Source: Utricularia gibba (taxonomy: Eukaryota > Streptophyta > Magnoliopsida > Lamiales > Lentibulariaceae). From it: a DNA stretch of 64,000 bases. Position numbers and translations under genes: made by a program. The stretch is taken from assembly GCA_002189035.1 (NCBI GenBank), contig NEEC01000011.1, positions 3,100,001 through 3,164,000 on the forward strand, read 5' to 3'. Of this stretch, positions 1 through 64,000 are shown piece by piece (within the stretch, counting starts at the first letter, position 1; each line of letters opens with the position of its first letter). The notes beneath the pieces are model-generated. The model was not told the origin of the DNA. It made no database searches and saw only the letters and a list, made by a program, of their open reading frames with translations.

Positions 1-137
1 AATTACAGCTTATAAAAGACTGTATGATTTGACTGCTTGTTCTGCTGTTTACGTTGGTGTCATTGCTCCTGCATATATGTGTCTATCTCAATATAGACAA
101 CACGTGCTTTAATGACACTTTCTGATATCTTTTGCAG

Positions 138-2068
138 TATGATGCTTTTGATTTAGGTTTTATTACAACTGATGATTTTACTAATGCTGATATTCTGGAA
201 GCAACTTATCCAGCAGTTGCTAAGAGATTGCATGAAGATTGGAACTGTGATCCTGCTATTCCTGTTGTGACTGGCTTCCTCGGCAAGGTTGTTGCCTTTT
301 GTATTTGGGATTCTCATACTCTACTGATGAATTCCTATAAAGCAATGATAATTACAATTCTTTTAGGGTTGCAAAAGTTGTGCGATTACTACTCTTGGGA
401 GAGGTGGTAGTGATTTGACTGCAACCGCAATTGGTAAAGCGTTAGGGTTAAGAGAAATCCAGGTGTGCATTGAGTTATACTTTGCCATCCCCCTGTGTTT
501 ATTTTCCATCTTGACCAAAGATCCGGTTTCTGTTTTATTTAATATGTTTGGAGCTTCTCCTTCTTATGTGCAAATGGCTCTGGATATTGCATGCCACAAA
601 TGGATGCATTTGATGGTAGATTTACAGTATATACATTTGTGTTCTAGGTCTGGAAAGATGTGGATGGCGTTTTAACCTGTGACCCAAATATCTGTTCCGC
701 TGCAACACCAGTGCCCATTCTAACCTTTGAAGAGGCAGCTGAGCTGGCTTACTTTGGCGGACAGGTATCAGATTTTTTCATTTCATTTTTTATGGTTTCT
801 GATTGTCCAGGTCTTTCATTACAGGGATATGTTGCATGTTGAGATCTGGTGGCATATATTATTTTTGTCTAAGTGGTTCATCAAGCAAGTTGATGGGCAT
901 ATAGGAACCTTTAGTTTTATATTAAGTAAGTTGATTCCACAGCAACTTGCTTAATTTTATGTTAAGTGGTTCATTCACCTTTAAGACATGATAGACTGAT
1001 CTAATGAGTTTGATTCTCCTTTTTTTTGATATATTCAAATTTAATTTTATCTCTTCGGTTTTGTAGGTCCTCCATCCACAGTCCATGAGACCTGCCAGGG
1101 AGGGTGATGTCCCAGTTCGAGTAAAAAATTCTTACAATCCTAGAGCTCCAGGAACTCTAATTACCAGAGAAAGAGACATTAGTAAGGTTAGGTGTTGTAC
1201 GTGCTCTGAGAGGAAGGCCTGGTCACATGAAATTATCAAACCGTGTTGCTCTTTCTGCTGCTCAGGCTGTACTTACCAGCATCGTGCTCAAGCGGAATGT
1301 GACGATGTTGGACATAGTGAGTACTAGAATGCTTGGTCAAGTGGGATTCCTTGCCAAGGTTGGTCTAGTTAAACAAATTTCCAGTTTCTGAATGCAGCTA
1401 TTTATTTAATGGGCTCATGTACTGGATCAGGTGTTCTCAATCTTTGAAGATCTGGGGATCTCTGTTGATGTTGTCGCCACTAGTGAAGTTAGCATATCCT
1501 TGACGCTGGATCCTTCCAAGCTTTGGAGTCGAGAGCTGATTCAACAGGCAAGCACTTTTTTTTTTTTAATGATGGATTCACTCAAACGTATGCGTTTCTT
1601 GTTTCAAATGCAAGTGTGAAACCATGATAGAAAAGCTTCTCAGTATGCCACTCCACAGCTTCCCTCAATTAAACAATTTTGATCAGGAACTCGATCACAT
1701 GAAGGAAGACCTAAAAAAGATTGCTGATGTAAAACTCAAGCAGCATATGTCTATAATCTCTCTCATTGGAAACGTTGATAAATCCTCACTTATACTCGAA
1801 AAGGTACTTGCTTCTTTGAATGGTCAAGACAATCCCTTGTTTTATCATCCTCACTGATTTTGTCGATGAGCAGGCGTTCCATGTCTTCCGGATGATGGGT
1901 GTCAACGTTCAGATGATCTCCCAGGGCGCATCTAAAGTGAATATATCGTTGATAGTGGAGAATAAAGAAGCAGAAAACTGTGTTAGAGCGTTGCACTCAG
2001 CCTTCTTTGAAGGCAATCCGCCAGAGCTTGTTCAGTCATTTGGACATCGAAATGGTGCCCTGAGCTAA
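138..2068 (+). CDS. Aspartokinase (monofunctional, lysine-sensitive type), 5' end outside window
   Basis: Aspartokinase phosphorylates aspartate in the first step of lysine, threonine and methionine synthesis in plastids. Only the C-terminal two thirds is present, as about nine exons from 138 to the TAA ending at 2068. The first exons carry the end of the kinase domain, with TTLGRGGSD and the following [12 protein letters not shown] stretch. The rest holds two ACT regulatory domains, seen around [19 protein letters not shown] and [20 protein letters not shown], which in this family bind lysine. The reading runs straight to the stop with no homoserine dehydrogenase domain, so this is the monofunctional class (AK1-AK3 in Arabidopsis). 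One intron (1548-1686) starts with GC instead of GT. The gene precedes Mfd on the same strand. Confidence 0.95.
1548..1686 (+). other. GC-AG intron in aspartokinase
   Basis: The exon ends ...ATTCAACAG and the intron begins GCAAGC and ends in ATCAG. Joining the flanking exons gives LIQQ-ELDHM without a break, as in plant aspartokinases. No GT donor nearby keeps the frame. GC-AG introns are a minor but normal class spliced by the U2 spliceosome. Confidence 0.85.
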
Positions 2069-2606
2069 GTTGATGCACACCAAACACACCAGGATCTCAT
2101 TTGTGGAGCTCAAATGCCTTGCAATTTTCCATTCACCATTCGTCGTGCTTCATCATGTCATATAGTAACATAGACCGTTGTTGAGATGCATCATCGTCTC
2201 CCGGAATTTTTGTTGCAGTGTATTCTGATTTATGACCATTTATGGTTGTGAAGCATAGAAACCATTACGAAAGAAAAGATTTTTGAAGATGGGAGTTGAG
2301 AAGTTACCAAATCTAAGATGTACAGAGAAAATTAATCACTTAAGACGCAGAATCCGAGTATCCGACCTGTGAGATATTACAGTGATTCTTGTGGGTTCGC
2401 CACGTGCTCCTCAGAAGGCCGTGCAAGCAAAGCTATCCGCCATATCTGATTGCTGAAGCTTCCGCAGCTTAGAGGGGAGTGGACGAAGAATGTGTTTTGT
2501 TGTTGAACTTCAGTTATCTACAAAAACGAGATAAGAACCGCCGGGGTTTTGGAGTTTGTTGCACCTCTGCAGCAATGCCACCGGGGGTGTCGTCACTTGT
2601 GGGTTT
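2069..2606. other. Intergenic: aspartokinase 3' UTR and Mfd upstream region
   Basis: No coding signal is seen. It must hold the aspartokinase 3' UTR and the Mfd promoter and leader. A CACGTG core lies near 2401. Confidence 0.5.
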
Positions 2607-5600
2607 ATGTTCGCGGATGCGGTTTCATGGTTTCCTTTATCTCCGGGTTTCAACAGAACCTGGGAATGCCGCAGAAACCACAGTTTTTTAGTTGGATTCA
2701 AGGTAAGGGCTCGTGGGGTTTTGCCTTCATCGCCGTGGTCACCTCCGACGGACGTCCACAGTAATGGCGTTTCTGTCCCGTCCAAAATTTGGAGTCCATC
2801 GGAGTCCGGGAAGCAAGATTCCATATCGATCCTTATTGATAGGATTCGGAGGGAGCAGAGGAAAAGAGAAAATTTGCCATCGAGGTTGACGATGGGTTCC
2901 GATGAAGCTGAAAGGTATATTCATTTGGTGAAGGAACAGCAGCAGAAAGGATTGCAGAAGCTTAAGGGGGAGAGGAGTGGAACTGGGAGTGGCGGCTTCG
3001 GTTACAAGGTGAATCCGTATAGTCTCAATTCGGGGGATTACGTTGTGCACAGAAAATATGGAATTGGGCAGTTTGTTAGCATCAAGTTTGATGTTTCCAA
3101 GTCATCATCTGAGCCCATGGAGTATGTGTTCATTGAGTATGCTGATGGGATGGCCAAACTGCCGGTTAAACAGGCATCTCGCTTGCTCTACCGCTATAAT
3201 CTGTATGTTTTTCCTTCGCATGATTATACATTTTTGGTTATATTGTTTTAGAAAACATGTTCCTTGATTAAAAAATCAGTTTTCGAACGCACTCATTAAC
3301 GTTTTACTTTCTGCTTTCTTTCAGTCCAAATGAAACTAAGAAGCCTAGAACATTAAGTAAGTTGAATGATACAAGTGCTTGGGAAAGGAGAAGAATGAAG
3401 GGAAAAGTTGTTGTACAGAAAATGGTTGTTGACCTCATGGAGTTGTACTTGCACAGGCTAAAGCAAAGACGACCTCCATATCCTAAAGTTTCGGCCATGG
3501 CTGAATTTGTGTCTCAGTTTCCTTATGAGCCAACTCCAGATCAAGGGCAGGTAATCAAAATCTTCTCTCTGTAAAGTGATAGTCTTTCAGTTTTATTGCT
3601 GACAGAAGTTGTTCACAATTCACTTGATATGGTACCATTGGAAAAAATGAAACCTACCCATGTTACGAAAGTTCTTTACCATTTCTATGTGTATTTGTCT
3701 AGGTACTTCCCTTTTAAAACATCTCTACCTGGCCCTCACTATTTTGGTAATGGATATTCTAGTAGGCCTTTATGGATGTGGAGAGGGATTTGACCGAGAG
3801 AGAAAACCCAATGGATCGATTGATCTGTGGGGATGTTGGCTTTGGTAAAACTGAAGTTGCCTTGCGGGCCATATTTCTTGTGGTCTCAGCAGGCAAGCAG
3901 GCTATGGTTTTGTCTCCTACAATTGTCCTCGCAAAACAGCACTTTGATGTTATCTCTGAGCGGTTTCATAGATATCAAAACATCAAGGTTGGGCTTCTAA
4001 GCAGGTTCCAGGTATGAGTGTTCTGTGTTGTGATTTCATCTATTAGAGGGAAAATTTGCCCTGGGTAGTTGATATGGTTGTCAGAGTACTGTTGCTTCTT
4101 GTGCAAAATAATAGATTTCTTTGTATGTTGTTTTAATGGTTTTTTTAAAAAAATCATTATTTTTTTTATGTTGCGTAAATGTAATGAAGTGCTTTGCCAC
4201 TTACGCACAATGATATTTTCGATTTTACAAAGACCAAGTCCGAGAAGGAGAAGCAAATACAGATGATTAAAAGTGGTGATCTGCACATAATTGTGGGAAC
4301 TCATGCATTGCTAGGTGATGATGTTGTTTACAGCAAACTTGGCCTTCTTGTTGTTGATGAGGAGCAGGTTAGCAATCCTTCTTATTCGTTATAGATATCT
4401 TAATTTTTTTGACCCTCACCCCCATGGTTTTTTCTGACCCTCATTGTGGGAGAAATAAAAGGCTTACTCTTGCTAAGTTGTTTGCTCCCCTTGCGTTTTT
4501 TTCTTAAGAATGACTTGTTTTCCACAATTTTTGTTTTTGAAAATCAATAATGGTAAAAACTGTGTTCTCCCCTCTCTGTGTTACAGAGATTTGGCGTAAA
4601 GCAGAAAGAGAAGATTGCTTCACTGAAAACTTCTGTTGATGTTCTTACACTTTCTGCGACACCTATTCCAAGAACATTGTATTTGGCATTAACAGGGTTC
4701 CGAGATGCCAGGTAATGCTGATTGTAGGGGAGGATTTAGTAAATTATTGCATCTTGAACCACGGAATGTTCGAATACATAAATTATTGCTGCAAGAACTG
4801 ATGGTGGTTTCACGTGTGAATAATACATTTATGTCTGCTTTCTTTTCCTGATTGCAGCCTGATAACAACTCCACCTCCAGAGAGAGTTCCAATTATAACA
4901 CATCTCTCAGCATACACGGAAGAAAAAGTTATTTATGCTGTGAAGCGTGAGTTGGATCGTGGAGGACAAGTTTTTTATGTTTTACCTCGCATAAAGGGTT
5001 AGTGAGTCTCTTCTATAAATCGGTCGCCTGCTTACATTCATATGTGGACTATAGCTTTTTTTTTTTTTTTTTTTTGTTTCAAGGTCTTGAAGATGTCCGG
5101 GACTTTCTGGAACTATCGTTTCCCAACGTTGAAATTTCAATTGCTCATGGAAAGGTGGCTTTACTCCCTTTAGCTTTAAACACTTGTGCTCAGAATCCAT
5201 GTTTTTGTAAAAGCACTGCTCAGTGACAAGTGGATGCACAAAATTTGTGCCCTAATTGCTTATTTTCATCACGTTTCTGATGCCACAGCAATACTCAAAG
5301 GAGCTTGAAGAGACAATGGAGAGGTTTGCTCTGGGGCATATTAAGATTTTGATCTGTACAAATATAGTCGAAAGTGGTCTGGATATTCAAAATGCAAACA
5401 CCATTATAATTCAGGATGTTCAACAATTTGGTCTTGCACAGCTGTATCAGGTTTTCTATCTCCTTGGTGTTTTATCTGTTCTTGAGATGCCTTGAGCGCA
5501 TATTTGGATATCAACTTTTTCAAGTTCCGGAAAATGTTTTGCAAACAACAAATATGCGAGCAATATTGAACTTCTATTAGCTTTATTAAATGTAGTCATT

Positions 5601-6933
5601 CGGTTTTCTTTTTTTTCAATCCTAGCTTCGTGGAAGAGTAGGCCGAGCAGACAAAGAGGCTCATGCATTCTTGTTTTACCCAGACAAGTCGCTTCTTTCT
5701 GATGAAGCACGTGTAAGTTCATCCTTTTTTTCATTTCCATCAGCTACAGCATTTCAGTTAGGTATGTCGATCTTGTGAGAGTAAGGTTTCGTTGACATGG
5801 GGTTCTTTCTTCATATGGCTTTCTTTCGTAATGAAAGGGAACAATGTGAATCTTGCTACAACCTCTGTCATTCAATGGCCATGAATAATCATCAATTGCA
5901 AATCAACACTTGCAGGATAGGCTTGCTGCCCTAGAAGAATGTCAAGAACTTGGCCAAGGTTTTCACCTTGCCGAGAAGGATATGGGTATTCGAGGCTTCG
6001 GTAATATTTTTGGTGAGCAACAAACAGGGGATGTAGGGAATGTTGGGATCGATCTCTTCTTTGAAATGCTCTTTGAGAGTCTTTCCAAGGTACTAAGATC
6101 CTTTTGTTTTCATGGTATCAGTGGCTCCTTTTGAGTTTGAAAATTATTAGTATTTGTCAAAGATGCATTATGGAGTTTTTTGTTTTTTTGTTTCCTGACA
6201 TCAGGTACATGAGCACCGTTTGGTTTCTGTCCCATATGATTCAGTACAGGTATAACTTTCAATCATTACAAGTTTGTTTTGAAGTGGCTACTGCTTATTT
6301 GTTAAGAAGCAATGAATAGAATACAGGATACCAGCATTTCACTAGATTCATCAATGATTATATTTTCATTTGCTTTTCTATACAGATTGATGTGCATTTG
6401 AATCCCCATTTGCCATCCGAATACATAAATTATTTGGAGAATCCGTTGGAGACAATGAATGAAGCTGAGAAGGCTGCTGAAAAGGATATCTGGAACTTGA
6501 TTCGATTCACAGAAACTCTGCGACAACAATATGGGAAAGAGCCTTACTCTATGGAAATATTTTTGAAGAAGTTATACATCAGGAGAATGGCTGCTGATTT
6601 AGGTATAATTAAAATCTCAGCTTCTGGGAAGATGGTTTTCATGAAAACCAAGATCAACAAAGAGGTTTTCAAGATAATGGCAGAGTCTATGCCATCTGAA
6701 ACACATCGAAATTGTCTTTTTTACGAGGATGGATGGATCAAAGTATGTGGAACTTTCCCTGCTTACCATTTTTGTCTGAATACATGATTTCCCTTCTGAT
6801 GTTTACCTGATTCACTTTTTTTGTCATTTAGGGTGAACTTCTGTTTGAACTGCCAAGAGAACAGTTGCTCAACTGGATCTTCCAGTGCTTGGCTGAACTA
6901 TATAATGCTCTACCAGCTTTGATTAAGTACTAG
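2607..6933 (+). CDS. Plastid transcription-repair coupling factor / Mfd-like ATP-dependent DNA helicase
   Basis: Thirteen exons join to about 821 residues, close to the roughly 820 of Arabidopsis At3g02060. After a variable, probably plastid-targeting N-terminus comes a CarD/RID domain ([16 protein letters not shown]) that in bacteria contacts RNA polymerase. Next is a superfamily 2 helicase core: Walker [11 protein letters not shown], a DEEQ box (VVDEEQRFG), motif [13 protein letters not shown] and motif [18 protein letters not shown]-terminal domain ends in PREQLLNW. As in other plant homologues the UvrB-like domain of bacterial Mfd is absent, so UvrA recruitment may differ. By homology it is expected to clear stalled polymerase in plastids. 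The first in-frame ATG at 2607 was chosen; no ATG further up is in frame without a stop. Splice sites are GT-AG. Confidence 0.95.
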
Positions 6934-7334
6934 GAACAGGTTAACAGTTCCCTTATGGCTCGATGGCGCTGAATGCAGCTCTGGGAATAGCTTTGAGCGG
7001 CCATGCACAGATACATTCATGAAGGCAATCTCTTCGTGGGTTGTAACCAGAGACTCCGGGGTTCGCCTCCAGTTTTTGCATTAATTCGCTTGTACTGACA
7101 TTCAATACAAATGTTTTGAGAATTTTTTTTTCCTTGAGTTGATTCGGCTTTCTATGGAATCAACACCTTGAAATACATTGCTGTAACAAAATTGGGTTCG
7201 CTGTATTTCTCATTTATGCAGTAGACTAGCATCTAAAATGAACCATCATACTGCCTCGATATGCCTCAAGCAAGCATGCGCGTATACCCCACGAATAGAA
7301 AAGAGACGGGGAACCTGGGTCAGCAATATCATTA
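6934..7334. other. Convergent 3' region between Mfd and the SANT gene
   Basis: Mfd (+) and the REB1-like gene (-) end towards each other here. The stretch holds the two 3' UTRs. No further gene is seen. Confidence 0.5.
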
Positions 7335-9316
7335 TCACCGGACTCTTGGTTTGCTATCCCAGATATCTCTGGCCTCTAGAAGTTGCGGGCAGTATCGTTG
7401 AGCCAAGACTTCGACTTGTTCAGCGAATGACTTGATTCCATGGTGACCAATATGTAGAACCATTTGATTCCAGCGTTTCCTGCATATATCTCCTGATCTG
7501 TGTTCAATGAGGTCATCCCAGTTCACATCTTCCAAGCAATTTGCATCCAAAGTGTAAAGCTCAGTGAGAAGGCGATAGTCATCAGCATCTGACCACAAGC
7601 CTTGAGCCACCATTGGAGATGTTAGCTGGTCATACCACTTTATACAGCAAACTGGTTGAGACCGCGTTTCCAACACATCACTAATCGCTGTCCAGCATAT
7701 GTTGTCACGCAACATTCCATGCTTAGATAGCTTCTCCTCGGAAACTTTCTTTTGTAGATCAACATTCACTAGATCAAATAGTTTCTGATACTCTTCCTGG
7801 GACCAATGACCTTTTTTCGTGTTTTGAAGCTTTATTCTACGCCATGTATCTTTGACATGAAATCGGTGCATCCCAATTTCATCTGCAAACGACTTCCACT
7901 CATTCCCATGTTCTTTTTGGTGGTTCAGAAGCATTTGATACTCTTCTTCAGTCCATTTATGGGTCTCTGATCGTCGGAAAAGAATTTGGGCACGGTAATA
8001 AATAGCTCCTTTCGGTCTATAAGGTATAGCCAATCCTATTTCTTTCCAACAACCCTTAGCTTCGGGATGTTTCCTGCAGTTCAAAACCATTTCTAGACCA
8101 TTCTCACCTAAGTTATGCTCCTCTATATAATCATAAACAGCTTGCTTCACAATCTCATCTTCTTCTTTTGTAAAACGCTTGCCTCGCAAAAGCCCATCTT
8201 CTCCAATTGACTCATCATTCAAGGTGACAGGAATGGGATGTATCTGTACCTCATCGGAAAACCTCACCTTCTTATTACTCTTACTAGCTGCAGAGCTATT
8301 GTTCGCGTCCTTCACTATTTTTTTGTCTCTCTGTTTCTTCAAAAGCGTATCACCTGTATTTGCACTATCAACATCAACTACTTTCTTTCTCCGCTTCTTA
8401 TCCCTTCCATGATGTTCTAGTTCATCACTTGGAATTTTATCATAGTTTCCTGACCCATCTATATGGAAATCTTTCTCAGCAGGCGAGAGATTATCTTTCT
8501 TTCTCTCTCTGTTTTTATGCTTTTTATTTCTCTTGAGCTTCTCTGTGGCTTCTCCATCATGTTTATGCTTCTTTTCTTTTGATTCCATTTCCACTCTCTT
8601 CCTCTTCCTCTTCTTCTCCTTCTTAGAGGGTTTCTCACCTTCTCCTACATTGACCAAAGTCATACTAACCAGATCCTTCTCAACTGGGCCATCATGATCA
8701 TTACCACTTTTTAGCACTTTGTTCCTTTTCAAGCCATGATCCTTCTTATGCTTGTTTATATCTCCCAGAGACTGTTCCCCCAGATTATCACCATACTTCT
8801 GGTTGCTAGCTTCTTTTCTTGCCACACTTTTACCGTTGCTTTCCCCTAAAAATTCATCAGTGCCGGAACAATCCTTATTCTTTTTCCTTTTCTTCTTCTT
8901 CTTAGCCAGTTCATCACTGACCACACTTGCATTCACCGAATCCTTCTGAACCGCGGTATCAAGAACATCACTTCTTCTCAGTTTCTTAATCTTTTTCTTA
9001 CCGTGTACCATTTTCGCACTAGAATCATGAGCCCCAGTTCGTTTATTTACATCTCTCTGAGGCAGTTTTTCAACTTCATTACCAAACCCCTTGCCCCTAT
9101 CTTCCTTTCTCGCCGCACTGTCAATGTTACTTTCCCCATTGTAGCGATCCACAACTCCGGGAGAATCAGCATGACCATCTTTCTTTTTCCCCTTCTTCTT
9201 ATCTCGCGACTTCACCTTCACACTCGCGTCCGCATTAAGCTCCACTGCTCTTGAATCCGCAAATGCCTCTTGGCTATCGCTTCCTTTCCCCCCTCCACCG
9301 CTCTTCTACCACCCAT
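7335..9316 (-). CDS. REB1/TTF1-like SANT (Myb) DNA-binding protein, possible RNA polymerase I termination factor; start obscured by an apparent frameshift
   Basis: A single long frame encodes a lysine-rich N-terminal half with repeated KKKKKRKK-type basic runs (nuclear or nucleolar signals). A C-terminal region follows with several SANT/Myb repeats, for example HKWTEEEYQMLLNHQKEHGN, KGHWSQEEYQKLFDLV and GLWSDADDYRLLTELY. This is the plan of fungal Reb1, animal TTF1 and plant REB1-like proteins such as Arabidopsis At5g41020. Reb1/TTF1 stop RNA polymerase I at rDNA; that role here is inferred from family. The frame is open to 9305 without an ATG; the first in-frame ATG is at 9011. An ATG at 9316 is out of frame by exactly one base, and one more base in the C6 run at 9288-9293 would join it to the main frame. 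Start is therefore uncertain (9316 or 9011). Confidence 0.85.
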
Positions 9317-9775
9317 ACCTGCTATTGTAACAACTAAAGCATCTAACGCCCCTCAATGGCTTCGCTACTAATCGGGCGTCCAAGAACGACAGGAACCAAC
9401 AATTCCGAAATGCTTACCAGGCAGATGACGATCACCCCCGACGATCGCGAAAATCCCGTCTGCAATTTAACCCTAAACTTCATTTGGGCCTCTCAGAGGC
9501 CTTCCAATTCAGACATCAGACCCAACTATGTGGCCCATTTCAAGGTAACCCCTTCCTCTTTCAAGAACCCTAAATTACACATTAATACTACATTTTAGCC
9601 TTTATTCGATTTTGACCCCACAAATGAATTCATTCTTCCACTCCTTGTTGGCAACGCAAGCCACCATACATTCAGTCAACATCGCCATCTACCTGTTCAT
9701 CTTCTTCTTCTTCTTCTTCTTCTTTCTTCATCTTCATCAGTTCTCAACACAGAGCCTCGAGTAACCAGAGCAAAA
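9317..9775. promoter_or_regulatory. Divergent promoter region between the SANT gene and the UGT gene
   Basis: The SANT gene (-) and the UGT gene (+) start outward from this stretch. It contains a CTT-rich tract at 9698-9727, likely in the UGT 5' leader, and no convincing coding sequence. Confidence 0.5.
9698..9727 (+). repeat. (CTT)n / pyrimidine-rich microsatellite
   Basis: About eight CTT units lie some 50 bp before the UGT start codon. CT/CTT tracts are common in plant 5' leaders. Confidence 0.8.
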
Positions 9776-11251
9776 ATGGCTAAAAATCCCCACGTACTCA
9801 TCATCCCTTTCCCTCTCCAAGGCCACTTGAATCCCATATTGCACCTGTGCGCTCGTCTCCTCGCCGGAGGAGTCCGTCTCACGATGCTCGCGACTCCCCA
9901 TCTCAAAATACCCTCCCTGGGAATCATCGATCAGATCAATGTCCACATCCTAGAAGATGAAGCCAATGCGAAAACAGCGGCGCCGCAAAAGGATTCCGAC
10001 TTGATCAAGATGTTGGCTGAAAGCTTCAGGGCTTCTGTCACCAAAGGCTTCCATGGAGTCATCGACGAGCATGGTACGGATTCTAACTCCGCATTCAAAG
10101 CTGTAATCTACGACTCGGTTACTCCGTGGGTCCTGGACTTGGCTCATGAGCATGGGATAAAAGGGGCGGTGCTTTTCACTCAAGCTTGTGGGGTGTCCTC
10201 TGTTTACTACCATGTGAGTCGTCGGAGCTTGCAGGTTCCGGGGGACGATGCGTCGGTGATCAAGCTTCCGTCGTTGCCGGATATGAACCGGAGAGACTTG
10301 CCGTATTTCGTGTATGATATGGAGTCATTTCCTTTCATTTTGGATGCTCTGTTGGGGCAATTCTCCAGGTTCGGGAAGGAGGATTGGCGTCTGATCAACA
10401 CTTTCGATGAGATTGAACATCAGGTAAGATCTGATAGCACCTTTCGGTTATCTTCATCTTGGATCGATCCATCATTCGCTCCTGTTGCGTAGGAAATCGA
10501 TTGGTTATCGAGCAAAGCTAAGATTCTTGCCGTCGGGCCGATCATTCCTACCTCCAGCACATTGCTAGAAGACGATCATTCTTGCATCAAATGGCTGGAC
10601 CAGAAACAGGAAAACTCTGTGATCTACATATCGTTCGGGACGGCAGCCGATGTGCCGCAAAAGCAAATCGAAGAACTCCTCGACGCCGTGAAACAGCTCG
10701 GCATCGATTTCTTGTGGTCGGCACGAGATAGCGAGCAGGAGAAGTTCCCGGCTGATTTCGCATCGGATCAAGGTTAGCTCACAAAGCTCCCTTTATATCA
10801 TTCGATGATCCAGTAACCGTTCATAGAATTCATACCTAAAATTGTGCAACGACGTGAAGGTCTTCTCGTGAACTGGTGTCCGCAGACACGAGTGCTCTCT
10901 CACAAGGCGGTTGCATGCTTCGTCACGCACGGCGGCTGGAATTCCACTCTAGAAGCGATTTGTTCCGGAGTTCCGATGGTTGTTGTTCCGCAATGGGGAG
11001 ACCAGACAATGAACGCAAAGCTGATCGCTGATGTGTGGCGGATCGGAGTCCGCGTTAAGTGCGACCGCGCACATATAATCGGAAGTGATGAGGTTGCGAC
11101 GGCGATAGGGCACATCCTGCAAGGAGAAAGCGCGGCAGAGATAAGAAGAAACGCGGCGAGGATGAAAGAGTTAGCTTTAGGAGCGATCGCGGAAGGAGGG
11201 AGCTCCGACCGGAACATGGCTGAGTTTTTGGATGGGCTTTTGAGCACTTGA
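9776..11251 (+). CDS. Family 1 UDP-glycosyltransferase (UGT)
   Basis: Three exons (9776-10423, 10493-10772, 10827-11251) join in frame to 450 residues, the usual UGT length. Such enzymes move a sugar from a UDP-sugar to small acceptors in the cytosol. The N-terminus has the catalytic histidine region IPFPLQGHLNP. The C-terminus has a full 44-residue PSPG donor-binding box starting WCPQTRVLSHKAVACF, containing THGGWNSTLEA and ending PQWGDQ. The final Q and the W of GGWNS are those usual for UDP-glucose users. The sequence around the PSPG box resembles the UGT74/UGT75 group. Acceptor and exact subfamily cannot be read from sequence. Two short GT-AG introns are present. Confidence 0.93.
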
Positions 11252-11552
11252 GATCAGCAAGTTCAAGATACCTTGGAGCCGAGATCATACTCATCATAGA
11301 CCATTAATCTATCATAATCAACACTTTCTGTTGAAACGAGAATTCCCTAATCCTATGCATACAGTGGTATAAATCTACAGTATGTGTGTTACCTATGTTT
11401 CCACCGGCCGGCCGACTTGCGCCTGCTGCTGCCTTTTCCGGCGACACCCATATCGTTAAGAGGGGGCACAGTGTTGGCAACCAGAGAGGTTGAGGTGGTG
11501 GGTGAGGGTAAGGACTCATCTCCTAGAACTTACATGCAGCTAACTGATAGTA
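11252..11552. other. Convergent 3' region between UGT and PWWP genes
   Basis: Both flanking genes end here. No coding or repeat signal is seen. Confidence 0.5.
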
Positions 11553-14372
11553 CTACTGGTGCCGATCAACCAACCCTTCGTGGAGTCTACTGAAAACCAG
11601 GTTGACAGGAATGCAAGAAACTGCAGTAGGCACATTTCCTGCTTTGATCAGGCCGTCTTCATTCCACTGGTCATGTTCTACAGGAATGGTCGAAAGGGAT
11701 CTGACCTTCAGATTGGTGGGTGCACCAAGCTTTGGCGACATCACCAAAACTCTCCTGTCCAAGGGAGGCTGAGCAGCGGCAACTGGTTTCAGGTGAACAT
11801 TTCCAACATCTGATGAAAATGGCCGCTGACTATCATGAGATGGAGCATTTTCATCGCTCTGTGCACCGAACCTTGGTGACACAAATGGCCGTGGAACACG
11901 AAAATTTGCCGTCCTACGGCCAGTCCTCCAAACAGAAGTAAGTGTAGGACTCTCCAGTGGTTCGGAGGATGAGTAACCAGTACTAGTAGAAAGAAAGGCC
12001 GGCAAGCTACCACTTTCAAGGGCTCAACTTGAATAGGATGGCCTATTACGGCATGCCCATTTAGCTTACTTGTCAATGAAATGATGGGAACATTCCTTCT
12101 GTAGCTGTTTCCATTCACCTGCAAGTCTACATCTACCAGCATGAACCTACCACCAGAAGAAGAGTTGGCCTGTGAGCCGTCCCAGTATCCATTTGTTGCA
12201 GAATGATTGTTCCGCAACCGAGGCTCAAAATCAGAGATCTCACAGGAATCAGGCATACCTTTCGGTGAATATTTAGAGAGATGGGATATTTTATCAATCA
12301 AGTCAACTTTGGATAAACTCATCCCACTGGAATTTCTGATACTTCGGTACTTCCTAGATGTTTCTGAACTCCAGGCATCCGGAGCTTTCCTCCACAAGTT
12401 CTGGTTTTTCCTTTTCCCTGTGAAGCGCCCCTTTGAAACCTCTGAACCAGATGACACATGGTTGTACACGAAACGGTGGGCTGCTCCATTACCACAAGGT
12501 TGTTGCCCATCAATATCATCAGTACTGCTAATGCTTCCATGGTCTTCATGGTCATGAATTCTCCCAGGGTATTTGGGCTGCAATTCTATGCAAGCAGAGC
12601 CATCTACAAAATTCGCGCATATCAGGTGAAGAAACAGTTCAGATCAGATAGACGAACCCAACCTTTGCAAAATTAACACAGGTTCTGTTTCAGATAGTTG
12701 GAAGAGGAATTCAGGAGGAATCACTAAACCAATAATGAAACCATGTTCTCAGAGTTAAACGTACACTACCAAGACTACAGCATATCAGCTCAAACCATCC
12801 ATGGGCATTCTCAAGTATTTTACCCGGGCATACCCGAAAGGTCAGGAAAAGCTAAAGAATATGTCCCAACTTGAGCAGGATGAGCATTCATAGGATAAAA
12901 GACTGTGAAAACTACAAAATATCTTACCAGAAAGTTGAGCAATGTCCTCATCCGTGTCTGATTCTAATGAATCTGTCTCTGAGCAATCGGTTTCAGTATC
13001 TACCGTAGACCCAGTCAACCGATCTTCACCAATATCACCAGTGTACATGATTTCTCCAACTTTTGAAACTCGAAAATCCATTGGAGAATACAGAATCTGA
13101 TTATCAGTTGAGCGGCGTGAAGAACCATTGTGCACACGTAAATATTTACTCTGCTTAGTACGAGGTGCAACTCTTGAAGACTCCTCACCTGATTTAGATG
13201 GCAAACCGAAACATAATGATCAGTTAAGCGCAAGCAACTAATATTTTTTGGAAATAACAACTAGAGGTTCAAGAGAAAGGTTGAAATGAACAAGTTACTG
13301 AGGAATCAGTAGCTACTAAGATGGTTTTACCAGATGATGGAGCAGGATGGAGAACACGGTCATGCAAACCCCTCGTCTGTGGTAGCAACCCTGCACTATC
13401 ATCTTTTGCATGCAGTTGATTTCCATCTATTAATTTCTCTTCGAAGAGCATGCTGGTCTCATTCTTCTCACAGACAGATGAACCTAGATTCCCAAATTCA
13501 GGATTATATACACGGACGCCCTTATTTTCCCTTCCATTTTCATTGTAATTTGAAGAAGTCGCCCCATCTGGTGATACTTTGCTCCTAGCCCACGACGAGT
13601 TATCTGAATTCCCATGTTTTTTCTCCACTAATTGTCTCTCCAGTTCCAGTGCATGCATGATTGCATCTTCTCGACGCGCATATTTCTCTCTCTTCTTTGG
13701 AGGCATGTCTTGAGCTGCTTCAGCCCTTTCTATACAGTCATCAAATTCACCACATCGAAATGCCTTAACACGTTTCGACTTTTCCAAATTGTACCAATCC
13801 CTGATGATAAAGATATGCCAAGAAAACCAGACATAACCACCTGCTTCGTGAAAAATCAGGACTATAAAGCACATAATAATTCTTCGATTTCTAGCAAGTT
13901 TTAACAGAAATTTCAGACGCTCATCAACATATGTGAAAATCAGTAAGGCTATGAGATTGTCGAGAGAAAGCTATAAAATTTAAGATGAATCGGAATTTGC
14001 TAGAGGTGAGAACTAAAACAACTACACTAACAGGCACGCTACAATATCTGAAGCTTCGATCACCAACAGAGATCAACTGATGCATAGGTTAAACAAAGCC
14101 TATCCACAAATAATTAGAACCAGCAATCACACAAGAAACAGTAAGCAATCCAACACAAAATATTTAGTAACATTTTGGGCTTACACACTGGCATCTTCTC
14201 TCCCCAGAAGCTTTACCGGAGTGCCAGATCGAGGAGATGTTATATGCGAAGCGGAGAGCTCATCAGGGCCCAGAATTTTTCCAGGCCACCAAGATCCATT
14301 TCGTCTCCTAACCCACACAATACTTCCCACGCTGCAATCCGTCACCCCTCCGCCTGTATCTGAGCTACCCAT
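11553..14372 (-). CDS. PWWP (Tudor/PWWP/MBT) domain protein with one apparent frameshift
   Basis: Four exons: 14372-14185, 13800-13331, 13188-12928 and 12603-11553. Exon 1 encodes a PWWP domain start (GSIVWVRRRNGSWWPGKILG), a fold that reads methylated histone or DNA in the nucleus. The following exon has DWYNLEKSKRVKAFRCGEFD and a basic PPKKREKYARRE patch. It matches plant proteins of the At1g51745/At3g21295 type, whose role is poorly known. In exon 4 the frame ...GHPIQVEP must shift by one base at the CCC run (12020-12022, GGG on +) to continue into ESGSLPAFLS... and a conserved C-terminus (SVWRTGRRTANFRVPRP, ending VSCIPVNLVFSRL). As written, the reading leaves that conserved frame about 150 residues before its normal end. 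One added C restores it. The long, conserved reading downstream argues for a sequencing error or very recent mutation. Confidence 0.85.
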
Positions 14373-14744
14373 CCTTCCAACCTCCCGACGCTTTTCTTTC
14401 CACTTCTATGAACACAAGTATTCTCAAAAGAAACAATCTTTCTAAACCTCAAAACATCCAATGCTTACTTTCTGCTCAACTGCTTCCGTACCCCTTGAGT
14501 CGATCTCAACCAACCTCAGTAACTGTCGCAATACCCATTCAAACTGAAACCATTTTACCAGCAGATGAACGAAGCGAGGGGGGACCAGCTAGACGTCTGA
14601 TCTGATGATCAGGGTATCTATTGGAATCAACTGATTATCTACCGCAAACCAATTGAGAGAAGCGACGATCGGCGAACGCTCTTGTCGTCGGCATTCAGAG
14701 CTCCTGAGCCAAGAAACTCGAGAATTGGCGCAATATGGGAGCGA

Positions 14745-14762
14745 TTAGGGTTAGGGTTAGGG
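14745..14762 (-). promoter_or_regulatory. Telo-box (three TTAGGG units)
   Basis: Three direct TTAGGG units on +, read as CCCTAA on the PWWP strand. Short telomere-like motifs (telo-boxes) are common in plant promoters of translation and cell-cycle genes. The unit here is the 6-base form rather than the plant telomeric TTTAGGG, so it is unlikely to be a telomere scar. Confidence 0.5.
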
Positions 14763-15146
14763 CTCCAATATTTCAGTTTTAGGGAAAAAATTTCATCTCT
14801 AGATGTAAATCTTGTCACATCACAGGGATCGCTTGGAATCGGAATTGGGGCTTCTTGAGTTTGTAGCGGCGACGACTCCGATTGAAACGATGGATACGGA
14901 AGTCGTTGCGCCGGCCGCCCTCGTGACTGATTGTACGGTCACGTGACCCGATTTCATAAAAAAATATTTAATATTTTAAAAGATAGTTGGGTTGGGGATG
15001 CAAAAAAAATTTAAAAATATTACTAAAAAATTTCTCTTGTAAAAAAAAATAGTAAGTTAACGGTAACCTAATGCAGGGGCATTCGCCGATTTCCCCCACA
15101 GGGATTTAAAAAAAAAGAAAATTATAATTAAAATTTGAATTCCGGC

Positions 15147-15157
15147 TCCAACGGCTA
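15147..15157 (+). promoter_or_regulatory. MSA (mitosis-specific activator) element
   Basis: TCCAACGGCTA matches the MSA consensus YCYAACGGYYA at every position. It lies 12 bp before a TATA box and about 110 bp before the ATG. Three-repeat MYB (MYB3R) factors bind this element and drive G2/M expression in plants. Confidence 0.7.
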
Positions 15158-15168
15158 TATTGAGCTTC

Positions 15169-15176
15169 TATAAATA
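15169..15176 (+). promoter_or_regulatory. TATA box (TATAAATA)
   Basis: Good TATA consensus, 96 bp upstream of the start codon at 15265 and just after the MSA element. Confidence 0.6.
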
Positions 15177-15264
15177 TCTCTCATCGCCGTTCGCAGTTGA
15201 CTAGGGTATTCAGAGGTTTTTTCTGTGAAGCAGTTTTAGATTTGAATCTCCGTTTTCATTTGCA

Positions 15265-17424
15265 ATGGATTTCTACGTGCTCACGAGAAGAGAGCTGCAG
15301 AGCCTCTGCAAACGGAACAAAATCCCTGCCAATATGACCAATGTCGCGATGGCGGAGGCTTTGGATGCGTTGGAGATGGTAAGTTTTTTTGTGGTTTTAT
15401 TGTGTGCTTCTTTCAGTGCGACGTAGTTGGGAGATTTTTCTGATTTGTGGTTCGATTTACACAAAATGAAATCTGTTTGATAGTTTCCGAGGATCTCGAT
15501 ATGATTATAAGTGTTTTATTTTTATGTTCAGTGGAATACGCTCAGTTTTGATAGAAATAGTAAACCTTGTGGTTCGCAGGTTACCGGGCTCGAGGAGATT
15601 GGACCGGGAGGATCAGATCTGATGTCTCCGTATGTTCCTACCGCTGGGAAGAGTACCGGGAGGAGGATAGCTGTTGAAAATGAACCAACAACTCAGAAGG
15701 CGACTCGTAGTACTCGGAAAATCAGCCAAAAGGATCTGGGTAACGAAGAAATTCAAACTCCCGCTGTATCACAAGCAAGACGAAGGAAAGATCAAATTGA
15801 TTCGGCTTGCGGGAACATTGATTCCCAGATGGAGAGTTGTATCGATGAGGAAGAGATTATTCAAGCCACGCCTGCAAATCTGGATGTTAATGGCCGGAGA
15901 GGAAGAGTGAAGAAAGTGGATACCGCAGTCAAGAGCGTGTATAATACACGACGATCAGCAAGGTTGGCAAAGAAGACCGGGAAACTCGATCTTGATATGA
16001 ATGAAAATACGCACCTTCCTAAAATTGATGTGGCAGCAATGGAATATATTCGAATTGTGGATGTAAAAGAAAACATCAACGAAGCGGACGAGACCTCCGT
16101 AATTACTGGTATTTTTCTGATCATGTCAAACACTGAATATGCTAAAAATGGTCTACATGTGCTATATGATTTTTGTTTCGTGTATTTTTTTTTTCAGAAC
16201 TAGATGTTTCGAAAACAGGGGAACAATGTGTCGCTGAAGGTGAACCAGAAGTTGATTCCGTGGAGCAACATGATCTGTCCACTGCAACTGCAACTGAAAC
16301 TAAGGGAATGACCATCGAAAATGTTGAAGCTGATGATACAAAACCAGTTGAGGAGCCATGTGATGCAGAAGGCCAAGAAGAAGTTGCTTCAGTGCAGGAG
16401 CAAGAGTTATCAATTGAAAATAGGGAAATGTCTGTCCAAAATGTTGAAGCTGATGATGCAAAATCAGTTGAGGAAAAATGTGATGCAGAAGGTGAAGAAG
16501 AAGTTGTTTCATTGCAGGAGCAAGAATTGTCAATTGAAAATAAGTCAATGATTCAAGAAAATGATGAAGCTGAGAATACAGAACCAGCTGTGAAGATTGC
16601 CAATGAAGCTAAAGGTGAACATCCGAAATGTGAGGATATTGGAATCACAGAAGAATCATTCACCAACTCCAATTACGATAATGGATATGAAATGGAATAC
16701 CAGGCTTGTGTCCAGTTGCATGTCAAAAATGGAGGTACTGTGACATTGCACGGAATTTGTTAGATTTCGGCTTTATGTTATCATCGTATGCCTACTCACT
16801 TTCTGTCCTTCCTGTTCATGAGCAGATATTTCTGAAAATACTGGCCTTGTTGAGATGGATCAACAGATGAATGGTGTAGCAACAGATTCCCTGATTCTCC
16901 TTTCTGATTTTGATGGAGTGGTGAATGAGGATGGAAGCATTCAGAAGAGGAAAACTTCCAGTTTCCCATTGGAAATTCTTGACAACATCCTGACGCCTCC
17001 TACTGATGAAACCAAACAAAGTTCTCTGGAGACAAATGATGAGATCGAAGGATTAGAAGCAGTTGCGGAGACTCCAGCCCTACCCAGCAAGCAAGTAAAC
17101 ACTGCCATGAAGGGTGGAGAAACCAGTTCCCTCGCTTCAATTGAAATGAATCTTGAAGCTAAGAATCAGTCTGCATCTGAGTACGGAAGGCAGCAGAATC
17201 TGAACACGCCGAAGAGAGAACCTACTACAAAGAAAAAGTTCACTCTAGTTGCATCAGACAACAAGGAGAACATTTGCAGTGGCAGTGGGACTGAGATAAA
17301 ACTTGCTCTCACTAAAGAGAGAAAGAAGATTGCAAAAAGCGCTGGTGCAAACTGGGCATCCCTGAGCCTCACACAGCTGAGAAGGGAAGTGAAAGAAGCT
17401 TTGAAAGCTCACAATCGGATCTGA
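15265..17424 (+). CDS. Acidic KEN-box protein, plant-specific, related to At5g17160/At3g03130; function unknown
   Basis: Four exons (15265-15378, 15580-16108, 16198-16734, 16826-17424) join to 592 residues. The N-terminus, MDFYVLTRRELQSLCKRNKI followed by PANMTN, resembles a short SAP-like helix pair. Basic patches with TRRSARLAKK follow. The middle is strongly acidic and contains two near-identical 40-residue repeats plus a partial third, encoded by a 120-bp tandem repeat (16320-16590). The C-terminal part has KEN in ASDNKENICS (17263-17271), an APC/C degron type. It ends in a conserved helix, WASLSLTQLRREVKEAL. Its neighbour ENH1 is also the neighbour of At5g17160 in Arabidopsis, which supports orthology. 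The MSA element upstream and the KEN box together suggest cell-cycle control; no biochemical role is known to me. Confidence 0.85.
16320..16590 (+). repeat. 120-bp coding tandem repeat, 2.3 copies
   Basis: The phrase ATGTTGAAGCTGATGAT occurs at 16321 and again at 16441, and a diverged copy begins at 16561, giving an exact 120-bp spacing. Each unit encodes about NVEADD..PVEE.CDAEG..EEV and ends in QEQELSIEN. The period keeps the frame. Confidence 0.9.
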
Positions 17425-17636
17425 ACACTGATTCTGATCTCCAAAGAACCGTCCACCCTAGAGATGCACCCTGTCTCTTCTGGTATTATGATAAACAAGT
17501 CCCTTTTATTGCCCAGTTTGCTCTTACGTGTTGTACTCAATTTCTATATTACCCGCTGGTAATGAAAGTTTGCTTTACAATTTGCTTGAGCAACTCCTCG
17601 ATTTGCACAGAATATTAGAATCATAAGGTGGGTGGT

Positions 17637-18989
17637 TTACTGGAGTCCATAGACCAACAAAGCCCCAACTCCCCCAATGCCAGCAACAAGTCCAATGATG
17701 ACTCCGATGGGAGGCAAACCTCCTCCAGCAGCCTTTCCTGTGTTAACATCATATCTTGCAAACCTCTTCTTTGGAGCCCTGCATTGTGGGCATGCATAGT
17801 CTTCTGCCTGCATTTAAAAAACTCACCATTTTTTTTTATCACAGGAAGGTTCAATAGCAGAAATTGTTGTTATACTGCATCAGCTTACCAGTTCCTCAAA
17901 AGGTTTTTGCTGTGTGTATATGTATCCGCAATCGAGGCAGATATGTGTAGCACGCTCCTGAAACATTTGAAGTCTGAGAATTTCTCCCAGGAAACATTAG
18001 TCGATAAATGAAACTGCTATCCAGTCTTGCCTTTTGAGCCTCAGTTAATTTTCTCCCAAATGCTGGGGAGCTGGACGCTTTTGAAGCCTTTTGACGTCCA
18101 CTTCAGCACCTCTGCAAGATAGCGAATCAAAAGGATGTTAACATTTACTTCTATGGGATTACTTCAAATGTTCTTGACAGGAACTTGACCTGCTGACTAT
18201 GAAGTATACTGAGTTAGGCTTGGCCTGAATGGCGGTTTTGGTGTAGCTTAGTTTATCAGCAGGCCAAAGTTCATCTCCGAAGAAGCTGCTGGTGTAAAGA
18301 ACCTGGTCCCCAGCTTTAAGCCCTGCTTTTGCTGCATTTCCACCATTTTGCACAGCCTGAACCAATCATCTAAATATTTGGAGAAGTGCACCAAAATATG
18401 TGACATGAGAACTACAGAAGGTTGTGATGCAATACTCACAGTGATGACAACCCCGCCTCCTTCCTTCTGCCCAAGTGTCAACCCCAGTGGCTTATCAACT
18501 TCGACCTCGATGGTCTTGGAAGCTGCAGACTTTCTGGCATTGATCTCAAGCACCCTTTTTCCTACATTTTTAGTGTTGGCAGCTACCAAAGAAGTGAAAG
18601 AAGCCCCTTTTGCCACCGGAATAGACAGCCCAAGGAAGCTAGTTTTCTGTTCATTTCAGAAAAAAGGGTCATTCGAAAGCAATCAAAACTCCCACAATTA
18701 GTATCAGAAAGTTACAAAATGCAATAGACATGGTAAGAACGCCCTATACGCCGGAAACTTTATCTCAATCCCATCTAACCCACTCTCTCTGAATAGGAGA
18801 TATGATTGAAAGAGCAGCATTCCTGTTCCCGGTTTCCCGCCGTTGCTGAAACGGAATCTTGTAGAAACTGTGAAGGTATATGTATCGGAGTACCTGAAAC
18901 TGTGGGGCTATCCAGCTAGTTGGGTTCTTTTTCAGATGTTGCCTGCTGAATGAAGAAGAGACACCAGCACCAGCCATTGCTGATGCCAT
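17637..18989 (-). CDS. ENH1: ENH1-like plastid PDZ + rubredoxin protein, with one apparent frameshift
   Basis: Six exons. After a plastid transit-like N-terminus (MASAMAGAGVSSSF) comes a PDZ-like domain (PLGLTLGQKEGGGVVIT, NAAKAGLKAGDQVLY). Next is a rubredoxin with paired cysteines (HICLDCGYIY and YACPQCRAPKKRF) that would bind one iron. A C-terminal membrane helix, GVIIGLVAGIGGVGALLVYG, ends just before the stop. This is the plan of Arabidopsis ENH1 (At5g17170), a thylakoid protein linked to redox homeostasis and salt tolerance. In exon 4 the frame breaks at RPAP. One more C in the C4 run (GGGG at 18065-18068 on +) gives KRPAPPAFGRKLTEAQK, matching the family; as written a TAA follows eight codons later. 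The next intron (17958-18030) has a GC donor. The gene is head-to-head with the gene at 19238. Confidence 0.9.
17958..18030 (-). other. GC-AG intron in ENH1-like gene
   Basis: The exon ends CTCAAAAG and the intron begins GCAAGACTGG and ends TTTCAG before GAGCGTGCTAC. Joining gives TEAQK-ERATHICLDC, matching the rubredoxin entry in ENH1 proteins. AAG|GCAAG is the typical strong context for a GC donor. Confidence 0.8.
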
Positions 18990-19237
18990 CGGAGTGTGTT
19001 TCAGAGTTCAAGATCGCTTTTTGTTGGAAGATGTTGAGTGGCTCGGATTTCAGGTTAAGATAACATAACATTTCAGGACTAAAATACCCTTTTCAAACCT
19101 ATGAACCACAAGTCAGTTGCTTTGGGCAAGGTTAGAAATGTAGTAGTTTTTGGGAAAATTTAAGGTTAGAACGAGATGCCTCCAGTGTAGAACATGGGAG
19201 TTGTGCAGATCCATTTGATCAATAGCCATTAGAAGAG
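18990..19237. promoter_or_regulatory. 248-bp head-to-head promoter of two plastid-protein genes
   Basis: The start codons of ENH1 (-) and the small plastid membrane protein (+) are separated by only 248 bp, so both leaders and promoters must share it. No clear TATA box was seen for either side. Confidence 0.6.
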
Positions 19238-20233
19238 ATGTGGGCTGCTGCAGTTCCATTCCCATGTTTTCTTTCTCAAACCCACATCTGCAAACCGAAA
19301 AGAAGCAGCAATGTCTCTGAATATCTTCACCAAAAGCATTCATTTCTTGATAATCAAATCCCTGTTCGCTTCTTGAGCAAACCCGTTACTTTTCGCAGCT
19401 TCTGTTTGCCTGCAAGTTCAGGGGATTCTTTGAACCATCAAAATCAAGAACTTAGCAATGTGGGTATCTCTACTGCTACCATCTCTTGTTCCCGTTCCTT
19501 TCCTAGATAATGAACCGGTTTTCTGTTTCGCTTGTTTTTGCTAGAATCAAGAGAAGAAAGGGGTATGGCAGATGTGGAAGGTAAATCCCTTTTCAATTTG
19601 GTGACTCCCATTGTTTAATTGCTTTCGTGTGTGAACATTCATGGAACCCAAGATGAAAATGGCTAAGGTTTTTGCAGGAGAACTCAGCAGAAATGAGTGC
19701 CAAGCTTGCAAAACTCGGGCTTGCAGCAGTTCTTGCTTACGGAATCTTTGATGCGGTGACATATACTAGCTTTTTTGTGCTTGCGTTTCTTGGATATGAG
19801 AAGAGCACAGGCAAGAATCCCGCTGCCAACATTAAGGCTCTTCTAGGGGTAACATTTACTTTCTTCTCCAGCCATCACATTTTGCCTGACTAGATTCTTC
19901 TCCATTAATCTCCCAAAATGAGATTCAATTGCTTCCACAAACATTAGTTGTTACTTTTGACATGGTTTTTGATGATATCACCGAGATGCTTGTGATCCTT
20001 CCTGTGACTTATAGATAGTAATCCTGATGTGGGCTGGCAACAATGTAACGAGACCATTTCGGATTGCTGGCGCAGCCGCGTTGGCACCTGTCATTGACAA
20101 AGGACTCAGGAGGATGCAGAAGTATTTCAACTTGCCTACTCTGGCCTATGCGTTTGCTCTCGTGGTGGGGGTTGTGGCTGGGATATGCTTGACCATTGTT
20201 GGCTTGCTTGTTCTCTCAAGATGGGGAAGATAG
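19238..20233 (+). CDS. Small chloroplast-targeted membrane protein, function unknown (FAM210/DUF1279-like)
   Basis: Four exons (19238-19459, 19545-19580, 19678-19848, 20015-20233) give 215 residues. The first 75 residues are rich in serine and basic residues, as in plastid transit peptides. The mature part has two hydrophobic segments, LGLAAVLAYGIFDAVTYTSF and ALVVGVVAGICLTIVGLLVL. A conserved linker (STGKNPAANIKALLGIVILM) and a third hydrophobic stretch lie between them. The AKLGLAAVLAYGIFD stretch resembles the DUF1279/FAM210 pattern, but I assign that only tentatively. It shares a short divergent promoter with ENH1, so plastid co-expression is likely. Confidence 0.75.
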
Positions 20234-20421
20234 AAGTCTGTTCTCTGAATCAGATGAATTTTCAGTTTTGTCAAGTAGGTGAAAATATTTGATTCTCAAA
20301 GTTTAATTCCAGTAAATGAGAACTTAATGAGCATGCAAACTTCTTCAGTGATGGTTGCACTACAGAAAGAAAACTCGCAAAATCTCCAACCAGAAACTGA
20401 TGCATTCCAACATTTCACTTT

Positions 20422-23400
20422 TCAGTATGAAACCCATGCAGGGCCTGTGGACACCATCTCAGGCAAGAACAAGCCTGGAACTTGTTCTTTCTGGAAAAGA
20501 CCAAGGTTCTGAAGCAGCCGTTCGAATAGTTTTCCAGCGCCATATCCCATCCCGGATGCGGCAAACCCCAAGATAATGAATGTTGCTATGGATTTCAAGT
20601 AAGGCTTTGGGGGCCTCTTCACGTAGGCGTGAGCTATGGATAGAACCAATATGCACAGTAGAGAAGCTGACTCCATCACAAGGAGTTTGAGATCCTTGTC
20701 GTCGGACTTTTGGAAGGAGAAACCGTAAACAACGGGAGGGACCAATCCAAAGATGAAGTACGAGAGTATGGCAACTACCATGTGGATTATGAAGTTCCTC
20801 CTAGAGCCAAGAAGTTCACTATAACGATCCCTTGCATTGTATGCTTGACTGGAGGCCTGGGGGAAAGTGTGATCTGTTTGATCATGCTTTAGTTCCCAAA
20901 TCTGTACAAGTTTCATCATGTTAATACTAATTCTTGCAGCAGAGAGGGAGGGATGTGGTTTGACTTACGTTATGGAAAAAAACCAGGAGCCCTCCAATGA
21001 GATTGGCTGCTCCAAGTGCCAATACGTTCACTGCATATTTTCAAAAAAACAGCAACATGGTGAGAAAACAACATACTATCTCATTAGACAGACATCAAAC
21101 TTACGTGTCTCAGCATTGCCACCAGCTGCAGACGACACAACACTAAGGCTTGTGATGGACTCTGCTAGGCCACCGTATACTATACTTTTGATCACTTCAA
21201 TTCCAAGTTCCCTTCTAATTTCTATTGTTTCTTGACGGGCGGTGCTGAATTGGGCTGATGATTGAAGCGGATCTGTAGTCTGTGTTGGGAAAGGTGTGCC
21301 CTCTTGCAAGGAAGTTGATTGAGAAACCTTTTCTTCAATGATGATCACTGAATCTTTGCCTGTGTCAGATAAGAAAACTTCAATATGCTGAACAAAGAAT
21401 GTTGAGCTGAATGCTGAAGATGCGTACTCTACCTTGGGAAAGTGTAGTTACTTTGTCCACTGAAACACTACTAGTTTTCAATGAATAACTTGTGTCGACA
21501 TCGATCTTACTTTCAGGGACGATATCTCTAGACAGTTCAGAAGAGTAGACATCCCCTGCAGATCAAGGGAAGCAATTCCAACTCATTTGACATGAAGAGA
21601 GTAACATGCTTGAAAACTATGAAACGGATGGGATTACAAAAACCAACCTCTGGATAACCCTTCCTGAGAAGGTCTTTGGAGGTCCTCCGATTTACTAAAA
21701 TTCAAAGATCCCTCATTTGAGGGAGATAACACCTTTGATTCTCCTGGATGAGGAACGAAAATGGTATTTTTTCCGGGCTCACCTGCAGATATAAAAATAC
21801 TGTTCTTAGACAAAATGCCTACACATGAACATTTGGTTATTCAGTCATTTAAGTGAAGAGCATTGGATTCAAGCTATACCAACACTCAATGTTGTATCTG
21901 TTTTCACCGTAGAATCAGTTGATTCTTTTCCTGCTTGAGGTCAAGAATCACGTGAGTTTTTATAAGCAGAAACGGCTAAATGAAACGGGATAGAAACCTT
22001 TCTCAGACGCCTTGCCATGCTTATTTGATGTAAATGAAGAGATAAACCAGTGCTCCTGAATATTTGTTACTTGTTTTTCTTTGACAGTTTCTCTGCCACT
22101 TCTGTCTCCAAATAGCTTGAACTTGAACACTTGCCCTGGATATCAAAATTGAAATTATAAATTCAAGTTCGAGGTACGGCTGCTGTGTTCAGGAAAACTC
22201 TCACCATTTGGACGGAACAAGGTGAAGCATGCTAAGCATCTGAACACATCAGCTCCTTCATGCTCATCATCTCTTGCTGGTTCTTGAGCATGATTGAGAC
22301 TGCCCCCATTTTCTTCATGAACTTGATCTCCTTGTGATGGAGTAGCTGCTTTTGCATCATCTGTAGCTTCTGTTTTGTTTCGTTTAGGTTCCCTATCAGA
22401 GATTTGAACACCACGCTTTCTTCTCCGAAGAATGACTCTCCTTGTGATGCAAGATTTGCAATTAGGACAAAACAGATCGTGCGTCCTTTGCTTATGTATT
22501 ACAGTCTCAACGTCATATTCAGTTTCTTCAGCAACATCTGACTCATTCACCAGATCATCTTCTTCCCCTATGATCTCAGTGGGGAACTTAAGACCTTCAT
22601 TGATTTCTGAAGATGGATCCTGGGAAGGATCAGGCACATCTTTACCAGAAGCTCCCTGATGAACATCATTTGTCACAGTAGCTGAAAATTTCAGAACACC
22701 AGCGCTTGGAGTTGAACCACTATCTCCAGATTCTGTACTGTATTCTTCAAGTACAGAATTCATGGCTGCTTTATCGCCACTATCTCCAGATTCTGTCACA
22801 GATGAGGACTCACTACCTGAAATCATATGGCAACCATTATAAACAGAAAATCCCACCAAGCAGATAAATCAGAGAGAACAGCTTAGGCAATCTGCAGAAA
22901 ATAAGAAAACAGTTTCCCTAAGTGTGTTAATGGGTGATACCATGTAACTAGGAGAAGGTTTTTCCCAAGTATGAGTCTTTTGTAGAACATGGAAGCATCG
23001 ACACCGTATACAACTACTGACCTCGAGATCGAAAATTATAAGTTTTGCCATTCATCATCTTATGCAAATGAGGTTTATGGTTTGGAATATGATCAACAGA
23101 ACCATTTCCATATGTCCAAGTGCAGACTTGACACTTCCATATGCCTTCAGTTCAACCAAAAAAAAACATCTGTCATAGCATATAGCACACAGCGCCTAAT
23201 TCACACACACAAAGCTAGAAGTTTAATGCTGGCTTTTCATTTTTACTGCGCTTCCATGTCAGGACAAGAGTGTGCTTGCTGCTACGCTACTGTTTCTGTT
23301 ACTCCCACAGGATTGAGTTGGTGTTTTGCATGAATACAGGGTGCAGGAACAAGCAGAAACAAGGACACTATGTGCAGCAATGGCGAAAGATATCATAAAG

Positions 23401-24210
23401 CACACGGAAAACAAAGACACATGCGTTCAATAGGAACACGAAAGGGTATGCACAACAATAGCACAATCACAGAAAGCAAGCCTGAAGACTGACACGGCAC
23501 ATACGGTTTACAAGTGGAAACAAGAGTATAATGAACCCACACCTTCAACCCACAAGATGTAGTGCTTTTTCTTTCATTTGCCAAAGAAACAAAATTTCGA
23601 TACCACACAAGTGAAAGGTACATTGAGAAGTGGGCCATGGATGAGAACTCGAAGCCATTCTCATCCACTCATCATGAATAAGGGAAATACCAGTAGTTAT
23701 CTCTATATTGTCCCCATTGTTCAAGGTTCTGTATTTCAGTCTCAGATGGGGTCATCAGCAGGGATCAAGTATGGGTCTCAATGTGCTCTTCTAATAGGAA
23801 AGTTAACTCATATCATACTGAGAACCACATAACACCTTCACACAAAAAGGAAGAACACGAAAAGAACCCCAGGAACAGTAAAAGAAAACCATGACCACGC
23901 AAAAGAAACGAAATTAAAAATCAAGCCTTGATGTGGTGAGCCCACTACCTTCAGCTTTGTCGTAGAAGACAGCATTTTCTTCTGCCTGCTCCTCTTTTGG
24001 CGACTCGAATCCCTCAGAATCCCTAATGCCCTCCTTCTCATCTTCTCCGGAAGCGTTCAAGTCTTCAGCATCCTCCAACTTACTCTTCTCAGAAATCCCA
24101 TCCCGGTTCCCCACAACTTCATCGATCTTGTGTTCCCTACTTTTCCCTCGCTTCCTCACTAACAACTGTTCAGAATAGTCCTCTCTCGTCCCTACCTGCT
24201 CCTCATCCAT
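20422..24210 (-). CDS. Membrane protein of ER body-like (MEB; VIT/CCC1-related)
   Basis: Several exons, with a large first intron (about 22818-23948). The long N-terminal half is acidic, low-complexity and probably cytosolic. It contains a cysteine pair motif (LFCPNCKSCITRR, FRCLACFTLF) that may bind metal. The C-terminal half is a VIT/CCC1-like membrane domain: ELGIEVIKSIVYGGLAESIT, VLALGAANLIGGLLVFFHN, then helices in NFIIHMVVAILSYFIFGLV, LLCILVLSIAHAY and ATFIILGFAASGMGYGAG. This matches Arabidopsis MEB1/MEB2, ER-body membrane proteins thought to move iron or manganese. The ATG at 24210 is the first in frame. The stop is at 20422. Exon limits in the middle (21434-22137) are approximate. 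Confidence 0.88.
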
Positions 24211-25140
24211 TTCCACACTAAACCCACAAGCTAGAGAAGAGAGAGATAGCAGCAATGGGTCAACAAGTATTTATCTATATATTCAGTATATTGCAACGCT
24301 CCCAGCTGTAGACAGAAGAAATACACAAGCGCTCTCTCGAATTCAACTCTGTTGGTTTTTTTTGTTATCCTTTTCCTTGTTGCAGCAGGCAGAGGCAGAG
24401 TCACTCCGGATAGGTGAAAGAGAGAGAGCACATGCAGGGGAGTTGGCGCCTGGGAAATACATTAAAATCGCCCACATTCAGTCGCTTTTATCGAACACCT
24501 ACGCCTTCACTATCTCAAATATGAACGCCTCCTCGATGCCATAAACGCCGACCCACCTCTTCTTCCATCCGGGCCCTCCGTCGCTTCCCAACCTCCACCA
24601 TTTTTTCAAAAAAAATCAGCAACATAAAATCCCCCATCAACATCCCGCCAAACCTGGCTCCACGTATACAGGTAGGTAGAACGCCTCCAAGATCCCATTC
24701 TTTCTAGTGCACATTCAAAATAATTTAACAAAATATATTTTTATATTCATTTCAATTCATTATATTTTATTATAAACAAATCAATTAATCGCCCTACAAA
24801 TCCTACCTTATTATAAATTCCAAAATAATAGAAGTCGTGGCCACGTCACCACAATACGGTTACACGTCACACCCAATAATGATAAATAGGGGGATCACCT
24901 ATACCTGATATTTCGTAATTATATAGTTAAGTGTGTTCCCATTAAAACCATTCAAAAATTTATTGACGGGAAAATGAGAAAGACAGGTACAAGTATGATA
25001 AATGGACATATCTATGGATGTATTAATTGGACATTACTAACCGATGTGAGAAATGATATTGTTTTTTTATTTGTAATAAGGTGATGACATGGTTATAATT
25101 AGTTCATTCAGAGATGCAATAATTTTGTCTGTAGCCACCC
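24211..25140. other. Intergenic, AT-rich, MEB upstream region
   Basis: Holds the MEB leader and promoter, then increasingly AT-rich sequence from about 24710. No gene or repeat family was recognised. Confidence 0.5.
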
Positions 25141-25930
25141 ACGATGGAGTATTCTATTCAGTGGGCAGTCGCATTCCCTGGATTTGGATCCCAGAGGGAG
25201 GGCCCTGGTCTTGAGGCCCCCGCTATGGAAGGGAACCATGGAGTAGTGACTGATCTCACCTTATGGAAATTCTGACAGGGGGTGCTGCTGTTGCTGCTGC
25301 TAAGATGCACTGCATTTTCTTCAGAAGGAAGAGTGGGCACACTGAGGGGCGAGCAAGGAATTGGGAGCTGAGAGATTGAAGCCAGCAGGGAGAAGTAGAA
25401 ACTCAGGGGGGTTGCCGTGTTTTCAGTACACGGTGCGGCAGCGTCTGCTGCCGGAAATTATCATTTCGGCGTTGAAGATAGTGATGAAGCCCTGGAGAGC
25501 TCCCAACTGGGCGACGGCCATTGCCATTTGCACATGCAGTTTGAAACGTTGGCTGAGGAGGCCGGAGGACTGTGGGAACCAGCTGAAGGCTCTCGCTGCA
25601 GAGCAACTTCTGCCTGTTGAGATGAGCTATTGATCCCCAAAAGCTGTCTCTGGTTCAGCCAGCAGCTCCAAGTGATTCGCAAGAAGCTGGATCAAGGTGT
25701 TGAATTTCAGGATTAAGTAGAGATGCAAGTCCAATAGGAATGGTCAGAATTTGAGCATCGCGTTTTCAACATCCCAGACAGAATATGGAAGAAGACATGA
25801 TCAGCCTTAGCAGCATCCCCTTCTATACAATCATGCGAAGCTCAGCATCACCAGCATCTTCTCCTCTTAGTTCAGTTATCCGGCGGCTGGGGATCCTCCG
25901 GCCACCGTCATACTCAGCATCAAATGAACA
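25141..25930. other. Unidentified GC-richer island; possible gene relic or non-coding transcript
   Basis: Base composition changes from AT-rich to near-genic here. Several overlapping 60-90 codon frames are open on both strands, the longest starting at 25361 (+). None gives a protein I recognise, none has convincing splice structure, and all three frames are equally plausible. It may be an eroded gene, a long non-coding RNA or an unusual upstream region of the NAC gene. Confidence 0.3.
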
Positions 25931-26269
25931 AATGTGCAAAAGAAACGTCTCGTTTTTCACGTGACGACAATTTTAGTTCACGGCCCGACACGACAGAGTG
26001 CCGTACGGCACACGCGGCTTATTTCTATTGGAAGGAGACCAGTACGGCCCGCCACTATGCTTTAGCAGGAATCCAGATATGCCCTCGATTCACGAGGGTA
26101 TATGTCTGGACACGGTATCTGCTGACGAAGACGGAATTCCTTGTTCCACGATTCTGCGTGTCGCTTCGCTAGGGTTTCTTGATTCGTTGATTTGGAGAAT
26201 CTGCCTTTTTTCAGGGTTTTAAGATTTGCGGATCTTCTCGTGTGTCTTTTGGTTGGAGGAATCTGATCG

Positions 26270-28467
26270 ATGGCTGTGCTGCCGAGTAAGGGGTATCCGG
26301 TGGGTTACCGTTTTCGGCCTACAGATGAGGAGTTGGTGAATCATTACTTACGGCTCAAAATCCGCGGCCATGAAAGTGAAGTCAGCGCTATACGTGAAAT
26401 TGATGTTTGTAAGCAGGAGCCCTGGGATCTTCCAGGTAATATAATGATGGGAGATTTGCGACCTTTTTTGAACTGTGGTTCAGGAAAATTGATGGACTTC
26501 AGTTTTTCGATCATGTTTTTTCAGCCTTGTCTGTGCTAGAGTCCACTGACAACGAGTGGTTTTTCTTCTGCCCGAAGGATCGCAAGTATCAAAATGGTCA
26601 GAGATTGAACAGGGCAACTGAAAGGGGTTATTGGAAGGCAACTGGTAAGGATAGGAATATTGTGTCTAAGAAGGGACTGAAGATTGGGATGAAAAAGACC
26701 CTTGTCTTCTATACTGGCCGTGCACCAGACGGTAAGAGAACTCACTGGATCATACATGAGTATCGCGCCACTGATAAGTCCCTTGATGGCTCACAACCTG
26801 GCCAGGTTCGTATTCAAGTAATTGGCCAATCATTCTTCGTCTTGTCAGCAATTGCTTAGCTGCTGAGTGTATTTTAGTCTTCGGTTATGTGCTGTGAAAA
26901 ATAGTGGGAAAACTCTGATTTTGTTTATAGGGTGCTTTCGTGCTATGCCGTTTGTTCAAGAAAACTGAGCTAAAACAGGATGACACCACTGAGATCACGA
27001 ATTTCACAGAAGGTGAAGAGATTGTCTCTTCTGCTGTGCCTGTCAAATATTCTGCTGTAGAGGAGCATTCAGAATCCGTTACCCACATTTTTAGTGCTCC
27101 AGCTGCAACACATCCTCACAGTGTTGGCAGTGGTAATAATTCAAGCTGTGAAAAAACTGTATATGATGATCTAGCCACTGATATACAGAGTAAAAGCTGC
27201 AACACTGATGAAGTGGAGGGGTGTGCTACAGTCCCGTTGATTGAACAAGTAACTTATCCGCTCACTTGTAATGCATGAGGGAGTGCGAATGGTCTCGTTT
27301 TAATTTTTTCCCATTTTCTTTAGCCTTACACAGATCTCGATTCTTTTCTGGAAGATTGGAATATTTTCTCCCCCTTGCATTCTCAGATGCAATCAGAGCT
27401 AGGAAGCTCATTACTTTATGGTGGTTTTACTGGGGATGTTTCCAATGGTTGCTACACGAATGATGCTGACCTCACTAACTTCTTGAACTCTGTGATCATT
27501 GATCCGGAGCCACAGATTTTTGATGGAATGTACTTCTCTTCTTCTGCTGGTCCTAAGAACACGAATACGGTGCTTCCAGACAGTTATTCATGCGCTGAAT
27601 CAGACAGTGAGGTGTCGCAAAAACAGGTAAATATGAACTCAGCTAACTACCTCCTTGGATTCAATGAGACACACAGCAAAAGCTTGATTATGTGTTAATC
27701 TTTTGGTGTATGCTAGATTGAACAGGGACATTTGGTGTCTGATGTGGTTGGTGAAAGTATCAAACATGAGTCATGCTTCCAGACAGAGTTTACCGCTCAA
27801 ACGGCGGACTTTGGGCAATGTGCTGCTACTTTCCATGCCAGCGATGGTTATGATCCCAAAAAACTGCAATTTTCTAACACCTACAACCAAATGGCTCCCC
27901 AAGTGTCAGTTGCGAATAACTTTGCAGCAGTAGAATCTATGCCCATATCTGGGATTAAGATACGGTCTCGTAATAGTTTTAGTCAGCCCAAATCAGGCAG
28001 CCCTGCCATGCAGGGAACTGCTCCAAGAAGAATTCGATTGGTGAAGAAGTTTCAGGTTGGACCAATGGAATGCGCATTTCCTAAGAAACTGATCAGTAAT
28101 AACTCAAGCCATGAAGAAGCGGGTTCAACTGAGGTTAGACTACTTTCCTTTGCTCTTAAAATCATCGCTTAATGCTCTTCAAATAATAACATCAGAGTTT
28201 CCATCTCTGCAGGAGGCCAAACCAGCATTGTCCAAACTGAACACATTGCCTTCTGAGGAAACTGAAGCACAGAAGCTCAAGTCAAATACCACTTTGACAT
28301 CTAGAAACGACACACCTGCCATAAAGTTTGAAGATGTTCGTCCCTCCCTTACACTATATCCAACAAAGCCATCCATGTTCTCATGCCCTACAATGCGAAG
28401 GGTGGTCATGGCTCTTAGTCTCATCCTTGGGCTTGTTGCAACTGTTTGTGCCACCCTTCTAATGTAA
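26270..28467 (+). CDS. Membrane-tethered NAC transcription factor (NTL type, NAC091/TIP-like)
   Basis: Six exons: 26270-26435, 26525-26805, 26931-27248, 27324-27626, 27717-28133, 28213-28467. The N-terminal NAC domain is complete: A ([18 protein letters not shown]), B, C ([14 protein letters not shown]), D ([15 protein letters not shown] and [19 protein letters not shown]) and E (GAFVLCRLF). A long acidic region follows. The protein ends in one hydrophobic helix, [20 protein letters not shown], just before the stop. This is the tail-anchored NTL group, where cleavage releases the factor to the nucleus under stress. Arabidopsis TIP/NAC091 lies near PRR5, ABIL3 and MEB2, all matched in this window, so NAC091 is the likely relative. 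The C-terminal helix is an observation; release by cleavage is family knowledge. Confidence 0.92.
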
Positions 28468-28742
28468 GCAGGGTTCTAATCCCTCCCTCATGTACAGAAT
28501 ATTTGTGTGCTAGGTATGCTAATGATTGCAGTAGGCATGTGTCTCTGAAATTTTTTGCAAGTGTCTTATGAGATGATCTGGGATGTAGTTACCCTTACGG
28601 TAGCCTGTGTCAAGTGCTGGGGATGTGACTATCGGACATGATTGCAACTGACTTGTCAAAAATTGGCATTGCTTTTATTTTTTAAAAAAGGTGTTTCAGG
28701 AAAGTTTAGCTCAGAAGACAAAAAATCTGAGTGCAGGAAAGT
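28468..28742. other. Convergent 3' region between NAC factor and NACA genes
   Basis: Holds the 3' ends of the two converging genes. A short repeat of GGAAAGTTTAG occurs at about 28699 and 28737. Confidence 0.4.
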
Positions 28743-29877
28743 TTAGTTGGTGAGCTCCATGATGGCACTGACAATGTCTCCGTTGTGAGTTCTGAGGGCC
28801 CTTACAGCCTTGGCCTTGGAGACAGCAGCTTGAGTCATAACCAGCTCGACATCCCGAGGCTCAACTCCACTCTCATCCACTTCCTCATCTTCCTCATCAG
28901 CCTGAGATACCGCGGACCTCGATACCAAAGAGCTCATGTCAGGGGCTCTGAATCGCTGTGCTGCCTGAGCCTGCAGCTGGGAGCTTAAATCCTGAACCTT
29001 GGCCTCTCCAAAAATGACGTACGTATCAGAATTTGGGCTCTTGAACACATCAGGCTTTGAAATGTAAAACATAGCCTGAAAATGCCATTTTCCAAGCTCA
29101 GCAAAACCACCGACATGAAAAGAGAATGTAATCCAGAGAGAAGTGAAGCAGTGGAACAAACATTTTTTGCACTCCTGATGTTAACTCTGGTCACACCGAT
29201 CACAGGTTTCATTCCAAGCTTCACCACGGCCTTTCGGCTCTTCTTCTCACTTCTGCTTTGCTTTGAATCATCATTCGCATCTATCAAAGTTTACAAGAAA
29301 AAAAATTACTGTTTCACCAATTCTAAAACAAATGACAGTAATTCCATAAAGCTATTGACTAATGGAAACACCCTTGAAAATTCAACTTGATGATGAGGCA
29401 ACACTTACAGGTTTGCATAGCTACCAACAGGCAATTAAGATTGACAGGCAATTCAATGCAAACAACTGGCTTTAAGAGAATGGGGAAACTACTCATGAGC
29501 TTAGTCCAGAAGATTCGTAAGCACCAGGTCATTTACTCTACAGTGATACAGGGATACAAAAAACCACTATTTTTTTTCTCAGTTTAGCAACATGATTGCA
29601 CACCAATGCACAATCCATATCTAACATATATACATTATAAACAACTCACACAAGAATCACCTGCAACAACATTCTCCTCGTCATCACTAGAATCCTCACT
29701 GTGCTCTTCATCTTCCTTCACGTCCTCCACAAAAACATCGTCCTAAAGCCACCGTGAAACGGAAAAAAAAAAGAGTAATTCTTCACATCCAAAATAGAAA
29801 ATAAAGCTTTCAGAGCATTGACAATTTACCTGAGAATCATTCTCGGCAAGATTTTTCTCAACGAAGGGCCCCGGCAT
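28743..29877 (-). CDS. Nascent polypeptide-associated complex alpha subunit (NAC-alpha)
   Basis: NAC-alpha pairs with the beta subunit (BTF3) at the ribosome exit and shields new chains. The start [14 protein letters not shown] at 29877 is followed by an acidic stretch ([20 protein letters not shown]). The NAC domain then runs from [20 protein letters not shown] and [11 protein letters not shown] to [20 protein letters not shown]. The C-terminus has the UBA domain ([20 protein letters not shown]) and ends SAIMELTN at 28743. In the NAC domain an approximately 80-base GT-AG intron separates RSAKN from AMFYISKPD. All hallmarks of plant NACA-like proteins are present and the gene looks intact. 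Confidence 0.93.
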
Positions 29878-30129
29878 CGTTCACACGAACACTTTCACTC
29901 CCGTTCTCGTCGCTACGCGTCCTTTCAAGTCGAAACATTTGCTTCTAGGGCTCCATAAAAGTCGGGCTATTGGGCTCGACTTCCGCTCTCGATCGCGGAA
30001 ACATTTGTTTCCAATTTTATCCCTAACGTTTTCTTCCATTCTGGGTTCGGGAATCTTCATCGTCCGACCCATCGATGTTACCCGGATGCACACCGTATCC
30101 TCCCGTCGACGAGGCGGCGACCGTCTGAT
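29878..30129. promoter_or_regulatory. NACA upstream region
   Basis: Immediate upstream region of NACA (-). No clear TATA box was seen. Confidence 0.4.
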
Positions 30130-30961
30130 ATGCCGCCGCCGCTGCCGTCAACCAATGCCCATCTCATAAAAATCACGGCTTCTCTACACGAGGCTATCTT
30201 CACTGCCTTTTCAGCATTCGTCTTGTTTTCAAGTTCCGCAAAAACCACCTCCCTGTTCTTCCTCCTCAGCAGAGTCAATCTCTCTTTGCCCCTACACCTT
30301 CGGAAATTCCCCAGAATGTCCCTTCTGGTGAGCAGAACCATAGGCCCCAGAAACTCGGAGCGTCTGACCCCTGCCTTCGCCACCCCTCAGTCGTTGTCCG
30401 ATTGGTTAAAGCCGCGGATGTGCGCCGATCTATTGGTAGCAGTGTTTCTGGGGTTTATGGAAACGTGAGAATACTGCCAGGATCATATGTGAAGAAGGTG
30501 GAAGAAGGTTTCGTCATCGAACCCAGGTTTTCCTGCTTGCTATTTTCTTCATATCGTTGATGCTGAGGCAGAAGGCTTGCCTGATGGGGATTTCAGCACT
30601 TACGATACCGAAGATTATGGGGACTTGGATGAGGCAAACGCTGCTGTTTCCTGTAAGAAGCAATACTGGAGATGGGTTGATTTTGATTCGGTTTAAATCT
30701 ACTTCTGCTTTGCTCCTGTATCCGCTGGCTGCAAGAACTGATTTTTGGTGAATGTACGGCAAAATTCGTCAACTGTGAGCCTTTATTAAACATGCTTTTC
30801 CTCAAATCTTCATGCAGCAAAAATCAACTCACTGATACGCATGAACGTAAGCCATTGGCAGGAATAGAATGTGTGGACTCCTGATCTCGAGCTCTACCTC
30901 TCTAAATGACTGCACTTTGTAAGTGGCGCAATTCAGAAAAAAAAAAAAAAAAAAAAAAAAA
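30130..30961 (+). pseudogene. Decayed gene fragment ending in a poly(A) run; possible retrocopy
   Basis: A + frame starting at ATG 30130 is open for 112 codons and contains RLTPAFATPQSLSDWLKPR, which I recognise as a conserved plant protein segment but cannot name. The reading stops at 30468. Protein-like pieces then appear in other frames (VRILPGSYVKKVEEGFVIEP and AEGLPDGDFSTYDTEDYGDL). A 25-base pure A run lies at 30937-30961. This mixture fits an eroded gene, and the A run would fit a processed copy. A real gene with unseen introns, or the 5' part of a rearranged gene, is possible. Insertion-site duplications were not identified. Confidence 0.35.
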
Positions 30962-31088
30962 CATTTGCTTGATCTTTAACTCAGATGTCTAATACTTACA
31001 AGAAGCTGAACATCTAAAAAACTAGCACATCGATTAACCAACTACCTTCAACCAAAATATGTTCATTTCCAACTTTCACTGGGTGTAG

Positions 31089-33879
31089 CTAACGAACTGA
31101 TGAGCTCTCAGGTTGTGGATCATTAGGCATTTGACGAACAAACTGCCCCTTAACTCGGGGTCGTTGCTCAGCTAGCTTCTTCCTGCTTTCGTATCGAACC
31201 TGCAGCAGATACTTGATGTTAGTCATCAAGTGCAGAGAATGTGTGGAATAGAGGTTATAGGTGCATCTCTCTTTGTCATACGTACCTTCTTCTCAAAACA
31301 TCTCTCTTTCCTTTTCAACCGGAACTTTCTGAGAGCTGCTTCCCTGTGCATCGAACTGTGCAGCAGTCCATCCTGAGCATGGTAGTTGACTACATTACCA
31401 TATTCGGATGGAGGAATGGTGATTTGGGCAGCAGTCATGTTTGAATGGCAGGAACTTGCATTAGCACTCTGATTTTTTCCAGGTGAAAGAAGGTTCTCAT
31501 TCCCCAAGCTGTCTGATTTGTTGCCCTGTTTGTTGTCCATATGATCGATGGAAACACAGCAGTTCCGTTGATCCAGGCCGCGTACTTGCACAGTACACGA
31601 GCCCTGATCCATTGGAAGGCGCTGTTGTTTCTGGGTATTTGCCCGATGAGAGACCAGAGAATCATATCCATCAGTACCGCGCTCATCACCTATAACTAGA
31701 TCTGGATGAGGCATCTCTTTATTTGACACGATTTCACCTTTCCCAGTTTGGACTGTTGATGCAGAAAAGTGCTTCTGAGTGGCCACTGATGGATCTTGCA
31801 TCTCGGGATTACACACTACATGGTTATTAGATGCTCCGTTATCCAGCATCCTTTCATGGTCCCTTGGTTCATTACAAATCAACGGGGAGGCTCCTGGCTT
31901 GTTTATGTATCTGAAAGAGAGTTAGTTATCTGCATCAGACTTGAGCTCCATGGGCATGATTACCGAAATCATAAACAGTCAATGAGCATATCCCCCACCC
32001 AAGTGCACGATGTTTTTACTATAGTGAATCTATGAAGAAAACTAAAAAGGAAAACTTATTAAAGAGCAAGCCAATACTGCAGTTCATGCAATTCTATCTT
32101 GACAGCGCACTCACCTTGAAAAGGGAGAAGCCTCTGAGTGATTCAATCTTGGTCTTTTAAGTGAGAGATCCAAATCTGATTCAGCATCTATATTTTTGGA
32201 GCAAACCGTTGAAGAAGAGCTTCCAATAGCAACGCTGGGGTGATTATCCAAGGATTTGATCAAGTCGATTGCCTCTATGGAAGAATCCCTGAAAGTTTTG
32301 CCACTTTGGGAGTTCCTTCCACCGGGACTTCTACACTCTGAAAAAAGGTCGCTGTTTTTTGACTGTGAGAGACCAGGGAAACATTGCACGGCTTCATCTC
32401 CATCATTCCCAGAATCAGGTTTTGTGCAAGAGCTCTGCGATGAAAAGAAAGAAAATACATGAGAAAAAAATTCTTATTCAGAAAAATTATATAAGCCAAC
32501 ATAAAATTCTAATTCCAACAAAAGAATACTCTGCTTGCCAGATTCTCATGTACGGATTATCAAGCTTGATGCATTGTACCTGAGCTTCACTGCCTTTATC
32601 AGTGCATTCCCTAGACCGACAAGCACATGCCTTCTTACAGTGACATGAGTTGTTATCACTGGCAGCATTGTTCTCAGCTATGGTTTCAACCTTCTTTTGA
32701 CGTATACTCTCATCTGATGGTCCAAGGCTAGCAGCAGCATTACTTAACTGAGATCATCAGAAGAAGAAAACAGGAATAAAAAAGCCGACATGAAATGAAG
32801 AGACATCTAAATTCAGCGAGGGCAGAAGGCTGAGACACAGCAGACATCAAGAAAATAATGCACTTTTTTTTTTCTGGCCGAGTTCAATTAGTCTCATCAG
32901 ATTTAGGGAGTAAGATGAACACTTCTTTGGTGGAAAAGCAATTGACAGAACATACAGTCTGTTTCCTCCAAACATGTTGCCACAAATTGATCAGCTCATT
33001 TTTCCTGACAGGCTTCACGAGGAAGTCAGTAGCACCTCTCAGCATGCATTTGTAGACCGTATTCACTGAGTCGTGGGAAGACATCACTGCAATATACATG
33101 AAACAACGGACTCTGAATAAACTGCTTTGCAACAAAAGAACAGGGATTCTTCGTAAAAATAAATGGGTCTTGCATCATACTTATTACTGGAATATGTTTG
33201 CAAGCTTCCTGCTCCCTTATCAAGGAAAGAAGAGCATATCCAGATATCAAAGGGAGATCAACTTCTGTCAAAACCAGGTCTATGTTACATGGCCTTGCTC
33301 TGAGTAGATCCCATGCTTTCAAACCATCCGAAACCGCAGAAACTGAAACATTTGAAAAACAAACAAGAGAGTTATGTAAAAAACTCCATATTTGGAGACA
33401 CCTTCCGTGCCATCCAATAATTCCTCAAAGCCTATTACTTTAAACATCTCGAACTACCCTAAAACAGGATACACATAATCATGGGGAAAAAAAACTACTA
33501 CACATCTCCAACAATTGGGGATAGAATTTGAAAATTTCAAGCAGAAAACTTAGAGTACAACACACAATGAAGATGACGCATTGAAAGCTTCAATTATGAC
33601 ACCAATTTACATAATCCCGGATCAAGACGCGATAGACTCGTAGCGAATCCAGAAAAAAACGGGGCAAAACTCACCTCTGTAATTGCATTTACGTAGGAGC
33701 GCCGCAATTATCTGCCTAGTCGAGTCATCAGATTCCACCAAAAGCACTCTAACGACAATTCTTGGAAGAAGACTCTCCCAGTTCACAACCGACGGCGTTG
33801 TCTCCGCCGGCGCTACCCCCTCCATCAACGCGTTATCACCGATTTTCCCACCTCCGGCGCAGATCACAGCCTCACCCAT
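31089..33879 (-). CDS. Pseudo-response regulator, PRR5/PRR9 clade (circadian clock)
   Basis: Six or more exons from ATG 33879 to TAG 31089. The N-terminal pseudo-receiver domain begins [20 protein letters not shown] and continues [20 protein letters not shown]. The phospho-acceptor aspartate is replaced by glutamate (TEVD), as in all plant PRRs. It closes with [26 protein letters not shown] and WQHVWRKQT. The middle is Ser/Asn-rich. The C-terminus carries the CCT domain ([20 protein letters not shown] then [15 protein letters not shown] and VKGQFVRQ), which binds DNA with clock regulators. PRR5/7/9 repress CCA1 and LHY during the day. The receiver resembles PRR5/PRR9 and the neighbours match the PRR5 and PRR9 loci. 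Evening elements lie upstream. Confidence 0.93.
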
Positions 33880-34034
33880 CCTCTGAAAGGCGCTTATTCC
33901 TTTAGCAGAATCAAAAAATCGCGTTAGGCAAGAAGCAAAGCATATGGGATTCTGGAACTCGCTCTACAGGTCATTCTTCTCTGGAAAACGAAACCTTTGC
34001 TTAAGCCTTTGAACAGCATGCCCTGTCTCACCCC

Positions 34035-34043
34035 AAAATATCT
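34035..34043 (+). promoter_or_regulatory. Evening element AAAATATCT, 156 bp upstream of the PRR start
   Basis: Exact evening element, bound by CCA1/LHY and RVE8 MYB-like factors in Arabidopsis PRR5/PRR9 and other evening promoters. Its close position to the PRR start supports direct clock control. Confidence 0.65.
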
Positions 34044-34684
34044 CCAACCAACGCCTCCATTTTTCCATCAGTTTCCATGAATTTCTTTTATGGCATTTTA
34101 CTACGTACTCTTTTTAACCGCCGCACATCCAACACCCTCGAAGTTTGCGGTATTTGCGTGGACCACGCAACGAATCTTCCAATTTATTATACTTTTACCC
34201 CATGAAAACCCAAAATTCCCACTAAGGTAACTTGCTGTCTTTTTTTGTGTACCTCTTTGCACTCAATTCTTGGACTACTTTTTAAGCTCATTTATAAAAA
34301 TGGTCAATCGTACACTTTATCTTATATATTAAATTAAAAAATTTACATTAAAAATGGTCAAGAATATAGTTTTTGACATGGATGAGCAAGCAAGTAACAA
34401 CTTCCAAGGTCATGGTGGGTACTAACAGTAAATATTAGAAGAACAGGGACTGAGTTGCAAATAAGAATCTCACCCCGGCTCCAAGAAATATCTATCCCTG
34501 CTCCTAACGAGTGGCCCAGAACGGCCACGTCCCCCAGCCAATCAGGTAAAAAGGGCAGCGCCCCTGTCCATACTTGTTATTCAACAAAATTAATAAATAA
34601 ATGAAATTTCTCTTCTTTCGACACGTGAACACCCGCAAGATTAAAATATCGGGCGACCCAACTGGCGGAGTGGGCCCCAGACGA

Positions 34685-34693
34685 AGATATTTT
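34685..34693 (-). promoter_or_regulatory. Second evening element (AAAATATCT on the minus strand)
   Basis: Exact match in opposite orientation to the first, about 800 bp upstream of the PRR start, with a G-box (CACGTG, 34716-34721) 22 bp beyond it. Confidence 0.5.
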
Positions 34694-34715
34694 CCAACTG
34701 TGGTGAGGATGGTGC

Positions 34716-34721
34716 CACGTG
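34716..34721 (+). promoter_or_regulatory. G-box CACGTG
   Basis: In the context GCCACGTGGG. G-boxes are bound by bZIP and PIF-type bHLH factors. A second CACGTG is at 34622-34627. Confidence 0.45.
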
Positions 34722-35153
34722 GGATTCGGCGTTGCGCATCATCCGGGACTCGTGGCTCTCGGATCTCCTCCGGTGCTGGTTTATCCTCCCCGAGCTGGAC
34801 CACCATTCTCGTACCTTTCCTATTTTAAATAAATAAAATGAATATTACTCAAAATTATGTTTGATAGATAAATTTTATTAAAATATTATTATTTAGATAT
34901 ATGCATTCAAAAATAAAAATTTAAATTTAGGGGTTTAGGTAGTAATATTTTTAAAAATATGATTTTTCAAATAATTTAAAAATATTTAATAAATTATACT
35001 TATGTATACCAAACATGTAGATTTAGAAAACATTTGAAAAAATTACTTTAAAATTGAAAATTCTAATAGAATAAAAATTGACATATGTTTTGAATTGACA
35101 CGTATTTTTTGGAGTAAGGGTGCACGTGTCAATTTAACAATACGTATTTGAAT

Positions 35154-35354
35154 TCAGTTTCTAGAAGCTTCCACTCTCTGATCCACCGCTTTTAAGTAGA
35201 GAAACAGCACGTAAGTCGTCAGAGACAACGTCACCAAGAGGAGGAGGACGGCGAAGGAGACGCTCCCCAGCAAAGGCGGGCGGTGGCTTCTAGATGTTTC
35301 CGCGGTTTCCTCATCAGGGCCGCTATCAGAGTCGACGCCCTGCTTCGCCTTCAT
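35154..35354 (-). pseudogene. Short membrane peptide, possible N-terminal relic of a third GT77 copy
   Basis: From ATG 35354 a 66-residue frame reads MKAKQGVDSDSGPDEETAET then SRSHRPP, and a hydrophobic helix FAVLLLLVTLSLTTYVLF before the TAG at 35154. The upstream reading (RREEALELLSSSAA) and the acidic stretch plus helix align with the N-terminus of the two GT77 genes to the right (REERCELLTSFAM..., TSRRSFLLW then VPFTLVLVLV). DNA is shared around GAGCTTTTGA and GCAATGA. There is no catalytic domain downstream. It is either an exon 1 relic of a tandem copy or an unrelated small type II membrane protein. Confidence 0.45.
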
Positions 35355-36426
35355 TGCAGCAGATGAGCTCAAAAGCTCCAACGCTTCTTCTCTGCGCTTT
35401 CTTTTTCCCGTCCGGGTATCAGCTTTTAAGCTGCTGCTGATCCAGCAACTCCCCCCTCGGCTTCTTATAGAGCTTCTGGGTTTTGAGTTTAGGCAGCCGA
35501 GTACGTGCTGGTAAAAAGCATGCTGAACTTGGCGCCATGTTCATGTAACGCTGGCCGTACTCCCTCCAGAGTTAGGTTTAACGTACCGCCAATAAGAGGG
35601 TTAATTGCTGCAAACAAGTACCGATCACTGTACTGCAACTTTGGAAACAAACGGTATGGAGTACAATAAACCCCCCATGGTGTACAATGCCTATGGGCTA
35701 TGCCATGCAAACTAGTAAAAATTAGGTTCAAAAACTTGAGTTTCGAAAAAGTTATCAAATTTCTATGAATTTTGGCAATACTTTATTAAAAAAAATCAAA
35801 TTTTTGAGAAATGTAATATTTTAAAATTTTAGAATTTTTTATAAAAATTATTGAATCGAACTAATCAAACCGAGTCAAACCCGGGTTATAAAACAATGAT
35901 TATAGCACGGTAGGAGACTTGGGGCGATTCGGATGAGTCCATCTCACCTTATTATAAATAATATATGGTAGAATTTAATTAAAAGTGAATATTATCTTCT
36001 TCTTTTTTGAACATATCCTTTTATAAAATTTTATTAAATAATGAAATATTATTTACATCAAATGTGGAAAAAAATAATTTTTCTCCGTCCTTTGAAAAAC
36101 CCCAATCATTCATAAACTATGAATCTCAAATTACATTGATACGAAAAATCGATTCGCAATGACAAAAATAATTTTACATCATAAGAACGAACAAATATTT
36201 CAAGCATGAATTATAAGTCAAGATGCTCTAAAAGGGATATAAAGGTAATTATACAATAAATTTGAAAGTAATATTATGTAAAACATATACTTTAAATAAA
36301 ATGAGAAATTACCAAACAGCCCCAGGTTCATGTTTTATTCAAACTCAGATAAAACGTGACGACGTGATCTTTCTCTTCGATACAACCGTGAAAATGGGGA
36401 ATAAAGCAACAGATTTTGTCTGCATA
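35355..36426. other. Intergenic, AT-rich
   Basis: Strongly AT-rich between 35740 and 36340, with no gene or identified repeat. The right end (from about 36310) is 3' flank of GT77 copy 1 and is shared with copy 2. Confidence 0.5.
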
Positions 36427-37948
36427 TCAGAAACAACGTAGGGTTCGGTTATGGTTTTCTGGGCAGAGTTTGCCGAGCGGGGACTCATCGGAGTGCTCAT
36501 CCACCAGCCATAATCCATGCTCCTTGAACCGATGGATTTTGCTGTCTTTCCCAGAAATGTAGTTGTTGTGGATGATGGCATGTTGTCCCTTGGTTTGCTC
36601 AGCCCACGCTTTGTCACCGAAATAAGTTAGCCCATAGGGGAACGCCGTCGCCGGAAGAAGATAATCGTCAACCTGTTAATTGCATTATGTATCTGATCGC
36701 CGGGAATGGCGGAGCAAAAGAAGGGATGGTACCTTCCCACGAGTCTGGCGGATTGCCCAATTCAAAGGGGGCTGATCATTCACTCCTGGACTCCATTCTA
36801 GCGAGCTCATCCGATCGGCCCACGTGCTCATCAGTAATTTTGCCCCCGGCGTGGGTCTCAGATAAAGCAAGCAGCTACAATTCTGGAGATCAAACAATCT
36901 CATTAGCAGAAGCTAAGTATCGTCACTAAACATACTATACATTGCATCTGGTTTTTGGTTTGTTGTACCCACACCCCTGCTTTCAATTTGCTTGCTTGTG
37001 AATTCTGATAGTGTTATTTGCAGTGTAATAAGAACTTACGTTTTCCCCATCAGATGCATAGTACGCATCGTGCGACCCTTGGAAGTATGGAAATGGGTCC
37101 TTCATCCAGACAGTATCAACGTCGTTGTACAGAACGTTGTACCCCAGCTCTAACACCTGCACAGTCCTCATCCCTCTGCGTCAGAATATTGTAAGAAACC
37201 AGTTCTTCTCCTTTCTGAGCATAAATTAAGTTGAGCACACCCAGACAAAGGGAGCGTACCTCAAGAAGATGGCGTGGCCTTCTGGATGTGAAATTGAAAA
37301 ATCCCTTCAAAAAGGAGAAAACCCTAATTGGTAGCATGCAAAAACACGAACCCAAGTACAGCTTTGTGTTTGCTTTAGTTGAGATCTAACTCTTAAGAAG
37401 TGTAGGGTGAGTGTCATCTCTTTATGTTTGGCTTTGTTATTCTGTCATGTAAAAAACTCATGAACCCTAATCACGTCACACGAAACGGTTACCATGGAGC
37501 CATAAATGTTAGATGCAGGGTCCAGCGGCGGGGACGCCATGACGGCGTGCCCCGGCCACCTCTCGTTGACGGTGTATAGCGTCGGATAATCCTCGGCGAA
37601 CACCAGAACTTTATCCGCATGCTTCAGTCTAGCAAGGCTGATCAACCAGTTGCTTAGCATCTGCAGATACGCCTCGCCCACCGAACACACGATCACCGTG
37701 TTGTCCTTCGCGACATACGCCGCCGCGTCCCGGAGCGTGTACTCCCGCCACAGTGAACCTGGACTGTAAAACTTGGAAAGCAACAATATCGGGTTCCGAT
37801 TAAGAGATGCGACACCGATCATCGTCAGCCAGGATACGAGCACTAGCACGAGGGTGAACGGGACCCAGAGCAGGAAGGACCGGCGTGAAGTTCTAAGTGA
37901 CTCCTCCGTTCCCCCATCATGGACGCTACAATCGCCTCCCTCTGTCAT
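36427..37948 (-). CDS. GT77 nucleotide-diphospho-sugar transferase, RGXT/MGP4-like (copy 1)
   Basis: Five exons from ATG 37948 to TGA 36427. A short acidic cytosolic end is followed by one signal-anchor helix (WVPFTLVLVLVSWLTMIG), typical of Golgi type II glycosyltransferases. The catalytic domain has NTVIVCSVGEAYLQMLSNWL, VLVFAEDYPTLYTVN, ERWPGHAVMASPP, then FFNFTSRRPRHLLE and the DxD-bearing GYNVLYNDVDTVWMKDPFPY. It closes with CSCLLYLRPTPGAKLL, GVNDQPPLNWAI and HAIIHNNYISGKDSKIHRFK. This order matches Arabidopsis RGXT1/RGXT2/MGP4, which add xylose to fucose in rhamnogalacturonan II. Donor and acceptor here are inferred. All key motifs are intact. It is a tandem duplicate of the gene at 39436-40986. 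Confidence 0.88.
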
Positions 37949-39435
37949 TGCAAACGAAGTCAAAAGCTCACACCTTTCTTCCCTTGTCAAGCTATCACCT
38001 TTTATGCTTCTAGATATGGAATCTTAGTATTAGGATTTCAAACTTTCGTTGACTAGAAATTCAATTTGCATTGAAAATAAAAAAAAAAACTGAAATATCT
38101 ATAAATTCAGGTCTTACACACACATTGGATCATGAATTTCAAGCATCTATCATAACCAAATGATGTGTTTTTTATATTTTATTAGCAGTAAAGTTAGGGT
38201 TTTCAGTATCAAACGCATGATTAATTAACATTAGGGTTTTCAGTATTGGGGGTGCTTCACACGCAATATTCGGCCCCCCGAGCGCCCCCTACTCTAAGCC
38301 TAGAGGTTCCCTCTCCTCCCATAAGCCATGCTCTTGAAGGAGACGAGTGCCCACAGAACTTGGGCACAGGAGCTCATCATTGACGCTCAACACTCACCTC
38401 TCATCATGGCATGTGTAAAAAACTGTGGCTTTCATGAAACCTTCCTTTGGGTAAAAATCTGGAGACCTGATTGACTCTGCTGCTCCTCATCACAGTAGCC
38501 AGCCACCATTCCCAATATGAACTGCAACAGGGAATCGTTCCTTCAAGTTTTTACCGCATTTAAACGCCCCGAAGTGGAGAATGCAACTGCCAAGTACCAA
38601 CCAGGGGGTGGGGTTTCTGTGTCTCCCATTCTAAACTTTCGCCGGTGAAAAATAGCTCGCCATTTTCCGATGTGGAAGCCACACCGGGGTGCAGTTCAAC
38701 TTAGCAGTTAGATCATTGTAACTTGTCCTCAGGTTTCAACTGTCAACTGTTGACATTCCAGGTTGCACATCGCCAGTTGCCGAAATCAGCGGCTCAGATG
38801 TTGCCTCCCCTTAGAGTTGACTTTCAAGATTCCTCCTGTCGACAGAACCCAACGGGTCAATGTTGACATGTGTGATGATGTTGTTGAAATTCAGGATTAA
38901 ATGGATCGACGAGTGTACACATAAATCTCAAATATTTGTATACTAGATTATTAGAATTTCATATTTCGTTATTATATATTAAATTATTTTATTTTTATTT
39001 TTCGACGAAATATTATATATTTTAACATCCCCTAAAATAATGAGCTGCGAGAGTAATATCAGTTCTGAAAAGTCGCGTTTTCATTTTTCCGTTTGGGGAC
39101 ACGTTTTATAGCAAGAAAGCAGTGTGTTGTTAGAGGACTCACATGATAAAAGAGAATAAAAATGCAAATCAGTATTTTTTTTCTATTAGTAAATATTTTT
39201 TTATTTTAAAATGTGAATAATAAATTAATATAATTTTAAACATTTGAGTGTAATTAAATAATTAATTTAGAAGTATTATTGCACAGAGCAAAATATAACA
39301 CACCTTCAAATGGAATTTATTAAAATCAGAACCATATAAAATCGGGAATTGCAAAACAGCCCCCGGATCCTGTTGCGAAATCCTCATCGTCTTTCTTGAA
39401 GGTATGAGATAAAGCAACGGGGTTTTGTTTGAGTT
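37949..39435. other. Intergenic segment between GT77 copies
   Basis: Contains repeat segment 1 (about 38235-38900), then AT-rich sequence, and ends in the 3' flank of copy 2. No gene is seen. Confidence 0.6.
38235..38900. repeat. Duplicated non-coding segment, copy 1 of 3
   Basis: Shares long stretches with 41210-41820 and 44448-45130: an ACGCAATATTCGGCC block at 38261, a GAGTGCCCACAGAACTTGGG block, and a TCAACTGT..TGTTGACATTCC block near 38740 followed by GGCTCAGATGTTGCC. The TTGAC cores in this block match W-box type motifs. Confidence 0.8.
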
Positions 39436-40986
39436 TCAGAGACAGCGTACGGTTCGGTTATGGTGCTCTGGGCAGAGTCTGCCGAGCGGGGACTCATCGG
39501 AGTGCTCGTCGACCAGCCACAATCCACGGTCCTTGAACCGCTTTATTTTGTTGTCTTTGCCGATGATGTAGTTGTTGTGGACGATGGCATGTTGTCCCTT
39601 GGTTTGCTCCGCCCACGTTTCGTTTCGGAAGTAGACAGCACCGGAGGGGAACGCCGTCTTCGGAAGAAGGTAATCGTCAACCTTTGTGTGGGTTGAAATA
39701 TGTTTGCGTCAACATCTCGTGACCGGGAATGGCGGAGCAGAAGAAGGAAGGGATGGTACCTTCCCACGAGTGTCTCTGATTGCCCAATTCAGATGGGGTT
39801 GATCATTCACTCCTGGTCTCCACGGCTGCGACTTCAGACGATCGGCCCAGGTGCGAATCAGTAGTTTTGCCCCCGGAGTGGGTCTCAGATAAATCAAGCA
39901 GCTACAATTCTTAAGATGAGACAAAATCAGCAGCAGAAACTAAGTATCGTCATCACAGATAGTATGTACCTTGCTTCTAATTTCAGGCGACAATGGCTGC
40001 ACTAATCTAGTAGAAGGAAAAGGCACTGGTATACCCTTTTAGTCTACCTTAGAATCTGTATCTGGTTTTTAAATTACAGTACAGCAAAATTGAGACTGAA
40101 ACACACTCCTGCTTTCAATTTGCTTGCTTTTGAATTCTGATAGTGTAATGTGCAGTAGGATGAGAACTTACGTCTACCCCATTACTCGCATAGTAGGCAT
40201 CGTGCGATCCTTGGAAGTAAGGAAAGGGGTCCTTCATCCAGACCGTGTCAACGTCGTTGTACAGAACGTTGTATCCCATCTCCAAGATCTGCACAATCCG
40301 CATCCCTCTGTGTCAGAATATTGATAGAGGAAAAGGTTTCTTCTGCCTTTCTGAACATATCCTGAGAAAGGTGCGTACCTCAAGAAGATGGGTTGGTTTT
40401 CTGGATGTAAGATTGTAAAATCCCTTTGACAGGAAGAAAACCCTAATAGTTACCATGCGAGAACAAGAAAAGAAAAGAAACTGGAAAGGGAAGGGAAATG
40501 AACCCTAGTAACGTCATACGAAATGGTTACCACAGAATGAAAATTGTTGGCTGCAGGGTCCAGCGGCGGGGAGGCCATGACGGCGTGCCCCGGCCACCTC
40601 TCGTTGACGGTGTATAGCGTCGGATAATCCTCGGCGAACACCAGAACTTTATCCACATGCTTCAGTCTGGCAAGGCTGATCAACCAGTTGCTTAGCATCT
40701 GCAAATACGCCTCGCCCACCACACACACTATCACCGTGTTGTTCTTGGCGACATACGCCACGGCGTCCCGAAGCTTGTACTCCCGCCACACTGAACCTGG
40801 ACTGTAAAAGATGGATAACAACAACATGGGGTTCCGGTGAACAGAAGCGACGCCGATCATCGCCATCAACGACGCGAGCATGAGCACGACGGTCAACGGG
40901 GCCCGGACCAGGAAGGACCGGCGTGAATTTCTTGGTGATTTCGCCGTTCCCTCACTATGAATACTGCAATCGCCTCCCCCTGTCAT
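39436..40986 (-). CDS. GT77 nucleotide-diphospho-sugar transferase, RGXT/MGP4-like (copy 2)
   Basis: Tandem paralogue of copy 1 with the same exon layout, ATG 40986 to TGA 39436. The N-terminus is MTGGGDCSIHSEGTAKSPRN followed by a signal-anchor helix (VRAPLTVVLMLASLMAMIG). Then come NTVIVCVVGEAYLQMLSNWL, VLVFAEDYPTLYTVN, FYNLTSRKPTHLLE, the DxD segment MGYNVLYNDVDTVWMKDPFP and CSCLIYLRPTPGAKLL. It closes with HNRTVRCL. Differences from copy 1 are mostly conservative and all visible catalytic motifs are kept, so both copies look functional. Both 3' ends share flanking sequence (AAACAGCCCC near 36313 and 39355), so the duplicated unit is about 3 kb and includes promoter and 3' UTR. Confidence 0.88.
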
Positions 40987-42578
40987 TACATAAGAAGCCA
41001 AAAGCTCACACCTTTTTAGCAATCACCTGTTAAGCTTCATTACATGGAATCCATTAATATCATGATTTCAAACCCTTCTTTGGCTGGAAAATCAATGTAC
41101 AATAAAATAATACAGAATAATTATTTTTAAATTCAGGTCTCATCGGTAACCCTAATATTAATACGGAATAATTTACCACAGAATCTGAAGTTGCCGTATT
41201 TGGAGTGTTTCAGAGTAATACACGCAATATTCGGCCCCTCCCATAGCCATGTTCTAGGCAACAATACAGTAGCCAGCCACCATCCCCAATATCAACTGCT
41301 ACAGGGAATCGTTCTTCTTACCGCATGTGAACACCTAAAAGTGGAGGATGCGACTATCTACTATTAGAACAAATAATTCATTAAGAAATGAAATTGAAAT
41401 AATTAATTATATAAGAAATTATAGATTAATAATAATTGATTGGGACTAATCTAATCTAATATAATTTACGTTTTTTATATACTTAGACTTTACATTAATT
41501 ATCCATCTAATCTTTAATTTCAATATGCATTACTAACCCTTGGGTTTCCCATGTTGAAGCCACACCCGGATGCAGTCGACCTTAGCAGTTAAATCATTGT
41601 AACTTGTCCTTAGGTTTCAACTGTCCACTGTTGACATTCCAGGTTGCCCATCGCCAGTTGCCCAAATCAACGGCTCAGATGTTACCTCCCCTTCGAGTTG
41701 ACTTTCAAGATTCCACCTATTAGGGACACGTTTTATAATAACAGTACTGAAAAGTCGCGTTTTGATTTCTCCCATTAGGGACGATATTGCAATATTTAGG
41801 TGTTTGTGCCTAAAGGAACGTCCCCTTAAGACTAACATAAGATAATATTTTAAGTACCAAGAGTTTATTGGACCAACAATTACTTATGGTTGAATATATA
41901 AGATCGTAACGAGTTTCGAAATGGTATACTGTGAATAATTTAAATCATTTTCGATTTGAAAGATATCATACCATTTTTATTAGATGTCTCCTCAAGGTTA
42001 TTATTTTAAATTTCAACAAAATTAAAAATTTTGATTTTTTTTTAGAAAACAAATCATTCTTGTAATATGATCAAAATTTCAGTTTTTGTATCAAATACGA
42101 AATCCGAATTTTGACACATGGATTACAAAATGGGCATGGAATCCAATACTTTGCGTGGTGTTTGGGGCCTTGGAATATGCAGATTCCCTCTCATAATCAG
42201 CTGTGGGTTCCAATCGCCTCTTCTCCATGAATATCAATATTATGAATGTATTTAATAAAAAAATCGGTGCCGCATTTTACAAATATTACTAATTGTTTGG
42301 ATGAGCGTCATTCATGAATCTCGGCGTTCTGTTCCTAATGCTATAATCCACGTGTTTTTAGAATTTGGAATAAAAAATGATTTTTTTATTGTTTTTATTT
42401 ACGCGTCTCAAATTGACGAAGTTCACACAGGAAAAAAAAAAAGTAATGACAAAATATTCAACGAGGCCAACTGTCAGGGAGACGTTTTTCCACGGATCTC
42501 GGGCCGGCGGGGACGAAATTGAACGGCAAACCAAACGCAGAGCGGAATCCAAAGACGAGTGTGACGATTCACGATCAC
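40987..42578. other. Intergenic: GT77 copy 2 upstream region
   Basis: Contains repeat segment 2 (41210-41820), interrupted by an AT-rich stretch at 41390-41510, then AT-rich sequence up to the SAUR gene. No gene is seen. Confidence 0.6.
41210..41820. repeat. Duplicated non-coding segment, copy 2 of 3
   Basis: Begins with CACGCAATATTCGGCC at 41221 and includes AGTAGCCAGCCACCAT and AGGGAATCGTTC as in copy 1. An AT-rich insertion at about 41390-41510 is followed by the TGTTGACATTCC block at 41629 and GGCTCAGATGTTACC. Confidence 0.8.
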
Positions 42579-42893
42579 TCAAGCCTTGAAGCACAGGAAA
42601 TTGTGGTGGTGGTGATGACTGTGATGATGCGGCGTCGTATCGCGGTCAATCAGGCTGCTAACATGGCGAAATTCCTCCACATGACAAGGAATGTTGATCG
42701 CGCCTTTCTGACGGAACCCGTACTCCTCCTCCGCCTCCTTCAGCAACTGCAAAAATAGCGGATGATTCACGTACTCCACGGGAATCACAAATCTCTGCTG
42801 CTCCATCCCCTGTCCCACCGTCACCGCCAGACATCCTTTACGTACCCGGCGTCCACCGACGTGGTGCTGGTGGAAATTCATCTGAAACGGCAT
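42579..42893 (-). CDS. SAUR protein, SAUR32-like
   Basis: Intronless 104-residue gene. The SAUR core is clear: GCLAVTVGQG, RFVIPVEYVNHPLFLQLLKE, AEEEYGFRQKGAINIPC and the closing FRHVSSLIDRD. A C-terminal histidine-rich tail precedes FLCFKA; the same His-rich tail occurs in Arabidopsis SAUR32 (At2g46690). Family members inhibit PP2C.D phosphatases or regulate growth responses. Two CCGACA motifs (TGTCGG on the coding strand, a strong ARF site) lie at 42953-42958 and 43009-43014, close to the start. A TATA-like box is at about 43141-43149. Auxin control is inferred. Confidence 0.92.
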   Translation of the reverse strand: MPFQMNFHQHHVGGRRVRKGCLAVTVGQGMEQQRFVIPVEYVNHPLFLQLLKEAEEEYGFRQKGAINIPCHVEEFRHVSSLIDRDTTPHHHSHHHHHNFLCFKA

Positions 42894-43416
42894 CGAATCA
42901 CAATCTGTCGAAAATCAGAATCTCAATCGGAGAACAGAAACAACACCGGATCCCGACACTAGAAAACGCAGGGCAGAAGAAAAAACGAAAACGGCCACGG
43001 ATCCGATGCCGACACGGCGAGTTTGAAAATCGTCAAAGCGGAGTCAGTGAGAGATCTAGGGATATTGCTCATGATAACAGCTAACGACGGCGGCACAGCG
43101 GCATATACGCAGAACTGATCGGCCGAGGGCTTTAGCAACGAATTTATAGGCCGCGTGTTCTATGCAGGAAGAGAAAGCCAGGGCAGGTTTTTCTAGTTTC
43201 TTCTTTCTTATTTATACCCTCCCAGCTTCCCCTAGACTCCAGATCATTCCGTGGACACGCCGAGGGCACAACTGTAATTGCACAAATCGCATATTTTTCT
43301 CACCCGAATAAATTCTATATTCAGGAAGAGAGAGTGCGTCCAAATTTGCTTGCTGACTCGACATTATATGATTAACGCGTAGATTTTTTCAAAAGAATCT
43401 CTTATTTAAATAATTA

Positions 43417-43486
<70 letters not shown>

Positions 43487-44447
43487 TTATTTATTTATAT
43501 TACAGTGAATACAAGGGTCCCGCCAGCGGCCCAACATGTGTACTCTACGATGCTCTATTGGGCTCGCAGTTTCGGACCATTAATTTAATAATATCCAATT
43601 AATAATTAAGGTTATGCTTATTAATATATTTTACCTATTTTTAATAATGTTTTGGATCTAATAAAATTTATTTGATAACCAAATATCTTTATAAAAACAT
43701 CAAAAAATTAGAGAGTGGGGTGATTATATTTAAAGATATTATTTTACTATTAATAATACTATTTTAATATATGTTAGGTACCAAAGATTTAAATGTTGGT
43801 GGTACTACTACCACCCCCTTGCTAATGTTTTAAATTTTGATAGAATTTGGTGGTGATTTTTCAAAATTTAGATTTCAGTTTTTTTTTTAAAAAAAATGAA
43901 ATTATAAGGTCACACTACGAGGGAGGAAAGGTATTTAAATATATATTTTTAAAATATTATATAAAATATTTTCACCAAAAATAAAAAATACCTGAGAATT
44001 GAATATTATGCCAGTGTTGTGTGTGTGGTGACATAAATAGTTATGTAATTTATATGAAATTTTACTTTTTGGATTAAATTTAAAATGTAATTGTTTTTTC
44101 CGAAATTCGAACATGGGTACATTGAAATAACCTCGTTTGCAACGAAGAGAAGGGGAGAGTGTGTCCTACAGTAAATGCCAAGGACAGGAACCCATTAAAA
44201 AGCTTCTAACAGTGGTGTAATTATTGACTGTACAGAACTTGGGCTTCAACAACCTCGGACCACTTGACCCAACGACATCAGCTCTTCCAAATGAAGTTTC
44301 TGTGGGCTGGGCGCATTGGAAAATGGTGCAGGAATGGTTATGGAATCCGGGTCGGGTGCAATGGGACCCGAACTCAATTCCCTGGACTTCACTCCAAACA
44401 AAATGGTGGTACTACGACAGGTACCATTATAGGAAACTAACTTGCAG
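42894..44447. other. Intergenic, AT-rich with a microsatellite
   Basis: The SAUR promoter is on the left, an (AT)n tract lies at 43423-43482, and the rest is AT-rich. No gene or transposon was recognised. Confidence 0.6.
43423..43482. repeat. (AT)n microsatellite followed by (TTTA)n
   Basis: About 30 AT units followed by several TTTA units to about 43500. Likely length-variable and prone to assembly error. Confidence 0.95.
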
Positions 44448-45130
44448 AATTCGGAGTATCTCAAAGTACAGATGCAATATTCGGCCCCCACTCTAAGCGT
44501 AGGGGTCCCCTCCCCTCCCCTTCCCTCCCACAACCATGTCCATGAAGGAGATGAGTGCCCACAGAACTTGGGCACCGGCGCTCATTAACTCCGGTCAACA
44601 CTTACCTCTCGTAACTACATGCTTACTGCTGTAAAAGAGCGTGGCTGGCTCCCTTTAATGACATCCCTTTTGGGTAAAAAGCCGGATGCCTGATTAACTC
44701 TGCTGCTCTTCGTCACTGATGAAGATGCTGTGGTGAAAAGGAGTAAGTGAAAACTGGTTTCCCTGAATATGATTGACTGCTATGAGCTTACAGGGCATCG
44801 TTCCTTCAAGTTCAAGTTTTTAACTGCTCAGTAAACATAAAGTAACTGGTGGAAATGGCCAAAGATTGATGCCAACTGCGAACCAGACGTTTTCGGGGTT
44901 TCCATTTTCAAGCTCCTCCAATCAAACGTAGGAGGAGCTTCTTCTGTGTCTAAGTTGTGAAGTTTTAACTGTCAACTGTTGACATTCCAACGGCCGGGAG
45001 ATCAACGTCGCATATCTCCGGTTGCCGGAACCGACGGCTCAGATCTGGCCGTCCGTTCCAGTTGACAGTTGTAGCGCGCTTACCGACAGAATCCGAGGGA
45101 TGATATGTTGCCACGTGTCGTGATCTGAGG
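44448..45130. repeat. Duplicated non-coding segment, copy 3 of 3, without a GT77 gene
   Basis: Begins with GATGCAATATTCGGCCCCC at 44471, then GAGTGCCCACAGAACTTGGG and GGCATCGTTCCTTC, and later the TGTTGACATTCC block at 44978 with GGCTCAGATCTGGCC. It is the most diverged copy and stands alone upstream of the MFS gene. Confidence 0.7.
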
Positions 45131-45319
45131 TGCATTAGAAATATAATAATCAGCTTGGCGATGTCAAGCCAGCCTCCATCCTCAAGCGCATTCATCCATT
45201 TCACGTCGTGTGTGAGTGTGTGTATATATAAGTGGCTGTTTTGTGGATCGGAGACTGTGACCTCGTGATTCTCTTCGCAAGTTCCGATTTTTGTTTTCTT
45301 TTCTTCTGGTGAGGGGAAT

Positions 45320-47566
45320 ATGGAGATTTTCTACTATTTGGTGTTTGGGAGTTTGGCCGCGGTGGTGGCGGCGTTGGAGCTGGGTAAGAGTACCAAGGAT
45401 CGGATCAATACGTCATCAGCTTTCAATTCGTTCAAGAACAATTACTTGGTGGTCTACTCGCTAATGATGGGTGAGTGCATTTTCATTTCAAATCTCCAGA
45501 TCTGGGGTGTTTAGGGTATTATTCTTTTTGTTCCAATGTGCGTTATTGAAGCTTTTCGTGGGCGTTATTTTTCCAGATCTGTTGTTAGTCTTGGATCTGT
45601 TTGTGTCTGACTATGTGTTCATAATGATCGAACGCGTCTGCTTTGATCCAGCAGTTAAAGCTTTTTGTTGGATCAAAGAAGAAGCTTAATTTGACTTCGC
45701 CTTTCCCATTGTTTTGTTGGATAGTAGAATCTGTAGTGAAATCAGATGAGAAGTGGTTCCTAAAGAGGCTAACTTTATGCTTGATGAATGGTTGATGTTG
45801 AACAGCTGGTGATTGGCTGCAAGGTCCATATGTTTACTATCTCTATCAAACGTATGGTTTTGGGAAAGGTGAAATTGGACAGCTTTTCATTGCTGGATTT
45901 GGGTCTTCTATGTTGTTTGGAACCATCGTTGGATCTCTTGCTGATAAACAGTGAGTTTGCTACATGTAACCATTTAGATATGAATTCTTTCTAAGACATA
46001 CCATGTTCTCATTCCTGCTTGGAACCACAGGGGACGGAAACGGGCTTCCATCACATACTGTATAACATATATACTGAGCTGCATGACCAAGCATTCTTCT
46101 CAGTACAGAATTTTGATGGTCGGACGTGTTTTAGGTGGCATTGCCACATCTCTCTTATTCTCTGCATTTGAGTCATGGCTTGTTGCAGAGCACTTCAAGG
46201 TCAGCTTGTCTTATTTATGCCTTTTCTTTTCAATTTTCTTTACTCTGGTCATGTCACAATCTCCTCTGTACAGAATTTTCTTCCAGCTACAACCGTGTGA
46301 ATCTTTAATATTTTCATCTGCAGAGAAATTTTGATCCTCAGTGGCTTTCATTGACATTCTCCAAAGCTATATTCCTGGGCAATGGACTTGTTGCTATTGT
46401 GTCTGGTCTTTTTGGAAACCTGCTTGTTGATACTCTGAATCTTGGACCTGTGTCACCCTTTGATGCTGCTTCCGTATTCCTAGCCATAGGGATGGCCGTA
46501 ATCATTTCTTCATGGACTGAGAACTATGGAGATCCTTCAGAAAACAAAGACCTTCTGACTCAATTCAAGGGCGCAGCTGTAGCCATTGCTTCAGGTACCT
46601 GGAATATGTTAACTCTACCCTTTTTATCAAGAGATCCAAATTCTTTGCGCATATCTAGACTTGTTACAACTTTTACTTTCAGATGAGAAGATTGCTCTGC
46701 TCGGCGCTATACAGTCTTTATTCGAAGGCTCAATGTACACATTCGTGTTCCTCTGGACACCTGCTTTGAGTCCTAATGGAGAAGAGATTCCCCATGGCTT
46801 CATCTTTGCCACTTTCATGTTGGCTTCCATGTTGGGCAGCTCCATTGCAGCTCGGTTGCTGGCCCGAAACTTTCTTAGAGTGGAAAACTACATGCAGATT
46901 GTGTTCCTTATTTCATCTGCGTCCCTACTGCTACCTATTGTGACTAATGTATGCGCCGAGTGTCTGTCATTCTTCCCCCCATTGCTACCATCTTTCTTCT
47001 CAGCTTCTCCTAAACTGTCACTTGTCATTTCCAGTTCTTCATTCCCACAGTCAAGACAGGAGGGTCCGGCATTTCCTTAACGAGCTCGCTCCAGCTTCTC
47101 GGATTCTGTACATTTGAAGCTTCTGTAGGCATCTTCTGGCCATCTATCATGAAGATGAGATCCCAGTACATCCCGGAGGAGGCTCGGAGTACCATCATGA
47201 ATTTCTTCCGCATACCGCTGAATATATTCGTCTGCATCGTGCTGTACAATGTACGGGTGGCTGCGTCTTCTCGCCCTCCCTTCCATGGCTTTCGCTGAAT
47301 CCCGTTTCTCATGTCTGCAGGTGGATGCCTTCCCCATAACCGTCATGTTCGGTATGTGTTCCATTTTCCTCTTCATGGCGTCTATACTGCAGCGACGCCT
47401 TGCGGCCATCGGAGAGAAACCAAGTGAGTATCAATCAGAAACACAGACTGCTGCTGCTCTCCGTCATGCTGAACTGAACCGTTTCTTTCTTTTTCCCTGC
47501 GCAGAGAGTGGAGAATTGAGCTTGGAGGAGAAGGACGATGAGGCCCAGCTTCTGAACCAGGACTAG
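45320..47566 (+). CDS. Molybdate-anion transporter-like MFS protein (MOT2/MFSD5 type)
   Basis: Eight exons from ATG 45320 to TAG 47566. The product is a roughly 12-helix major facilitator protein: LVFGSLAAVVAALEL, GQLFIAGFGSSMLFGTIVGS, LADKQGRKRASITYC (the MFS loop 2-3 signature), VGRVLGGIATSLLFSAFESW, SKAIFLGNGLVAIVSGLFGN, ALLGAIQSLFEGSMYTFVFL, FATFMLASMLGSSIAARLLA and VDAFPITVMFGMCSIFLFMA. This matches plant relatives of algal MOT2 and animal MFSD5 (Arabidopsis At1g64650, At4g27720, At3g49310). Molybdate uptake was shown for algal MOT2; substrate here is inferred. The acidic tail ends LEEKDDEAQLLNQD. Intact. Confidence 0.92.
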
Positions 47567-48294
47567 TCGCTGGAGTTTTAGCCACGCTTCTGCACTCACT
47601 CTTCCATCAACACAGAGACGCTTCACAAAGGGGATGAGTAGCATCACTACAAACGCAATGGCGCAAAGAGAAATGCAGCACACCCCCCGCCCCCTTTTTT
47701 TTCCTCGAATAGAAACTTGGTTTTTCTCGTGTAATTTTATTTTATTTATTAAAAAAATATATCCCATGGAGCAGGGCCTCGTTGAAATACTTGACCCAAT
47801 ATTTTTTATTGGGCCCCAGGCGGCCCAGTAAAATAATCTACCTTCTTTTTGTTTGTTGGCCCGAAATAGGTTCAGCCTCCACGTGAAAGGTACAAAATGA
47901 CCCAGCGGGTATTCGGGAGAGGCTGCTTATTGGTTGGTGCCAAGTGGGACCCACCCTAGCGGCAGGGTCGCGCGCACGCTTATGGGACCCGCAACCCACT
48001 CATTCCGTGGGCTCCACAACGCTGCTCTTTTTCTTTTATCAGTATTTAAAAATAATGCGGATTAGGTTTGGTGGGTTGTTTTGGATAGTCTTGAATTTTA
48101 GTTCTTTTTTGAGTAATAAAATATTTTTTTGAAATAAATTGAAAAGCTAAATTTTTTTTTTGGGGATTAAACGCGAGAAATGGCAAGATTTACATTACGC
48201 TGAACAAAAGCCCCCCACACAACACGCAGCCTGGCACAAGAAAGAAAAGAACAAGAGGAAAGAAAGCAGGCAACACACATTCACTTCATTCCAT
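47567..48294. other. Convergent 3' region between the MFS gene and the Dof gene
   Basis: Contains both 3' UTRs. No additional gene was recognised. Confidence 0.5.
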
Positions 48295-49392
48295 TCACAC
48301 CAGGAACTTGATCGAGCCATCCAAGTTCCAGCGCCCATTCGCCTCCTCTTCGTTTCCCCCAAAAGGGAAGCCACTTCTGGCATCAAACATGTTCTGGGTC
48401 GTAGAGAATCCCTTGGGGTGGCTGGAGGCATCGCAGCCGGTGCTGCTGAATGTTCCACTTTTGAAAAGCTCCCATGGAGTAGCAGCTACGGGGAGGGGGT
48501 TGTTGAAATGAAAGGGATTATAACCCACGTTTTGGTTTTGGGGTTTAGGGTTTTTCAGCACAAGGGTTTGTGGGTTGAGATCTGGGGCTGGTTTCTTGGA
48601 TGCTGAGGGCGAGGATGAGGAGGAAGATGATGAGGAAGAAGATCTTTTGTTCTTCCTTGAGCTTCCACCAACGGGAACATTCCTAAGGGAACCGCCTTCT
48701 GTCCAGTACCTTCTACAGTTCTTGCAGAAGTATCTGGGCTGAGAGAGGCTGTAGTTGTTGTAGTAACAGAATTTGGTGTTGGGAGATGTGCATCTTGGGC
48801 ATTTTAGAGGACTTGCATTTGGTGGGTTCGGCTTCTTCTCTGAAGCTGCTGCTGTTGTTTGATCAAAAACTACTCCAGCTCCAGTACCCTGGTGACAAGT
48901 TAAGCCAAATTAGAAGCCCACAAGTTGGCACAGAAGAAGCATAAAAAAAAACGTGTTAACAGAAGAAATGGCTAATAGCAGTGGCCTTGAAAGTGTTCCG
49001 TTTTAAGGATGAGATCAACTTGAGAAACTGTGATGCAACTAGTTATCCATTTCCTAAGCATCTTCGAATTGAGTGGATAAGAACAAGTAGTTCTTTTTCT
49101 TCATGTTGGCAAGACATATTTTTGTCTTGATTTTTCCTGATAAATCTCATCTTAGGTCTTGTGAAACAACTAGGAGTAGGCAGAAACTGAGGCTCAGCCA
49201 ATGAAGGTATTTATCATGTATCATCAGCAGCAGCAAGGAGGGGGTGGATGAAATCATGAAACAACGGATTAAGAGGAAGATCACAAGACAAATCAGCCCT
49301 AAAAAGATACAAAAACCCTCTGTAAACAAAGAAAGTAAGTGAGCAATAGGAGGATGCCTTTTTATCACCTGTGGCCACCAGGAAGAATCCAT
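48295..49392 (-). CDS. Dof zinc-finger transcription factor
   Basis: Two exons: a tiny first exon 49392-49369 (MDSSWWPQ) and 48888-48295. The Dof domain is complete: [48 protein letters not shown], with the C-x2-C-x21-C-x2-C cysteines that bind one zinc. Dof factors bind AAAG cores. After a serine run ([20 protein letters not shown]) the tail is Pro/Asn/Phe-rich and ends [13 protein letters not shown]. An MDSSWWPQ-type start in a separate exon is seen in Dof2.1/Dof4.6-type proteins. Exact orthology is not set. Confidence 0.93.
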
Positions 49393-50238
49393 GGCTGAGC
49401 TGAGGAGCAAGAAAGAAAAAGGACGAGCAGAGGAGAGAAAAAAGGAGTGACGGATGTGAATGTGGTGGTGATGGAGGAATGAAAAAGAATAGTGTTTTGG
49501 GTTTTGGCTGTTGCCAATGTTCCCATCCTCCTCTGACCCACCGCTGCCAGTTCCACTCCCACGGACGCTACTCTAAAATAATGCAAACCTTTTTTCCGCT
49601 TTGCACTCACCTCGATTCAAGAACATGATGTGATTGACAGTACAATCATAATGACGGCAATGATATCATCCTCCTCCCCTTCAATCTCTCTCCTATATCC
49701 ATTAATTAAGAAGCTTACTAAATGAAAGAACAGCAACATTGCATGGGACACGAACAATTGCCTCGTTTTTTTGTCCAAATTATGTGGCAGTATTTATTTA
49801 CCTACCGTGATGGCGAGGCCCCAGACTGGACGGGATTGAGCACGGGAAACGTGGGCGGCTGGGCGATGATGCCATGCCTGGCGCTTTTGCCAGTTCCCTC
49901 CTGCCGCTGCCCATTCCTATTCTTTCATAATTCTCAAGACAAAAAGAAAAAAGGGCATCACCCTCATTTGTACAGCACATATTTACCATGTGCATGTGTT
50001 CTAGGGGGTATTTTACGTGAACATAGTTAAGGATAAAGCAATTTTTTGAATTAATTTTTGAATCGTGCAGATGCGTCCAAAATCAGCCAGGACAATCATG
50101 CGAGACTAACTAAGCGTGTACAGGAAACTCTATGTACAGGGAGACCATGTGGTGGTACAACTTCACATTCTAAGAGATGACAATACATTGTTACAATCTG
50201 AATGGCAACCAGCAGATGCAAACCTTTTGTTTTGTCTC
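49393..50238. other. Intergenic: Dof upstream region and 3' flank of the exonuclease gene
   Basis: No gene was recognised. It must contain the Dof promoter and the 3' UTR of the exonuclease gene. Confidence 0.5.
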
Positions 50239-52744
50239 TTACTCGTTCAGTTTGCACACATCAATGAACTTCTGGACTGCGTTGTGGTACTGGGTTCCCT
50301 GAGGACAAAGCTCATGGATAAAAATGGTATCGTGGGTCGTGCGATGGTGCAAGGTGGTCGCAGTAGAATTTAGTACTAGAAAGAGAGCTACCTCCCAGTA
50401 AAGTTGGCGGCAGTCCCTGCATTGCCAGAACTCCAAATTTTTGTTGAACAAGCACTTGGGGACCTCCTGGAAACCTTTTGCAGCTTCAACCGCTTCTTCA
50501 GTTGTGAGGGGTTTCTGAATAAAGCACCCGTTGCACTTCGTGCACCTCGACATCAACTGATCTTCAGAAATTTTGAGCTGAAATGCCTCAATAACCTGCA
50601 CAAGGCGGTAATTAAAATTCATCCATGTTCCAAATGTTCTTGGGGAGGAGGCGTGCAAAAGTAGCTGGAAATAAGCCGGTTCCCCATGTCAGTAACCTTG
50701 GGCAAGCATAAGACAACATTACCTCGAGAAGCTGATCATTTTTTATAAGGTTCTTGATCCTGTATATTTGATTCTTAATGAGATATCCATGCCTCAGAAG
50801 CTTTACGTCTCGAGTTAAAATTACTCGTCCCTCCTTTTGGGCTTGCGTTATCAAATCCCTTGAGAAACATAAGTCAAACATTCAGATGGGTGATGCAGAA
50901 TTTGTATATGCACGAATTGTACCTAGCTCCAGGCTTTTTGGAGATAGGGACCGCAGCATCTATCCCGACACAACGTAAATGCTTTGCCAGTCCTTCAATC
51001 TGATGATAAACCCACAAGAAAATGAGTTTTGTAACGTAAAAAATCATATAATTAAAGGAGATGATTAAAAACATGCTATACCATTACATCACATAAAAAC
51101 TTAGGCTGTCCATCACCTCCCAGTGCCGGATCCCATGGAGAAGGACCTCTCACATCATCTAAACTCTCAATATCCTTTTCCCTTGGAACAGAAACACCTG
51201 AGGAACTTTTAACTTTCCTTCTGGCACCTTTTGGCCTCCGGTCCATATCCTTCAACACTAGTTTGTCACCGTGTTTCCGGATGACCCATACAAGGTAACT
51301 ATCTATTTGCGGAGCAATACTGGAGGGGTTGGAGGATTCTATTCTGTCAACAATCTCCACTCCGTTTTCTACTTCTGGTATAGCTACACGAGCCATATTT
51401 GCGGCATCACACAACTTGTTTGTCAATACAATGTTACACCTATCTGGCAACTCCAGTATCTCCTTTAACCCAGAAATAGAATCCGAAGGCGAGTGCTTTT
51501 TTTGTCTCTGGGAAGGAATCCCTGCATTAAAAAACCAACGTGAGCAATTCAATAAATTTGAGATGAACAAATCTACAGCATCCCCAATAAAATATGTTAC
51601 GAAACAAGATCAACCTTCTCTAACAACCTGTGCAAGGAACACATTAAAAATCTCCACCAGACAGTGGGCATCTGCAGCAGCATAAGCCTTTTGCTCTCCT
51701 GTCAGAGGGCGCTGCGACCAGTCACTGCACTGAAGTTCCTGGAGGGAGAAATTTCATGGTGATGAACTACACTCACCTCGGAAATGCATAGAAATGCAGT
51801 AACTTATTTTCAAAGTTTTGCAATTTGATTACATGACACCATGTTTGAAACGCAAACCTTGGAGAGGGAAATGCCTAAAACTTCTTTGCATATAGTTGCC
51901 AAACTCTTGTTATGCTTTGGTAGCTTTCTTCCAGATACTTTCGGTTGCAGAGAGTTATATATGGCAGAAACGTCAATATAAGGTTCAACCTGAAAATAGT
52001 TTGCTGAAGTCACAGAAAATTTGAAACAACAAACTACTCGAAACATTCAAAATGAACAAACTTGCTGCCATTTGGTCTAACGAAATTTATCTTATGGAGC
52101 CAAATCCCATTGCTACTGCAATAACAAAAAAAAGAACGCACAAGAACGCATCCTTCTGATACTTTTGAACCTCATTTTAGATCATTAAGACTGCATAATC
52201 ACCACCGACGCAAGATTTCAACAGCCATTTCATAGATTATCAGCAGTCCGAGCCTCACTCCCCTGTCGGAATCCATTTAAGAGAACCTATAACATAGGAG
52301 GGAAAAATAAACTACACATACTCTGTCGAAGCCACGACCGCAGCCTCGCTCACAAAAGGTCGATGATAAATACATCAAATCCTGTTTAAATCTGAACCCC
52401 AATTTAATCACAGCAACAGAAACCAGCATTTCGCTCAACAATCCATAAACCTCCTCAAGATCCATCATCTGCAGATCGAGAAGAAATACCGGCAACTCCT
52501 CGGAGTCGACAATCCGGCAGGCGATTTGCAAGAGCGAGACATTTGGAAACGTCGAGGCGCTGCGGTTGGGTTTCCATTCGGCGTCAAGACCAATCACCGA
52601 CGAGTGAGTCAACGCGTGTCTCAGATGACAGAACTCCCGCGAGTCGTTTCCGGCGACGAGGTGAATTGCCGGAGCTTTCGCGTGGACCGTTGAATCCATT
52701 AACCGATTAGACATAACTTGACGAGCCTCCATATTAACTAACAT
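50239..52744 (-). CDS. 3'-5' exonuclease with Mut7-C RNase domain (exonuclease mut-7-like)
   Basis: Multi-exon gene, ATG 52744 (or 52732, MEARQVMSNR) to TAA 50239. The N-terminal half is a DEDD-family 3'-5' exonuclease: Exo I SSVIGLDAEWKP, Exo II VAVIKLGFRFKQDL, Exo III KAYAAADAHCLVEIF. The last third is a Mut7-C (PIN-like) domain: PKFLCDVMVEGLAKHLRCVG, ILTRDVKLLRH, and a C-terminal zinc ribbon with two CxxC pairs (SRCTKCNGCF, QCRDCRQLYWEGTQ). The combination matches plant proteins such as Arabidopsis At1g56310 and nematode MUT-7. Exo III here has Y, so it is the DEDDy subtype. Likely trims small or structured RNA; the substrate is not known from sequence. Confidence 0.9.
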
Positions 52745-53346
52745 GGGCTCGGCCCACTAAAATTAGTATATAAAAATTATTTTTCAATATAAATATAAAC
52801 CAAAATTCAAATCCATTTAAGTGGATCATTTTGAAAATAAAAATTATTTCTAAGAAAATATATCTGCATTTCGGATAAATCTTATGCATTTTGAGTATTA
52901 TTTTCGAATAATAATCAATTTTTTTATTACAGAAAAATAGATATTTCTTCACGACACGTATACCGGAAGCCCGACGCAAGCAGGCGACACCGCCATTTTC
53001 CTCTCTGGTTAACTTGTGCTACTTGTTTGTGTATTAACTCTCGGCGCTGGAGGTTTCTTATCATTTCTTCCTCCTCCGCCGGCCGTAATTTGTCGCCGTG
53101 AATCTCCTTTGCTTTGCGTGTCGGGGAATCAGATCCTTGTGTTTCGTATGCGGAACGACTCGCGTGACAATTTCTGATTCTCGTGGAGGTTTCTTAGGGT
53201 TTGTTGCGATCGTTGACCTAGTTGTTGTATTTTAGTAAAGCTTGTGATATTAGAGGTCGCTTCCGTAAGTCTTTGTGGTTGATTTAGGTAAAGTGGAATA
53301 AGTCGGATCGTTTTCCTGGCTTGATATTGTTGTTGTTGCGAGCGAT
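52745..53346. promoter_or_regulatory. Divergent promoter region between exonuclease and ACBP genes
   Basis: Both neighbours start outward. The left half is AT-rich; the right half (52980-53346) is the likely ACBP leader, GC-richer. No clear TATA box. Confidence 0.5.
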
Positions 53347-55096
53347 ATGGCGGAGTGGCAGCAGGTTTATCAATCGATATTCATCGGCTTCATATTCTCG
53401 TTCTTGCTGGCGAAACTGTTTTCGGTAATCTTTGCTTTCCGCGATGAGAATCTCCGGGTCGTGCGTTCGCATTCTGTGGAGCCTGAAACGGAACCGGAGC
53501 CTGAATTGGAGCCGACGCGATTGGATCCTTCTTCATATGTTTTGGAGGAAAATGAACCAATTATTGCTCATGGAGATGACATATCGAAGAACGATGATGT
53601 TGTGATTAGTGAAAAAGAACCGTTGATTGGAGACTCGGAGGAGTCTGATGATGATTGGGAGGGGGTTGAGAGTACAGAGTTAGATGAAATGTTTAGTGCT
53701 GCGACAGCATTCGTTGCTGCAACGGCGGCAGATCGGGGAGCCTTGAAGGTGTCGAATGAAGTCCAGTTGCAGCTTTATGGCTTTTATAAGATTGCTACCG
53801 AGGGACCGTGTACTGCTCCCCAGCCATCAGCTCTGAAAATGTCCTCTCGTGCTAAATGGTAAATTTTGTTTTTTTTAAATGGCCTTATAGGGGTTCCCTT
53901 CAGTAGCTTTCCGTCTAAACTGGACTTCGCCATATCCCAATTTTTTATTTTTCTCTTAATGATCCATGTTTCTTGAAAATATTTCTTCGAGAAAAAAGTG
54001 GATATTTGGGACATTTTAGTAGATAACTGTTTTTTAAGCGGTCGGAACTTATATATTTTAGGCAAGCTTGGAAAAAATTGGGATCCATGGCCGCGGAAGA
54101 AGCAATGCAGAAGTATATTGACATTGTCTCTGAGATACATCCCTCTTGGGCTTCTGGCTCTACTAGTGTGAGATCATTGATTTCCTAGTGCTTCTTTCTT
54201 GCATGGGCGATATATGCCAGGGCTACTCTTCCATGTTATGTCATTCTTTGTCTGTGTCCTGCAGAAAACAGAGGAAGAAATACCCAGTGATGCGCCCACG
54301 TCAGGTTCGTCCGGGCCGATGGGGCCTGTTTTTAGTACCTTCATATACAACGAGGAGGAACAAGGGTCTGAATTGTAAGGATATCCTGAACTTGTTCTGT
54401 GGTTTTGTTGTTTCAAATTCTTTGACTAAGTTCTTCGCACCTTTTTGTTTGTGCATCCACATTCTTGTAATCTTTAGATATCAGGAAGTTGATAATGTGC
54501 TGGTTTTGATTTCGTTCTTATGTTTTCTCTGCAGGAAGTTGGAAGCTATACATGCCTTTTCACGAGAAGGAGATGAGGAGAATGTTCTCAAATGCCTTGA
54601 CAGTGGTGTTCCTGTAAATCTAAAGGGTGAGTTGTTTTATGCTATATGTCAAGTGTGCCATAGTTACGTGAGCTGAGTTAGATGATCCTGGTTGCCTGGC
54701 ATGACATTTCATACTAAAGCAGTGTACTTTTTTCAGATAGCGAGGGCCGCACACCGTTACACTGGGCAGTAGATCGTGGCCATTTGAAGGTTGCTGAAAC
54801 ACTACTGAAAAGGAATGCAGATGTCAATGCAAAGGTACAACGAATCAACCGCGTTAACCACGAAGGATACTTTCTGCATTGTTTTTTAATGGTGCTGGCA
54901 CGCCATTCTCTTGAAGGATAACGAAGGCCAAACTGCACTGCATTATGCCGCTGTCTGCGAGAGAGCCACCATAGCCCAACTCCTGGTTCAGAGGGGTGCC
55001 AATATACTACTAACTGACAACGAGGGTGACGCTCCAAAGGATCTCTGCTCATCCACCTGGTCCGGTTTGGCTCTTCTTGTAAAATCCACTGACTGA
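53347..55096 (+). CDS. Acyl-CoA-binding protein with ankyrin repeats (ACBP1/ACBP2 type)
   Basis: Multi-exon gene, ATG 53347 to TGA 55096. An N-terminal membrane anchor (SIFIGFIFSFLLAKLFSVIF) is followed by an acidic linker with an ETEPEPELEP run. The acyl-CoA-binding domain spans MFSAATAFVAATAADR, LQLYGFYKIATEGPC and RAKWQAWKKLGSMAAEEAMQ, with the conserved YKQAT-like and KW.AW signatures. C-terminal ankyrin repeats follow: GRTPLHWAVDRGHLKVAETL, GQTALHYAAVCERATIAQLL and GDAPKDLC. This is the exact plan of Arabidopsis ACBP1/ACBP2, ER and plasma-membrane proteins that bind long-chain acyl-CoA and recruit partners through ankyrin repeats. Intact. Confidence 0.94.
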
Positions 55097-55614
55097 ATCG
55101 CTGCTGCTAAATCATTCCAGACGTCATCAATTCCATACTTGGTGTTAATAACTCCACTCTGCTCATGGCATCATTATTGCTATTTAACCCTCCAAAGTGG
55201 TTCACAGATGGTGGAGCCTCTAGCTACAGAAGGAGGCAGGGCTCACTATTTTCCAGCCCCTCTTCTTAAGCTCGGTTGTTTAATAATTATAATATGCTTG
55301 TTGGCTGGTGGTGACAGACAGGTAACCTGAACATGTGTCATAACCTTCGCACTGATATAATATATAGGTATTGTGGTATAGCATCTTTTTCTTTTCCTTT
55401 GATCTGACTATGATGGCACACATGGATGGTCTGTGGTGAGGGAAATAACAGGTACTAATTGCTGGAGAAAACTTTAGAATAAATTTTTGAAGGTTGGAGA
55501 GTATCAGAGCCCGGACCCTGACCAGTTTACAAGGGAAGCTCAGGGCGGGTACTGTCCTGCAAAACTATTCAAGCAATGAACGGACACCGCGGGGAGAAAA
55601 CAATAACTCATCTA
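55097..55614. other. Convergent 3' region between ACBP and BiP genes
   Basis: Holds the two 3' UTRs. No further gene was recognised. Confidence 0.5.
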
Positions 55615-58409
<2,795 letters not shown>

Positions 58410-58520
58410 CTTCAAACCAGCAGCGATTCCCCCGAGCCTCAGAGATCTACGTTTCTTCGCTGTTCAACCTTTCTACGTTGCGAGCGGGTTCTAGAAACGT
58501 TCGGAACGTGGAGGGGAGCA

Positions 58521-58528
58521 TTTTATAG
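58521..58528 (-). promoter_or_regulatory. BiP TATA box (CTATAAAA)
   Basis: CTATAAAA on the BiP strand, 112 bp before the start codon and about 35 bp downstream of the first UPR element. Confidence 0.65.
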
Positions 58529-58560
58529 GAGCGGGGGTGCATCGTTCCCTCGTCACTCGT

Positions 58561-58576
58561 GCTGACGTGGACCAAT
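58561..58576 (-). promoter_or_regulatory. ERSE-II / P-UPRE element 1 (ATTGGTCCACGTCAGC)
   Basis: On the BiP strand it fits ERSE-II (ATTGG-N-CCACG) and matches 15 of 16 bases of the plant UPR element ATTGGTCCACGTCATC described in BiP promoters. bZIP60/bZIP28 with NF-Y bind such sites under ER stress. Confidence 0.75.
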
Positions 58577-58681
58577 GAAATATCCGGGTTATGTAGTCGC
58601 GTCTGATCTGTTATTCGACCGCAGCTGCGTGGACAGCGGGCCTCACGTAGACCAAACGCAGGGGATTATTGTGTCATGAGT

Positions 58682-58697
58682 GTTGACGTGGCCCAAT
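58682..58697 (-). promoter_or_regulatory. ERSE-II element 2 (ATTGGGCCACGTCAAC)
   Basis: Second ATTGG-N-CCACG match, same orientation, 106 bp farther upstream. A diverged third copy lies between them near 58641-58655. Confidence 0.7.
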
Positions 58698-58952
58698 CAC
58701 ATACAGAGAGAAAGAGCTGAGACCAATAGAATTGCTCCGCTGACTTGGCGGTGTCTCTGCCGCTCATATGCCCATCCTACGGTCAGTGAATTTTCTCTTT
58801 TGTTTCGGATTAAAATATTTTATAGTTGATTTTCTTTAAAAAGAATTAATTCAACATTTTATAATATAAAATTCTAAAATGCGCGATGGGCTTTTAGGTC
58901 AACCCCATATCACTCCACGTGTACGCATCCATTGGTCACAAATTGCAACTCA

Positions 58953-60564
58953 TCAGTATTCATCAATGTAAGTGTCCAGCATATCATCCTTCCTGGAGCT
59001 CCGCCGGGAGAGCAGGGCTTTTAGGAGGCGTTTGCTCTTTCCGGGGACAATGTCGCCGTCTTTCGGGGTCTGCACCGACGAAGATTTTCGGGGCTCCGGG
59101 AGTACCTGAAGCAACAAATAAGTATCACAAAAATATTAATGCATTTGCGCACAGGGTGTGTTAGGACAGGGGGAAAGAGGTTGAGATGCTGACAAATTGC
59201 TGATCATGTGATGTAGGTGTGGTTGGCCGGCTGTTACTCGGCGTGGTCGACCGTGAGGTTCTAGCAGTCGATGATGGCTTGATCGAGACTGGCCGGAGAA
59301 CTGGAAGCCTGTTTGGTGAAGCATCTGTTCTCCTTCCTGTACCCCAAAAACAGAGCATTGTATCTGACCATTAACCTGATGGTTTATTCAGCTTTAAAAG
59401 ATGAAGAAGGAGCAAACCTGAATCTTTGTTCGATTTGTTGCTTGGTAAGGAAAGGCTTCCTTCCTTTTGAGCAAGCTTAGGAGGTGGCGGCGGTGATTGA
59501 TGGAGCCTTTTACTGCAATAGTTTGAGTTCATAGAATGGTCCCTTGACTATCAAGACGAATGATGAGCTCATATCACTAACCTGATTTCTGGGATTGGCA
59601 GTTGCGGGTCTTGCATTGCGGCTCGAATGGCTGTCAGAACAACCAGTTGTAACTCTTACAAGCAAACATGGATGAAATGAACACCAGAAAAGGCTATCCT
59701 TACAGTTCTTAAGTTGACGCCAACCATCTTTGTCCTCAATGATGCATCCTTGGAACCTTGATTTGGTCCTAACCCCACCACGCATTGTCTCTCCCACTAA
59801 AAAGAAGAGTGCCCAAACAGAGAGATAAGAGTATAATGAACAATGAAAAATGATTCCAATGATAAAAGAGGACTGGTTACATGGCAAAATGTATCGATTA
59901 TAGTATTTTGGTGTGTTGATCGCTAGTCTTTGCTCTTTAACCCCTTCGCGGTCGAAGTATTCCCGGCACACGTGCAATCTCTAAATCAACAAGGAATGGA
60001 AATCAAAGCAATCAGTATAGCTGCGCAACAGAACTTCAGAAAGTACCTGCTGAATGCAGGATATGCGGAGTTCGGCTCGAGAAGCATCATCGATCTTTTC
60101 ATCCACTAAACTATTGACTCTGTAACTCATTGAGCCCAAATGGTCCACTGTATTCACGAGAGCCTTCATGGCGTAGTCCTTTAAAGTGTTCATGACCCTG
60201 CACAATGCGCTCATCTTTATTGGAGAAGGTAAAGATGGAACACCGCAGCTTACTAGCATCAACTCACACATGCTTTTGGTCGTCATTTGTATAAGAAAAC
60301 TCAAAGTATTCAGCAGCCGAATAAAGCTGTTTCCTCAGATTCCTCAAATCCTGCACATAGCACAGCATCATGAGCAATTCCCAGAGTCATGATTGATAAC
60401 TATGGCTGTTTCAAGTGTTTAGCAACTCAGGGTTTCCATGAAATGAATCAAGAAACTACCTTTAAACTCTCATGAAACATCAAATTCTTCTGCGTCGCAG
60501 CCTCACCATGAATGGCTGATTCTCGAGCAACCGGCATCAAAGAAGTTTCAGCCACAGATTCCAT
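58953..60564 (-). CDS. ABI-like protein (ABIL), SCAR/WAVE complex subunit
   Basis: Multi-exon gene, ATG 60564 to TGA 58953. The start [16 protein letters not shown] precedes a conserved helical region: [77 protein letters not shown] and [20 protein letters not shown]. Ser/Pro-rich spacers ([22 protein letters not shown]) follow, and the conserved C-terminus [19 protein letters not shown] ends LDTYIDEY. This matches plant ABIL1-4, which with SCAR, NAP1, PIR and BRICK activate ARP2/3-driven actin branching. Neighbour BiP also flanks ABIL4 in Arabidopsis. The exact ABIL number is not assigned. Confidence 0.9.
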
Positions 60565-61588
60565 TGAGGAGCTGTGTTATGAGAACACAGGTCAAAACTA
60601 CATTTTCTGCGGCGACAGTTTTCACAGCAGAATGAGTACGCTTAGCCAAACACTTTCTTTCAAGTTTAAGACTCCAAACAGAAACAACAAGAAAGTTGGA
60701 TGCAGGCTTTTTTTAACAACAGAAAAAAAAAAAAAAGGAACAAAAGAACCATACAGAGCTTGTTCCCACTTAAAGAAGTGTTTAATGATCTAAATTTTCT
60801 TCACAAAGCACCGGAAATCACGGCCAAAGGAGACAAAAAGTAAACCTTAAACAGTTCTACCAAGTTCCACCACTATGTTGCTTTTACGCCTAGCCGAGGA
60901 ATGAAAAGCTGAAAAACTGCAAACCAGATGGCAAATGAATGGGAAAATGCTGACCTTCAAGAGTAATGGATTGCCATTCAACCCACCAACCAAACCACCC
61001 ACGAGCATTTACACAATATAAACCCCGTATTCGTGTCATCTTCAACCGAAAAATGAACTTTTGTGACCACCCACATTCAGTTTTCGATCACAGAATCTGT
61101 TTTGCGAGAGAAAAAGGACAAATTGAAGCAGGCCCACTAATCCCCAAGTCACTATTATGATTTAGGCACCGATTGACTAAACCCCAGAAGCAAATGTCAA
61201 CCTTACTTTCTGTCTCCTTCCTCTGGCGGTAACTTGGAACGCCATTACTGTGAGAGTATGTGCCAAATCAAGCTATTTAAATGGCGACCGATCAAAACAA
61301 GGAAAAAGGAATCCGAGAGCCTCGGAGAGAGGGGATACCAACGGATAGTACGCTATATCTAAATGACTTTAATACCCTTACCAGTACTCTTTAATTACCA
61401 CACGTCCATTCCCAATGAATGGGAGTTGGGGGACAACCGTTGCCGATGGACCACAAGGTCTAAATAGACATTACACTCTTAACAACAGACCACGTGGCCA
61501 ACCCAGTAACTAATAATAGACAATTATTAATAATAAATTACTAATAATACCAAAAAAATTGCATGGAGACAAGACCCATTTTAGCGTT
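60565..61588. promoter_or_regulatory. ABI-like gene upstream region and 3' flank of the coiled-coil gene
   Basis: Probably contains the ABIL promoter and a long leader. AT-rich at 61500-61560. No gene was recognised. Confidence 0.5.
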
Positions 61589-63782
61589 CTACTTGAGATG
61601 TCTGATGCCATTGCAGGCCAGGGTGCCTTCGAGGTTTCCGATGATTCGGGATATTCGGATTTCCAGCCCCGTTTGAACTTCTCTGAAGAGGGTTCTCATG
61701 GTGTCAGCAAATCGTTTTGCTTCGAACCTCTGAGCACGTTGGATCTTCGCTTCTTCGCCTTCATATAAAAGGGAAATCTTGGCTTGCACTTGTGTTAGCT
61801 TTTGCCCTGTTGCAACCATATACCGCTGTAGCTGAAAGGTTTCTCCTAGAAAATGCTCCAGGATCTTGGTATCATCTCGTCTAGTAGAATTGCCTGGACG
61901 ATCTCTGCTTGAATCCAGGTTGTTTTCTACCTGCGGTTTGTAGAAAATAGAGGGAGTATGTGAGGATAGAAGACACAGGAATCGAGTTTATGAATAAAAA
62001 GGTGTTCGTGCTAGAGCGACCATTCGTTGGCAGAGATCGTCTGTTTTTCCTTGAAGGGACTGATAGCGATCCACCTGTTTGCTGAGAAGTGATATCAGCA
62101 TTGCATTGCCTTCACTCTCAGTGCTCCCACATTCTTGCTTTCCCTTCAACCTTTCGAGTACTAGAAGTTGCTGCTTCAGCCTCTTTATCTTGTAAGTAAC
62201 TCCGAGTGCATGAAGGTCTAGTTTCCTGGTGGAACCGTTGAATTCAGTTCTCTTTCTGGTGCAGGCAACATCATTTGAGACTATAATCGAATGGGGAGCT
62301 GCATCGACCACCGCATCCTTATTAGGATATTCAATAGCCAAAACTACGTCATCGAGCTGATCATCACTAGGGTATTTCTCCACCTTAACTTCTTGCATTT
62401 CATCTTCTGGAGTGCTGTTGACGAAGCTTTCTTCGTAGCAGATAATGCTGCGGTTAGTGGCTTCTTCGCTCGGAGATGAATTGAACTCCTGCTTGTGGAG
62501 ATCTGGAGAACTTTGACTCGCTAACTGCTTTTGTTTCAGTGCATGCAGCTCTCTCTTTTGATCTAGAGTCTGTGCCTCGAGCTTCATGTTCTCCTTCCTC
62601 AGCTGTGCAAAGTCTCGTTCCAGTGCATGGACGTATGATCGCAACTCCTCTGTTTCTGCTTCGGTTTCCAACAAACTAGATTGAAGGGCTTTCAGGCTTT
62701 CATCTTTGAGTCTGAGTCGCTCAACAAAAGCTTCTATCTCGACATTATACCTTCCCCATCTTCCTCCTCCAAATCTGCTTCGTGTTCGTCGCTTGCGGCG
62801 GCGATCAAATACGGTTCGGATGCAAGGGAAAGCATGCCATTTCCTCTTCTCATCTCAGGTTGATCATAACTTTCCATTTGGTTAAACAGCAAGTTTTTGA
62901 ACAAATGTTTCTCATTCTTGGACTCTTTCCACTTCTCTGCTTCTGGCTTTCTTGCTTCCTCATCTTCCTTATCGATTTAAATCCCTTCAAAGGAAACTGT
63001 CTGTCTTCCTCAGACTTCCCCCGGATAGCAGATAGCAACTGGTCCTTTTGCTCCAATTCCCTGCGCAGCTCCGTTAGCTCAGCAGACAATCTCTGGTTCA
63101 TGGCCACAGCTTTCTCCTTCTGCTCCCTTACCGGATTCGCTGCTTCGAGTCGTCTCTCAGCCCGGTTCAGCTCCGCTTGAAGCTGTCTCTGAGCTGAAAC
63201 AAGCTCTATAATGGCGGTCTTGTGCTTCATAATGTGCGCTGAATGGCGCTCAGCTTCGTGCCTTGCAATTTCCCTCAGCTCATCAACAGCAGTCTCAGCT
63301 GCAGTGGCCTTTTCCTCCATCTCCCGTCTCCTCTCTTCGATTTCTTCGATCTGTACATCCTTTTCCAGCACGAGACTCTCACTTTCCTCCAGCCTTCGCC
63401 TTAACTCAGATGCGCATTTTTCACCATCTGCCTCAACTGCTCTCACTTCATGCATAAGTAACTCTATCTGTTGCCTGAGGATCTTCCTCTCATTGAACCA
63501 GCTCTGCTCTTTTGCAGCAAAGATGCTCACTACCCTCTCATTCGCCTTTGATTCTTCATTTCTTCGTTTGATCAATTCCTCGATCTGTCTTTCAGCGGTT
63601 TCCAGCTTCCGAACACTCCACAGACATGCTCCAAATAGATATGAACAGCAAAAGCTGTGTCTCTCAGGCTCAGATGAGACATTTAGAGCAAAAAATGCAC
63701 AAGAAACACCAAGAAACACAGGGTAGAAACTGTCAATCCTCTCCTGATACGCAGCAGGAACAGAGGCTGCATCTTCATCCAT
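61589..63782 (-). CDS. Plant coiled-coil protein of unknown function, with two apparent single-base frameshifts
   Basis: ATG 63782 to TAG 61589. After MDEDAASVPAAYQERIDSFY and PVFLGVSCAFFAL the protein is a long coiled coil (for example KRRNEESKANERVVSIFAAK, EERRREMEEKATAAETAVDE, AELTELRRELEQKDQLLSA). Conserved later segments are YNVEIEAFVERLRLKDESLK, HALGVTYKIKRLKQQLLVLE and GLEIRISRIIGNLEGTLACN. It resembles plant coiled-coil proteins whose role I do not know. The frame breaks twice. At 62976-62978 one more A gives KGFKIDKEDEEARKPEAEKW. At 62754-62757 one more G (coding strand) gives DGGRYNVEIEAFVERLRLKD. Both repaired readings fit the conserved plant sequence, so errors are likelier than decay. 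As written the main frame ends early. Confidence 0.8.
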
Positions 63783-64000
63783 GACCCAATCTTTATGCTA
63801 ATTCTGAAACTCACAAGTAGAAGATGATCGATAGATCATGTTTTTGCATGAAACGCATACACAACAACATCATACCAAGTTCAATCTCCTCCCAAAGCTA
63901 AAATCAAGCATCAAAACCAGAAATGAAGGAGACCCAGAAAAGGAAGACGACGAAGAAGTGCTCACCAAACACTTCGACTTCTTCAGAAAACTCCCAGCAG
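63783..64000. other. Window edge: coiled-coil gene leader, possible edge of another gene
   Basis: Mostly the upstream leader of the coiled-coil gene. On + a protein-like open frame (EGDPEKEDDEEVLTKHFDFF) runs off the right edge without its own ATG. It could be an exon of a neighbouring gene or chance. Confidence 0.3.

Follow-up and report, generated by a model that had tools for sequence, protein, structure and literature searches.

The reading-frame breaks at four of five sites (sites 2-5) in a 64-kb stretch of Utricularia gibba DNA, here called the window, are very probably residual consensus errors of an assembly built from PacBio reads only, and the break at the fifth (site 1) is probably another. 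This explanation is supported by the one-sided pattern of the breaks, each of which is one base short, by their C/G-run context, by purifying selection on broken copies, and by disagreement in run length between contigs. The assembly searched comprises 100.09 Mb in 516 contigs, and the window is part of a 3.42-Mb contig (C255, 3,424,836 bases). We infer that it is the U. gibba assembly produced with HGAP from PacBio data at 88x, with a contig N50 of 3.4 Mb (PMC5793159). On this account PacBio reads would come out short at brief runs, most of all at C/G runs of 3-7, Quiver would then settle on a consensus that lacks one base, and the error would persist because accurate short reads played no part in correcting the assembly. 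The genes would thus be intact in the plant, whose own DNA would be one base longer at the five positions. Under-calling of this sort is an ordinary sequencing artefact of a kind already known.

The gene content of the window is that of a plant, and includes UGT, NAC, pseudo-response regulator, Dof, BiP, PWWP and ENH1-like genes, the names being mostly recognised from the translations. The gene for BiP, the ER HSP70 (55615-58092, minus strand), is intact and provides an internal control for conserved coding sequence. Two similar glycosyltransferase-like pieces lie in tandem on the minus strand (37445-38023 and 39436-41022), an apparent local duplication.

Frame breaks at the five sites

Direct reading of the window found all five runs exactly where the earlier note on this DNA had placed them; they affect four genes, all on the minus strand. 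Site 1 (C6 at 9288-9293, G6 on the coding strand) lies close to the 5' end of a gene with Myb domains (by Pfam; REB1/TTF1-like), the ORF of which has 656 codons and spans 7335-9305; the frame shifts here between this ORF and an ATG at about 9317. This break is unproven, because a second copy of the gene was not found in the genome and because, the site being N-terminal, an ATG further downstream could serve as the start. Site 3 (G4 at 18065-18068, C4 on the coding strand) belongs to an ENH1-like gene with PDZ and rubredoxin domains (17619-18990; rubredoxin by Pfam), of which no second copy was found in the same genome. Here a base is absent between 'RPAP' and 'FGRKL', and the two halves of a single exon lie in frames that differ by -1, so that the flanking frames demand one extra base; the joined reading would agree with plant ENH1 proteins. 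The same gene has an apparent GC-AG intron (AAG|GCAAGA) at about 18030 on the minus strand.

The window has homeologous counterparts at two places in this genome, C508:336-402 kb and C1:7.328-7.394 Mb, which provide an internal test of its frame breaks. The PWWP-domain gene (11553-14402, minus strand; PWWP by Pfam) carries site 2 (G3 at 12020-12022) in its last exon, where the paralogs on C1 and C508 are both open and the window falls short of them by exactly one base. Since the base aligned with this gap is A in both paralogs, the loss of an A, outside any run, is more parsimonious than the loss of a C or G from the run. Sites 4 and 5 both fall in a coiled-coil gene (61589-63782, minus strand), the C508 paralog of which is one continuous frame of 682 aa, whereas the window shifts frame twice, by -1 each time. 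A scan for open frames indicated that the single insertion required at site 4 could lie anywhere in 62857-62735, and the C4 run at 62754-62757 is the plausible spot for the missing base. At site 5, the frame opens wherever one base is inserted from 62979 to 62851, an interval of 129 nt, and the T3 run at 62976-62978, at one edge of this interval, is therefore one candidate position among others.

Comparison of the window with its paralogs gave w values of 0.33 for the PWWP gene and 0.25 for the coiled-coil gene, and neither nonsense codons nor larger deletions were found in the window's coding frames of these two genes. Relaxed selection on the broken copies was not found for the PWWP gene, in which the window branch, with 33.5 synonymous and 38.5 nonsynonymous changes, carries a slightly higher share of the latter than the C1 sister with 31 and 20 (P 0.15), or for the coiled-coil gene. 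In the C1 homeolog of another gene, that at window positions 15266-17424, two single-base -1 gaps occur within about 35 nt (C1:7344180-7344215).

When 31-nt stretches of the window are drawn at random, 86% contain a run of at least three bases; we therefore rejected nearness to such a run as evidence, and it lends no support at sites 2 and 5. C/G runs of at least four are present in 11% of random stretches and at three of the five sites (sites 1, 3 and 4, with runs of 4-6; P about 0.013 against random window stretches). The coding sequence of the window is estimated at roughly 27 kb, for which the rate in the conserved families described below predicts 2.3 breaks; the five observed (P 0.08) give a density above the family average and not far outside it. 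The earlier note had held that one added base per run restores the frame at every site. As regards the missing base this is borne out at four of them, sites 2, 4 and 5 being -1 relative to intact copies in the same genome and site 3 being -1 by its exon frames, but the placement in a run was over-precise at sites 2 and 5. It was also right that no site requires the removal of a base: all of the breaks are of the missing-base class and none is +1.

Conserved families and redundant contigs

As a genome-wide control, the HSP70, PTR and cellulose synthase (CesA) families were searched for breaks, defined as neighbouring matches in different frames with no intron-sized gap between them. The 119 kb of coding DNA contained ten breaks, at a rate of about 0.8e-4 per base: six in 30.6 kb of HSP70, four in 48.1 kb of PTR and none in 40.3 kb of cellulose synthase, the last of which indicates that the rate varies. 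All ten are one base short. Breaks of the +1 class, sought by the same criterion in the families and in the homeologous blocks, were not found, and with the five sites and the two gaps in the C1 homeolog, 17 of 17 breaks are -1. Nine of the ten family breaks (C451, C496, two on C255, the C1 HSP70, two in C1 PTR genes, C4 and C414) adjoin C/G runs of 2 to 5, as judged against intact paralogs or conserved frames, and a remaining C/G run of at least four is found at six, compared with the 11% expected (P 3e-4). The P450 and Cpn60 families, both intron-rich and both kept outside the tally, yielded no clear break, 92 of the 269 P450 candidates having been scored.

The broken cytosolic HSP70 genes on C451 (C451:3343885) and C496 (C496:433393) have dN values of 0.02-0.03 with dS >1, giving w of about 0.009-0.025, and contain no stops. 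Purifying selection on these two genes is thus very strong, which makes a loss of function unlikely unless it was extremely recent.

Small contigs C241 and C376 duplicate parts of the larger C304 and C413, respectively. Such redundant contigs can be used to measure the assembly's own error rate. Over 10 kb, C241 (31 kb) and C304 show no mismatches and seven single-base run-length indels, located in runs that in their longer version are G2, A8, A12, A5, C4, C3 and G4. A further 3.5 kb of redundant comparison contained five run-length indels and four mismatches, and 2 kb were identical. C/G runs of at least three hold six of the 12 differences, while they make up about 7% of positions (P 8e-5). 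In all redundant pairs together there are 15 indels, every one of them at a run of at least two and eight of them in C/G. Alleles would differ mainly by substitutions; C241 and C304 differ instead as one piece of DNA would from itself if its consensus were called twice. This evidence concerns the assembly and not the five sites themselves.

The systematic homopolymer under-calling proposed in the earlier note thus finds good support at the level of the assembly, mainly for C/G runs, in the family breaks, in the purifying selection on broken HSP70 genes and in the disagreement between contigs. Its application to every site is not supported, as site 2 favours a lost A, the base missing at site 5 need not belong to a run, and the break at site 1 is unproven.

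A true pseudogene, a probable one, and rival explanations

That the genes surrounding the five sites are all intact is not supported. A Nudix-like gene at 30130-30690 (plus strand), absent from the earlier note, has lost about 325 nt from its core and a further 2 nt, and has intact homeologs on C1 and C508. Its window branch has five synonymous and six nonsynonymous changes, compared with 12 and none for C1 (Fisher P 0.005), indicating relaxed selection; judged from these sequence comparisons, it is a true pseudogene and the fifth broken gene of the window. A second case lies on C304, where the frame of an HSP70 gene is broken by -1 at C304:2236268, away from any run and in the same way in a second contig; comparison with its tandem neighbour gave w of 0.54, suggesting relaxed selection, and the break is probably real and the gene a pseudogene. 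These duplicate-gene pseudogenes resemble the genes at the five sites in having frame-breaking deletions and intact copies elsewhere, but their relaxed selection, larger deletion or non-run position is mostly absent at the five sites. True and false breaks thus coexist in the assembly and are separable by selection, lesion type and run context. The earlier prediction that gene sets from this assembly would be falsely truncated finds support in the ten -1 family breaks in 119 kb, but it does not extend to every break, since the Nudix-like gene is a true pseudogene and the break in the C304 HSP70 gene looks real.

A rival view is that function was recently and genuinely lost by deletion at some or all of the sites, in duplicate genes of a genome that has shed many genes. 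In its favour, a true pseudogene lies inside the same window, the HSP70 break on C304 is away from any run, shared by two contigs and accompanied by w of 0.54, and sites 2, 4 and 5 lie in genes with further genomic copies. We nevertheless consider this unlikely. The breaks all lack precisely one base, the frames of the PWWP and coiled-coil genes are otherwise free of nonsense codons and larger deletions, the broken genes are still under purifying selection, the genes of sites 1 and 3 are single-copy, and the same pattern is repeated at C/G runs in essential families.

Heterozygosity offers another explanation, in which the consensus took the haplotype bearing a deletion at some of the breaks. 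Some haplotype difference may exist in this genome, as C376 and C413 differ by four substitutions and three indels in 5.9 kb; but the absence of substitutions between C241 and C304 is unlike alleles, and the direction of the breaks is -1 without exception, so that we regard this explanation as very improbable. No more probable is the view that the breaks are illusions of annotation, with introns, overlapping exons or alternative starts as their cause. Apparent breaks of frame in three other genes, NAC, PRR and BiP, were indeed rejected, being introns, and an illusion is possible at site 1, but the paralogs are intronless across sites 2, 4 and 5, and the gaps are far under any plausible intron length. 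There is a negligible probability that the plant's own runs have the assembled lengths and that slippage at short C/G runs, in transcription or on the ribosome, restores the proteins during expression.

Other PacBio assemblies and consequences for gene counts

Residual errors of consensus, the explanation preferred here, have been documented in other assemblies of this type. The HGAP3 and Quiver assembly of one bacterium, with a genome of about 3.2 Mb, had 561 single-base homopolymer deletions, of which >90% were removed by Illumina correction (PMC4888979); this corresponds to about 1.8e-4 per base, the same order as the rate in the families examined here. Quiver frameshifts at G runs have been reported (PMC4853030), and in another assembly, prior to correction, indels numbered 25,352 and substitutions 1,798 (PMC5964635). 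These PacBio HGAP/Quiver assemblies share with the present case the loss of single bases in homopolymers, a great excess of indels over substitutions, and false frameshifts, and in them the errors vanish on correction with short reads. The present case differs in that it is deduced from the assembly itself, concerns notably short C/G runs (3-7), and comes from a plant genome.

The result serves as a warning about the assembly. Were the family rate of ten breaks in 119 kb typical of the whole genome, false frameshifts would affect a noticeable share of the assembled genes. In that case counts of gene losses and pseudogenes in this small genome would be inflated unless accurate reads are used to correct the consensus.
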